DNA from: Rugalucina vietnamica
Lineage: Eukaryota > Mollusca > Bivalvia > Lucinida > Lucinidae
NCBI GenBank assembly: GCA_964017185.1
Contig: OZ024870.1
Coordinates: 62,412,812-62,476,811, forward strand
Direction: 5' to 3'
DNA length: 64,000 nucleotides
Below, piece after piece: positions 1 to 64,000 of the stretch. The translations under genes were made by a program, and so were the position numbers. Every line of letters begins with the position of its first letter. The first letter of the stretch is position 1. The notes below the pieces were generated by a model. It saw only the letters and a list, made by a program, of their open reading frames with translations, did not search any database and was not told where the DNA came from.

Positions 1-192
1 GCATATCCGAAAACAAAGACACAGATCCGGTTCGCGGTAAACGCCTTTGTTTTCACTACACGGATGGTACACTTCCTCTTCTTCTTATATCCGAAATTTC
101 ATGCTTCTAGCCTGCTTCTTTGACTGTACAGCCTGATTTGTGTTAGACCTATTTGGAAACCACATTGTTAGTTTTCCCACCCGGCGGCTCAG
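1..192 (+). repeat. MITE-1 copy, clipped by window edge
   Basis: This is the right part of the MITE-1 repeat: remains of the central palindrome, then the standard right arm ending in CGGCGGCTCA. The segment from about 85 to 225 is repeated at about 490 to 630, including about 30 bases of flank outside the MITE, so copies 1 and 2 arose by a tandem duplication of about 405 bp. Confidence 0.8.
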
Positions 193-360
193 ATAAAGAG
201 CCAACATTCTGCTGGTAATAGCATGTGACCAACCAGTCATTAAAGAGCATGTGACCAAAGCATCGGTCAAGTGCTACTTCTAGAAGTTTCGGTCTGCACA
301 ATTCTTCATTCATTATCAGGTACAATGTTTCCTTTAACCGAGTTAACAAATGATCACAAA

Positions 361-596
361 TGAGCCAGGTTATGAGAAAACCAACAATCTGCATATGCGA
401 GAACAAAGACGCAGATCAGCTTCATAGTAAATGCAAAGCTGATCACGCCTTAGTGTTTCGCTACACAGACAGTACAATTCTTCTAGTTTCTAAATCCAAA
501 ATTTCAAGCGTGTAGTCATCTTCTGTAACTGTACAGCCTGATTTGTGTTAGACCTTTTCGGAACCTACATTGTTGGTTTTCTTGCGAGACAGCTCA
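361..596 (+). repeat. MITE-1 copy
   Basis: Nearly full-length copy of about 236 bp. It starts TGAGCC and ends GGCTCA-like (here AGCTCA), with inverted ends of the type GAGAAAACCAACAAT / ATTGTTGGTTTTC. The central part has the GCAGATCAGCTT core that folds back on itself in better-preserved copies. Confidence 0.85.
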
Positions 597-831
597 AATA
601 AAGAGCAAACATTCTGCATGTAATAGCATTTTCTTATTTTTGCTCCAAAACATAGATTGTGGGTACTCGTTAGAACCGCCTCAGCAAAAAAAAAAAAAAT
701 AAAAAAAAAAATTTATATAAAAAATACAAAAATGACTCATCAACACCTAAGGCCAAAATGAAAATCTTGACTTGGTTTAAAGTTGTATCCAAAAGACTGA
801 CATAGCCTGGGATCAAACACAAGACCCTATT

Positions 832-2425
832 TGAGCCACTTCGTGGGAAAACCAACAATGTGGTTTCCGAACAGGTCTGACACAAATCAGGCTGCACAGT
901 CACAGAAGCAGGCTAGAAACTTGAAATTTTGGATTTAAGAAGAAGAGAAAGTCTACTATCCGTGTAGCGAAAATGAAAAAAGAGTCAATAAGCAATGCTT
1001 ATTAAATACCCCCCGCAGGGTAATAGTTTACCACAAAAATTAATTTGGCAATAAAATTTCTTCATGCAAATGTCCAATGGGTGTACATCATGTAGGCATG
1101 ATATCAAATTGTTCCACAGAAAACTGTGGTAGGAGTTGATCGGCCCGTGAAGGCCCTTACCTGTAAGAAAAAACTAAGAAAAATTGTCTAAGTTCTGATA
1201 GCTGTCATTTTATCAAAAATTATTTTTTCACAATAAAAATTCTTCATGCAAATGTCCAATGGGTGTACATCATGTTGGCATGATATCAAATTGTTCCATC
1301 AAAAACTGTGGTAGGAGTTGATCGGCCCGTGAAAGCCCATACCTGTAAAAAAACAAAGAAAAATTGTCTAAGTTCTCATAGCTGTAATTTTGTCAAAAAT
1401 TATTTTTTCATGATAAAATTTCTTCATGCAAATGTCCAATGGGTGTACATCATGTAGGCATGATATCAAATTGTTCCATCAAAAACTGTGGTAGCAGTTG
1501 ATCGGCCCGTGAAAGCCCTTACCTGTAAAAAATAGTAAGAAAATTGTCTAAGTTCTCATAGCTGTAATTTTGTCAAAAATTATTTTTTCACAATAAAATT
1601 TCTTCATGCAAATGTCCAATGGGTGTACATCATGTAGGCATGATATCAAATTGTTCCATCAAAAACTGTGGTAGGAGTTAATCGGCCCGTGAAAGCCCTT
1701 ACCTGTAAAAAAAGTAAGAAAATTGACTAAGTTCTCATAGCTGTAATTTTGTCAAAAATTACTTTTTCACAACAAAATTTCTTCATGCAAATGTCCAATG
1801 GGTGTACATCATGTAGGCATGATATCAAATTGTTCCATCAAAAACTGTGGTAGTAGTTGATCGGCCCATGAAAGCCCTTACCTGTAAAAAATAGTAAGAA
1901 AATTGCCTAAGTTCTCATAGCCGTCATTTTGTCAAAAATTATTTTTTCGCAATAACATTTCTTCATGCAAATGCCCAATGGGTCTACATCATTTAGGCAT
2001 AATATCAAAACGTTCCAACAAAAACTGTGGTAGGAGTTGATCGGCCCGTAAATGCACTATCTTCACTGTATACAAAAGGCATCAAGAACTATAAAGGGAA
2101 GTAACTCAAAAGGACCTGATCCCTAGCCCTTAATTTTTGCATGTACATATTTGCCCCATAGATATGCAGATGCCTGCAAAGTTTCATGAAATTCCATCAA
2201 TGGGTCTTCAAGATATTAAAGAAACAAAACGTTACGGACGCACGCACGGATGCACGGACGGACGGACGGACGGACGGACAACGTGAAAACAGTATACCCC
2301 CCTTAAAACTTCGTTTTGGCGGGGGGTATAACAAAGGCGCTGATCAGCTTCGCGGTTACCGTGAAGCTGATCTGCGTCTTTGTTTTCGCTTATGCAGATT
2401 GTTGGTTTTCCCATGAGGCGGCTCA
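832..2425 (-). repeat. MITE-1 copy split by a family A insertion
   Basis: The left part (832 to about 975) and right part (about 2331 to 2425) join into one MITE-1 in minus orientation. The sequence breaks within the GCGAAAACAAAGG motif and resumes at ACAAAGGCGC, so the 1.35-kb family A element entered an existing MITE-1. Confidence 0.8.
981..2333 (+). mobile_element. Family A Helentron-like tandem-repeat element
   Basis: The 5' end has a small hairpin (AATAAGC / GCTTATT, near 987-1003) followed by TACCCCCC. The core is six tandem units of about 180 bp (CTTCATGCAAATG recurs near 1060, 1242, 1422, 1602, 1782 and 1962). After the core come an ACGG tract at 2245-2280 and a 3' hairpin at 2293-2330 whose arms are TATACCCCCC and GGGGGGTATA. 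The 3' arm matches the 5' TACCCCCC motif. No protein is encoded. Assignment to non-autonomous Helentrons is by architecture only. Confidence 0.7.
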
Positions 2426-2520
2426 TTTACAAGGTGAGTGGCTTACCAACTACCCCACAATGGCCTCTCAAAAATAGATTACACTCAAAGCATTTGTTCA
2501 TGCTACGAAAGTATTGTGTA

Positions 2521-2714
2521 GGTCAACCTTGTTATAACACTATCTTTGGGGTCCATAGAAACAGACCATGTTGTAAGTAAACTGTGTTATAATAAGGTAA
2601 TTTACAATAGACATATAGGCAAATAATCATTTTGGGAGCCATGTCATGCCCGTGTTATATTGAAAACCGCATTATAGTGTCAGAGGTGCGTTATAATGAG
2701 ATTGAATTGTATAT
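2521..2714. repeat. Repeat K (MITE with TTATAAC ends)
   Basis: Begins GGTCAACCTTGTTATAAC and ends with the inverse type TTATAATGAGATTGAA. Two other copies are at 57351-57532 and, split, at 5876-5930 plus 15752-15893. They share the internal motifs TTTGGGAGCCATG and GGGGTCCATAGAAACAGAC. The right end lies 2 to 5 bases from the donor of the DHX9 exon at 2718. Confidence 0.7.
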
Positions 2715-2717
2715 TAC

Positions 2718-2789
2718 CTGTGTAACAATGATATTACACTCAGCTCCTCTCCCAACATCTATCATCTCCTCCAGTATAAACTGAGGAAC
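2718..2789 (-). CDS. DHX9: DHX9 coding exon 12 (after Walker A)
   Basis: 24 codons, phase 0 at both ends, from VPQFILEEM to CNIIVTQ (residues 417-440). It corresponds to human VPQFILDDF...CNIVVTQ, the stretch between helicase motifs I and Ia. The acceptor is TTTTGCAG, the donor CAG/GTAATA. Repeat K starts within a few bases of the donor. Confidence 0.95.
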
Positions 2790-5700
2790 CTGCAAAACAA
2801 AATCTTAAAAATTACCTATATTTGACAAATGGATTCTCCCTTCATTATAAATTGGACAAGTCCAATTTCAATTTTAGGGGCCACAGGTGTGATTTTTAAA
2901 TTTTATTAAATTTTTTGATGAAAATTCTCTAAGCAAACAGAATAACAGGCTATTCTGTTTGCCTATGTTCCATAAAAGAGACATAGTGTGATTTTTTTAT
3001 GTTCGAAAGTATAGCTTCTCATAACTTTTGCTTTGCTTGCAGGAGTTGATGCTTTATGTTCACGGTCAAGAGCTGGCCCCGAGGTGATGAAACTTTTCTC
3101 ATGCTCAGATCAGCTGAGACTAAAATTTATCCTGCTCATATATGTTAAAATGCCAACCTTTGTTGGCATTTTAACATTTATTAGCAAGATAAATTACAGG
3201 CTTTGGTGGACTAAACCTGAAATTTCAATTTATTTGGGCTATTTTGTCATTTATGAACAGTTTAAATTTTGTGCTCAGTTGAGTTGAGCATGATTTTTTT
3301 TTATATAATCTCGGGCCTGGATTAATGTTCAGAAGGATCATTGCTACTGTTATACTGTTCCTAGGAATGCTCCCCAGAACATGTAACGTCAACGATGATG
3401 TCTCAAACAATAATGTAAATTTTCATTAAAAACATATTCACTGGGCGATAAAATCCTATTTTAAAAGTCGTATCATATAATGAATCTTACACTCGTGGTC
3501 ATTTCATATGAAATTAATTAAACCCCAAAGGCTCATTCAACCAATTTCATATGAAATGACCACTCGTGTAAGATCCTCTATGTATCAGGCAGCTGTGTTA
3601 CTAACAGTACCTGTCTGCGTCTACTACGTACCTGTGTGGTTTTACCACAGCCTGTTTCTCCCCTGACAATAACCACTCTGTTCTGGTGTATTGACTGCAG
3701 TATATGGTCACGGGAATTAAACACTGGCAAGTGACTTCTCTCTTCCATCATCTATAGAGAAACAATGGTCACAATGGAAAAATGAGCCACCTCATGGGAA
3801 AACCAACAATGTGGTTTTTGGACAGGTCCGACACAAACCAGCCTGTACAGTCTCAGAAGATGGTTAGAGGCTGAAGATTTTGGATTTAGAAAGTAGCAGA
3901 ACTGTACTATCCGTGTAGCAAAAACAAAGGCGCTGATCAGCTTTGCAGTTACTGCGAAGCTGATCTGCGCCTTTGTTTTCGCTTTGTTTGAAATTCTGAA
4001 AAATCATTTAACGACATCTTTCATTTTGAAAAACTGGCCCCCGAGATGCATCTAATTTACAACAACATTGACACAGACTTCTCCATCCTAAAATATTGCA
4101 ACTTTGGCACTACTTTGGGTTTTTCAAAAGATATGAATCAAAATTAGACTTATCATTCAGTAGGTCACAGCAAATTTTTTCTTTGTATTTCCAACTCAGG
4201 CAGTTATCTTGTGTAAATCTGAGTCATGTTCTTTCTGATTCTGTATAAAGGAGTTGTGCTTAAATTTGACAAACTGTCATCCTTATCACTTGACAATATT
4301 TAATAATTTTCCATTTAAATTTGGTGTAATTTTTTCCAATAGTTACCTTCTGTAGATCTGGATCATGTTCTCTCTGGTTCTGCAGTGAGTTGTACAGGTC
4401 TTCACTGATCTGTTCTAGGGTTGCCTGAAAATAATACACATTAGAAACAAGCCTTTCTCTATTAGGGAAAATGGACCATATCTTTACTTTGCAGATTAAT
4501 TTATTTGAGTCACCGCATGAGAATACAAACAATCTGCATATGCGAAAACAAGGACGCAGATCAGCTGTGCAGTAACTTTGTTTTCGCTACAGGGATAGTA
4601 CAATTCCTCTTCTTCTTAAATCCGAAATTTCAAGCTTCTAGCCTGCTTTTGTTACTGAATAGTCTGATTTGTGTCAGACCTGGTCATAAACCCACATTGT
4701 TGATTTTCTCAAGCAAAGGCTCATTTCATTTTAAGATACACCAGACGACTTTGTTTATCCATTTATTTATTTTCTATTCTTTTTTTTTTAAGTTTCCCTG
4801 TATTTTATTTTTGGATTCCTGTAAGCAAACTGAAAACCTCTTGATGAGACACGCCCTTCAACTGAGCCGCGTCATGAGAAAACCGGATTTTGCCTAGGCG
4901 AAAACAAAGGCGCAGATCAGCTTCGCGGTAACCGCGAAGCTGATCAGCGCCTTTGTTTTCGCTACTCGGATAGTACAATTCCTCTTCTACTTAAATCCGA
5001 AATTTCAAGCTTCTAGCTCTTTTCTGAGCTTGTACAGGCCGGTTTATGTCGGACCTGGTTGGAAACCCCGAAGACCGGTTTTCTCGCGTCGCGGCTCAAC
5101 TTATATGAGCCACGTCATGACAAAACTAACAATCTGGGTTTCCGACCAGGTCTGACACAAACCGGCCAGTACAGTCACAGAAGCAGACTACAATCTAGAA
5201 ATTTCGGTTAGAAGTAGAAGAGGGATAGTACTTATCTGTGTAGCAAGAACAAATGTGCTGATCAGCTTCGCAGTAAGCTGATCTGCGCCTTTGTTTACGC
5301 CTAATCATTTTGTTGGTTTCCTTATGCAGCAGCTCAACTGAACTGCATGCATAAAAGCTAAGTTTTGGGTCTGGGCCTATTAATTTAGCTTTTTCTTCAT
5401 GTATACTGAGGCAGATAATAAATATTTCTGGCAAAAATTTAATACAATCAGTTCGGATCGAATATCAATATTATGTATTCATGTGAACTTAAAATCTTGG
5501 AGCTAAATACCATTCTTTTTAAACATCCAGTACTTACCATAGCTAATGGCCCTTCATCAATGTTACAGTTAGTCCAGGGGTTCCAGTTGGGCTGGGGTGG
5601 GGACCATGGTACCACACCCCCTGCAGTGTGCCTGGGCGCGGGCTCAAACTCGTCTAGTATAGCATGGTTCACCAGCGAGACTGCCTGACCAGCTTCTGTG

Positions 5701-8700
5701 GGTTCCTGTTTAAATGCTTTTTCCTGTTATAATTATATGGGCAATGTCATGTTCAGGCCCGTCTGCAGGGTTTCAGATCAGGGCCAAAACAATTTTCACT
5801 AAAATCAAGTTTTACAAGTGGCATATTAGTGGTCTTACATTCAGTATTGTACTTAAACTGAGAAAATTCCAAAGATAATAAACTTCAACCTCATTATAAC
5901 GCACATCACTATAATGCAATTTTTAACATAAGAGCTGTCGCAGGACAGCATAGCTCGCCTGACTTGTGCTTTGTCACTAAATCTATTAAATCTACGACCA
6001 AAGACATTGACCTCATTGTCACTCAGGTGGGTTGTGATGGTACAGCATAAAACTTCAGACCAATATACACAGTATGTTAACTTATTACGTAATCAGTGTA
6101 CTTCAATCGGATGTTGATCGTGTGTAAACAATGATTACACATATTCGTTTGTTACATGTTTATGGAAATCTTTATAATTTGAGGTTTATATCTCGGAAAA
6201 ACTGTGTGACATAATATGGTTTAGCTATAGTCGCCTAAATAGGGTAAGTTAGAAGTATTTTCGTATGTTTTTGTATTTTGATTCTTTCATTCAATGATAA
6301 TCTCACTGCAAAGGCAAGCGTCTCGTGGGCGACTGATTGCTTACATGGCGAGTTTTTAAACGAAAAAGGCCATATATCTATCTTTATAGAAGTGAATGAA
6401 ATAGGCATTTTAGTTATCTAGATGTTGTTCAAAGGATTCTATCAGATTCCTCCGAGAAAATGTTCTAAATTGATTCTAAAAGACACCCACGACAAATCTA
6501 AAGATGTCCCATTTTTTGACTGCAATGTGTACGACTTAATGATTTTATATGATGCTGTAATGTACCATTTCATACAATTAATGCAGGCATTCTTGCAGTA
6601 AACGCATCCTTTTATTGCACTTTATGTACCCGTTATTTCGGTCACTATGTCTGATACAACATTACTGAATAAGTAATAATACATTTTGTAGCCACTACTA
6701 CTATTTTTACGCACTCTGACGTTACTTTTCTTCATACATGCACGAGTTTCGTTGACCATTAAAATAAGATTCTCATTTTATGTTAAACCAAACCTGAGTA
6801 AAGGCATGATTTGGAAGGTATTATATAATTATATATGACCTATTTATGAACTCTTTCTAGGAAGACCATCTGATTACTATTAAACTGTTCCGGTTTGAGC
6901 CTGCCCAGGAAAAGTGGTTAAGGTCAAACCATCCAGACATATTATACGCCTTTGTGGCTTAGTTGGATGGTTATATTTTAAGCACGTGTTGGATGTCATC
7001 ACATTCTCATTTTTGGTAAAACGTGGTTCACCGTGGCCAAATCCTATAATCGCTGTCACACTATTGCGTATCGACTCACGTATCTACGGCGTATCAAGAT
7101 TCGAAAGGTACCCTACTTCACGCGTACGTCGTACATACGTGAGCATACGTAGCTAATACTCCTCGACATGTAGCTCATACTCCTCATATGCCGAGTTGTT
7201 ACGTTTTTATGTGTGCACTTAAAAATTCGTAGCACGTACATGTAAGTAGCAGGTCCGATACGCCGTACATACGCCACACATACATCGTACATACGAAAGC
7301 AATGTGGCAGATACGTAGCTCATACTCTTGATACGCCACACGTACGTCGCGGTTAACATGCCACGTAACCGTGACGTATGTACAGCGTTGCTTTCGTATC
7401 TGCTACGTATGTGTGGCGTATCCTCGACTCTCTTTTCGTATCTACGGCGTATTAGCGACGCATGTGTGTCGTATCTCGCGTATAAATGGCGTATGTGCTA
7501 CGTACGTATCGCTGCTGTAGAGTATGTGTGACGCATACGGAGCATTAGGAATATTTTGTGGCGTTCCAAGAGAATCTTAATGCTTCTATATAATTGTTTT
7601 CGTTCTTCCGAAGTCATGGATCAGATGTTTCTCACGGTTCTGGGTGCCATGCAGGGTTTGTTCAAATCTACGCTAGGTGTAGCGTCTGTCTTTGATCATG
7701 TCGTCTTACGACCAGGATAGGGAACTTGGAGAGCACCCCCCCGCACCCCCCCCCCCCCCACCTCGATTTTTTTCGGTGTTAATCTAGATTATGTAGATTT
7801 TGCCGGTGGCATCCTCGACCTCTGTAATGTGCGAATTGCCTGAACAAAGTGAACACAACCCTTTGTTTTCTCAAAGGTATTAAAAAGCAATTGGTACAGA
7901 ACAGATACACCGCAGATAAGAAAGGAACGTTGTACATACGTCGTAGATACGTCACGTGTACATTCCATACGCCATACATACGACATATGTACGTAGAACA
8001 TTCGCCTTGATACGCCGTACAAACGAATTTGAAATTTCATAGGAATACTGATACGTCACTGATATTTGCACTGTGGATGTTCGTAAGATTCTAACGTGAC
8101 CCCGCAGTGTGTGTTCTGGGCGAAATGTGAAGAATATCAAACATTTTCCCAAAGAATTTTTCCTATTTCTTATACAGTTGAAAAAATCTCCGTATTTTGT
8201 AGGGGCAAGTAACCACGTGCAAGAAACAAATTAAAATGCAAGCTATTGTCTGGATCAGACATTACCAAATGCACGCTTCTTAGTCATCTCTATGCTCAAC
8301 ATATTGCTGTCGAAGCTGGTTCTACTCGGACAACAACTCGTTCTTTTTCGCTTTCGATACGAGCAGTTGTACCAGAGTACATGTAAGTAAGTTTTCCTTC
8401 TGACATTGGAAATTCCATTAACTGTACAAGAATTGACAAAATGGTTAGAACGATTTGTACTCGAAAAATACGTCTACACATCTGTGCAATGCTGGGGCGA
8501 CCTAAATGACTTTATTTAGACAGATAATAATATTTTGGAATGTAATCTATCTATACTTTTTAGAAACGCTTATTTGCATTTGGTCTCGAAATGACTGAAT
8601 AAATGTTGACTTAGATTTTAAGCACCACACAAACAAACAGACATTGGTCTAGACAGCATGGACGTGTTGTCGTGATAGGATGATTCTGTTTATATCTCTG

Positions 8701-9245
8701 AAATAAAAACGGTTTTGTTGCGTGTGCACTATTGTTTGTTTCAGTATATATCATTTGATTTCTTGCTTTTTACTGTGAGAGACTCAAACCTCCTACCAGC
8801 AATCTTTATAAGACACACTTACCATGTAACCGAATTCATACTGTGGATCAAACTTGAAAATTCCGAAACACTATGAAACTCTTTTTGTATTCCAACTACA
8901 TTTATTTCACGAAAACACACTTTGAGGCAAAAAAACACGTGTTTCTAAATCTACCTAAGCGGACCCCCATAGCGATAAATGGGACTGATATAACAACCTT
9001 TTAGATATTCAATTATTTTATTGGATAATTGTATAAATGATTGACATGTGTCGATTTTGACAAGCATAACTGAAAACCTGGCTCACCTTTTTGATAAGAT
9101 GTGATTTCATAGTCAATTTGATCCATATCGTGTTAAAGGATAACAAAAATATGTATATTTAATCATGTTAATTGGGGATGTTCTTTTTTTACCTTTATGA
9201 CAGTTTCCCCTGCTTGAATTACCAAACAATTTCACCACACAATAT

Positions 9246-9280
<35 letters not shown>

Positions 9281-12200
9281 TTTTTCGGAGTGGCTATTAC
9301 CAGTCAACTGTCACTAGCCAAAAAACGTTAAAATGGCTATTACCAGTCAACTGTCACTAGCCAAAAAACGTTAAAATGGCTATTACCAGTCAACTGTCAC
9401 TAGCCAAAAATAGTTAAAATGGCTATTTACAGTCAAGTTCAAAAATAATTATTTACTTAGTATGTGATAACATGTTTCTGACAAACTTGGGACTGAAACT
9501 ATGTTTCATTAGATCCAAGCCTTATTTGTATTTTTAACATTTTATTTAATTATATGAACTTATTGGGAATGCATTGATTGACAATGCAATACATTTTTTA
9601 TATATATTAGTTATGATATTAACGTTGCTATTGTTTCGTTGGTCGCGTGTTTAGGACCATGCAACATTGACTTTCATAATGAGACGTTGAATTGTTTTTC
9701 TTCATCTCATCCGAAACAAATGCAAACTGAATGCTGAAAAAATTACTAAATTACTTGCCAGCTACAATTAAATTGACTATTTTTTTTACTAAAAACTTGA
9801 AAAATTATAAAGATTAATGCATAGTTTAGTTTTGAAAGAAAGAGCAACATTGTATTTTTTTTTCATTTATAGTTCAAACTAATTGTACATGTTTATATAT
9901 ATGTCATTGTGCATAAGAATTTTGCAATTGTAGACTGAGACAAACATGCGAACTTGCTGGCAACGTTTATGAGTACCGCACCAAACTTTCTGTAAAAAAA
10001 TCATAACATGCGCGCGCGTGTGCTTGCATGTGTCCGATTCGACATCGCCACATATTACGTAAACTTGTTTATGAACATATGTATACATTCATTTTTCCTC
10101 TTCCCTTGATCCAAGATCGGTGGTCTAATGTGCACTAAGTTGGCAATCTGCTAAGATAAAGGTTTTGTATGAATTGATGCTTAAAGTCCCAGTCAACAGT
10201 TAAGGTCATGTCGGGACGCTGCTGCCATTTTATGGAACTTTTACCCAACATGATGATCACATACAACAAGTGCTTAAAATATAACCCGATCTAACTAAGC
10301 CACAAAAGTTTCATACGTATGGATGGTTTGACATGAACCACTTTTCCTGGGCAGACCAGAGCGGTTAATTCGTAATCAGATGGTCAGCCAGTAGTGTACT
10401 AGCAGCCCATCTATTTCTTTAAGCCCTAATGGGCGGGCACCCTTTAGTTAAAAGGTGCGGCCAAGATAAAATGAGCGTGGCGGCATTACATTATACAGGT
10501 ATTTAACATAAAATGAATACATAAAATGTTTCAACATTGCTGTTATTCAGCCAACTGCCTTCGCTGCTGGAGCTGGTAACTTGTGACTGACTGGCTCAAA
10601 TCTGGAGGTTTTTGATGTTTTAGGTTTTGTAATCAAAGTAGACCATGCCAATAATGTTATCATTTGAAGTAACATGGTGTATCGAACGTCTTTTTGTGTG
10701 TCCTTTCCTGATTTAATGACACCTCTATATGCGATCACGTCATCAAACTGTAGAGCCGCGTCACAATAAAAGGCATTCGAGATTTCTGATTAGCTCTGAA
10801 GCCGGGCAGGACAGACACAGTAACGGTTTGAGAATCAGGATTAACAGACAATGCATTGTGCTTAATAAATAACAAAACAGGAGCGTGGGCTAAAAGCTGT
10901 ATAAAAATGCACTTTTGTTTCGATTAAAAAAGTTAAATAGATTTTCTTGTGGTGCGGCTCAGGTGTCATAGAACACAAGAATACCCCTAAAATGTTTTAA
11001 CAGTATGCGTGGTCGAGCTTCTCTTTACAAACCTTTAGGCATTTTTATGACAATTTACCTTTGAGGTGTATTCGTGTGCGCCAATCTTTGATAAACCGCA
11101 AAGAATTACAGAATTTGACTAAATATGTATTTAAAATCAGGTACGCATGCCGCGTATACACTGTAAAACAATAAATGTATTCGAGTTTTATTTGGATCAT
11201 GAACAGCTGAGACTGACTGACTGACTGAACGCACCTCAGGTGTACTTAACCACTTGAAGTCGTTTTAAAACTCTTTCTGATCTTTTTCAGTTTACTCTTT
11301 CTTTCTTTCATTTTTGTTTTCGTTTTTCGTTTTTAACATTGCCTTTTGGGTTTTTTTGTGTGTGCGTGTTGAACTCAAATGCTTCTGTTATAGAGCCACG
11401 TGTATATGTATTTGAGGGCCCCAATATTGGTGAACACTTAATTGGTCAACCGCACATAATAAAGAAGTTAATTTCTTACTAAAAATCTTCACAAATTGTG
11501 ATTTTTTTGGTAGGTACATTCTATACAGCCGTTACGCATAGCGATTAGAAATGCAAAAAATAATGAATAATTACATCCGTGGGCACAAGGCAGGCAATGT
11601 TTTGGGCAAGTAATTGCATTTTCTATTCTAGCCTGAATACCCGGACATGAGATCAGCTGTTAACCGTGGTTAGCAATGCATTTATTCAAGCGATAAACAT
11701 TAAGTGGCCGTCATCTGACTTGAGTTTAGCCGAAAACCACGAGGACTGGGCTCCGGCATTGGAAGCTGAATTAATTTGTCACATTATCTTAATGGTGAAA
11801 AGAAGATAAGAGCCGAAAGACCAAACACTTTTCAAGCAAAAATGAAATTTCAAGTCTGACTGTAAATAGCCATTTTAACGTTTTTTGGCCAGTGACAGTT
11901 GACTGGTAATAGCCATTTTAATGTTTTTTGGCTAGTGACAGTTGACTGGTAATAGCCATTTCAACGTTTTTTGGCTAATGACAGTTGACTGGTAATAGCC
12001 ATTTTAACGTTTTTTGGCTACTGCCAGTTGACTGTAAATAGACTCTTCCTTTATTTATTCTGTATTGCCACCATGAATATATTTTCTGCATTGCCATATT
12101 CGCTCATATGTAACTGATCTGAGTACTTATCTGAGCTTTCAATAAAGAGAATGTTTGCTGTTTGATTTTTTTATACGACGCAGGAACGTAGCAGGAACGT

Positions 12201-12792
12201 CACACGTACGTGCTAGATACTTCGCTCGAACAAAATATGGCTCAGACCTCGGCGTATCGAAATTCTCATAGATATGCGAGCGATACGCCGCTGATACCTG
12301 AATGTGTGACAGAGCTTTTAAAGACGGTTTGCACCAGTTCCGACCCGGTTCACCCTGATAGTGTTCCGGTGAGACCCCGGATTTTGCCGGAATAACCAGT
12401 AGTTGTTCCGATTACTCAAGGTTTATGCTAGACGGAATATTTCCATCGTTATTCCGTAAGACCTCTCCATCATGGGAGAGGAGCGAGGTCACGAAGTGTA
12501 TCGGAGTGCAGGTTAGCCAGCTGATCTAGGTTTATGCCGGATTATGACGGTCGAGCTCCGGTGGTATCACTGTTGGTTCAGGTGTTTCCCCGCTGATACG
12601 TGAATGTGTGACAGAACTATTAAATACGGTTTGCACCAGTTCCGCCCCGGTTCACCCTGATAGTGTTCCAGTGAGACCCCGGATTTTGCCAGAATAACCA
12701 GTAGTTGTTCCGATTACTCAAGGTTTATGCCGGATTATGACGGTATAGCCCCGGTGGTATCATGGTTTGTTCCGGTGTATCCCCGCTGTTGT

Positions 12793-12828
<36 letters not shown>

Positions 12829-15800
12829 AGGTTAGCCCCGGTTGCATTAAACATTTAAAACGATCGTGAATGCTCCCCGGTTTATCCCGGTTTGCCAAGG
12901 TACACATGTAGCGCGACGGTTCTGTCACGGTGAAACCCGGTTTGTCAAAAGTGAATCGAAGGTTCACAAGGTGAGCTTATAGGATAGACTTGAAACGGTG
13001 CCCTTCCGTGTGCCAGAGAATCCGTGCGGCTGTCAACATTTTCACAAATGAGTGTTCTTGAGACATGATAACCAAAGGCAATAAACTTTTATATAAAACA
13101 TGATTAGGATGGTGGGTTGCCTGCGTGGAAACGTTACATTGTCATTATTTGGTTACAAAATATAATGGATTTTTTATTTTGCATTTTCACCGTCTGTCCG
13201 TGTTACATGTATATGGCCATTATTGTTTCAAATAGAAATCATATTGTGCATGTATAATGCGGTGCTAACTGCTAGGTGCAGATTAAGAGAAACGTCGAAT
13301 AATATTTACAGCACATTTAATTATATACTAAGATGCTTATCTCTGCACAAAACGAAATGTACGTAACCATTTATAGGGTATGAAATATTTGAAATTTATC
13401 CGTGCTGTTTGAAACTAGGTTTTCTTTAATTCGGACTAGGTCCAACATTAGTCTGTACAGTCACAGATGAAGGCTAGAAAAATGTAAAAGTAGGCAATGA
13501 TCAGGAAATGGCACAATCAGAAAGAAATTCCCAATCCAAAAACTGATGTGGCAAAAAAAAAATAAATAATCAATCAGGTATACTTATACTAAGAAAACAA
13601 ATCGTACGCAGAGTGAAAAGCTATTTTCCCAGCAGGTGGCCACTCATTTATCAAACTTAACCAAAAACACAAAAGCGCACATAATGTGCAAACAGCACAC
13701 ATATATCTGCTTTGCTTGGGAAACCCTGTAGGGGCTTACCATTCGAAGATCACACAGAGCAGACTACGCATGATATGCTGACAAAAACACGTTGGTCAGG
13801 ATTCATTTAATAGTAGTATTTTCCACTAATTTTAATCGCATATCATTGCCCCGGCTACGCACTCTCGTAGTCAGTACAGACGACTTACTTATATGTACAG
13901 TTCTTCGCTTAGAATTGCAATATAAGCGGCACCACGGCCGTGACTGAACTACCTTTGACGCTGCTACATTGTATAATCCGAAAATAAACACGTAATTTCA
14001 GCAAGCGTGAAAAAATGTGTTTATCCATGTTTGAAAATGTTGACATCTGGACGAAAGAGCGCACTCTGATTCTTTAACCTAGCGTTTTATCTTTCACCTC
14101 AAATGAGCTAAATCAGCTATTTAGTGATTTTTTTTCCCTAATAATTCCGTGCATCAATAAACTGATATTTGTGGTCAGCATAAAGTTTTATGCCGTAACA
14201 AGTTTTGAAAACAGCACAGTAGAGACCAAAGAAAAGTTTATTTATCGTAATATACTTTGATTTAAACTCATCTACTGCCGCTAACAGAATTTTTCATCAC
14301 TGAAAATGGTACACTGAATCATCAGGTAATGGTACATTCTTTCCATTAGGAATAACGGAAAATGGGACATTCGAAAATACAGCAGGCCGTCTATTTGTCG
14401 GAAGTTTTCCCCATTATGTAAGATACCACAACCATATCAATTAAACATTGATGAAATAGGGTATTTATGGATTACATTTAAACCTTACATCTTTGGATAA
14501 ACACACTGATCTCACAAAGCGGGTCTGTTTTAGCGCAAGTTCTGTGTGTTAAACAATGTCTTTGGAACGAGTTTTACAATTTTATGCTGTTTTAAGATTC
14601 AAAAATGTGTAAGAGACGTCAAGCCTACCTAGGCTGGTTATCCAGACGCCAATCAAGTCCAAATTCTTCTTTCCAGCAACGAAACCCTTTGCCAAACGCG
14701 AAATATCCGACAACTAGATATACACGAATATGTGTAATCATTGTTTACACATGATCCACATCCGATTGAAGTACACTGATTACGTAATAAGTTAACATAC
14801 TGTGATATAAGGTCTACCAACATGCTAAGTTCAACTTGATCCACCTACATATTTGATATAGACTTATAACCTAAAATCTAAGTCTGTGACCTTGACCACA
14901 GGTGAGTCAAGATGCTACAGCATAATAAAAGAATAATATCTAACAGCAAAGTATCAACTAGATCCATCCATCTGTTCCAGCAATATACAGTTCAAAACAC
15001 TTTAAGCAAAAGCTTTAACATAAAATTTCAAAGTCTGTGACCTTGAACTCAAGGTCACCCAGGTGGGTCATGATGGTACAGCATAAAACTTCAGACCAAT
15101 ATCTACCAACATGCAAAGTATCAACTTGATCTCTCTACATATACCCAAAAACTCTAACACAAAATTTCTAAGTCCGTAACCTTGACCTCAAGGTCACCCA
15201 GGTGGGTCATGATGGTACAGCACAAAACTTCAGACCAATATCTACCAACATGCAAAGTATCAACTTGATCCCTCTACATATTCAAGAGATATAGACTTAT
15301 AAAAACTTTAACCAAAAACTCTAACACAAAATTTCTAAGTCCGTAACCTTGACCTCAAGGTCACCCAGGTGGGTCATGATGGTACAGAATAAAACGTCAG
15401 ACCAATATGTACCAACATGCAAAGTATCAACTTGATCCATCAACAACTTCAAGAGATATAGACTCATAAAAACTTTAACCAAAAACTTTAACAAAAAATT
15501 TCTAAGTCCGTGACCTTGACCTCAAGGTCACCCAGGTGGGTCATGATGGTACAGCATAAAACTTCAGACCAATATCTACCAACATGTAAAGTATCAACTT
15601 GATCCATCAACAACTTCAAGAGATATAGACTCATAAAAACTTAAACCAAAAACTTAAACATTTTGAGCAACGCCGACGCCGACGCTAATGCTAACGCCGA
15701 CGCCGGGGTGACTACAATAGCTCTTCCTGTACTTTCGTACAGGCGAGCTAATAACACAGCCATGTCAGGGCTCCCAAATTTATACTTTTGCTAGACATCT

Positions 15801-18800
15801 ATGGTAAGTAGCCTCATTATAACATGGTTTTTACTTGTAACACAGTCTGCTTCTATGGACCCAAAAGGTAGCGTTATAAAGAGGTTGACCTGTAAAACTG
15901 TAAAAGCAGTAGAAATTCTTATTCAATGTCTATTGGGAATTAATGGAAAATACTGCAGTTCCTTGAATATTTTTATCACTGGTACTACAGGGTACAGTAT
16001 TTGTTGATTCAAGTTTGACTTTGTTCTGTTTTAGTCAAACAAAGAAGAAACTAATCTTACAGGCACATTAGGTTGTATTCCCCATTCTTTTAATGCTTCA
16101 TCAACCTTGGCCTCTAACTCTGGAGAGATAGCCACCTCGTAGGGGTCAATCTGAAATTATATACATATTTTCAAATGAAAATTCCAGAGGGAATGGATTA
16201 TAAGAATCTTAGGCATGGATAGACAAATCTGTTCCAAAGATCACTTTAGACGCGTAAGGCACATGATTGTTTTTTTTTTTTGTTTTTTTTTTTTTTTCAC
16301 TTCATTAGAAAGTGGAGTTTTCTTCAACTTAAGCTTGAAAAAGGCTGCAATAATGTCCGTCACTTTGAAAGCTTTTGACATTAACAATAACCTAATGTGA
16401 TGCCCTATACAACCAATGTTAACACTAAAACACATGGCCACTGGGTCAGACACCCAGAAGCAGATAGATATTTCTGACCCTGACCAAGACTTTGGATTTA
16501 CAGATACATGTACTATCTCATGAGGTGTGAATATAATAACTGTCAAAAAACTTAAAAGACTATCATCATCAAATAAGCCGTAATGTGAGAAATCTTCAGG
16601 ATTTCCAACCAGGTCTGACACAAACTAGCCAGTGTACCTACAGAATATGGCTAGAAGCTTGAAATTTCAGATTTAGGAAGAAGGGGAATTGTACTATTCG
16701 TGTAGAAAAAACAAATGTGCAGTTACTACACACTTGATCTGCGCCTTAGGCAAAAATCCAGTTTCCTCACGACACGGCTCATACCTTATCTCCTTCTTTC
16801 TTCTTGATCTGTCCTGTGTAGGCCTCTATAACCTTCATATGGTACAGTTGTCGAACCAGAGACAGGGCGCAGGACTTGGACGCTACTTGTTTGTTAGAGC
16901 CATGCTCACGGGCTGAGATATCTAGAGCAAAAGAATGGCATGGTCATATAATGTTTGTTTGCAAAATACACTTCAATTTGGATGCCAAAACCAAAGCTAC
17001 AGACATTTTCTTACTCTCTAAGAAGTCAAGCTATTTCAGGGGAGATGTTTGAATATTATTGTAATACATTTTGTGTGTGTGGTGTGTGGGGTCGGGGGAA
17101 ATTTAACCTGACTACTGATTATTTATGAAAACTACAAGTAACCAGAGGACCAATGGTCCTGTAAACGCTCACCTGAGATCTGCTGTATATACGAATGTTA
17201 TAGAAAATAGTCCCAGTATAGGTGCAGATGAAGCCCTTGGGAAATTTTTTTTCTTCAGAATAATCAATATACTGTCCATACAAGTTTTTCCCTTCAAATG
17301 ACATTTTAACAGTTTACCCATTCAAATACATAGGCAACCCATGTTGACCTTGGTTTAAAATAGGTCAAGGTCATCACAGGGTCATGATTTATACATACAT
17401 TGTAGTACTTGAGTTATCGATGCTTCATGCCAAGTTTCTTCCAAATTGGTCCACCGGTTCCGGAGAAGAAGATTTTTGAAGGGTTTATACCATATATATG
17501 GGCATGGAGGCCATCTTGGTCATGTGACCTTATTTATATACACATTGATTCTCCCATTGTATAGATGCTTCACATGAAATTTGGCTTTGATTGGCCAAGC
17601 AGTTTCAGAGGAGAAGATGTTTGAATATTATGGTAATATACATGTATAATGCCCCGGGGCTGGGGCAAATGAGCCCCTGGGGTCCATTTTTTTCAGAATC
17701 ATTAATATTCAGTCCTACTGCCCATTTCCTGCAAGACTTTCACTTTAAATGACATTTTAAAAGTTTTCCCCATTCAAATGCATTGGCGACCTATGTTGAC
17801 CTTGCTGTAAAATAGGTCAAGGTCATCCAAAGGTCATAATTTATAATCACATTGTAGTACTTCAGTCCCCGATGCTTCATGCCAAGTTTTGTTGAAATCG
17901 GTCCATTGGTTCAGGAGAAGAATTTTAAAGGGTTTTTATCATATATGGGCATGGCGGCCATCTTGGTCATGTGACCTGGATTATTTATAAACACATTGAT
18001 TCCCCCTTCCCATAGATGCTTCCTATAAAATTGGGCTTTGATTGGCCAAGTGGTTTCAGAGAAAAAGATCTTTGAATATTTTTGTAATATACATGTATAT
18101 TGCCCCGGGGTGGGGGCAGACCAACCCCTGGGGTCCAAATTTTTTTCAGAATTACCTACCTTCAGTCCATTTGCCCATTTCCTGCAAGATTTGCCTTTCA
18201 AATGACATTTTAACAATCTTCTTCATTCAAATGCATGAGCGACCTATGTTGACTTTGCTGTAAAATAGGTCAAGGTCATCCAAAGGTCATAATTGTAGTA
18301 CTCTAGTCCCCAATGCTTCATGCCAAGTTTCGTTGAAATCGGTCCAGTGGTTCCACAGAAGAAGAATTTTGAAGGGTTTTTACCATATATGGGCATGGCG
18401 GCCATCTTGGTCATGTGACCTGGATTATTTATAAACACATTGGTTCCCCCTTCCTATAAGTGCTTCATGTAAAATTTGGCTTTGATTGGCCAAGCGGTTT
18501 CAGAGAAGAAGATCTTTGAAAATGGTGGACGACGACGGATGACGGACGCCGGATCATGGCCATCCTATAAGCTCACCTTGTGAGCCTAACAGCTCAGGTG
18601 AGCTAAAAAGTTTTTGTGAAATGCTGCAGATGCCTATTTTTTAAGCCAAAACATGATCATGTTGTAACCATAAACATGGTAAAACAGGTAGCATTATTAA
18701 GGTATATGTGTGTACATCTTAGAAGTCAGAATCTTTCAACAGAGTAATTTATTTAGGATGCGCTAATAGATAGCCAACACTCCCAATAGTGCAGTCAACC

Positions 18801-21800
18801 ATGAGTTCATTGCACCTGGTGCAATAAACCATAGGACATTGACATGAATCAACACAGGTTTCTGCACTCTTGGGAGTGTTGGTCATTTTAATACAGTACA
18901 GTCCAAGGGGATTTTCACCAGCCCGCCCACCCCCTCGGACGATTTCTCTGAGCCCCCCGCAATCCCGCTCCCCTGTCCGCTTATAATCCCACCACGGAAT
19001 ATTTTAATCCCGCCGCGGAATTGCGGCGGATCCGCGAGGATCCTCCCGTTACCTGTATAATTCCACAGCGGGTTTGCAGACGTCATAATGATTGACAGGT
19101 AAACAGATGGACCGGCTTTATTATAAATTTTAATTGCTCCTAAGGGTGAAACATTATACAAGCCAATCAGTAGAGTAAAGGGCCAACGCCAAATTACAAT
19201 TTGCCGAAACTTCTTTTGTCTACCAAAGATGAAAAGGACTTATAATAAATGACAAAAAAGAGAGCTGAATTCTAGATAATGCAATCTCTCTCTCTCTGTT
19301 TGCCTTTAGGTGTGTGTGCGTCGTACCATATCTTATATCTTTCACTGAAGTGATTCTACAACCATGCAGAATCTGGGATTTTCGTGACAGAAATGCATTT
19401 ACACTTTATGATCGTAAAACATGTATTTGTGATTAAGATACATGAAACAAAAATAATAATCGAATTAGATTTAAACTCGGGTCTAAGTACAAGTATGCAT
19501 TACAATAAATTGGAAACAAGCCCCGCCCACTTTCCTTATTCATCCTCATTCCAACGCGGGTCCGCAAAAAATACAGGTAAGCGCGCACGATAAAATTTCT
19601 ACTTCTTTACCCCGCCGCGGAAACTCCGCAATCCCGCCAACTAGGGCGTTTCCGCGGTGGATATTAAAATTTTAATCCTTTTTCTTGCAGCCCCCTCTCC
19701 GCGGGGGTGGGCGGGCTGGTGAAAATCCCCCTGGACTGTACTGTAGCACATTTTGAATGAATTGTTTTTGTTCATTTGTATTAAGGTTATACCCCTATCA
19801 CACTACGACAAATTGTCTCACGAATCGTCACGAATTGACAATTTTTGACATTTTTTCCAATTTGTAGCTGCAACGTAATCGATTCGCGAAGTTCTTATCT
19901 AATTCTTACAGTTTGTAGTAAGTTCCTGCAAATCGTGGGTGGGTCAGTCAGAAATTTGTGGCCAAAATTTTGTGACACTCTACCACACAGTGGAAAGTTG
20001 TATTGTATTTGTTTAAATTTTGTGCAACAAATGATTTGGGCGCAAATTTTAACATTTATATCACAATAATCAAATATAGCACCTTTACAAGTTAACACCA
20101 GGATTCAACTTACATTGGCCCAGCTTGTTAACATAGAACTTCATCTCCGCTATAAAACTCCTGTAATAATCAGCAAAAAATAAGCCACCTCGTGGGAAAG
20201 CTAACAATGTGGTTTCCGACCAGGTTCGATACAAACCGACCTGTACAGCAACAGCAAAGAGCTAGAAGCTTGAAATTTCGGATTTAAGTAGAAGAGGAAT
20301 TGTACTATTCGAGTAGTGAAAACAAAGGCACTGATCAGCTTCGCAGTTACTAGGAAACTGATCTGCACCTTTGTTTTCGCCTATGCAGATTGTTGGTTTT
20401 CCCATGAGGCGGCTCAAATGTTACATCTGTGTTCACGAAGCATGTGAACTTAAAGATGATTTGAGCCGCCGCATGAGAAAGCAATCTGTATATGGGAAAA
20501 CAAAGATGCAGATCATCTGTGCAGTAACTGCACAGCTGATCAGCGCCTGTTTTCGCTATACGGAAGTAAAATTCCTCTTCTACTTATATCCAAAAATTCA
20601 AGCATCTAGCTTGCTTCTGTGATTGTAGAGGCTGGTTTTCTCATGCAAATGCCTATTTCTGAGGAAAAGAATGAAGTTGAACATTAAATGAAATTTGATA
20701 TAGAAACATAAAACCTATGGGTAAAACACATGATAGATTTTTATGCAAGATGTTTTAAAACAAACAGTGACTTCTTTCTTTCAGAAAATTGTCCGCAAAC
20801 CATACTTGCAACTCCCACAGAAATCAGTCCCATCATGTTTCACACAGCATGATTTATGGTAATATCTGACTCTTCTCGAAATCTGTTTTTGGTCTTCAGG
20901 AAAGCTGTCCCACAGACTGCAATTTCTTGCTTACTTTACAGGACAGTGTCTTTATTTTAACATTGTAATCTTGGTGATATTGTCTGATCAAATGAAAGAT
21001 TCTGTCAGATACTAGAAACTTTGCAGGTCTTGTCTAGCAGACTGGCACTTTGTGAAGACCATAAATTGTATAGCTGAAAGAAACTCAATACAAATCCATC
21101 ACTTCTCACTTACCCAAGTATGAAACTACACAGGTTGCCATGGCAACATCAAGCCAGAGTCACCAGGGGAAATAACTCATGACATCCCACCAGCTGCTGT
21201 CACAAACAACATTTTCAGTCACATGATTACCAAAAGATAAGATAGCCATAGTAAAACTTTGCTTGTTTGTTAATGCAAAGTTTGCATAAACTTCTGATGA
21301 GTACGAAAAAAATCTTTTGTTTTTAATAAAATCTTTCCAAATCATATTTTCCAAAATATGCCAAAATGTTCTGCATCCAATTTTTTCTTTTGAATTTTGT
21401 GAAAGAGTATTCATGCAGCATATAAAACTTATCATTAGTCTTTATTAGTGAGAACTTAGAATTGGCAAGGCAAGAAAGTAAATTACAGCTAAAATCTTGT
21501 ATAACTTTAAAAATTCTTCAACTCATCAGAATAGCTGTTGGTAAGCATGTGGCATTAAACATGTGAAGCATATTAACTGAGAGAAATAATATGACAAAAT
21601 TACAATAACTTATCCTCTCAGAAAGCATGCTCTCACATTGAATCACAGTATGAAGAATATGGCAGACTCTTGAGTTAACCAATACCATTGCTATCAAGGT
21701 GTATGCCACCCTTTATGCAATGTATTGTCCAAAGTTTAAATCTCTGGCAATGTTGAACATGTCCTAAACATTCAAATGTAAGTAAAGTCTGTCTTCTCCA

Positions 21801-24800
21801 TACAGTGAAACTCAGCACAAACATTCCATTAATCTGGAAAATGTGTGTCACTATTAAATGTTGTTTGTAAAAGCAGCGGTGTTGTTTCTCAAACCACAAC
21901 CTTTATATGCATGACTGTGGACATCCTTCGTGTCTTATTTAAGACTCAAAAGATGTCAAACAAAATACATTTACAATACATGTGTATAAAATCCCCAAAC
22001 AAAATAGTTCCATGATTAAAGCACCATTAAACATGGTTACAACATGATGCTCCTGCATCCTGCTGATGGCTAATTATAATTTAAATTGTTTATGTTGTCT
22101 ACCAGGATCAAATGTTCCAATAGTCTAATTTGACCTTTCATCCTTTTTGAACATAACACCACAAATTCACAATGTATAATTCATGGCATAATATAAAATC
22201 AGAAACTATAGGCAGAGTATATTTATCAGAGTTTGGTTTGTTTGTGTACACCCCCTGATGACTCTAACTTGCTTATTTGTATTAATATTTCTGATTCTGC
22301 ATGAATAGTTATGAATTAACTTTATGGAAAAAAAAAAAATGAACCAAACATGAAACTCAATCCCAGGTCCACTTCTTCACTCGATCAATTGACCTATCAT
22401 GTCTGGTATATGCCTCGCTTTTGGTTTCAAACCACCATCCTCTCACTCTGGAATCAGCTGCACTACCATAAAGTGCTACATTAAACAATGCAAAATACAT
22501 GTATGTTTCAGTGAATGATAAAATGAACCTTTAACCAATGACTTGCAAATGTGAAAAAAACCAGAGGACCAATGGTCCTGTAAACACTCACCTGAGATCT
22601 GCTGCATATACCAATAAACATGTTTGAATATTATGGTATTTAACTCCAGTGCAGGGGCAGATGAAGCCCTTGGGCCATTTTCTTTTTTCAGAATCTTCAA
22701 TATTCTGTCCATTTGCCAATTTCCTGCTGGCTTTCTCCTTCAAATGACATTTTAACAGTTTTCCCAATTCAAATGCATAGGCAACCCTTCTTGACCTTGC
22801 CATAAACTTGGTCAAGGTCATCACAGGGACATGATTTATATATACATTGGAGTGCTTTAGCCATCGATGCTTCACGCCAAGTTTCCTTGAAATCAGTCTA
22901 TTGGTTTCAGAGAAGAAGATTTTTGATGGGTTTTTACCATATATGGGCATGGCGGCCATCTTTGTCATGTGACCTAGATTATTCATATACACATTGATTC
23001 CCCATTCTATAGATGCTTCACATAAAATTTGGCTTTGATTGGCCAAGCGGTTTCAGAGGAGAAGAGGTTTGAATATTATGGAAATATACATGTATATTGC
23101 CGCGGGGTGGGGGCACATGAGCCCCTGGGGTCCAATTTTTTTTCAGAATCATTAATATTCAGTCCTACTGCCCATTTCCTGCAAGACTTTCACTTTAAGT
23201 TACATTTTAAAAGTTTTCCCCATTCAAATGCATTGGCGACCTATGTTGACCTTGCCGTAAAATAGGTCAAGGTCATTACAAGGTCATGATTTATATACAC
23301 ATTGTAGTGCTTGAGCCATCGATGCTTCATGCCAAGTTTTGTTGGAATCAGTCCACTGGTTCTGGAGAAGAAGATTTTTGAAGGGTTTTTACCATATATG
23401 GGCATGGCGGCCATCTTGGTCATGTGACCTGGATTATTTATATATACATTGGTTCCCCCTTCCCATAGATGCTTCATATAAAATTTGGCTTTGATTGGCC
23501 AAGCGGTTTCAGAGAAGAAGATGTTTGAATATTATGATAATATACATGTACATATATTATGATAATATACATGTACATATATATGAACTGGTATTTTCGT
23601 TTTCAAAATCATCTGCAGAATATTAACTGTTCTTACTTCCTTGATAATGAATACCGTGTCAAGCATATGATTTCAACTTGCGAGAAGCAGTACTTGAACA
23701 TTTTCATAGAACAAGAACTCCGCGGAGGTTGATATCGCACCTGCATCAGGCAAAGTCAATAGACCGTGAAATACAGTTCAAGGGCACCGGGTCAAGGTGC
23801 GTGCTTGAAGGGCATGTCAAGGACAATTACTATGCAAGGTTTCAGACTCGCAGCTATCTCTGATGTCGAGAAAACCAAACTTCGACGTAAAAATTTTCAA
23901 AGTCAGTGGACCGTGAAATTAGGTCAAGGGCACCGGGTTAAGGTGCGTGCTTGAAGGGTATGTCAAGGACAATTACTATGCAAGGTTTCAGACTCGCAGC
24001 TATCTCTGATGTCGAGAAAACCAAACTTTGACGTAAAAATTTTCAAAGTCAGTGGACCATGAAATATAGGTCAAGGGCACTGGGTTAAGGTGCGTGCTTG
24101 AAGGGTATGTCAAGGACAATTACTATGCAAGGTTTCAGACTCGCAGCTATCTCTGATGTCGAGAAAACCAAACTTCGACGTAAATGTTGACAAAACTTCG
24201 ACGTAAAAATTTTCAAAGTCAGTAGACCGTGAAATATAGGTCAAGGGCACCGGGTTAAGGTGCGTGCTTGAAGGGTATGTCAGGGACAATTACTATGCAA
24301 GGTTTCAGACTCGCAGCTATCTCTGATGTCGAGAAAACTAAACTTCGACGTAAATGTTGACGGACGGACGGACGAACGAACGGACGTACGAACGTACGGA
24401 CGGACGGAAATTTGAACTCCTATATCGCACCCTGCTATAAGCAGGTGCGATAAAAATGGAAAATCGAGATAAACAGAGAACATGCCAGGCGAGGGCAGGG
24501 TGGAAATAAACTACGCACTTATAGAACTTTTAAAATGAATTTTGAGACAGAGTCCTATGTTAAGGTACTGATGCCTTTATCATGGCGGAGTTCTTTCGCT
24601 AAGTTTAGAGCTGGTGTTGCGCCCCTAAGACTTGAAACAGGTAGATATGAAAACTTAGATGTTAGTCAGCGTACTTGTTTCAATTGTCATGACAAGGTTG
24701 AATCAGAACATCATGTTCTTCTTAATTGTCCACTTTATGAAGATCTGCAACTGGAAATGTATAGTCAGGCTTTTAATATTAACCCGGATTTCTACTCTTT

Positions 24801-27800
24801 GTCCGATAATGTAAAAATAAGTTATTTGTTCTCTTCCAATCAGTTGATAAATATTGTTGCCAAAACCTGTAAAGAAATTTTAGATCGACGAAGACGTTTT
24901 TTTATATAAATAATGTATATATGCTTTTAAGCAATTATCGTGTCTCATAACTCTGTCTAGAGTAGCTTGTGTAATTCTTTATATTTTATGTCTATGTATT
25001 TGTATTTCATGTATTACATGAGGTGACACGTTAATAAATCATTGAATTGAATTGAATTGAATTGTATATTGCCCCGGGGTGGGGGCGGATGAGCCCCTGG
25101 TGCCCAATTTTTTTCAGAATCATTAATATTCAGTCCTACTGCTCATTTTCTGCAAGATTTTTCCTTTAAATGACAATTTAACAATTTTTCCTATTCAAAT
25201 GCAAAGGCGACCTATGTTGACCTTGCCGTAAAATAGGTCAAGGTCACCGCAAGGTCATGATTTATATACACATTGTAGTACTTGAGTCATCGATGCTTCA
25301 TGCCAAGTTTGGTTGAAATCGGTCCAGTGGTTCCGGAGAAGAAGATTTTTGAAGGGTTTTTACCATATATGGGCATGGCGGCCATCTTTGTCATGTGACC
25401 TGGATTTTTTATATACACATTGGTTCCCCCTTCCCATAGATGCTTCATGTAAAATTTGGCTTTGATTGGCCAAGCGGTTTCAGAGAAGAAGATCTTTGAA
25501 AATGGTGGACGACGGACGACGGACGGACGACGGACGGACGACGGAGCATGGGTATACTATAAGCTCACCTTGTGAGCCTGACGGCTCAGGTGAGCTAAAA
25601 ATCAAAATGTTTAAAGCAATAAAACATTTTAATGAAAGCAAAGAAATGTAACTGAAATAAAATAAAAATTTTCATCAAAATCAAATGAAACAAAGGAAAA
25701 TCCTTTAGCAGTTGTGCATACCTGTTATGGTCTGGGCCTACCATCTTGTATGTATAGTCTGTCAATATCTTGTTCATCTGCAGGAACTGATGGAGTCGAC
25801 TCTTAGCGTTCTCCAGGGTCCAGTTACCATGGATATCAGCATTGAAATCTACGTCCTCGGACTGAAATATGAGCCTGTGCATGAGAAAACCAACAATTTG
25901 GGTTCTCTGACACAAACCAGTCTGTACACAGAAGCGGGCTAGAAGCTTGAAATTTCAGAGTTAAGATGAAGAGGGACTGTACTATCCATGTAGCGAAAAC
26001 AAAGGCGCAGATTAGCTTCGCAGTGAAAACAAAGGCGCTGATCAGCTTCACAGTTACAGCGAAGCTGATCTGCGCCTTTGTTTCCGCCTATGCAGATTGT
26101 TGGTTATCCCATGCAGTGGCTCATATGAAGGTGGTGACAGGTTCACAGTAGAATTTATAAATGAGCCATGTCATGAGAAAACCAACAATGTGGTTTCTGA
26201 ACAGGCCCGACACAGACCAAGCTGTACAAGCACAGAGGATTTGTATTTAAAGTGAAAGTAGAGGAATTGTACTATCCGTGTAGAGAAAACAAAGGCGCTG
26301 ATCACCTTCGCAGTTACTGCAAAGCTGATCTGCACCTTTGGTTTCGCATATTATGCAGATTGTTGGTTTTCTCATGAGGCGGCTCAAATAATTGCATATT
26401 TTGAGTATGTATGAGCATGATGATATGAGCCCTAATGTTTGACAAAGCCAGATGAAGCCTAGCTACACTGTCATGTGACAGCTCCTATTCTAGAAGTATG
26501 TTTGTTATGAGCTCAGATGTAACATCCCATTAAACCAGTCAACAATTTTTAAGTCATATTGGGAGCTTGGAACTGATGCTAGAACTTTGACAATACCTCT
26601 TCCAACTGTCTTTTCTCTGCTATTCTTTCCATATAGCTGAGTGGGGGTCCTCTCTCGTAGGGGGGCAGCTGTCTCTCAGGCATGTTGCTGAAATCTCCAG
26701 GCCCACCACTTGCACCACCCCCTGAAATGTCAAAGTCTTGATTAGAAATTTATTTCAAATTCTTTGAGATCTTATATACATTTTGTGCATATCACCCTAC
26801 ATGCAGGCCCCCTAGCAGATTCCAAGAAAAATAAAGGTTTTTTATAAAGGCTATTTTTGCCAAAATAAAGGCTCTTTAAGACAGATTTTTGAGAAAATAA
26901 AGAGCATAGTGTGGTCTGCTAACAACACAGTGAAATAGTTTTCAGAGATCAGCAACACCTATTTTCCACTCCAACTCTTTGTGAAATAACCCAGAAGAGT
27001 CCCCCTTTGTAAAAGTATGAGTGAAGCATAAAGCTTAATTAAGCCAGGGGTCTGGGGGCTGGCTTGGCCCCCAGAAGCCAAATACTAAGCTTCAAGTTCC
27101 CTTACAATTCCAGCATTTCCTGATAGCAATATGTAAAACTAGAATTTGTTTTCTATGTGAAAACTGATGTCTCCCCCCTTTCTAAGTGCATGTCCAAAAT
27201 ATGCAAGCAAGAGCTATAGTTCTTGTGCATCACATATCCTGTCATTCTGTTTTATAAGTGTACCAAGTTTCATTGAAATATCTCTTACGGTTTTCAAGTT
27301 ATAGAGCGGGCACGAAATTGTATGGAAAATAATCAAAGGGAAATAACTCCAAAGATATAAAAGCAAGAGTAATGATTCTTGTGCATGACACATCGTCTCA
27401 TCATGCTTTATAAGTGTACCATGTTTCATTGAAAAATCTCTAATGGTTTTTGAGTTATGGAGCAGACACAAAATTGTATGAAAAATAATCAAAGGGAAAT
27501 AACTCCAAAGATATGCAAGCAAGAGTTATGGTTCTTTAGCACGACACATCATCTCATCGTGCTTTATAAGTGTACCAAGTTTCATTGAAATATTTCCTAC
27601 GGTTTTCAAGTTATATAGAGCGGAGATGAAATTGTATGGAAAAATAATCAAAGGGAAATAACTCCAAAGATATGAAAGCAAGAGTTATAATTCTTGTGCA
27701 TGACACTCATCGTGTTTTATAAGTGTACCAAGTTTCACTGAAATTTCTCTTACGGTTTTCAAGTTATAGAGTGGGCACGAAATTATATGGAAAATAATCA

Positions 27801-30800
27801 AAGGGAAATTACTCCAAAGATATGCAAGCAAGAGTTATGGTTCTGGTTCTTTAACACCACACATCATCTCATCGTGCTTTATAAGTGTACCAAGTTTCAT
27901 TGGAATATCTCTTACAGTTTTCGAGTTATAGACCGGACACGAAATTGTATCGAAAATAATCAAAGGGAAATAACTCATAAAATACTCAAGCCAGAGTTAT
28001 GGTTCTTGTGCATGACACATCGTCTGATCATGCTTAATAAGTGTTACAAGTTTTATTGAAAAATCTTAAATGGTATTCAAGTTATAGACCGGACACGAAA
28101 TTGTATCGAAAATAATCAAAGGGAAATAACTCCAAAGATATGAAAGCTAGAATTATGATTATTGTGCATGACACATCGTCTGATCATGCTTAATAAGTGT
28201 ACCAAGTTTTATTGAAAAATCTTAAATGGTTTTCAAGTTATAGACCGGACACGAAATTGTATCGAAAATAATCAAAGGGAATTAACTCCAAAAATACTCA
28301 AGCTAGAGTTATGGTTCTTGTGCATGACACATCGTCTCGTTGTGGTTTACAAGTGTACTAAGTTTCATTGAAAAATCTTTAACGGTTTTCAAGTTATAGA
28401 GCGGACATGATTTGTGACGGACGGACGGACAGACGGACGGACGGACAGACGCACGGGAAAAAACAATATGTCTCCCGACCCTGTCGGGGGAAGACATAAT
28501 AAAGGCTATTTAGTTAAAATTATCACAGAATAAAGGTTTGAGAGAAAAATTATAGGCTTTTTGGTGGATTTTTGAACAAAATAAAGGTTTTAAAGGATTT
28601 CCATTAAAATAAGGTTCCCCTAGGGGCCCTTTACATGAGAAACTGCAACTAAAATCAAAAGACATCTATCAGTAATTGGGGATATATTGATGTAATACCA
28701 AAGTGATCTTCCATTTAGGAATGACAGGCTTTAGAAAACAAACACCAATCCAAAATTCGATAACTTCTGCAGGAATGGATCAGTTTGATCAGGACCTTTT
28801 CTACTTGTCTTTGAGTTCATTTTTGTTTTCTATGAAATTGCTTGACTCAGATCTAACAGAAAACACTCTAAAGAACATTCTACACCTTTTACACTAATAG
28901 AAAAGCTCTTACATCTGAGCCTGAGGTGTAAGGCATAATCTCCACCAAAGCCATGTTTTCTCTGATATCTCCAAAATCAGAGAGACAATACATGTAGTCA
29001 TATCTTACAATCTATTTCAACATCACACCGACATGTATATGACATATGCTATGATGCTAATTGAGGTAAGTTTCTTACCACCGAGTCCGAGTCTCAGGTG
29101 AGGAGCAGCGGCTCCAGGCAAAGCTGCACCCCCTCCAAAGCCGTCATTTTCCCCAATGTCTCCAACTCCACTGGTCTCCATTGCACTAGGCTAGAAAACA
29201 AATAATACATGAGTAATCTTGCTCTTCGTGCATATTGTAAAAAAAGATGTTTTGTGAAGTCCTTTCTATCCCTCTTTTTGTTCCTTGATACGATTTTAAA
29301 TTTGAATTGATCAAGTTCTTTTGTTTGTTTGACTGAATTGATGCTTAACGTTCCAGTCAACAGCAAAGGTCATGTCGGGACATTGCCTCCATTTTACGGG
29401 ACTTTTACCCAAAATGAGGATGTCATGACAACCAACAAGTGCTTAAAATATAACCATCCAACAAAGCCACGAAGGCTTATCTGTATGGATGGTTTGACTT
29501 GAACCACTTTTCCTGGGCAGGCTCAGACCAGAGTGGTTTACCAGTAATCAGATGGTCAGTCAGTAGCGTATAAGCCTATCAAGTTCTGAATCTTCTATTC
29601 TTACTTTACTCCTTACTAACAAGCCTTTTAGCCATCCTCAAGCCTTGGGGTTTACCACATTTAGTCTCTAAAACATGTCAGGCACTCTCAAAGAAGAATA
29701 TGCAGCATGAGAAAATATATGAGGCAATGCATCAGAAAACCAACAATCTGCAAATGTGGAACCAAAGGCTCAGATCGGTTGTGCATTAACTTCACAGGTG
29801 ATCAGAACCTTAGTTTTCATTACACAGATAGTACAATCTCTCTTCTACTTAAATCTGAAACTTCAAGCTTCTAGCCCGATTCTGTGACTGTACAGGCCGG
29901 TTTGTGTCAGACCTGGTCGGAAACACAGATTGCTTATTTTCTAATGCAATGGCTCAAATGATATTTTAAGAATATCATTAGAAGCAACTCAATGTCAGAC
30001 TCTCTGAGTGCAAAGCATAAAGCCATATTGGTTAAATCATGCATTAATTTAATGCAATTTCTTTGTCACCTAATTTTCTTCTTATTTCCAAGTTCACCTA
30101 CCATGGCTGAGGGCACTTCTGACTGTTTGACATGGCCCAGTCTCACTAGATACTGTACAAAGTCTCGTGCACAGTTGGACTGGGCATCCTTCTTGTTGGT
30201 AGAGTTACCCACCCCTACATAGTCAAAACCTTGTACACGAACCTGAAAGATCATATGGACATCAAACGGGGCTTGTCATAGAATGAGCAGCGTCATGAGA
30301 AAACCAACAATTTGCATAGGCGAAAACAAAGATGCAGATCAGCTGCAGTAACTGCACAGTCGATCAGCGCCTTTATTTTCGCTACACGGAAAGTACAATT
30401 CCTCCTACACATATATCCAACATTTCAAGCTTCCAGCCTTTTTTGTGACTGAACAGACCGATTTGTGTCGGACCTGGTCAGAAACCTCGAAGACTGGTTT
30501 TCTCACGTTGCGGCTCAAATGGGGCTTGTCATAAAATAGTTTTGTGTTTCTGTTGAGGTCCGATACAATATAGAACACATTAAAAGCAGATTCTTGAATG
30601 CAAAAACAAAAGTGCAGATCAGGTGCCTTCACCACATATACAACACAACCCTCTACATTCTTAATCTAACATTTCAATGTTCAGTGCAGAAACAGATTTT
30701 TACTGTGAAGCAATATGACCAGTGTCTACAATTAAGCTAAACCAAGCTTTTAAATAATCTCAGAACATTGAAGCCGCATTACTCAAATTCATAGATCTAT

Positions 30801-31297
30801 AGTAAAACCCTTTAGTTGGCAATGAATAAGACTAGGAAAAGTAGAAGACCCTTCAAGACTTATATTGAGCCACATTATGAGAAAACCAACAATCTGCATA
30901 TGCAAAAACAAAGACGCACACAGCAGATCAGCTTCGCGGTAACCGCGAAGCTGTTCAGCACCTTTGTTTTCGCTACACGTATAGTACAATTACTCTTCCT
31001 TCTAAATCCAAAATTTCAAGCTTCTAGCTCTTTTTTGTGCGTGTACAGCTCGGTTTGTGTCGAACCTGTTCGGAAACCACATTGTTGGTTTTCCCACGAG
31101 GCGGCTCTATTCTTAGTGTCCGAACTTTACAGAATCATATTCTACTATACCACAGAGTTGCACAAACAACTTTTTCTTTATTACCTCACACTTGAATCTT
31201 GGCCGATGCTTGGCACCTGTCATTCCATATTCATAGTTTGGTGAGACTTTATTTTTAGCACACCAAGTGTTCAGGAATTGTTTTATATCACCCATCT
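2718..31297 (-). CDS. DHX9: DHX9 / RNA helicase A, 5' half (12 coding exons, gene continues left)
   Basis: DHX9 is a DEAH-box RNA/DNA helicase with two N-terminal dsRNA-binding domains, acting in transcription, RNA processing and, as maleless in flies, dosage compensation. Twelve exons with GT-AG borders and consistent phases encode about 440 residues colinear with human DHX9. dsRBD1 is residues 1-70 (starts [23 protein letters not shown] motif). A Gly/Pro-rich linker is 85-163. dsRBD2 is about 168-250 ([42 protein letters not shown]). The transactivation segment is 325-345 ([14 protein letters not shown], three tryptophans). The Walker A GETGCGKT is 407-414. The remaining helicase, HA2/OB and RGG parts lie beyond the left edge. 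The ATG at 31295 is chosen because it matches the human start exactly. A splice acceptor two bases before it shows the 5' UTR is split by an intron. Introns are full of mobile elements; the largest is 10.4 kb. Confidence 0.96.
3081..3313. mobile_element. Small hAT-like hairpin element (copy 1)
   Basis: Ends are inverted (GAGGTGATGAAACTTTT at left, its degenerate reverse at right). The centre is a palindrome, GTTAAAATGCCAAC / GTTGGCATTTTAAC, near 3144-3176. A second copy at 58403-58628 has the same ends and centre. Non-coding. The hAT label rests on an approximate 8-bp target duplication seen only at the second copy. Confidence 0.55.
3632..3751 (-). CDS. DHX9: DHX9 coding exon 11 (Walker A)
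   Basis: 40 codons, phase 0 at both ends (residues 377-416), starting [15 protein letters not shown] and ending [12 protein letters not shown]. It contains helicase motif I (GETGCGKT), where K and T bind the nucleotide phosphates. The human equivalent is [11 protein letters not shown]. Acceptor CTATAG, donor CAG/GTACGT. A MITE-1 copy begins 30 bases upstream of the acceptor. Confidence 0.97.
3783..3990 (-). repeat. MITE-1 copy, one end missing
   Basis: Minus-orientation MITE-1 from TGAGCCACCTCATGGG through the arm to the central palindrome (CTGATCAGC ... GCTGATCTGC). The distal end is lost after the palindrome, at about 3990. Confidence 0.8.
4203..4262 (-). pseudogene. Decayed tandem duplicate of DHX9 exon 10
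   Basis: Read on the minus strand, this intronic stretch encodes [16 protein letters not shown], against [15 protein letters not shown] in the true exon about 140 bp upstream. The match continues past the exon border into intron sequence (GTAACT against ATAACT), so the duplicated piece included the splice donor. The donor is now AT instead of GT, no acceptor is recognisable, and one codon is inserted. It is a relic of a local exon duplication rather than a usable alternative exon. It lies within the DHX9 intron between exons 10 and 11. Confidence 0.75.
4347..4424 (-). CDS. DHX9: DHX9 coding exon 10
   Basis: 26 codons, phase 0 at both ends (residues 351-376), from [14 protein letters not shown] to HDPDLQK. 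It aligns with human ATPEQISMDLKNEL...HDLQ. It links the transactivation segment to the helicase core. Acceptor TTTCAG, donor AAG/GTAACT. Confidence 0.94.
4506..4733 (+). repeat. MITE-1 copy
   Basis: Full-length copy with degraded ends (TGAGTCACCGCATGAG ... TTTTCTCAAGCAAAGGCTCA) and a shortened central palindrome. It lies about 80 bases upstream of DHX9 exon 10 in gene direction. Confidence 0.8.
4863..5098 (+). repeat. MITE-1 copy with near-perfect central palindrome
   Basis: 236 bp from TGAGCCGCGTCATGAG to GTCGCGGCTCA. The core at about 4898-4964 is an almost perfect palindrome of some 66 bases centred on CGCGGTAACCGCG, with arms reading GCGAAAACAAAGGCGC. This is the best-preserved core in the window. 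Confidence 0.9.
5106..5336 (-). repeat. MITE-1 copy
   Basis: Minus-orientation copy next to the previous one, eight bases away. TGAGCCACGTCATGAC start, AGCAGCTCA end, core partly deleted. Confidence 0.8.
5538..5684 (-). CDS. DHX9: DHX9 coding exon 9 (transactivation segment)
   Basis: 49 codons, phase 0 at both ends (residues 302-350), from [15 protein letters not shown] to NIDEGPLAM. It contains [14 protein letters not shown] with tryptophans at 328, 335 and 338. In human RHA the equivalent segment is the minimal transactivation domain, which contacts RNA polymerase II through these tryptophans. The acceptor chosen is GGTCAG before GCAGTC, because the alternative CCCACAG eleven bases upstream would break the phase. 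Donor ATG/GTAAGT. Confidence 0.95.
6863..7025 (+). repeat. SINE-S1 fragment, 3' part missing
   Basis: Matches the reverse complement of the S1 repeats at 10183 and 29320 (GACCATCTGATTAC, CCCAGGAAAAGTGGTT, TTATATTTTAAGCAC) but stops before the shared 3' tail. Confidence 0.65.
7075..7540. repeat. Degenerate TACG-rich array with inverted parts
   Basis: CpG-rich stretch built from variants of CGTATCTACGG, GTACATACG and ATACGCCACACATACG on both strands; for example 7256-7325 is partly the inverse of 7370-7425. A related shorter patch is at 7930-8030, and traces occur at 12180-12300. No protein or known family is recognised. Confidence 0.6.
7742..7762 (+). repeat. C-rich low-complexity tract
   Basis: Short C-rich run (CCGCACCCCC type) inside the 8.7-kb element. 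Confidence 0.7.
9241..9284 (+). repeat. (TTTA)n microsatellite
   Basis: About eleven TTTA units, directly left of the fold-back element that starts at about 9286. Confidence 0.9.
9286..12040. mobile_element. Fold-back element with tandem-repeat ends
   Basis: The left end has three to four tandem units of about 43 bp containing GGCTATTACCAGTCAACTG (9290-9430). The right end (about 11860-12040) has four units in the opposite orientation (CAGTTGACTGGTAATAGCC). The innermost units on both sides carry the variant GGCTATTTACAGTC. The interior holds a SINE-S1 and no open frame. It sits inside the 8.7-kb element. Confidence 0.65.
10183..10400 (-). repeat. SINE-S1 copy
   Basis: About 220 bp similar to 29320-29577. 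On the minus strand it reads from GACCATCTGATTACG through CCCAGGAAAAGTGG to the tail GTTGACTGGGACTTTAAGC. No tRNA-like head is evident in this copy. Confidence 0.65.
12290..12730 (+). repeat. Direct duplication of a 140-bp segment
   Basis: 12290-12428 and 12592-12730 are nearly identical (CACCCTGATAGTGTTCC, GGAATAACCAGTAGTTG), offset about 302 bp. The intervening GC-rich sequence has related phrases (GGATTATGACGGT). No function recognised. Confidence 0.8.
12796..12828 (+). repeat. 33-base C homopolymer
   Basis: Uninterrupted run of 33 C. Its exact length is likely unreliable in an assembly. Confidence 0.9.
12830..13477. other. Interior of the 8.7-kb element, nothing recognised
   Basis: AT-rich sequence without a convincing open frame, repeat or RNA on either strand. 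The same holds for about 8050-9230 and 13670-14710, apart from small low-complexity tracts. Confidence 0.5.
13478..13662 (+). repeat. Repeat G copy 1
   Basis: About 185 bp with GTAGGCAATGATCAGGAAA, CAATCAGAAAGA and GGTGGCCACTCA. Other copies are at 52294-52470 (+) and 62035-62208 (-). Ends and mechanism unclear. Confidence 0.6.
16061..16150 (-). CDS. DHX9: DHX9 coding exon 8
   Basis: 30 codons, phase 0 at both ends (residues 272-301), [16 protein letters not shown] to WGIQPNVP. It matches the human stretch VEPYKVNLSQDLEHQL after dsRBD2. Acceptor TTTCAG, donor CCT/GTAAGA. The intron that follows is 10.4 kb, nearly all nested mobile elements. Confidence 0.94.
16573..16782 (-). repeat. MITE-1 copy touching the DHX9 exon 7 donor
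   Basis: Degraded MITE-1 whose right end (CACGACACGGCTCA) stops at 16781-16782. The exon 7 donor reads GTATGAGCC on the minus strand, so bases from about +3 of the intron are the MITE end itself. Confidence 0.75.
16785..16921 (-). CDS. DHX9: DHX9 coding exon 7 (dsRBD2 end)
   Basis: 137 bp: two bases completing a Tyr codon, then 45 codons (residues 227-271), [14 protein letters not shown] to IKKKEGDK. It contains the dsRBD2 C-terminal helix ([15 protein letters not shown]). The acceptor CTCTAG is preferred because LGQYISAREHG then matches human LGRRIFAREHG in length. A second acceptor (ATCTCAG, exon start 16912) nine bases on is also in frame and would give LGQSREHG. Donor AAG/GTATGA. Confidence 0.94.
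17136..18606 (+). mobile_element. Family C Helentron-like element (C1)
   Basis: 5' end ACCAGAGGACCAATGGTCCT (hairpin GGACC/GGTCC) followed by GCTCACCTGAG. The core has about three units of 450 bp (GGCCATCTTGGTCATGTGAC near 17510, 17960 and 18406). A GACG tract and the 3' hairpin at 18568-18604 follow, with arms AAGCTCACCT and AGGTGAGCT matching the 5' motif. Long open frames across the units are repeat artefacts. Confidence 0.75.
18775..18885. repeat. 110-bp hairpin MITE
   Basis: Inverted ends CCAACACTCCCAATAGTGCAG and CTGCACTCTTGGGAGTGTTGG enclose about 70 bases. It ends 8 bases from the Tc1-like element. Confidence 0.7.
18894..19743. mobile_element. 850-bp Tc1/mariner-type non-autonomous element with GC-rich ends
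   Basis: TIRs of about 40 bp begin CAGTACAGTCC at left and end GGACTGTACTG at right, flanked by TA on each side (18892-18893 and 19744-19745). The inner parts of the TIR are rich in CCGCCCACCC. TA duplication and CAGT ends suit Tc1/mariner. No transposase frame is present. Confidence 0.75.
20114..20160 (-). CDS. DHX9: DHX9 coding exon 6 (dsRBD2 middle, 47 bp)
   Basis: One base completing an Arg codon, 15 codons, then one base (residues 210-226). It reads [15 protein letters not shown], against human SFIAEMTIYIKQLGR. Acceptor TTACAG, donor CAAT/GTAAGT. MITE-1 begins 19 bases upstream of the acceptor. The exon was found by phase and homology; it is too short to stand out otherwise. Confidence 0.93.
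20181..20416 (-). repeat. MITE-1 copy
   Basis: Full-length copy, TAAGCCACCTCGTGGG to CATGAGGCGGCTCA, in the upstream intron of DHX9 exon 6. Confidence 0.85.
20462..20652 (+). repeat. MITE-1 copy, shortened
   Basis: Starts TGAGCCGCCGCATGAG. The central palindrome (CAGCTGATCAGCGCC) is kept; the right arm is shortened and its end degraded. Confidence 0.75.
20655..22555. other. DHX9 intron sequence, nothing recognised
   Basis: AT-rich, apparently single-copy sequence within the window. A weak tRNA-like string near 22430-22475 may be a very old SINE. No exon, RNA or TIR was recognised. Confidence 0.5.
23587..25064 (+). mobile_element. 5'-truncated LINE, split by a family D element
   Basis: The first piece (23587-23712) reads in frame as reverse-transcriptase C-terminal sequence ([24 protein letters not shown]). 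After the D1 insert it resumes with [20 protein letters not shown] and continues to a zinc motif [18 protein letters not shown], typical of the C-terminus of LINE ORF2, ending at the stop near 24909. The 3' end is a (TTGAA)n run at 25040-25064. It differs from the LINE at 41513, whose motif is CKLC...HFISEC. Confidence 0.75.
23713..24453 (+). mobile_element. Family D Helentron-like (pearl-like) element (D1)
   Basis: 5' GAACTCCGCGGAG then TATCGCACCTGC. The core has four units of about 146 bp (CAAGGTTTCAGACTCGCAGC near 23837, 23979, 24126 and 24298). An ACGG tract (24360-24407) and the 3' hairpin at 24423-24452 (TATCGCACCCTGCT / AGCAGGTGCGATA) follow. The 5' motif is the reverse complement of the 3' arm. 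It is inserted in the LINE fragment. Confidence 0.75.
25722..25861 (-). CDS. DHX9: DHX9 coding exon 5 (dsRBD2 start)
   Basis: 46 codons plus two bases (residues 164-209), [14 protein letters not shown] to KMVGPDHN. The match to human [16 protein letters not shown] and VGPDHNR is close. This is the first helix and strands of dsRBD2. Acceptor TTTCAG, donor ACAG/GTATGC. A MITE-1 begins 8 bases upstream of the acceptor and supplies most of the polypyrimidine region. Confidence 0.96.
25870..26124 (-). repeat. MITE-1 copy touching the DHX9 exon 5 acceptor
   Basis: TGAGCCTGTGCATGAG to GCAGTGGCTCA. The core is slightly enlarged by a local duplication (GCGAAAACAAAGGCGC and GTGAAAACAAAGGCGC in a row). 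Confidence 0.8.
26162..26386 (-). repeat. MITE-1 copy
   Basis: TGAGCCATGTCATGAG to CATGAGGCGGCTCA, full-length, about 40 bases from the previous copy. Confidence 0.85.
26597..26721 (-). CDS. DHX9: DHX9 coding exon 4 (linker)
   Basis: Two bases completing a Gly codon, then 41 codons (residues 122-163), [15 protein letters not shown] to [10 protein letters not shown]. This linker between the two dsRBDs is poorly conserved; the GASG start and the downstream phase support it. Acceptor TTTCAG, donor GAG/GTATTG. Confidence 0.9.
26806..28632. mobile_element. TIR-like element containing family B insertion B1
   Basis: Left end GGCCCCCTAGCAG with AAAAATAAAGG behind it; right end CCTAGGGGCCC with AATAAAGG-rich sequence in inverse order before it. 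The B1 element accounts for 27138-28498. Ends are imperfect, so borders are approximate. Confidence 0.45.
27138..28498 (+). mobile_element. Family B Helentron-like element (B1)
   Basis: Starts ACTAGAATTTG, then GATGTCTCCCCC. Seven to eight units of about 155 bp follow (CAAAGGGAAATAACTCC near 27336, 27491, 27648, 27799, 27960, 28118 and 28274). An ACGG tract (28417-28455) and the 3' hairpin at 28467-28498 (TATGTCTCCCGAC / GTCGGGGGAAGACATA) end it. Confidence 0.75.
29079..29190 (-). CDS. DHX9: DHX9 coding exon 3 (Gly/Ala linker)
   Basis: 37 codons plus one base (residues 85-121), [15 protein letters not shown] to [11 protein letters not shown]. Human has a similar linker ending PLPPHLALKA. The phase fits only a phase-0 join from exon 2. 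Acceptor TTCTAG, donor GTG/GTAAGA. Confidence 0.9.
29320..29577 (-). repeat. SINE-S1, complete, 10-bp target duplication
   Basis: Flanked by ATCAAGTTCT at 29310-29319 and 29578-29587. On the minus strand it runs from GGCTTATACGC through GACCATCTGATTAC and CCCAGGAAAAGTGG to GTTGACTGGAACGTTAAGC and an AAACAAACAAA tail. Confidence 0.85.
29720..29956 (+). repeat. MITE-1 copy, diverged
   Basis: TGAGGCAATGCATCAG to AATGCAATGGCTCA, core degraded. Confidence 0.75.
30102..30242 (-). CDS. DHX9: DHX9 coding exon 2 (dsRBD1 end)
   Basis: 47 codons, phase 0 at both ends (residues 38-84), [18 protein letters not shown] to SEVPSAM. It holds [12 protein letters not shown], identical to human, and the dsRBD1 C-terminal helix ([12 protein letters not shown]). 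Acceptor TTTCAG, donor ATG/GTAGGT; the nearby GTAG/GTGAAC site would break the frame with exon 3. Confidence 0.96.
30284..30516 (+). repeat. MITE-1 copy
   Basis: TGAGCAGCGTCATGAG to CACGTTGCGGCTCA, about 40 bases upstream of the DHX9 exon 2 acceptor. Confidence 0.85.
30866..31108 (+). repeat. MITE-1 copy
   Basis: TGAGCCACATTATGAG to CACGAGGCGGCTCT with a well-preserved central palindrome (CGCGGTAACCGCG). About 75 bases downstream of the exon 1 donor. Confidence 0.85.
31185..31297 (-). CDS. DHX9: DHX9 first coding exon (dsRBD1 start)
   Basis: Two untranslated bases (AG) and 37 codons, [16 protein letters not shown] to RPRFKCE. Human begins MGDVKNFLYAWCGKRK, so the start codon at 31295-31293 is secure. 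Acceptor ACATTTCAG, donor GAG/GTAATA. Because the acceptor sits directly before the ATG, the 5' UTR must lie mainly in another exon, as in the human gene. Confidence 0.96.
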
Positions 31298-31428
31298 CTG
31301 AAATGTAGAATTCAACATAAAATATAATGTTTGCATTTTGCACAAGTTATTGTTTCCTAATTTATCTACTGACACTGCAACATCATCTTGTGAACTTTTT
31401 GTGCAGGAAGTAATAATTTATAATGAAT

Positions 31429-32991
31429 GATAAGGCCAAAAGAAAAAAATATCTTGTTTTCCAGTTACGTCTCAAATACTTTTTGAGGTCGGTAGGTAGG
31501 CAAACTTTTTTTTATAAAACTTTTCTTGTATGAAAAAAGTACAAACTAGAATTTGTTTTTTATGTGAAAACTGATGTCTCCCCCCTTTCTACATGCATGT
31601 CCAAAATATGCAAGCAAGAGTTATAGTTCTTGTGCATCACATATCCTGTCATTCTGTTTTATAAGTGTACCAAGTTTCATTGAAATATCTCTTACGGGGG
31701 CACGAAAGTGTTTGGAAAATAATCAAAGGGAAATAACTCCAAAGATATGAAAGAGTAATGATTCTTGTGCATCATGCTTTATAAGTGTACCATGTTTCAT
31801 TGAAAAATCTCTAATGGTTTTTGAGTTATAGAGCAGACACGAAATTGAATGAAAAATAATCAAAGGGAAATAACTCCAAAGATATGCAAGCAAGGGTTAT
31901 GGTTCTTTAGCATGACACATCATCTCATCGTGCTTTATAAGTGTACCAAGTTTCATTGAAATATTTCTTATGGTTTTCAAGTTATAGAGTGGACATGAAA
32001 TTGTATGGAAAAATAATCAAAGGGAAATAACTCCAAAGATATGAAAGCAAGAGTTATAATTCTTGTGCATGACACATTGTCTCATCATGCTTTATAAGTG
32101 TACCAAGTTTCACTGAAATTTCTCTTACGGTTTTCAAGTTATAGGGTGGACACAAAATTGTATGGAAAATAATCAAAGGGAAATTACTCCAAAGATATGC
32201 AAGCAAGAGTTATGGTTCTTTAGCACTACACGTAATCTCATCGTGCTTTATAAGTGTACCAAGTTTCATTGAAATAACTCTTACGATTTTCGAGTTATAA
32301 AGCGGACACGAAATTGTATGGAAAATAATCAAAGGGAAATAACTCATAAAATACTCAAGCCAGAGTTATAGTTCTTGTGCATGACACATTGTCTGATCAT
32401 GCTCAATAAGTGTACCAAGTTTTATTGAAAAATCTTAAACGGTTTTCAAGTTATACAGCGGACACGAAATTGTATCGAAAATAATCAAAGGGAAATAACT
32501 CCAAAAATACTCAAGCCAGAGTTATGGTTCTTGTGCATGACACATCGTCTCGTCGTGGTCTACAAGTGTACCAAGTTTCATTGAAAAATCTTTAACGGTT
32601 TTCAAGTTATACAGCGGACACGAAATTGTATCGAAAATAATCAAAGGGAAATAACTCCAAAAATACTCAAGCTAGAGTTATGGTTCTTGTGCATGACACA
32701 TCGTCTCGTCGTGGTTTACAAGTGTACAAAGTTTCATAGATAAATCTTTAACGGTTTTCAAGTTATAGAGCGGACACGATTTGTGATGGACAGACAGACG
32801 GACGGACAGACGCACAGGGAAAAACAATATGTCTCCCGACCCTGTCAGGGGGAGACATAAATCCTTTCATAAAGGTCCTAAATAGACTTTAATATCCCAA
32901 AAGGCTTTAAAAAAAAGTTTGGGTAGGCCATAAAATATAAGGGTCTGTAGGGTAACCCGAAACAACAGATTTTTTTTATTTTTGGCCTAAG
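31429..32991. mobile_element. TIR-like repeat J with family B insertion B2
   Basis: Left end GGCCAAAAGAAAAAAATAT then CTTGTTTTCCAGTTAC; the right end is the inverse (GTAACCCGAAACAACAG ... TTTTTGGCC). B2 occupies 31543-32860. Single J ends also occur near 33503, 38370 and 38975. Confidence 0.55.
31543..32860 (+). mobile_element. Family B Helentron-like element (B2)
   Basis: Same plan as B1: ACTAGAATTTG start, GATGTCTCCCCC, about 155-bp units, an ACGG/ACAG tract at 32790-32815 and the 3' hairpin at 32828-32859 (TATGTCTCCCGAC ... GGGGGAGACATA). It lies upstream of the DHX9 start codon, in the presumed 5' UTR intron. Confidence 0.75.
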
Positions 32992-33093
32992 ATCGGCAAG
33001 GTACTCTTCAGTTCAGATCTTTTCACTTTTGTGATTTATAAGTGATCAATGTTGGTCACCTTTTTGGTCATTCAGTTGAAGGTACTTCAACTT

Positions 33094-33340
33094 GATCATT
33101 ATCACGGGGACCCAACAGTTACTGTTAATCATGATTACTGATGCGACATGGAATGTTAATGCATGCTATTATAAAGTTCCCTATGCGTACTTACCATCCA
33201 AGGACAGATGAATTGGAACGTCGCATCGTAACGATCTCGCCGACGCATACGAAACTTCATAATAGCATGCATTAACATTCCACGTCGCATCAATAATCTC
33301 AATTAACAGTTGGGTCCCCATGATTATCATCGCAATTTTT
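33094..33340. repeat. Hairpin element with 85-bp arms
   Basis: Left arm ATCACGGGGACCCAACAG, with ATGCATGCTATTATAAAG at its inner end; the right arm is the reverse complement (CTTCATAATAGCATGCAT ... GTTGGGTCCCCATGAT). The loop is about 70 bases and CpG-rich. Confidence 0.65.
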
Positions 33341-33349
33341 AAAAAAAAA

Positions 33350-34010
33350 AATTAGACGCTTAATTTGCTAATACAACCTTTAGTTGCCAAAAACATTACA
33401 GATTTCATACCTTCACAGCAGGGGCTATTCTAGCTCAAAAATATTGAGAGAAATTGCTAATTCTATCTTTCTATCTATAGATACCCTGATTACTGAGTAT
33501 TAGGCCAAAAAAAAAAATATGCTTGTTTCCGGTAACGTCTCCAAATTTTTTTGGGTGGGTAGGTAGGAAAACTTTTTTTTTTATTCATTTTTTTTTTCAA
33601 TTTTGATTGGTGAATCGCCACCAAGTGGCTGCAGGATATTCCCCCATTTGCCTTTGTTTACAAGAACCACATGGCCCTTTCTTACTAGCCACGAACTTGA
33701 AAAGGCATCTCTTCATACACATGCAGATGACATGGCATGCACAACAATGACTGAATTCTGAGGCCAACGGCAATCGTTTGCTGTTGTAAAGCTGATCTGG
33801 TTTTGCTATAGCTGGTAAAACGATTTCTCTTGATGCAGAGGGCACAATAGCCTCAAACATGATACTATTCAACATGTCTTGTGGGGACCGTACTCAGTAT
33901 CATAATATAGAACAAGTGATAATTGTCATTTTGAGTAATAACAAGGCGACACAATTCATCGTCAGCGAGTGTGAATGACACCCACAGTTTTCTTACGATA
34001 GGCAAAAAAA
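33350..34010. other. Nothing recognised
   Basis: Contains a repeat J end near 33500 and an open frame of 92 codons on the minus strand (33875-33597) without recognisable domains or splice context. It is not supported as a gene. Confidence 0.45.
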
Positions 34011-34015
34011 GTTGT

Positions 34016-35212
34016 AACTAGAAATGCGTGTTTGTAAAACACTATGCCCCCAACTGTATGCTTGTCCCTATACTGGCAGCTTGTATGATTCATTTATTTC
34101 ATTTGAATGAAGTGAAATTCAATTTCCTAAAGAAGCTGTTCGGTTGCCTCTGTTTTTGACCTCGATCCAGAAACAGAATGTAAGCTTTTTGCATACAAGT
34201 TAGAAATGGAGTAAAAATTTCAAAATGGAGTTATTTTGTCAAAATTTGACGGAAAGTCCTCAAAAATTAATCAGTTAATCTTCTTCTCAGCCCTAACCAG
34301 TATACCAAATATGAAGGCTCTAGCTTAAATACTTTTTCAGATATCTTGCACACAAGATTTTCAAATTTTGTTTTAAAAGGGGCATAACTCCAAAAAGGCA
34401 CATAACTTGAACATGAAAAAAAATACGGGTCAACTATTTTTTCATGAAGAATTTGTATATGAAATTTCAAAACCCTAACATTCACCGTTCAAAAGTTTCA
34501 AATTTCACCCAAAAGTGGAAAAATCAATCAAAATTTCAAAATTCCGTATTTTTGTCAAAATTTGACGGAAAGTTGTCAAAAGTTGATCAGGTTATCTACT
34601 CATCAGCCCCAACCAGTATACCAAATATGAAGGCTCTAGCTTAAATACTTTTTCAGATATCTTGCACACAATATTTTCAAATTTTGTTTTCAAAGGGACA
34701 TAACTCATAAAAGGGGCATAACCTGGACATGAAAAAAAATACGGGTCAACAATTTTTTCATGAGAAATTTGTATATGAAATTTCAAAACCCTAGCATTCA
34801 CCGTTCAAAAGTTTCAAATTTCACCGAAAAGTGGAAAAATCAATCAAAATTTCAAAATTCCGTATTTTTGTCAAAATTTGATGGAAAGTTCTCAAAAGTT
34901 GATCAGGTCATCTACTCATCAGCCCCAACCAGTATACCAAATATGAAGGCTCTAGCTTAAATACTTTTCGAGATATCTTGCACACAAGATTTTCAAATTT
35001 CGTTTTCAAAGGGAAATAACTCAGAAAAGGGGCATAACTCAGACAAGAAAAAAAATACGGGTCAACTATTTTTTCATGAGGAATACACACATGAAATTTC
35101 AAATCCCTAACATTCACCATTCAAAAGTTAACAGACGTACACACGCACACACACACAGACAGACAAGCCGAAAGCAATATGCCCTTCCAACTTTTTCAAA
35201 GTTGGGGGCATA
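34016..35212 (+). mobile_element. Family E Helentron-like element
   Basis: Starts ACTAGAAATGCG, then TATGCCCCCAAC at 34043. The core has three units of about 317 bp (TACCAAATATGAAGGCTC near 34306, 34618 and 34934). A short CACACACAGACAGACA tract and the 3' hairpin at 35178-35212 (TATGCCCTTCCAAC / GTTGGGGGCATA) follow. The 5' motif is the complement of the 3' arm. Confidence 0.7.
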
Positions 35213-35244
35213 AAAAACAAGCGAAGCGATATCCATCCCAAACG

Positions 35245-35352
35245 GCGGATCGTAGCTAGTAGACTTTCTTCACAGATTTACCGTTATAAATATGAATGAC
35301 AGCCTGTTCAAATAAATTCATAGGTATAACGGTAAACATGTGGCGTAAGTCT
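35245..35352. repeat. Hairpin repeat
   Basis: Inverted arms of about 40 bp: GGATCGTAGCTAGTAGAC ... ACCGTTATA and TATAACGGT ... GTCTACTACGATCG. Confidence 0.6.
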
Positions 35353-35908
35353 ACTACGATCGTCAGGAATATACAGCACTCCCTCAAGAGATAATCGTCA
35401 GACCGCATTTAGGAGATCGTAACAACGTTGTCTTACCTTTACGTAAATGTCATTAAATTCCTCCTAATCAGATAATTCCGCTTATCGGAAAAGACGGCGA
35501 TGACGTCATCGATAACATTACCTGTGAACTCACGGGTACAGAATCAATAAATACACAGACTTAATACACATATTTGTGCAGGTAAATGTATCTTAAATTG
35601 TGAATATACGTTGAAATCAAAGCTTAATTAACTAAAATAAATTTAACTTCATATTAGAACCACCGAAAAAGAATTATCAGCCATCTGTCTGAAAAATTAT
35701 TTTGGCAAGGTTTGTTTAAAACTCGGAAAACTGAATGAGCTTCAGAGAAAGTTGCATGTAATTGAGTAACTTTATCCAATTGATTCACTTGTTATTTTCA
35801 GTTCACATTTTTCTAGATTTATTTTTCTCTAACGGCAGCTTTTATTTCACGATTTTATTTTATAATTATAATAATTAAATAGAATAATACATAGAAATGT
35901 ACAATAAC

Positions 35909-36010
35909 CTTGCCGTTGAAGTTGTTTCGCGAGGCGGTGTTGGACGTTTCGGAAGTGTCCGCTCCACGGAAGGAGTGGGACGAAAGAAAGGGGATGAGTA
36001 GCAGGAGAGT
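35909..36010 (-). promoter_or_regulatory. Candidate DHX9 5' UTR exon and promoter area
   Basis: A CpG-richer patch in AT-rich surroundings. On the minus strand it reads GAGCGGACACTTCCGAAAC ... CAACGGCAAG followed by GTTATT, a possible but weak splice donor at 35908. Position (4.6 kb upstream of the ATG exon) and the split 5' UTR make it the best candidate seen. No TATA box is evident. Confidence 0.35.
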
Positions 36011-36029
36011 TAATTTTAATTTTTAATTT

Positions 36030-36515
36030 TATCAGTAGGCAGCCCTTTACTAAAAGAAATCAATTTTCGCTCAACTTGGCTGACCAGGTCTTTAATGTTA
36101 AATGCACCATAAAATGCAATTTATATACCAACTTCTATCGTAATCATTTTACATTACCTCATATTTTATATTTTATAAAGCATATTACTTTTAACCAAAG
36201 TTACAATTATAATCTTAATATAGATTTCATCATTTGTTGTGCGCTTTAAAAAGTATTTTTAAAAGAAAAGGTCTTAAAGACATATTTTACTGTTTAAACA
36301 CAGCATTTACAATAATATAATATATTGATTGTTTATCACTTTTAGATGCTAGGATTCCTAGATAACAGTCTTAAGGATTTTTGTAAATTTGTATATATTT
36401 GTTAAATGTATATATGTAACTTTTACAGAGGACCATATGTAAGATTAGTTGTTTCAGCTAAATATGTAATCCTCTCGAAATAAAGACATTATTATTATTA
36501 TTATTATTATTATTT
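36030..36515 (+). mobile_element. Probable LINE 3' end with (TTA)n tail
   Basis: AT-rich non-coding stretch ending CTCTCGAAATAAAGACATTA and then nine or ten ATT units. An AATAAA-type signal followed by a trinucleotide tail is common at non-LTR retrotransposon 3' ends. No coding part was recognised. Confidence 0.35.
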
Positions 36516-36519
36516 AAAA

Positions 36520-37110
36520 TCCAAGAATGTGTGGTATGTTATTTAAAATCTTAAATATGACTCCTCCAAAAACAGATACAACAATACAACAGCAAAAATA
36601 CTAATGCGTAAAACTGTCATAAAATTTCAATTTAATTTGAGACTGAAATGCCTGAAATTATGTGCATATAAATAACGAGAGATCAAAGCCGACCGCGCTT
36701 GCCGAAAAATCAAAATATTTAGCTATAAATAAACACGGAAATATTGCGCTATTCAAGACATTTTCCTTCCAAATTCAAAATATATGCATTCTGGAAACAT
36801 TCTTTCCTCATTACAAAGCAAAACTTTTAAAGATTTGGGCATTATAATCATTTGTGCAAATAAACCATAACGTATATTGGCTTTTAATAAAGCCGCCATT
36901 ACAGATTTGTACCCGTGAGAGTGACCCGGATGCTCGCTGATGACGTCACGCCATCTTTTCCGATAATCGGAATCACCACTCATTATTCATGCACGCCAGA
37001 CAATACGGACGTGTGTACACGACTCCTGTTTAATCCAATTATTTGTACAGTAAAGAAATCAATTATCACTTGACCACGTGTTGATGAAAACATAAACACA
37101 GAAAGAAGTT
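36520..37110. other. Nothing recognised
   Basis: Unique-looking AT-rich sequence. ACGTCA motifs near 36940 could belong to a promoter, but no gene is attached to them. Confidence 0.4.
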
Positions 37111-37112
37111 CA

Positions 37113-37723
37113 CCTGTCAATCAAATCTGCAGCCTGCATTCAACACGAGCGCTCATTGGCCAATCGATTTTCCTCAACGTACAAGACTGAACGCACGTAT
37201 TTAGTTTTTAACGCGGCACGATCAAACGTCACAACAGCGGTGTTAAATGTTACTGTAGAAACAGTGTACATCGCTCATTTCACCCAGTGAAATACATTGG
37301 ACAAAAACGGTACCGACTTTACTATAAAAATTGCCAATTTCAGTCGCAGATCATGTGCAAATACTTTATTTGGGTCCGCTTTATTTGAGCAGCTTGATAC
37401 GTTATAATGGTATCTCAATATTTTGGACTGTAATAATCGGCGACACTAAAACATAAAGTAACGTCACGTAACGTGCGTTTTTGCATTGACAAGTGACAGC
37501 CATACGCCGAAAATCTAGAATGCATGCGACCATCAACTTCTTCAAAAATCAGGTGCGCCCACTAATGGTTAGGAGAATTTGTGTGTCCGATCTTACGGCT
37601 TGGAAACTCATACGTGCGTGAAGTCATGGATCGACCTTGAAAAAATAGATGGTCCAATGAGCGCTTATGTTGAATGCAGGCCGCGCCTACTATCGGCTCT
37701 CTGCAGATTTAATTGACAGATTA
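37113..37723. repeat. 610-bp fold-back repeat
   Basis: Left end CTGTCAATCAAATCTGCAG followed by CCTGCATTCAACACGAGC. The right end is its inverse (TGTTGAATGCAGG ... CTGCAGATTTAATTGACAG) with about 20 extra bases. Non-coding interior. Confidence 0.65.
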
Positions 37724-38392
37724 ATCATGCGTCTGTTTTCATCAGAATGTGACTATTGTAATTTAATTGAATTAAACAGACCGATATCCAATGTGTGTAT
37801 TCTTTGGGAAATAGGAATAAAAGGATGATTAAGAAAATGCGGGCGTAAAGGTTTGACAACTTTGTTAAATGATCTCGTTTACGGTCAGCAGATAATCCAA
37901 TGCGGAATTGGCTTTTTTCACTGACCTATCTTAAGAAAACAATGTGTGTCATTATTCACGCTCGCCGGCAATAAATTTCAGGTTACCCGGTGGGCATCCT
38001 ACCATAAAACTTAGCTTGGCCGACATCGTTTCAACCCAGTCGCAATTGCAATTATTTCTAACACTGTTTTGGCTGGCAATTATGGAGGAGAACATTGTTA
38101 CTTTTTGCGGAAATGAAGGCCCCAACTGTTAGCGGACAGCATAATCGATTGTCGCTGATCAAGACAACTTTTTTCAATTTTCGATTTCACTCGCTTCGTT
38201 ACAACACTAATGGAAAGGGCGATAATTCGCGCTAAAAGCCGGTATTCGCCGGAATCGGTGGTGGGTACCGGAAATTGTACGTTACCGTATTTTTGTGATA
38301 GCAGACAGGGCTAAAAAAAAGTTACAGTCGGGTCAGTTTCGGGAGGGTCGGTCGGGTTACCGGAAACAAGAACTTTTTTTTTGGCCAGACTC

Positions 38393-38943
38393 GGATGCCA
38401 TGGAATGAAACTTAACCCTACAGGGTACCTATGGTCCGAGTATGAAAGCCCTCTGATAAAAAGTTTTCAAGATATAGACTTCTACAATACTATATCACAG
38501 AAAAGCCATTATTATTAATGGTGTTCTAGATTTTAACCTCTAGCCCCACCCCCTGGCATGGACCCAGGGATCTGATGCCATGGAATGAAAGCCGACCCTA
38601 CAGGGTGTCAATGGCCCAAGTATCAATGCTTTCTGATGAGTGGTTGTCAAGATATGGACTTCTAGAAAACTTTAACACAAGAATTGCCATTTTTGAAGGT
38701 GTTCTAGATTTTAACCTCCAGCCCCACCCCCTGGCCTGGACCCAGGGGCCCGATGCCATGGAATGAAAGCTAACCCTACAGGGTATCTATGGTCCAAGTA
38801 TGAATGCTTTCTGATGAGTGGTTGTCAAGATATGGACTTCTAGAAAACTTTAACGCAAGTGTGACACGCACGCGCATGGGAACGGGAACGTGGACGACCG
38901 GGGTGACTGCAATAGCTCTATGCACTTCGTGCAGTCGAGCTAA
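38393..38943 (+). mobile_element. Family F variant (F2): F-type 3' end on a different core
   Basis: Three units of about 180 bp (GATGCCATGGAATGAAA at 38393, 38574 and 38753), then an ACG-rich stretch, CCGGGGTGACTGCAATAG and a 3' hairpin at 38913-38942 (TAGCTCTATGCAC / GTGCAGTCGAGCTA). The last 60 bases closely parallel F1 (CCGGGGTGACTACAATAG), although the core sequence is unrelated. Confidence 0.65.
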
Positions 38944-38945
38944 AA

Positions 38946-39740
38946 AAAAGAGTCGGCGAGGTATCTGCACACACGGTTGGGTAATGGAAAACAAGACGTT
39001 TTTTTAGGCCCAAATAAGACCAATCCGATAGATCTACCAATCAAAAAGCGTTGTACATCAGTCAAGTTCCATGAGGCAATTTGTTTATTCCAGCGTCATT
39101 ATATGTTTAAAAGGAACCAACCGTCTCCCGCGTTAAGAACAAGATGGCAGCAAGCAGCTAGATTACTACGCGTATGAAAAAAAAAAAAAAAAAAAAGAAT
39201 TCAAGAATTTTATTCCAGGTACATTTGTAGCATTGTATGTTTTTTAATGTAACGGCCAAATAATTTTGAAGGGTGATGCCCAGAAACAGTGATAATTTCA
39301 ACTGGGCATTGATGTCATGATAAGGGAAATTCTTACCTTAGGGCTGTCTATGACAAGGAACGAGCAGTGTAACGTTTGTGAAGTGTATTGGCTTTAAGAC
39401 AGCTCTATGTTTTGGTCTTACTCTAGTTCTGTGCTGTCTCACACTTTCAAAAAGCTAAACTTGTATTCTCAGATTACCCCACCCACTCATGCCTTCCTTT
39501 TCAACTTGTAATCTACGTATAACTTTTGATATTTTCATCACAAAACTTTGGTCAACTGAAAAACGAATGCACAAATTAATGAATGTTTTAAAAGAGATAC
39601 CAAATATTCAAAAGAATATGCTGAAAATGTATTTTTCTTCCCTACCGGTATCGACGTAAAGTGGAGGTCTGAACAAAATAGTGGCACGAACTTGGTTAGC
39701 CACGCGTTCACTGAAATGATATCACTAAAACGTGTCGGGA
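38946..39740. other. Nothing clear
   Basis: Holds a repeat J-like end (about 38950-39015) and a run of about 20 A at 39178-39197. No gene recognised. Confidence 0.4.
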
Positions 39741-39754
39741 TTATTGTTGTTGTT

Positions 39755-39756
39755 GC

Positions 39757-39792
<36 letters not shown>

Positions 39793-39806
39793 CATTATTA
39801 TTATTA
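39755..39806 (+). repeat. (ATT)n microsatellite
   Basis: About 16 ATT units with one interruption, followed by a SINE-like 3' tail phrase GTTTAACGTCCCATCAACAG. Confidence 0.9.
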
Positions 39807-39921
39807 AGTTTTGGTTGGTTAATTTTGGGTTTAACGTCCCATCAACAGCTAAGGTCATATGGAACCACCATCATGACCATGTCTGGACTCAGCCAGGACT
39901 TTCTGGGACCTTGACCATTAC

Positions 39922-40230
39922 TGCAGGACCGGATCCAGACTTTGGTCTCCTGGGGGGGGCACAACCCAGCATGAGGGTACCGGGCACCAATTAATTAAAT
40001 CAGAAAAGTTGCAATAAATTAAGAAACTAGGGTAATATCACAGCAGGTGATAAAGATAACAGCAGGAATCATGACCAAAAGGCTGATATTATTGACATCT
40101 GGCAGTGATAATTGTGTCAGTGATACACATTTTTTCTTAATTTTGTGCAAAATATGGCTTAATAAAATATTTTTTGGATGGTGTCTGGGGGGCACGAGCC
40201 CGAATGCCCCCCCTCTAGATCCGGGCCTGT
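39922..40230. mobile_element. Possible hAT-type MITE
   Basis: Imperfect inverted ends CAGGACCGGATCCAGA and TCTAGATCCGGGCCTG with G-rich runs just inside. Target duplication not resolved. Confidence 0.4.
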
Positions 40231-40363
40231 ACTGAGCTTAGTTTTTGCTGTTTTGACTGCACATAATACTCGTGAGAGGGTGCTGCAGTATAAAAAGGTG
40301 GATAGATAATTTTATTGCGTTACGTCCATGTCCAAGAGCTAAGGTCATATTGGGACAGTGCTT

Positions 40364-40819
40364 TGAGCTGCGTCATGAAAAAACTTACAATTCGGTTTTT
40401 GAACAGTTGTGACACAAACTAATCTGTACCATCCATCACAGGAGATGGCTAGAAGCTTGATTTGTTTGTTTGTTTTGAGGCTTAATGTCCCAGTCAACAT
40501 TTTTTCAGTCATGTCGAGATGAAGCCAACTCTTCCTGGGTTTAACCAGTACTGTAGGCGGGAAGTTATTGTCTTGCAACACAAGGTGACCCCTGTGGGAT
40601 CGAACCCAGGACTTCTCAGTCAATTCGGATTCCGATGTTCTACCACTACACCATCGCGCTCCCTCTAGAAGCTTGAAATTTTGGATTTAGAAAGAAGAGG
40701 AATTGTGCAATCGGTGTAGCGAAATAATAGGTGCTGATCAGCTTCACAGTTACTGCGAAGCTGATCTGCGTCTTTGAGCATAATTATGCAGATTGTTGTT
40801 TTTCCCATGACGTGGCTCA
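40364..40819 (-). repeat. MITE-1 copy split by a SINE
   Basis: TGAGCTGCGTCATGAA at left and GACGTGGCTCA at right. The internal motif CTAGAAGCTTGA is duplicated around the SINE insertion. Confidence 0.85.
40461..40664 (-). repeat. tRNA-derived SINE (S2) with 12-bp target duplication
   Basis: On the minus strand it starts GGGAGCGCGATGG, with a box A (TGGTGTAGTGG) and a box B (GGTTCGATCCC) correctly spaced, and ends in an AAACAAACAAA tail. CTAGAAGCTTGA flanks both sides (40449-40460 and 40665-40676). Its 3' part (GTTGACTGGGACATTAAGC) is shared with SINE-S1. A diverged copy is at 63735-63935. Confidence 0.9.
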
Positions 40820-41040
40820 ATTTTATTTTACCAGACTGGTCATGCCCGGTGATCAGTTATCCTTGCCAGCAAGCCTTCCAGAAGCAGGTTACAGTACTAA
40901 ATGAACATTTCTTTCAGAACTGACAAATACTCTTCTTAAATCAGAAGTCATGGATGTTTTCCAAGACCAAATCTTCATGAAAGAATTGTCACACTGGTAA
41001 ATGTAAAAGTACTGGAGCTGGTTGCAACGAACTGGTGCAG

Positions 41041-41470
41041 GTGGGGTATGAAAGCCCTTGCCGAGCCGAGCTGTATAAAAGTTCCTGCCGAGCCAGGTTT
41101 TTGACTTGTAATCGCCAATAAAACTCAAAATACCAAAAATGAATTTCATATGTTGAAACAGACGAAATCGTACAGATGTTTAAGATATTGTTCGTCATGA
41201 TTAATTTGAAAACTAAATTTGATGGCAATTTTCTATTTGACTGGTACAAAAACTGAGATTTTCTATCAAATCCGATAAATTTGGCAAATTAGCATTACTG
41301 AGTTTATGTAATCGCTTTGCAAATATATAAAATCATTTCAAATGTTATAAAATATCATTCTGTATTTTATTTTCCATGAAGATGTCGAGCTTTAAGCAAT
41401 AATTAGTCAAAAACCTGGCTCGGCATAGTAAGCTTGGCAGCTCGGCTCGGCATGGGATTTCATACCCCAC
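41041..41470. mobile_element. 430-bp MITE with GGTGGGGTATGAAA ends
   Basis: TIRs GGTGGGGTATGAAA / TTTCATACCCCACC, extending imperfectly to about 65 bases (TGCCGAGCCGAGCTG, GCCGAGCCAGGTTTTTGAC). ACTGGTGCA is duplicated on both sides, a 9-bp duplication as in Mutator-like elements. Insertion into the left arm is confirmed by the uninterrupted right arm. Confidence 0.75.
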
Positions 41471-42177
41471 CACTGGTGCAGTCTAAATTACGCACTGGAG
41501 TAAGATTAAAATTTTGAGTTGCATCATTCTCAAGGACACAGGAGCCGCCATTTTGAAATTTCATAAACTTTTAGAAAACTTTTAGCTTTTGTGAAGGCTT
41601 TTATTCCTGAAAGGTCTATAGAGGGTGAATACATCTAGCATAATCAAAATTCCAAGTGAATTCGGAATCAAACGCTAGAATTTGAGCAATTTTTCTACAT
41701 TTTGAACTTAGAAAAATTTTGTCGTCCAACCCAAAATATAAGCAACCCCCGCGTTCCGGAAAGCACTGCTTTGCAGAATTACAGAACGTCTGTTTACGAA
41801 GGGGCTGATAGTGGTGATATAAGAGGGCGTCTGTTTCACCTTAGTTAGATAGAGAGACTGCTGTGTTATTAAGCAAAACAAGACTGTTTCCTGCTTTAGT
41901 CTACCAATGTTTGCTGTCCAGTCTAGGAACATTTATACCCAGAACTGAAGTGTGATAAGTGAATTTTTTATCAAAATAAACTTTTAAGTGCCCAATTTTT
42001 AATCTTAGAATCTTATGTAAACAATCTTATATTCTTAATTGTTTCTAATGATGATTGAATGAGCTAGCCGCAGTCTTATATTTCATTTTTAAAGTATAAT
42101 TGTGATTCCATTTTTTTAAAAAACCTTTTAATCCTCTTAATTGAATCTAATTGAATTTTTAAATATTGTGAGTCATC

Positions 42178-44895
42178 ATGGTCAAGGGGGAGCTCATTAG
42201 GCGTAGTGCCAGAAACTTGCAAAGGCTGGCTGTACAAAGCTCGGAAGAGCAAAATGAGCAGAATCAAGATCCATACAGAAGGGGCTATGATTTAAACCTA
42301 CAGAAAGCCTTTAAAAAGAAATTGAATGCATGTGACCTAGATTACAAGGTCAAGTCTTCCTATAGGGGTGGAAATCAAATTTTTAACTTCTCTGCTGCAA
42401 TGTATGAGCTCTATAGAGTTGCCCTGATAGAACATTTTGAAACCCTACAGAGTCATGACCCACTGAATTTGAAAATTGAGTCCAAAGATAGTGTAGATAA
42501 AAGTAATGCATGTGTGGAAAGCCTCATAAGGGTTTTGGATAAATCTGACAGTAGCTTGAAGTATACAATTAATTTATACCATACTAAGTCCAAGATTATG
42601 GTGAATGGGAGGGAAGTAAATTCCTTTAACAATGAACATCTAAAGATAACAGATTCAATTCTAGCAAATGTGAATGTCAGTTTGCTTGATCAAGAGCTTC
42701 GCTCTAGCATTATAGAAGGTCTCAAAACGATTGAGAAAGCCTGTTTAAAATCTAGACCCCAAAATCCTGAAACTGAGGTTAGGGTACCTGTAAATGACCC
42801 CCTTGGTAGTTCCGTAAATGCCCAGAGTGACTGCTCGAGGGCTATAGAGTCCGATCCTGTTGATCAGAATGAGATATGCCCCATGTGTGATGAGGGGGTT
42901 GAAGATGGTATTTGCTGTGACCGGTGCCTAAAATGGTATCATTTTCCGTGTGAGTCTCTGTCTGATAGTGACATTGATAGATTTCGGGATACAGATATGC
43001 AATACCTGTGCATCTCCTGTGGCTACGAAAATCAATGTCAGTTGCTTAATGACTCAATTTTGTTCACACGTCCAGATATATGTGAGTCTGATGAGATTAC
43101 CCACCCAAAAACACTCGATTGCAGCATCGACCATTCTGAAACTCACACTTCCTCAGGACCTCAACCTGGCATCATGCCAAATTCTGTTGCATGCACTCCA
43201 GAGTCTTTTAATGTAACCCAGAAGCAATCTTCGGGTGAGTTTGCCAAACAGAGCTGCACCCCTAGTATAAAGCCCACCACAGAAGCGGTGAATGGGCTTA
43301 CTGGTACTGATAGAAATAGACCAGACATCATGGGCCATAAAACAAGTTCGCATATGCCGCAATCCTACTCGGGTGCAGGTTTGGTTGGTAAGGATGCTAC
43401 TGGTAAGGTTGTCGCTGGTAAAGCCAATGATAAGGTTATCAGTGGCCATCCTCTGAATGTAGAATCCCCAAGAGTGCAGGTAAAGGCTGTTCCAAATGTA
43501 AAAGATCCTCAGGAAAAACAACATAAACCATGTAGGGCACAGGCAGATCTGAATGGTCCAGGCGCTGACTCTGAGCCAACCCAAGACAGTAACGTAAGGG
43601 GGCAGTTTGATTCACAGGGTGGGGCATGTGGGAAGCCAGTTAAACAAAATTCAAAACAAACCAAAAAGATAGATAAGTCTAAATTTAAAGATGAACAAGA
43701 TGAGCAATTAAAGCTTGCACGGTCTCTTATCAGTAACCTGGAGCGTAAAGTTGGTGAGCTTGAAAACACAAACCGGATCTTAAGGCAGGACCTAAATACA
43801 AACTTGTCCACAATCAAAACTCAGATTGACCAGCCCCTTCCTGGTTTTCCCCGTGATAATAACAATACAGGGAATCCAAGTAATATAGGGATACCCCAGA
43901 TGAGGCCAGAGATAGACCTCCGGGACATTAAAGAGAACCTAAGGAGCATAGAACTGGAACAAATTAGGGCCAGAATACAAAATATTGAACAGACTATGAA
44001 CTTACATAACCAGGTCAGGAATATGTATCCCATAGGATTTACTGGGAATATTCCCATTAACCCTTCTCACTTTGGTACATGTATGTATGGGCAATGGCCT
44101 GTGGGTGGTCAAATACCATATACTCCAAACCCCTACCCGCCATATGCTATCCCACAGGTTGGTCCGTATCTTCATGTACAGAGACCTATGTTTATGAATA
44201 TGCACATCAATAGTCCACTCCTAGTCCCCCCGTATGGACCTGGTTTTCCAAATTACCCTCCCCCCCAATTTCCCCAAACACCCAATTTCAGTAACCTACC
44301 ACAAATGGGACCTTCGGTTTTACGCAATCCCCAACAGTCAATGCCAAATATGCATAGGGCAGGGCAAAGGGTAACAGGGGTTCATAATGGGACTGGTGTA
44401 AGGGTAGTACATCAAAATTATGCGGGCGAGGAACCAAGTATGACTTCGCGCCAATCCGAAAGGTCGCGTGTTCATCAACAAAGCACTACAGCATATACAG
44501 ATAGGAAAATGGAGCAGAACCAAATTCTGACGTCCCACAGGGATAACAATGCCCCCAGCATTATAGACCTTACAAACCAGACTGAAGTACAGGCATGTCC
44601 CTCCGAAGTACACCCAAGTGGTCCTGCACCACAAGTGCTGGTATGCAGTGATGCAGAAGACCATCTAACTGAAACTCGTAGACTTTCTAAAGATCCAGGC
44701 GCAGTTCAAGAAGGAATGGTCCTCCCCACAGAGGGGAGTGGAACAGTGACTGAGGCTCCCTATTCTCCTAGAGTGATGCATAAAGAAAGCAACAAGGAAC
44801 CAGAAAATACAAGTATGGCAGAGACGAAAAGTGAGAAACCTTTTTTAGGAGCAGGTCGGGCCTCCGAGAACACTGCGAAAAGGAAAAGCCTATGA
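42178..44895 (+). CDS. LINE ORF1 protein with PHD finger
   Basis: 905 residues, expected to bind the LINE RNA and accompany ORF2 in the RNP. A PHD-type C4HC3 zinc finger is at about 233-282 (ICPMCDEG, ICCDRCLKWYH, PCESL, LCISCG). A charged coiled coil is at about 500-545 (LISNLERKVGELENTNRI). A Pro/Tyr/Gly-rich segment is at 615-720 (PYTPNPYPPYAIP). PHD fingers occur in ORF1 of several CR1- and L2-related LINEs; their role is thought to be protein or chromatin contact. The start at 42178 is the first ATG of the open frame. The stop overlaps the ORF2 start in ATGA. No gag-type CCHC knuckle was seen. Confidence 0.85.
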   Translation: MVKGELIRRSARNLQRLAVQSSEEQNEQNQDPYRRGYDLNLQKAFKKKLNACDLDYKVKSSYRGGNQIFNFSAAMYELYRVALIEHFETLQSHDPLNLKIESKDSVDKSNACVESLIRVLDKSDSSLKYTINLYHTKSKIMVNGREVNSFNNEHLKITDSILANVNVSLLDQELRSSIIEGLKTIEKACLKSRPQNPETEVRVPVNDPLGSSVNAQSDCSRAIESDPVDQNEICPMCDEGVEDGICCDRCLKWYHFPCESLSDSDIDRFRDTDMQYLCISCGYENQCQLLNDSILFTRPDICESDEITHPKTLDCSIDHSETHTSSGPQPGIMPNSVACTPESFNVTQKQSSGEFAKQSCTPSIKPTTEAVNGLTGTDRNRPDIMGHKTSSHMPQSYSGAGLVGKDATGKVVAGKANDKVISGHPLNVESPRVQVKAVPNVKDPQEKQHKPCRAQADLNGPGADSEPTQDSNVRGQFDSQGGACGKPVKQNSKQTKKIDKSKFKDEQDEQLKLARSLISNLERKVGELENTNRILRQDLNTNLSTIKTQIDQPLPGFPRDNNNTGNPSNIGIPQMRPEIDLRDIKENLRSIELEQIRARIQNIEQTMNLHNQVRNMYPIGFTGNIPINPSHFGTCMYGQWPVGGQIPYTPNPYPPYAIPQVGPYLHVQRPMFMNMHINSPLLVPPYGPGFPNYPPPQFPQTPNFSNLPQMGPSVLRNPQQSMPNMHRAGQRVTGVHNGTGVRVVHQNYAGEEPSMTSRQSERSRVHQQSTTAYTDRKMEQNQILTSHRDNNAPSIIDLTNQTEVQACPSEVHPSGPAPQVLVCSDAEDHLTETRRLSKDPGAVQEGMVLPTEGSGTVTEAPYSPRVMHKESNKEPENTSMAETKSEKPFLGAGRASENTAKRKSL

Positions 44896-47800
44896 TTATC
44901 GGGACACTTAATGTTAAAAACATAGAGACCAATGATGCTTTTATACATGAGCTACTCAACACATATGACATTTTAGCTCTACAAGAGCACTGGTTATTTA
45001 ACTTTCAACTACCGGATATTGAGAAACGGTTTCCCACACATTCATCGCATAGTCGAGCTGTAGATGAGGACAACCCTCTTCCGCCTACGCAGAAACCAAG
45101 GGGCTTTGGTGGGGTAGCTATCCTCTACAGAAAAAGTATCAGCCTGAAAATTAAGAAGCTGTCGCATGGTGGGAACAGGATTGTCGCCATAGAAGTTTGC
45201 TGCACTCCTCCCTTGTGTATATGCAGTGTATACATGCCAAGCAGGAATTCAAAGAGTAATGTCAGTGACAAAGAGTCCTATATGCATTGTTTGGATCAAC
45301 TTGAAGAAATCCTCAACATATATGGCAAGACCCATGCAGTACTTATTCTTGGTGATATGAATGCATCAATGATCTCTCGCAAAAGCAATCAACAGGACAC
45401 CCTTTTACAGGATTTTGTAGCAAGACAGAATTTATCTTGGAGACAGACAGGAGAGGAGACTTTCTTCCACCCAAACAAAGCCGACAAGGCGGAGATAGAT
45501 TATGTCTTCTTCAACAGACTGGGAAGCAAGGCTGTAGAACAAGTTACAGTAGACAGAAATAACCAGCTAAACACCTCTGATCATATCCCAGTGAAGGCAC
45601 GGGTTAACGTGGAATTCTGTGAAAAATCCAGATCTGAGACAACTGTTATACAGGTTAAACCGAAATGGGACAAGTGTGATAAGGCGGCTTATAAGAGGTC
45701 AATTAAACAGAATCTGCTGCAGTTTGATGCCTTTCTTCCATCACTGTCAAAGGAAATGGACATTCTGCAACCACTTGCTCACCTGAACAGTATTTTGAAG
45801 AAGGCTACTTATGAGGGAATTCCTAACTACAAACCTAGTTTGAAAATCAAGAAACAGAGGAGATGCTGGACTCAGAAAATGCAAGAAGCCATGAAGCACA
45901 GTCGATTAATGTGGTGGGAGTGGCGCAAAGCTGGTGAGCCGGAAGATCCTACACACCCTTTAAGGAAGAGAATGATTGAGGCTAAACAGGGGCTTAGGAA
46001 GGTACAGCGGTTAGAGTCAGCCAACCAGAGGAATGCAAGAGTAGAAGAAATAATGAGTGCAGATGGCTCATCAAAAACTTTCTTCAAGCTCATCAATAGA
46101 CAGCGCAAGTCCTCCAATGCTCAACTGCAGAGCTTAGTTGTAGATGGTAAAACTTGTGAGACAGACGAGGAAATCCGTGATGGATGGGCGACCCACTTCC
46201 AGAAATTAGCCACACCACTCGAGAGTGAAAAATTTGACAAGGAGTATAAGGAGATGATCGACCTCGACATTGATGCCATATCACTGCTTTGTCTGGCAGA
46301 AGACAGGCCAATCGCAACAATAAGAGAAAAGGAAGTTGCCAAGGCTATGAAGAGACTCAACAACAACAAGGCAGTAGATGTGATGGGTTTAACCAGCGAG
46401 CATTTCAAACTGGGAGGATGTGACCTAATAAGCTTCCTAACAGCATTCCTGAACTACATTATCAGTACAAAGAAGGTATCCGCCATTCTGAAGGAGGGAA
46501 CCCTCACCCCTATATACAAGAAGGGAGATAATTCTGATCCAGGGAACTATAGAGGCATCACAGTGACCCCAGTACTCCTGAAGATCTTAGAGCACATCAT
46601 GAATGCCAGGCATAATGAAATCTTCTCTACTACCCAATCTCGTCTACAACGTGGATTCACAGAAGGTTGTTCATCTTTAAATGCTGCAGTCATTCTCACT
46701 GAGTGTATCCTGGAATCGGCAAACAACAAACAGGACCTCTGGATAACCACACTCGATACCCAAAAGGCTTTCGATGTGGTTGACCACAGTTCACTCCTTA
46801 GACGACTGTACCTAGATGGTGTCCAGGGTGATGACTGGCTTTTATTGAAAGATCTGTATACAGACTGCTCATCAAGGATCAAGTGGGCCGGCGGTTTATC
46901 TCATCCAATCAATATCAGACAAGGTGTAAGACAGGGTGGTGTATTGTCCACAAGTCACTACAAGAGATATAACAACCCCCTCTTACTGCATCTGGAACAG
47001 AAGTATTCAGGAGCAAAAATTGGATCAATCAACATACCTCATGTTACTGTCGCAGATGACCTGTGTGTAATATCAACAGAACAGTCAGAAGCCCAGGCAA
47101 TGGTATGGGATGTGGAGGAAAATGCAGGCAGAGAAAGATTCTTCGTCAATCCCCTGAAAAGCCACACCTTAAAGTATCCTGTGAGCAGGAAAAAAGAGGT
47201 TTCAGAACACATCATCATGTATAATGACAAAATAGAGAATAGTAATAGTGCTACCCATTTAGGTATTACCCGCAGTACTAATGGAAAACCCAATATAGAT
47301 GAGAAAATCAGTCTTGGTAGAAAAACGGCTTACTCTCTCATGGGGGCAGGTTTCCATGGGGGTGGGGGTCTAAAACCATCACAAAACGGGTATATCTGGT
47401 CAACTTTCATTGTTCCAAGGTTACTTTATGGGTTAGAGGCATTACTACTAAATAAAAAAGATATTGACTGTCTTGAAAGGTTCCAGAGGCGGTGTTTAAA
47501 GCAGATTCAGGGTCTTCCTGATAAAACCTCAAACTCAATAAGCCTAGCACTCTTGGGGGTTCTGCCTCTGGAGGCAGTATTACACAAAAATGCTTTGACT
47601 ACATTCATGAATATGATAAGGCAAAAAGGCTCAATTGAAAGTGATATAGCTTTAAGGCAATTAGTTATGAAAGATGAAAATGACAAAAGCTGGTTTATGT
47701 TTGTAAGAGAAATACTGAATCTTTACAATTTGCCATCAATTTTTTATCTTTTAAGTAATCCTCCATCTAAAACTGAATGGAAAAGACTTTTGAATGATGC

Positions 47801-48338
47801 TGTAAACAGTGCTACTGAGGCAACTTGGAAACAAGACATTGAGGAGAAATCCTCACTGAAGTATGTAAACACAGATTTACTGAAAGTTGGCAAAAGCCAT
47901 CATGTATGGTCAACAACCCGAAATAGTATTCATGATAGTAGAAGGGCACAAATAAAAAGTAAACTTTTAACGGGAACTTATATTCTCCAGGGAAACAGGG
48001 CAGCCTTTAACCAATATCAAGTGAATTCAACCTGTAAGTTGTGTTCAGCAGCTCCTGAGACAAGGCAACATTTCATAAGTGAATGTGATTTTCTTGAGAA
48101 AGAAAGAACTGATTATATTGAAAAGCTTCAAAAACTTCCAGTCCTTATTAATATTCCCAGTGCGCAAGTGCAGAGCCCCGAGTTCCTAACCCAGTTAACA
48201 TTGGATGCTTCAGCAGTGTTGGACATAGAGCAGTGTGAGAAAGACATTTGGGGGTTGCTTGAACTTCAAACTCGAGAATACATAAGTAAAATTCACCATA
48301 AGAGAATCTCAGAGCTTAAAAGACTGTCAGTATTTTGA
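44892..48338 (+). CDS. LINE ORF2: APE endonuclease, reverse transcriptase, C-terminal zinc motif
   Basis: 1148 residues. The endonuclease/exonuclease/phosphatase fold is at 1-240 (TLNVKNIE, LQEHWLF, LGDMNAS near 153, SDHIPV near 230). Reverse transcriptase is at about 485-770: PIYKKGDNSDPGNYRGI, motif A LDTQKAFD near 620, motif B RQGVRQGGVLS near 675, and catalytic motif C VTVADD near 717 (VADD in place of the common YADD/FADD). The C-terminal motif CKLC...HFISEC is near 1047-1063. The protein would nick target DNA and prime reverse transcription of the element's RNA. The start codon at 44892 overlaps the ORF1 stop (ATGA), suggesting translation by termination and reinitiation, as known for the silkworm LINE SART1. 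Confidence 0.93.
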   Translation: MIIGTLNVKNIETNDAFIHELLNTYDILALQEHWLFNFQLPDIEKRFPTHSSHSRAVDEDNPLPPTQKPRGFGGVAILYRKSISLKIKKLSHGGNRIVAIEVCCTPPLCICSVYMPSRNSKSNVSDKESYMHCLDQLEEILNIYGKTHAVLILGDMNASMISRKSNQQDTLLQDFVARQNLSWRQTGEETFFHPNKADKAEIDYVFFNRLGSKAVEQVTVDRNNQLNTSDHIPVKARVNVEFCEKSRSETTVIQVKPKWDKCDKAAYKRSIKQNLLQFDAFLPSLSKEMDILQPLAHLNSILKKATYEGIPNYKPSLKIKKQRRCWTQKMQEAMKHSRLMWWEWRKAGEPEDPTHPLRKRMIEAKQGLRKVQRLESANQRNARVEEIMSADGSSKTFFKLINRQRKSSNAQLQSLVVDGKTCETDEEIRDGWATHFQKLATPLESEKFDKEYKEMIDLDIDAISLLCLAEDRPIATIREKEVAKAMKRLNNNKAVDVMGLTSEHFKLGGCDLISFLTAFLNYIISTKKVSAILKEGTLTPIYKKGDNSDPGNYRGITVTPVLLKILEHIMNARHNEIFSTTQSRLQRGFTEGCSSLNAAVILTECILESANNKQDLWITTLDTQKAFDVVDHSSLLRRLYLDGVQGDDWLLLKDLYTDCSSRIKWAGGLSHPINIRQGVRQGGVLSTSHYKRYNNPLLLHLEQKYSGAKIGSINIPHVTVADDLCVISTEQSEAQAMVWDVEENAGRERFFVNPLKSHTLKYPVSRKKEVSEHIIMYNDKIENSNSATHLGITRSTNGKPNIDEKISLGRKTAYSLMGAGFHGGGGLKPSQNGYIWSTFIVPRLLYGLEALLLNKKDIDCLERFQRRCLKQIQGLPDKTSNSISLALLGVLPLEAVLHKNALTTFMNMIRQKGSIESDIALRQLVMKDENDKSWFMFVREILNLYNLPSIFYLLSNPPSKTEWKRLLNDAVNSATEATWKQDIEEKSSLKYVNTDLLKVGKSHHVWSTTRNSIHDSRRAQIKSKLLTGTYILQGNRAAFNQYQVNSTCKLCSAAPETRQHFISECDFLEKERTDYIEKLQKLPVLINIPSAQVQSPEFLTQLTLDASAVLDIEQCEKDIWGLLELQTREYISKIHHKRISELKRLSVF

Positions 48339-49299
48339 GCGACTCAGTATAGTGAACAAGAATTGATGAAACTGTAAATAGTATATTCACCAGTGTATAT
48401 AGAGCTCACAAAATAACATAATTGTATTCTTCAACTACGTCGTCAGACGGTTCTCCGAAAAGTCAGCGGAGGAGATTTACCTTGAACAGAACAGAATGGT
48501 GGAAAAGGTAAATAAATCTTATACCTCTTGGCATTACCATTCCCTTATAAACTTGTGTGTTCTTAATTTGTCATGTCATCTAGCGCAGAGAAGGGCGGAA
48601 GCCTTGCAGTTTATGATTTTATCACACAATATTCGATTTATTTCATGGGTTAGAAGCCAAATCCAATACAGTTCTACCAACATGACCGGTGGATTGTGTT
48701 TTCGTGCCAAAATTGAGGGGAAAATGCATGTTTGGGCATAGGTTTTGTTAAATTACCAAATGTTTATTACCAAATGTTTATGAATAAACATTCAAGAAAC
48801 ACAATTTTCGATAGCCAATGTTTTTCTTGGTATCGAAGCAAATGTTATATTGAGGAATTTCTATTACAACGCACAGGGAGCCTTTTTTTGAATCATTGGT
48901 ACAACGCACCGGTGGTTGCACAAACCTGCTTCAGGGATGATGGTTTCTCATAGGCAAAGCATCTAACTCGCCCAATTATTATGCAATCATATATGCAAAG
49001 ATTTACGAGACTGTAAAATGATAGTTGTTAGACAAAAATTTTATTTTTGTTCTATTTTTTGCTAAAAACATAGATGATGGTTATACGTTAGAGGCAATTC
49101 TTAGAGTACACACACTCTATGTGACGAGCAAAAAAATGTCTACCCATGTACCACCCGTTTTGCTATATAACGTGGGGCTAACGTTCATTAGTCTAATGTT
49201 CATGGACATAATGTTATGAGGCATTTTCTTGCATTACTTTCCATGTTGTCAGACCGAGATCCCGCTTATCTTCTCATCAACCTGTGCATCCGATCAACC

Positions 49300-49770
49300 A
49301 GAAAAGAAAGGTACGAGTACGTATTGTTTTATTAAGTCTTACAAGTTGCATTTAACACTTTATTTTGGGGATTTTGGTTGGACTGCGGATGCTCTGATTG
49401 CTTTACTTTTATTTATACAGATTCTTTACGATGAGAATAGTGCTATAATATCCAATTTAAAGTATTAAAGCCGGTCGAACAGATGAACATGCACATGTAG
49501 CTCCATAGTTATTTCGTTGCATCTCATGGAAGTGGTACGAAGTACCGAAGTGTAACAGAATAATACAATTGTAAAACTATATGTATGTTTCTGTTTTGCA
49601 AAAAGTATTTTAATGTTTTCGTGTGCCTTGTTTTTACAAAAATAATTTAGATGCAAAAAATAATTGTGTCATATTTTTCAGGCATGCAGATATCAAATTG
49701 AAGTCGCACATTTAATAAATATATTGACTAAACATTTTAACATTCATGAAGCGTTAAAGCTGTTACAGTT
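49300..49770. other. Loop of the giant inverted-repeat element
   Basis: Sequence between the two arms. No long open frame, RNA or repeat recognised. Confidence 0.5.
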
Positions 49771-50792
49771 GTCGTATTATTCTGTTCTCTGATTGACCAA
49801 GTGCACAGGTTAACGGGGATCTAGTTTTGAAAACATGGAAATTAAAGCAAGAAAATGCCTAATAAAATTATGCCCGTGAACCTTAGACTCCACGTTATAC
49901 AGTAAAACGTGTGATACATGGGTAGACAATTTTTTCTTATATTTGCTTGACACATAGATTGTGTGTACTCTAAGAATCGCCTCTAAAGTGTAACCACAAT
50001 CTAATGGTTTTAGCAAAAATAGAACAACTCAGTTGTGGTCAATGCCATCACTCTTTGAAAGTTCAATGATACGGCTTTTTTATGACTGAACTCTGTAAAA
50101 TAATGTCTCTGTTTTGTTTGGCGAGTTAGAGCCTTTGCCTATGTGAAATTGGCAACCCTGAAGCAAGTTTGTGCAACCACCAGTGCGTTGTACCAATGAG
50201 TCAAAAAATGCTCCCAGTGCGTTGTAATAGAAAATCCACTATAAAACGTTTGCTTTGATGCCAAGAAAAAAATTGGCAATCGGAAATCGTGTTTCTTGAA
50301 TGTTTATTCATAAATATGTGATAATATAACAACAACTATGCTCAAACATGCACTTTCCCCTCAATTTTGGCTCGAAAACACATGCCACCGGTCATGCTGG
50401 TTGAACTGTATCGGATTTGGGTTCTAACCCATTAAATAAATCGCATATTGCGTGATAAAACCATGAACTGCAAGGCTTGCGCCCTTCTCTGCGCTAGGTG
50501 ACATGACAATTAAATTACATACAAATTTATAAGGGAATGGTAATGACAAGAGGTATAAGATTTGTTTACCTTTTCCGCCATTTTAATCTTACTCCAGTGC
50601 GTAATTTAGACTGCACCAGCTCGTTGCAACCAGCTCCAGTACTTTTACATTTACCAGTGTGATTGTGCAAGACTAGATACAAATCACTCGTATTTCAGAC
50701 AGGCTTTAAAGGTACTAGTGCAAGTTAATACAAGAGGACCAATGGCCCTGTAAACGCTCACCTGAGAACTGCTGTGTATACCAATAAACATG

Positions 50793-52038
50793 TGTAATAT
50801 ATTGGCAATATATTGTTATATTGTTGTTTATTTTAATACTTAATTTCTATCATTTACCTGTGGTTTAATCTTTAACATTTGTTCTCATTCTCCCCCACAC
50901 TCCTTCACAGGAAACTCTTCGTTCATATATGTAAAGCAGGAAGATTGATATTTCAGAATTGTTCTAATTATAACTTCTGTGTGAATGTGATGCTAGGAAG
51001 TGTGTTTGCCTTATAGGATGATACATGTGGGTGAGTATGTTTGAAGAGGAAACGTAGTAACCATATTTGTATTAATGTATGAAGTGTGGGTGCAAGAAGG
51101 AAGTATAATAGCCTTATTTGTGGAATGAATGGGGTATGAAAGAGCTTGTAAAGAGTAAGAATATCACTGCAAATTATTATGCATATGTTATACTGTTCAT
51201 TATTGGGATATTTTTCTAAGATGTTTGTTTTATTTTAATTTTAAATGTATGGTTGAGATAGTAAAGATACATGATTTCTGTCAATTATTTTATTTTTATT
51301 ATCTATAGAAAATGGACTGTGTGAGAGTGTAGTATTTTTTTTTCCTCTGGTAAAATTAAAAAAAAATATATATATTTTCTTCTTTTTTAAATTCAATGGT
51401 AGTAAATATTTTGGTTGTTGTTTGTTTTTTTGTTGTTTTTTTTTCTGCGGGGGATGTAATATATTGGCAATATATTGTTATATTGTTGTTTATTTTAATA
51501 CTTAATTTCTATCATTTACCTGTGGTTTAATCTTTAACATTTGTTCTCATTCTCCCCCACACTCCTTCACAGGAAACTCTTCGTCCATATATGTAAAGCA
51601 GGAAGATTGATATTTCAGAATTGTTCTAATTATAACTTCTGTGTGAATGTGATGCTAGGAAGTGTGTTTGCCTTATAGGATGATACATGTGGGTGAGTAT
51701 GTTTGAAGAGGAAACGTAGTAACCATATTTGTATTAATGTATGAAGTGTGGGTGCAAGAAGGAAGTATAATAGCCTTATTTGTGGAATGAATGGGGTATG
51801 AAAGAGCTTGTAAAGAGTAAGAATATCACTTTGAATGCTTTAGTTCTATCAATTGCATTAGTTATTAACATCAAACTGAACTTTGGAAATATAACATCTA
51901 AAATTGTTGATATAATTATTTTGAGTTGAATTTGGTTTTAGTTTTGGATGAACAATAGAAAAGTATATTCTATAAAATAAAACAGTAAAGCTAAACAGTA
52001 GAACGACTTATTTATGAGTTAATTCCCGAGATATTACA
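50793..52038 (+). mobile_element. LTR retroelement fossil, small and non-coding
   Basis: Outer ends TGTAATAT and ATATTACA with a 4-bp flank duplication CATG (50789-50792 and 52039-52042). Two long direct repeats start at 50793 and 51455. About 0.3 kb of interior separates them, ending in a polypurine-like stretch. It is broken and has no coding region. The direct repeats are nearly identical, so the insertion is fairly recent. Family not assignable. Confidence 0.7.
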
Positions 52039-52293
52039 CATGTTTGAATCTTATTGAAAATAGCCTCTGTAAAAGGGGCAGATGAAGCCCTGGCCATTTT
52101 TTTTCAGAATAATCAATATCCTGTCCACTTGCCAATTTCCTGCAAGATTTCCCTTTAAACGACATTTTAACAGTTTTCCCCATTCAAAGGCATAGGCGAC
52201 CTATGTTGACCTTGTCGTAAAATAGGTCAAGGTCAACACAGGATCATGATTTATATACACATTGTGGTACTTTAGCCATCAATGCTTCATGCC

Positions 52294-52470
52294 AAAAAGG
52301 TACAAGTAGGCAAAGATCAGGAAAAGGCGCAATCAGAAAGAGATTCCCACTCCAAAAACCGGTGGGAAAAAACCAAACTAACAATCAGGCACTTATACCA
52401 TGAAACATATCGTAAGCCGAATGAGCAGCTATTTTCCCAATAGGTGGCCACTCAGTTACCATGAAACATA
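52294..52470 (+). repeat. Repeat G copy 2
   Basis: AAAAGGTACAAGTAGGC to CATATCGTAAG inside a family C unit. CATGAAACATATCGTAAG occurs twice within it. Confidence 0.65.
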
Positions 52471-52874
52471 TCGTAAGTTTCTTTGAAATCGTTCCACCAG
52501 TTCCAGACAAGAAGATTTTTGAAGGGTTTTTACCATATATGGGTATGGCGGCCATCTTGGTCATATGACCTGGATTATTTATACATATTGGTTACTACAT
52601 CCTATAGATGCTTCACATAAAATTTGGCTTTGATTGGCCAAGCGATTTCAGAGATGTTTGAATATTATGGAGATATACATGTATATTGCCCCGGGTTGGG
52701 GAGCCCCTAGGGTCCCCTTTTTTCAAAATAACTAATATTCAGTCCTACTGCGCATTTCCTGCAAGACTTTCCCTTTATATGACATTTTAAAAGTTTTCCT
52801 TGTTCAAATGCATTGGTGACCTTTGTTGACCTTGCCATAAAATAGGTCAATGTCATCACAGGGTCATGATTTAT

Positions 52875-53745
52875 TATCGCACCTGCTTACAGCATGGTGC
52901 GATATAGGAGTCCAAATTTCTGTCCGTCCGTTCGTTCGTCCATCCGTCCGTCAACATTTACGTTGAAGTTTGGTTTTCTCGACATCAGAGATAGCTGTGA
53001 GTCTGAAGCCTTGCATAGTAATTGTCCCGGACATACCCTTCAAGCATGCACGTTAACCCGGTGGCTTTGACCTATATTTCACGGCCCACTGACTTTGAAA
53101 ATTTTTACGTCGAAGTTTTGTCAACATTTACGTCGAAGTTTGGTTTTCTCGATATCAGAGATAACTGCGAGTCTGAAACCTTGCATAGTAATTGTCCTTG
53201 ACATACCCTTCAAGCACGCACCTTAACCCGGTGCCCTTGACCAATATTTCACGGTCCACTGACTGAAAATTTTTACGTCGAAGTTCGGTTTTCTCGACAT
53301 CAGAGATAGCTGCGAGTCTGATACCTTGCATAGTAATTGTCCTTGACATACCCTTCAAGCACGCACCTTAACTCGGTGCCCTTGACCTATATTTCACAGT
53401 CCACTGACTTTGATAATTTTTATGTCGAAGTTTGGTTTTCTCGACATCAGAGATAGCTGCAAGTCTCAAACTTGCATAGTAATTGTCCTTGACATACCCT
53501 TCAAGCATGCACCTTAACCCGGTGCCCTTGACTTATATTTCACGGTCCACTGACTTTGAAAATTTTTACGTCGAAGTTAGGTTTTCTAGACATCAAAGAT
53601 AGCTGCGAATCTGAAACCTTGCATAGTAATTGTCCTTGACATGCCCTTCAAGCACGCACCTTGACCCGGTGCCCTTGAACTATATTTCATGGTCTGTTGA
53701 CTTTGCCCGATGCAGGTGTGATATCGACCTCTGCGGAGTTCTTGT
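52875..53745 (-). mobile_element. Family D Helentron-like element (D2)
   Basis: Minus orientation. The 3' hairpin at 52875-52904 (TATCGCACCTGCT ... GGTGCGATA) is followed by CCGTCCGT repeats, five units of about 140 bp and the 5' end CTCTGCGGAGTTC at 53745. Inserted between TTTAT and ATACA of a family C unit. Confidence 0.75.
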
Positions 53746-54214
53746 ATATACATTGTAGTACTTGAGTAATCCATACTTCATGCCAAGTTTCGTTGAAATC
53801 GGTTCACCAGTTCTGGAGATGATTTTTAAAGGTTTTTACCATATATGGGCATGGTGGCCATCTTGGTCATGTGACCTGGATTATTTATATACACATTGGT
53901 TCCCACTTCCTATAGATGCGTCATATGAAATTTGGCTTTGATTGGCCAAGCGGTTTCAGAGGAGATCTTTGAAATTGTGGACGGACGGACCGACGCCGGA
54001 TCATGGCCATCCTATAAGCTCACCTTGTGAGCCTAACGGCTCAGGTGAGCAAAAAAGTGAACTATGGCATAAATTATTCTGTACTATCAACAGCTAACTA
54101 ACACAAGTAATGTAATCATTTTTCCCAAAACTGTTTTACTGAGTATTCAATTTCTGACCATTACGCATTATCTCAAGAGCTGTGGAATAATTACTTCTCA
54201 AGGCCACAACCAAT

Positions 54215-54295
54215 TGCTAAATGGCTGAGTCTTGAACCAGGGACCCTTCAACCCAATTTCCAAGGCTTTACCACTGCGCCACATGCTGCAATAAG
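54215..54295 (-). repeat. tRNA-like SINE head, diverged
   Basis: On the minus strand a box A (TGGCGCAGTGG) and a box B (GGTTCAAGACT) at tRNA-like spacing. No cloverleaf gene is supported. Confidence 0.5.
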
Positions 54296-54400
54296 AGCAT
54301 GCCAAGATCTTTGATGAACAATTTTTGCATAAGAGCACACTGCATGACTAAAGGTACTTGACACTTGTATTATTATACTCCTTATCAACTGAAGACTATT

Positions 54401-54610
54401 TGAGCCACGTCATGAGAAAAAAGGATTTTTGCCTACACGAAAACAGACACAGATCAGCTGTGCAGTAGCTGATCAGTGCATTTGTTTACACTACACGTTT
54501 AGTACAATCACTCAACTTGTTAAATTCAAAATTTCATGCTTCTGGCCTTTTTCTGAAACTGTACAGGCAGGTTTGAAACCCAAAGACCGGTTTTCTTGCA
54601 TCGCTGCTCA
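54401..54610 (+). repeat. MITE-1 copy
   Basis: TGAGCCACGTCATGAG to TTGCATCGCTGCTCA; core shortened. Confidence 0.8.
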
Positions 54611-55019
54611 ATTAAGATGATCATGGTTCATCTTATTCTGGATATAAAAGAAAGGAAGAAAATTGTAGACAATAATTTTATTTACATTTGTATCTACAAT
54701 TCAGTCTAGTACAAAATACATAAGGTGTTATTGATATAAATTGATGACATCATAAATGAACATTGATAGAGGGCATGTATACCTTTTCAAAAAGTGTTCT
54801 TGTATTATTTTTTCTCCCTGACCTACCAAATATGACACCAGGGCCTGCGTACCATGAAATTTACGTAAATATTTGGGCAAATACACATTTATTCAAATTT
54901 GAGTGCGTACCATATACGTAAACAAAAATGCATTACACATTTAACTTTCTTGAAGAGCGCAAGTACACAGGACCAGTTTTGTTATATATAATGAAAAACT
55001 CTCAGGGGAATCCAAATGA

Positions 55020-56988
55020 AACCAGAGGACCAATGGTCCTGTAAGCGCTCACCTGAGTCTGCTGCATATACCAATAAACATGTTTGAATATTATGGTATT
55101 TAACCCCAGTGCAGGGGCAGATGAAGCCCTTGGGCCGTTTTCTTTTTTCAGAATAATCAATATTCTGTCCACTTGCCAATTTCTTGCTGGCTTTTCCCTT
55201 CATATGACATTTTAACAGTTTTTCCCAACCCATGTTGACCTTGCCATAAACTTGGTCAAGGTCATCACAGGGTCATGATTTATATATACATTGTAGTACT
55301 ATAGCCATGGATGCTTCACGCCAAGTTTCATTGAAGTCAATCTATTGGTTTCAGAGAAGAAGATATTTGAAGGGTTTTTACCATATATGGGCATGGCGGC
55401 CATCTTGGTCATGTGACCTAGATTATTAATATACACATTGGTTCCCCTATCCTATAGATGCTTCACATAAAATTTGGCTTCAATTGGCCAAGTGGTTTTA
55501 GAGGAGAAGATGTTTGAATATTATGGTAATATACATGTATATTGCCCCGTGGTGTGGGCATATGAGTCCTTAGGTCCATTTTTTTTTCAGAATCATTAAT
55601 ATTTAGTCCTACTACCCATTTCCTGCAAGATTTTCACCTCAAATGACTTTTTAAAAGTTTTCCCCATTCCAATGCATTGGCTACCTATGTTGACCTTGTC
55701 CTAAAATAGGTCAAGGTCACCACAGGGTCATGATTTATATATACATTGTAGTACATCAGCCATTGGTGCTTCATGCCAAGTTTCTTTGAAATCGGTCCAC
55801 CAGATTCTGAGAAGAAGATTTTTGAAGGGTTTTTACCTTATATGGGCATGGCAGCCATCTTGGTCATGTGAACTAGATAATTTATATATACATTAATTCC
55901 CCCATTCCATAGATGCTTCACATAAAATTTGGCTTTGATTCGCCAAGCGGTTTCAGAGGAGAAGATGTTTGAATATTATGGTAATATAGATGTATATTGC
56001 CCCGGGGTGGGGGCAGATGAGCCCCTGGGGTCCAATTTTTTTCAGAATCATTAATATTCAGTCCTACTGCCCATTTCCTGCAAACTTTCACTTTAAATTA
56101 CATTTTAAAAGTTTTCCCTATTCAAATGCATTGGCGACCTATGTTGACCTTGCCATAAAAAAAGGTCAAGGTCATCACAGGGTCATGATTTATATACACA
56201 TTGTAGTACTTGAGCCATCGATACTTCATGCCAAGTTTCTTTGAAATCGATCCACCAGTTCTGGAGAAGAAGATTTTTGAAGGGTTTTTACCATATATGG
56301 GCATGGCGGCCATCTTGGTCATGTGACCTGGATTATTTATATACACATTGATTACCCCTTCCTATTGATGCTTCACATAAAATTTGGCTTTGATTGGCAA
56401 ACCGGTTTCAGAGGAGATGATGTTTGAATATTATGGTAATATACAAGTATATTGCCCCAGGGTGGGGGCATATGAGCCCCTGGGGCCCAATTTTTTTCAG
56501 AATCATTAATATTCAGTCCTACTGCTCATTTTCTGCAAGATTTTTCCTTTAAATGACAATTTAACAATTTTTCCCATTCAAATGCAAAGGCGACCTATGT
56601 TGACCTTGCCGTAAAATAGGTCAAGGTCACCGCAAGGTCATGATTTATATACACATTGTAGTACTTGAGTCATCGATGCTTCATGCCAAGTTTGGTTGAA
56701 ATCGGTCCAGTGGTTCCGGAGAAGAAGATTTTTGAAGGGTTTTTACCATATATGGGCATGGCGGCCATCTTGGTCATGTGACCTGGATTATTTATATACA
56801 CATTGGTTCCCCCTTCCCATAGATGCTTCATGTAAAATTTGGCTTTGATTGGCCACGCGGTTTCAGAGAAGAAGATCTTTGAAAATGGTGGACGACGGAC
56901 GGACGACGGACGGACGACGGACGGACGGACGCCGGATCATGGCCATCCTATAAGCTCACCTTGTGAGCCTGACGGCTCAGGTGAGCTA
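55020..56988 (+). mobile_element. Family C element (C4), uninterrupted
   Basis: 5' ACCAGAGGACCAATGGTCCT at 55021. Four units of about 455 bp (GGCATGGCGGCCATCTTGG near 55390, 55850, 56300 and 56755). GACGGACG tract at 56890-56930, and the 3' hairpin at 56950-56988. This is the cleanest family C reference in the window. Confidence 0.8.
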
Positions 56989-57350
56989 AAAAAAAAAGTG
57001 CTTATTCATTAATTTCTATTTGTTTTATTGTTTGCAAATTAGTCCATTCACTCTAGAAAATCTGTCACTATACTCGTATAGAGCCTATTGGTCAAAACCG
57101 TAAACCCTTATATTTAAAATTGTCTTTGTTAACACTAAGTGTTCCACGCATCTAATTCAGCGGACCCATTTTTCAAATGTACATGTGTATACCCAGACAG
57201 AAACCCATTTTGGCAGCAAATGAAAGACTGATGGAATGTGCAAATCAAAAACAAATCCAAAATAAGCAATTTTCTTAACAATCTTAGGCTAAATGTTCTG
57301 TAAGAACAATCTACACCAGAAAATTTAAAACCCAAAGGCATCATTTTAAA

Positions 57351-57532
57351 GGTCAACATCATTATAACACTATCTTCGGGGTCCATGGAAACAGACTGTC
57401 TTATAAGTGAAACGGTGTTATGATGTTATTTACAATAGACATACAGCAAAATAATCATTTTGGGAGCCATGACATGACAATGTTATATTAAAATTTCAAT
57501 ATAGTGAGGCTTATTATGATGAGGTTCAACTG
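57351..57532. repeat. Repeat K copy 3
   Basis: GGTCAACATCATTATAACAC to GAGGTTCAACTGTA, with GGGGTCCATGGAAACAGAC and TTTGGGAGCCATG inside. Confidence 0.7.
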
Positions 57533-57588
57533 TATATGACTATCTCTCAATACTGAAAGCTTCCATTTTGTGAACAGGTTGAAGAGGC

Positions 57589-57661
57589 TTATCCCAGCAA
57601 CTCTACATGCTGCAGGAAGTCCATAGGGAAGTCATTTTCTTGGTTCAGGTGTTGACAGGTG
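57589..57661 (-). CDS. Possible last coding exon of an unknown gene
   Basis: After a plausible acceptor (TTGTTTATAG) one base and 23 codons read TCQHLNQENDFPMDFLQHV plus ELLG and a TAA stop. Codon use and composition look protein-like, unlike the surroundings. No family is recognised, and no upstream exon was found between 57.7 and 63 kb. It could equally be chance or a pseudo-exon. Confidence 0.25.
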
Positions 57662-57860
57662 CTATAAACAAGTTTCAAAATAATGACAAAACAAAAAGAG
57701 GCTATATATAAAGCTTTTTTAAAGTATTACTACACAGTAGTCTAGTAGTCTATTATTATTATATAAAAAAAACTTGAAGAAAAAAGTATTGTACACTATA
57801 GATTTTGTATTTCTGTTTTGCTTTATGGATAACCATCCTAGATCTATGGCTGTTGAAATA

Positions 57861-58083
57861 TGAGCCATGGCATCAGAAAACCATTAACATTTATAGGTGA
57901 AATCAAAGGCGTAGATCAGGTCGCAGACTGCTATAAAGCTGATCTGCGCCTTTGTTTTCGCTACACAGATAGTACAATCCCTCTTATTAAATCCAAAATT
58001 CAAAGCTTCTAGCCTGCTTCTGTGACTGTACAGTCCTGTTTGTGTCGGACCTGGTCGGAAACTCAAATTGTTTTTCTCATGTG
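57861..58083 (+). repeat. MITE-1 copy
   Basis: TGAGCCATGGCATCAG start, right end worn (TTTTTCTCATGTGA). Confidence 0.75.
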
Positions 58084-58260
58084 AACTCTAATAAGCTTTC
58101 TTTGTTTTCTCAAGAAAATCATTAGAAACAAAACCTACAAATATTCCTACAACAAAACAATTAAGTAAATGTACATGTATAAACAGAAAACAATGGTGGG
58201 TATTTGGTGACAAATAAAAACGAATTAAACTCCACAGACGACCATCAAAATGCTTTAATA

Positions 58261-58674
58261 TGAGCTCTGTCACAAGAAAACAGATTTTTGCCCATGTGAA
58301 AACAAAGTGGAAGATCAATTACTCTTCTACATAAATCAGAATCGGCAAGCTTCTAGTCTTATTCTGAGACTTTACATGCCGGATTGTGCCAGACCAGGTC
58401 CGGAGGTTATAAAACTTTTTTCATGCTCAGCTGAGACTAAAATTCATCCTGCTCATAAATGTTAAAATGCCAACAAATGTTGTCATTTTAACATTTATGA
58501 GCAGCATGAATTACTAGTTTTGGGGATTTGAACCTGAATTTTCCACCAATTATGACTATTTCAACATTTAAGAGCAGTTGAAATTTCATGCTCAGCTGCG
58601 CTGAGCTTGAAAAAAGTTTCATAACCTCGAAGCCTGGTCTGAAAACCCAGTCTGTTTTTCTCGCTTCGCAGCTC
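58261..58674 (+). repeat. MITE-1 copy split by a hairpin element
   Basis: Left part to about 58402, right part from about 58632 to GCTTCGCAGCTCA. CCAGGTCC / CCTGGTCT at the two junctions may be a diverged 8-bp target duplication. Confidence 0.75.
58403..58628. mobile_element. Small hAT-like hairpin element (copy 2)
   Basis: Ends GAGGTTATAAAACTTTTTT and its inverse AAAAAAGTTTCATAACCTC. Central palindrome GTTAAAATGCCAAC ... GTTGTCATTTTAAC. Related to 3081-3313. Confidence 0.65.
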
Positions 58675-58767
58675 ATATCTCCTATTCAAGGTAATGCTTG
58701 AATCAAGAAAGCTATATCACAAGGAACCCTGTTTTCTGAAGATCTGCGAAGCATTACCAAAATTATT

Positions 58768-58910
58768 TGAGCCAAGTCATGAGAAAACCGGGTTTTTGCC
58801 TAGGCGAAAACAAAGGCACAGATCAGCTTCTCAGTAACTGCGCTGATCATAAACAGTACAATCCTTCTTGTTACCTTATCTGAGATTTTATGTCTCAGAC
58901 CATATCTTCT
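58768..58910 (+). repeat. MITE-1 fragment
   Basis: TGAGCCAAGTCATGAG with left arm and part of the core; the rest is worn. Confidence 0.65.
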
Positions 58911-58925
58911 GAACAGCACACTATA

Positions 58926-59141
58926 TGAGCCGCAAGGCGAGGAAACCTGTCTTCGGGATTTTCAACCAGGTCCAACACAAATCGGCCTATACACCCACAG
59001 AAGAAAGCTAGAATCTTGAAATTTTCGGTATAAGTAGAGGAGGAAATGTACTATCCTTGTAGCGAAACAAAGGCAGCTGCACATCTGATCTGCGCCTTTG
59101 TTTTCGTATAGGCAAAATTCTGATTTTCTCGTGATGCCTCA
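58926..59141 (-). repeat. MITE-1 copy
   Basis: TGAGCCGCAAGGCGAG to TCGTGATGCCTCA; core shortened. Confidence 0.75.
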
Positions 59142-59163
59142 TCTGAACCAATGATATGGATTT

Positions 59164-60712
59164 TTAGCTCACCTGAGCCGTCCGGCTCACAAGGTGAGCT
59201 TATAGTATACCCATGCTCCGTCGTCCGTCCGTCCGTCCGTCCGTCGTCCGTCCGTCCGTCGTCCGTCGTCCGTCGTCCACCATTTTCAAAGATCTTCTCC
59301 TCTGAAACCGCTTGGCCAATCAAAGCCAAATTTTACATGAAGCATCTATGGGAAGGGGGAACCAATGTGTATATAAATAATCCAGGTCACATGACCAAGA
59401 TGGCCGCCATGCCCATATATGGTAAAAACCCTTCAAAAATCTTCTTCTCCGGAACCAATGGACCGATTTCAACCAAACTTGGCATGAAGCATTAATGGCT
59501 CAAGCACTACAATGTGTATATAAATCATGACCCTATGATGACCTTGACCTATTTTACGGCAAGGTCAACATAGGTCGCGAATGCATTTGAATGGGAAAAA
59601 TTGTTAAATTGTCATTTAAAGGAAAAATCTTGCAGAAAATGAGCAGTAGGACTGAATATTAATGATTCTGAAAAAAATTGGGCACCAGGGGCTCATCCGC
59701 CCCCACCCCGGGGCAATATACATGTATATCTCCATAATATTCAAACATCTTCTCCTCTGAAACCGCTTGGCCAATCAAAGCGAAATTTTATGTGAAGCAT
59801 CAATAGGAAGGGGTAACAAATATGTATATAAAAAATCCAGGTCACATGACCAAGATGGCCGCCATGCCCATATATGGTAAAAACCGTTCAAAAATCTTCT
59901 TCTCCAGAACCGGTTGACCGATTTCAACGAAACTTGGCACGAAGCATCGATGGCTCAAGCACTACAATGTGTATATAAATCATGACCCTGTGATGACCTT
60001 GACCTATTTTACGGGAAGGTCAACATAGGTCACCAATGCATTTGAATGGGGAAAACTTTTAAAATGTCATTTAAAGTGAAAGTCTTGCAGGAAATGGGCA
60101 GTAGGACTGGATATTAATGATTCTGAAAAAAATTGGACCCCAGGGGCTCATGTGCCCCCACCCCGGGGCAATATACATGTATATTTCCATAATATTCAAA
60201 CGTCTTCTCCTCTGAAACCGCTTGGCCAAACAAAGCCAAATTTTAAGTGAAGCATCTATAGAATGGGGGAATCAATGTGTATATAAATAATCTAGGTCAC
60301 ATGACCAAGATGGCCGCCATGCCCATATATGGTAAAAACCCATCAAAAATCATCTTCTCTGAAACCAATAGACTGATTTCAAGGAAACTTGGCGTGAGGC
60401 ATCGATGGCTAAAGTACTCCAATGTATATATAAATCATGACCCTGTGATGACCTTGACCAAGTTTATGGCAAGGTCAACATGGGTTGCCTGTGCATCTGA
60501 ATTGGGAAAACTGTTAAAATGTCATTTGAAGGAAAAAGCCAACAGGAAATTGGCAAATGGACAGAATATTGAAGATTCTGAAAAAAGAAAATGGCCCAAG
60601 GGCTTATCTGCCCCTGCACTGGAGTTAAATACCATAATATTCAAACATGTTTATTGGTATATGCAGCTGATCTCAGGTGAGCGTTTACAGGACCATTGGT
60701 CCTCTGGTTTTT
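59164..60712 (-). mobile_element. Family C element (C5)
   Basis: Minus orientation. The 3' hairpin AGCTCACCT ... AGGTGAGCTTA at 59164-59203, a CCGTCCGT tract, three core units, and the 5' end AGGACCATTGGTCCTCTGG at about 60710. Confidence 0.8.
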
Positions 60713-60897
60713 TTTAATTTTTGAACTTGTATGCATGTTACCTATAGCAATAACAAGATCAAATGTGTAAGTTTTTGTGCCAAGTGAAAGAAATATTCAA
60801 CATATTTCAATAGAAACTTAAGTTATTGTGGTTATGCATTAGAACAAATTATAAATGCGCATCAACGCTGCTGCTTGTTTATTTATTTTTTTTTTCT

Positions 60898-61640
60898 ACA
60901 AGAACTCCGCGGAGGTCGATATCGCATCTGCATCGGGCAAAGTCAATAGACCGTGAAATATAGTTCAAGGGCACCGGGTCAAGGTGCTTGCTTGAAGGGC
61001 ATGTCAAGGACAATTACTATGCAAGGTTTCAGACGCGCAGCTATCTCTGATGTCCAGAAAACCAAACTTTGACGTAAAAATTTTCAAAGTCAGTGGACCA
61101 TGAAATATAGGTCAAGGGCACCACGTTAAGGTGCGTGCTTGAACGGTATGTCAAGGACAATTACTATGCAAGGTTTCAGACTCGCAGCTATCTCTGATGT
61201 CGAGAAAACCAAACTTCTACGTAAAAATTTTCAAAGTCAGTGGACCGTGAAATATAGGTCAAGGGCACTGGGTTAAGGTGTGTGCTTGAAGGGTATGTCA
61301 AGGACAATTACTAAGCAAGGTTTCAGACTCGCAGCTATCTCTGATGGCGAGAAAACCAAACTTCGACGTAAATGTTGACAAAACTTCGATGGAAAAATTT
61401 TCAAAGTCAGTGAACCGTGAAATATAGGTCAAGGGCACCGGGTTAAGGTGCATGCTTGAACGGTATGTCAGGGACAATTACTATGCAAGGTTTCAGACTC
61501 GCAGCTATCTCTGATGTCGAGAAAACTAAACTTTGACGTAAATGTTGACGGACGAACGAACGAACGGACGAACGAACGAACGTACGGACGGACAGAAATT
61601 TGAACTCCTATATCGCACCCTGCTATAAGCAGGTGCGATA
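60898..61640 (+). mobile_element. Family D Helentron-like element (D3)
   Basis: GAACTCCGCGGAG at 60902, ATCGCATCTGC, four units of about 146 bp, an ACGA/ACGG tract at 61547-61592, and the 3' hairpin (TATCGCACCCTGCT / AGCAGGTGCGATA) ending at 61640. Confidence 0.8.
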
Positions 61641-62034
61641 AAAATCAATTATTATCAATGACAATATATAAGCCCTTATTTGACAATGAAATAATACCTA
61701 TAAATGAATGATTTTTTTCTTTCTTTTTTGCATGTACAAACATATGTTTATATGCACATCATTGTTTCTTCTTTATTTTTTTTTCTGTGTACAAACAAAT
61801 GTATAAACAAACAATTACTTGTCTCTCACTAACAGATGAAATACAATTCATTATAAAAATATAACAATTCAAGACGGACAAAAATTTATATAAACCTCTC
61901 TTATCTTGGTGCCTAATATACAAAGCAGTGATGACTCTAATACTTGAGAACTATTTACATCAGTTCCATACAAGAGTAAAACAGAAAAGGTACACATTTA
62001 ATGGTTAGTTTGCTTTTACATTTTACTATATAAA

Positions 62035-62208
62035 TCAAGAGTTCCGGTAAATGAGTGGCCGCCTATTGACAAATAGCTGCTCACTTGGCTTACAACATGT
62101 TTTCTTAGTATAATTTAGTTTCTTCCCACCTCGGTGTTTCGAGTGGACATTTCTTTCTGATTGCACCATTTCCTGATCATTGCCTACTTTTACCTTTTTA
62201 AATAAATG
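62035..62208 (-). repeat. Repeat G copy 3
   Basis: On the minus strand GTAGGCAATGATCAGGAAA, CAATCAGAAAGAAATG and GGCGGCCACTCATTTACC, as in copies 1 and 2. The 86-codon open frame over it is not conserved as protein in the other copies. Confidence 0.65.
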
Positions 62209-62608
62209 TTTCCATGGTGAGGCCCATATACTAGCACTTCCATGTTCCAAAGCTTTATATAAAGTTCCAAAGTACAAAATTTCTCGTTCAAGCAATTTTT
62301 ACAAAAATACTCTAACCATCATACCATCAAATGTGTACCTTTAATTTTCTGTTAAGCTGCGTGAACAAATGCATATAACAATTAAATGCGTAATGAGTGA
62401 GCAATTACAAGTTAACATCATAACACGTGCGCGAAACTTCTAATGAAAGAACTCTCATAAAGTATGAGTTGCAACCTAAAGCTCAGAGTTATTATCTAAA
62501 CCCTCATCCACCGGTTTTGTTTTTGTGACCATTTTTATCTGCAGCAAGGATGACGGACCAATTCTTTTACAAAACCATCGTGTAAAAGCACAGAAAGTAT
62601 CAAACAAA

Positions 62609-62814
62609 TGAGCCACGTCATGAGAAAAACCAACAATTTCCATATGCGAAAACAAATACTCAGCTTCCTTTGTTTTCGCTACACGGATAGAACAATTCCT
62701 CTTTTTTCAAAATCCAAAATTTCTAGCCTCTAGACATATTCTATGCTTGTACAGCTCAGGTTGTGTCTGACCTGTTTGGAAACCAAGTTGTTGGTTTTCT
62801 CAAGATGCCACTCA
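62609..62814 (+). repeat. MITE-1 copy
   Basis: TGAGCCACGTCATGAG to CAAGATGCCACTCA; core strongly shortened. It lies in the putative EHMT 3' UTR. Confidence 0.8.
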
Positions 62815-63083
62815 AATGAGCCAGCTCCTTCGGACAGATCTGTGTAGTTTGATACTTATCTTAGTCAACATGCATGCAAAAGTGAAGGCCACATTGTTCT
62901 ACATGACCAATGAGTCTCGCAAAAACATCTGCTGTTCACATACTTGACAAAAAAAAAGAAACCCATATGTAGCACCAACAACAGTTACTGTCCTTTCTTG
63001 TGTTCCAATAACTGACATCCCAACTACCTGAAAATTCTCTTCATGTGTTCTCTCCCATTTACTTTTCCAAACCAAACTCTCCC

Positions 63084-63240
63084 TCATTCCTGCGCAGCCT
63101 CTAAATCTTCCTCATGCCTCGCCCTATACTCTTCTATAGTTTTGTGTATCGTGTCTTTCGAGTAACGGCACTTTGGTGAGCCACAGGTGCAGGTGAAGTG
63201 CTTCCATTTAATGATCCAGAACTTCTCACCATAGTCAAAA
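63084..63240 (-). CDS. EHMT: EHMT last coding exon (post-SET)
   Basis: One base completing a Gly codon, 51 codons and [29 protein letters not shown], then an acidic tail ending EEDLEAAQE. Acceptor TATTTCAG. The tail is longer than the catalytic fold needs but short compared with human G9a. Confidence 0.95.
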
Positions 63241-63672
63241 CTGAAATAACACATGGACAGGAAATCTGTAACAGTAATTATAGAAAGTGGGTCATAATTT
63301 TATAAACCAAACTTTAAATAGCTTTAAACTTTCATGATCTTAAAGGAGTGGTTGTTGGGGGATGTTGTTATACATGGTGGATTAAAATGGAATACTCCAG
63401 TCTGAAAAAAATTAGAAGAGCCAACCAGGGTCTGTTACGCATGTCTACATTCATCACTCCCCGACTCTCCAAGTCTTTTCCTTGAGTGATATTTACCCTA
63501 GTTCTTCTTGAGCCAGTATGTCCCGTGAAGCAAACAGACAGATTCTGGGGAAGCGTAGATCCTGACTGTCAACAAACACCTTCACTGGTACCAGGTTGGG
63601 CTCACACAGGTGGTTGATGAAGCGGGCAATGTTACCAAACTTCCTGGCATCTATACAGTATGTCTCACCATC
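63084..63672 (-). CDS. EHMT: EHMT1/2 (G9a/GLP) histone H3K9 methyltransferase, C-terminus
   Basis: G9a/GLP transfer methyl groups from S-adenosylmethionine to lysine 9 of histone H3 in the nucleus. The window holds the last two coding exons, 110 residues. The SET-C part reads [20 protein letters not shown] followed by HLCEPN; the NHxC motif forms the SAM and knot site. It ends with ELGFDYG and the post-SET zinc motif CTCGSPKC (CxCxxxxC). Human G9a has [20 protein letters not shown] and CQCGSEKC at the same places. The ankyrin repeats, pre-SET and SET-N must lie beyond the right edge. EHMT1 and EHMT2 cannot be separated; most invertebrates have one gene. Confidence 0.95.
63497..63672 (-). CDS. 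EHMT: EHMT penultimate coding exon (SET core)
   Basis: 58 codons plus two bases. [52 protein letters not shown]. The acceptor TTTTCCAG precedes GATGGT; the donor is CTAGG/GTAAAT. The phase to the last exon is consistent. Confidence 0.95.
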
Positions 63673-63734
63673 CTGGAAAAGTAACATATGATGATTGAAT
63701 AGAAATCTCTCGGCCAATAAATTCTGTACTAATA

Positions 63735-63935
63735 TTAAAGCTTTAACTTCTAAGTCAACAATTTTTCAGTTATGTATGGATGGAGACGAGGCTTCTTTGG
63801 CATTAACTAGTACTCTGGGGAGTATCTGTCTTCCTGAAAGACACAACTCAACTCAGTGTCCCCAGTGGGGATCAAACCTAAGACCTCTTGATTTGGAGTT
63901 CCACACTACCACTAGCCCTCGTGCTGCCATTTGGC
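63735..63935 (-). repeat. Diverged tRNA-derived SINE (S2 type)
   Basis: Reads like the SINE at 40461 (GGATCAAACCTAAGACCT for the box B side, ACACTACCACTAG for the box A side), with the tail side TCTAAGTCAACAATTTTTC. Heavily diverged. It lies in the EHMT intron. Confidence 0.6.
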
Positions 63936-64000
63936 TCAAGCAAATAAACAGTTCATTGTACAGCCGCAGTAACCTAATGGATAGCATATTCGCTTAGCTA

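Follow-up and report, generated by a model that had tools for sequence, protein, structure and literature searches.

The six tandem-repeat families found in the window, a stretch of 64,000 nucleotides from the bivalve Rugalucina vietnamica, are very probably HINEs, the gene-less, non-autonomous forms of rolling-circle transposons known as Helentrons. Each family would descend from an autonomous Helentron of its own, which presumably also moves it, and to this reading we assign a probability of about 0.88. The HINE identity, already considered in the initial annotation, is supported by sharp element borders, by the structural plan of the families and by Rep elements bearing the same ends. An exact search of the window recovers every motif of the six pairs quoted there, and the tandem cores and ACGG/GACG tracts were found as well. 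In six of six families, an inverted repeat (IR) beside the 5′ subTIR and a palindrome near the 3′ end could be read by eye; all six have tandem arrays, and 4-base or similar short tracts were identified by TRF in families A–D and by eye in E and F. The plan thus stands, but its orientation had been reversed relative to the published Helentron convention: we rejected the original direction because the opposite one follows from the autonomous elements as well as from the literature, and the hairpin that had been placed at the 3′ side marks the canonical 5′ end. Calling the families unrelated was also too strong, as A, B, D and E start with TTAT, and C and F with TTAGCTC.

The copies in the window lie on the minus strand unless stated otherwise. 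Family A has a complete HINE at 973..2331, made up of a 5′ subTIR and IR hairpin (about 2294-2331), a GTCC-type microsatellite (2234-2279), a 180-base array (1049-2049), a 3′ subTIR (about 1005-1017), a palindrome (987-1003) and the 3′ end at 973. The two family B HINEs occupy 27138..28499 (array 27193-28407, microsatellite 28416-28456, 5′ subTIR changed) and 31545..32860 (array about 31770-32779). Complete family C HINEs are found at 17141..18606 (array 17287-18520), at 55021..56989 (array 55228-56883) and, on the plus strand and in canonical orientation, at 59164..60708. Another C HINE (22556..25601) is present as two pieces, 22556-23553 and 25052-25601, with other DNA between them that includes a complete D HINE (23711..24453). 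The stretch 50727..54057 is probably one C HINE, broken by a D element and other DNA into the pieces 50727-50800, 52035-52295, 52475-52881 and 53742-54057; the D HINE inside it lies on the plus strand (52874..53745). A third D HINE, complete with a mutated 3′ subTIR, is located at 60898..61641. Family E has a complete HINE at 34017..35213 (array 34214-35129), while in the F HINE (5928..15751) an insertion of 8.7 kb (6068-14804) separates the 3′ end (5928-6067) from the array and 5′ end (14805-15751). A second F-type HINE with another array (38391..38943) has the canonical 5′ end alone. Some of the positions originally listed do not hold a whole copy: C at 22561, C at 50733 and F at 5931, the last being the far end of the split element, are interrupted, and F at 38393 is one-ended.

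Where tested, the motifs coincide with the borders of the elements, as seen in fetched loci for A and C and in BLAST extents for D, E and F. Both ends of A were present in 28 of 30 fetched loci (L055 and L068 lack the far end), and both ends of C in seven of eight (L003 lacks it). To within a few bases, BLAST extents coincide in 33 and 36 of the 39 non-self matches for the two sides of D, and for one side each of E (35 of 40), F (32 of 39) and the 38393-type element (36 of 39); B, whose query started at the border itself, was left out of this tally. For empty sites of A, 25 loci were used, leaving out L055 and L068 along with L052, L061 and L065, which failed a stricter border script. Three insertions could be compared with an empty relative, and all of them are at T-rich or TT sites and lack a target duplication: the A copies of the window and of L060, both with paralogous empty sites, and the D element at 52874, judged by eye against C sequence that is unbroken at other places in the window. 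A further A site (L045) was left out as unclear.

The two ends of an element also match each other. In ten window copies of A–E, we measured the longest perfect inverted match that the first 20 bases at one end have within the final 60 bases at the opposite end, and compared it with 1000 shuffles of each copy, whose maximum was 8-10 bases. Seven of the ten copies lie above the shuffles, with 11–13 bases (A 11; B at 31545 11; C 11, 11 and 11; D at 23711 12; E 13); the pairs of the remaining three are eroded and do not (B at 27138 with 6, D at 60898 with 7 and D at 52874 with 7). Family F, which was outside the shuffle test, has TAGCTCGCCTG (11 bases) common to both ends, as read by eye. Across families, ends match over 3–7 bases.

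But which genes could mobilise these elements? A PF14214 profile search of the genome gave 150 scored Rep matches, with open frames of up to 3542 aa, while none of 30 Rep fragments matched the window in tblastn. The Helentron-type motif (V/I)ExQxRGSPHxH is present in 26 of the 30 fetched Rep loci; the exceptions have RGW (L016 and L018, the lineage linked to B) or RGL (L009), or lack the motif (L010). Three elements of 12–13 kb carry both ends of C (C4:80762899-80776034, with the 5′ end in L086 and the 3′ end in L091), A (C5:34989985-35002211) or E (C4:65678181-65691519) around a long Rep ORF, and the parts read between either end and the ORF contain no second end of these families. Rep lineages are 31–41% identical to each other, those of A, C and E 34–41% in the stretches compared, and each of these three carries different end sequences. 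The C-terminus of the C partner matches two endonuclease families, PF03372 (E 7.6e-5) and PF14529 (E 2.4e-4), both under the Pfam cut-offs, with SDH near its end; the end of the A partner's ORF has a similar SDH stretch.

The C pairing recurs in the genome. The 5′ border of the C partner is common, within 7 bases, to 34 of 39 non-self matches, and in eight of the 40 matches to the C 5′ end, the partner included, a listed Rep match follows downstream on the same strand, at 6.3-6.7 kb in seven places and at 9.4 kb in one. None of the 40 has a listed Rep match within 15 kb in any other arrangement. L036, a second member of the partner's lineage, has a C-type 5′ end too (in L090); the two-ended C partner on C4 was tentatively placed in this lineage through a 79% DNA match between the upstream part of its ORF and the L036 element. 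For A and for E, the pairing comes from a single element of which both ends were read. The E element has a 99% relative with the same 5′ end on C15, which could be a segmental duplicate, and apart from C15 no other A- or E-lineage Rep match was found near the best matches for the A and E 5′ ends. In the A element, the inner part of the upstream region matches just itself and short pieces.

For the other families, the assignment is less complete. Family B has its 3′ end alone after a Rep, that of the fourth, RGW lineage, and for D and F no autonomous partner was found. Read outward, the L012, L024 and L031 lineages gave no family end that could be assigned to the element, homology in the L031/L032 lineage stops without a recognised end, and none of eight 2.5 kb segments taken upstream of Rep loci has a family 5′ end in the canonical direction. 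Besides its B end, L082 has a diverged C-like 3′ end, and the opposite strand of L072 has an E-type motif with one mismatch that is absent from the later search for E 3′ ends. A search for C partners with a pattern excluding the HINE interior was rejected: it matched a one-base-shifted C subvariant in 2438 places, against 0 for the reversed control, and is useful as a count alone, the first places, which are the ones listed, being all on contig C1. The C ends at L080 were likewise dismissed as a partner because they form a complete HINE.

How, then, are the ends recognised? As the gene-carrying partners of three families have a different Rep each, matching of the ends seems to involve sequence rather than shape alone. 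The initial annotation had instead suggested a single replication machinery that recognises structure rather than sequence, by which one Helentron machinery would move all six families through their hairpin layout, whatever the sequence. The one plan in all six families and the terminal letters some have in common agree with this, but a common plan is expected if the Reps have common ancestry. Distinct Rep lineages each with their own ends argue against one machinery reading structure only: A, C and E match their own autonomous element over 11–13 bases and those of the other two families over 3–5, and the weak matches across families contrast with those in intact copies within a family. We therefore regard this alternative as improbable. 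It is more doubtful still that the end motifs near Rep genes are ordinary HINEs that landed there by chance. HINEs are dense, and the two-ended C HINE at L080 lies downstream of another Rep ORF; however, the A, C and E elements have a correctly oriented 5′ end upstream and 3′ end downstream of the ORF, the parts read in between contain no further end of these families, and the distance from C 5′ end to Rep is 6.3-6.7 kb in seven of the eight places paired with a listed Rep match. A third alternative, by which the six families would be cut-and-paste elements resembling MITEs, or else satellites with no relation to Helentrons, is hardly credible. The bivalve element Pearl was indeed initially described as a MITE, according to one account (PMC7492417), but the absence of target duplication at the three insertions read, the sharp borders and the Rep-bearing elements with the same ends all speak against it.

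The family array sits directly inside the 5′ end, on the same strand as in the HINE, in all three autonomous elements, and for this reason HINEs look like deletion derivatives of such elements. The best array stretches are 80% (C), 85% (A) and 92% (E) identical to the HINE, and 3′ homology extends over 41, 46 and 40 bases in C, A and E, respectively. Judging by sequence, the A element is a relative of HINE A and not its direct source, because its array is about 85% like HINE A, whereas identity to the window copy is 91-100% among the 40 best HINE A copies. A 12–13 kb autonomous element comprises a 5′ module (TTA and subTIR, inverted repeat, GTCC-type microsatellite and satellite-like array), the Rep gene and a short 3′ module of subTIR, palindrome and end; a HINE retains the 5′ module, array included, and about the final 40–46 bases, without the gene. 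Inheritance of the arrays from the 5′ part of the autonomous element is a simple origin and would explain their single orientation.

During transposition, Rep would open a strand at the 5′ border beside TT, the helicase would displace this single strand as far as a stop signalled by the 3′ subTIR and palindrome, and integration at a T-rich site would create no target duplication; the 5′ subTIR could pair either with its neighbour, as a hairpin, or with the 3′ subTIR. We infer strict sequence specificity, as well as the direction and chemistry of this route and mobilisation of the HINEs along it. On a broader scale, we see an even chance that satellite-like arrays arise and persist in autonomous Helentrons between the 5′ end and Rep, that each Rep lineage recognises its own subTIR sequence, and that one internal deletion reaching to the 3′ subTIR yields an array-bearing HINE, spread by the thousand by the parent Rep. 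The genome would then contain several parallel Helentron-HINE pairs in which Rep and end sequences diverged together, and these elements would seed dispersed satellites.

Finally, we would like to place these families into the context of known elements. Their plan is not new: it is identical to that described for Cg_HINE and DINE-1/HINE, and was already published, in the orientation opposite to that first annotated here, for the Pacific oyster. As described, Cg_HINE of Crassostrea gigas likewise has a 5′ subTIR of 11-12 bases with an IR, 4-base microsatellites including GTCC, an array, a 3′ subTIR, a palindrome and a TT target without target duplication (PMC7492417). Pearl has been re-classed as a non-autonomous Helentron, and Pearl, CvA, CvE, CvG, MgE and DTC84 of bivalves share a tandem core between conserved flanks, a likeness of descriptions, not sequences (PMC7492417, PMC11136912). 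Oyster HINEs are reported to carry the most abundant dispersed satellite-like arrays (PMC7492417). In Drosophila and a mite, DINE-1/HINE and Helentrons likewise have subTIRs, a 3′ stem-loop, a T-rich target and a Rep/helicase/endonuclease partner with the same ends, and DINE-1 also has an IR (PMC4067079). DINE-1s in three Drosophila species are given as 98% identical to their partners; compared with DINE-1 as described there, every family here has an array, and the partners are about 80–92% identical in it (PMC4067079). For Cg_HINE, its describers could relate no autonomous element to it (PMC7492417), and an oyster study found no sign of autonomous Helentrons (PMC7992393), whereas here three families match theirs at both ends, with arrays in the partners too. 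Here, three HINE-Helentron pairs, A, C and E, can be named with coordinates, and such matched sets of Reps and ends in one genome are well suited to asking whether Helentron Reps recognise sequence or shape.

For three of the six tandem-repeat families, autonomous partners could be shown with both family ends, and for a fourth with one, which is a useful result of this analysis. In the genome of 1.09 Gb (47 contigs), whose repeat families point to a bivalve, 150 of the 409 candidates for the PF14214 profile were scored as Rep matches. Many of them contain a long open frame, and 26 of 30 fetched Rep loci contain the Helentron-type RGSPHxH motif. Family ends were sought by reading outward from the Rep genes, in the canonical orientation of the published Helentron convention. 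The eight first 2.5 kb stretches upstream of Rep held no canonical family 5′ end; farther upstream, four of five stretches carried one in canonical orientation with 0 mismatches to the motif (A in L087, C in L086 and L090, E in L088), and L089 had none. The search for 3′ ends covered the A and E elements and the C element of L086/L091, and found these ends downstream of Rep: A in L078 (95% over 44 bases), C in L091 (95% over 37 bases) and E in L092 (92.5% over 40 bases). The resulting elements measure 12.2 kb (A, C5:34989985-35002211), 13.1 kb (C, C4:80762899-80776034) and 13.3 kb (E, C4:65678181-65691519), with open frames in the PF14214 search of 2500, 2621 and 2422 residues. Chance HINEs, i.e. 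non-autonomous Helentrons, could likewise place family ends on both sides of a Rep ORF. In the stretches read for A, C and E, no second end of these families lies between each end and its ORF, so such chance flanking is unlikely.

Different Rep lineages carry different ends. Over the compared stretches, A-lineage Rep (L019) shares 41% identity with that of E (L025/L026) and 36% with that of C (L033-L038), and C and E share 34%. The element on C4 that has a C end on either side is assigned to its lineage through its upstream ORF part, which is 79% DNA-identical to that of the L036 element; the latter has a C-type 5′ end (L090). Between the 5′ ends of families A, C and E and the 3′ ends of the autonomous elements, the match is 11-13 bases long within a family, versus 3-5 bases with the other two; sequence-specific pairing predicts this pattern, which does not by itself prove such pairing. 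The initial annotation had called for Rep elements with matching ends; these exist in full for A, C and E, and for B in part. The L016 lineage, whose Rep shares ~32% identity with those of A, C and E, has a B-type 3′ end ~0.95 kb downstream of its ORF (87.5% over 48 bases); a B-type 5′ end was not found for this element. A diverged C-like 3′ end (L082 727-765) lies ~0.2 kb ahead of that B-type end.

Within its final 379 residues, the C partner has a stretch that matches PF03372 (E 7.6e-5) and PF14529 (2.4e-4), both below Pfam cut-offs, with an SDH motif near the C-terminal end; the end of the A partner's ORF is similar. Ahead of these endonuclease-family matches, in the same 379 residues, lie what we take, by eye, to be helicase-like motifs. 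Several fetched Rep stretches (L011-L013, L019-L023, L025-L030, L035-L038) show self-matches offset by ~69 or 138 bases in their 5′ part, which suggests that the Rep ORFs carry tandem repeats, in frame, towards their N-terminus.

The C border recurs in many copies. A query of ~200 bases of flank and 1350 internal bases returned 40 matches, and 34 of the 39 non-self matches start no more than 7 bases apart at the C end. A listed Rep lies downstream on the same strand in eight of the 40 (counting the query itself), at 6.3-6.7 kb in seven and 9.4 kb in one; none has a listed Rep within 15 kb in another arrangement. The other 32, with no Rep among the 150 PF14214 matches listed, may include HINEs and broken copies as well as elements outside those 150. 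One C 3′ end variant occurs at 2438 places genome-wide with at most 2 mismatches, and the reversed pattern at 0; the other families were sampled through their 40 best candidates each.

How did the HINEs arise? All three autonomous elements carry a HINE-type microsatellite and tandem array immediately inside the 5′ end, on the same strand, over ~1.35 kb (A), 1.6 kb (C) and 1.95 kb (E). The best array stretches are 85%, 80% and 92% identical to the respective HINE, and 3′ homology is limited to the last 46, 41 and 40 bases. On the simplest reading, one internal deletion would have joined the array to the region just ahead of the 3′ subterminal inverted repeat (subTIR). Alternatively, HINEs and autonomous elements may have captured the same repeats independently. 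Not every member resembles its HINE in the array: L090, from a second C-ended Rep element, shares only ~100 bases with HINE C at the 5′ end (L090 340-432), then short pieces; one end type may thus occur with different arrays. Upstream of a second E-lineage Rep (C15:36337831-36341768), three E-type 5′ ends follow one another in one orientation and may be tandem 5′ modules. Downstream of the E-type Rep ORF, within the autonomous element, lies a long minisatellite of ~44-base units (L079 ~270-1370, canonical strand).

Within the window, which corresponds to C2:62412812-62476811, exact search recovered all motifs quoted in the initial annotation, and the tandem cores and ACGG/GACG tracts are present as described. 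The shared plan holds as well, with two corrections: two of the C places are interrupted elements, and F is a single element into which 8.7 kb of other DNA has been inserted. In seven of ten window copies of A-E, the inverted ends match exactly over 11-13 bases, above the maximum of 8-10 bases in 1000 shuffles per copy; three (one B, two D) are mutated, with matches not above shuffles. The F ends, compared by eye only, match over 11 bases. The element inserted in F (6068-14804) has 102-base inverted ends, 88% complementary and beginning CACAGTATG, with ATATA on both sides; inside it are inverted arrays of 43-base units (9291-9458 and 11834-12001; 90% complementary, ~2.4 kb apart). Elsewhere, 42178-48338 holds two long ORFs of 905 and 1148 aa, the latter looking by eye like a LINE endonuclease plus reverse transcriptase.

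Stacked copies show both ends in 28 of 30 loci for A and 7 of 8 for C, and most D, E and F matches end at the identical base or a few bases apart. The proposed reading of ends at empty sites was possible at three of four insertions, the A site L045 giving no clear reading, and all three lack a target duplication. The window's A element sits in a palindromic MITE-like repeat (also at 4898-5017 and other window places), 14 window matches of which span its joined flanks: CCTTTG[element]TTTTCGC in canonical orientation versus CCTTTGTTTTCGC when empty, one T not being assignable, and no duplication relative to these uninterrupted relatives. The A locus L060 shows none against five empty-site relatives (>90% identity), nor does D at 52874, within C sequence, against uninterrupted C elsewhere in the window (by eye; one substitution). 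In family A (L039-L067), 24 of 25 copies have T at position -3 of the canonical 5′ flank, two free positions from the border (chance ~4e-10, assuming a T frequency of 0.36). This T was already present in both clear A empty sites and is therefore a target preference.

In the accessible parts of earlier work, the relation of oyster HINEs to autonomous elements could not be established (PMC7492417), and another study did not detect evidence for autonomous elements (PMC7992393). In the portions of five papers available to us (PMC7492417, PMC4067079, PMC7992393, PMC12628747, PMC11136912), with subscription literature mostly outside the search, we found no account of a molluscan pair in which both the autonomous Helentron and its HINEs bear arrays. 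The plan of the six families is, in every part, the published HINE plan once the orientation is reversed. In C. gigas, as far as the consulted part of the account goes, the order is 5′ subTIR, complementary inverted repeat, microsatellite (GTCY, GTCC or GTCK in several), array, 3′ subTIR and palindrome, and the elements insert at TT without duplicating the target site (PMC7492417); Drosophila and mite elements are described with a similar plan in the part seen of PMC4067079. Because the plan fits in the opposite orientation, what had been called a 3′ hairpin is really the 5′ subTIR with its inverted repeat, and the supposed start hairpin is the 3′ palindrome. The kind of element is already known; its members described here are new.
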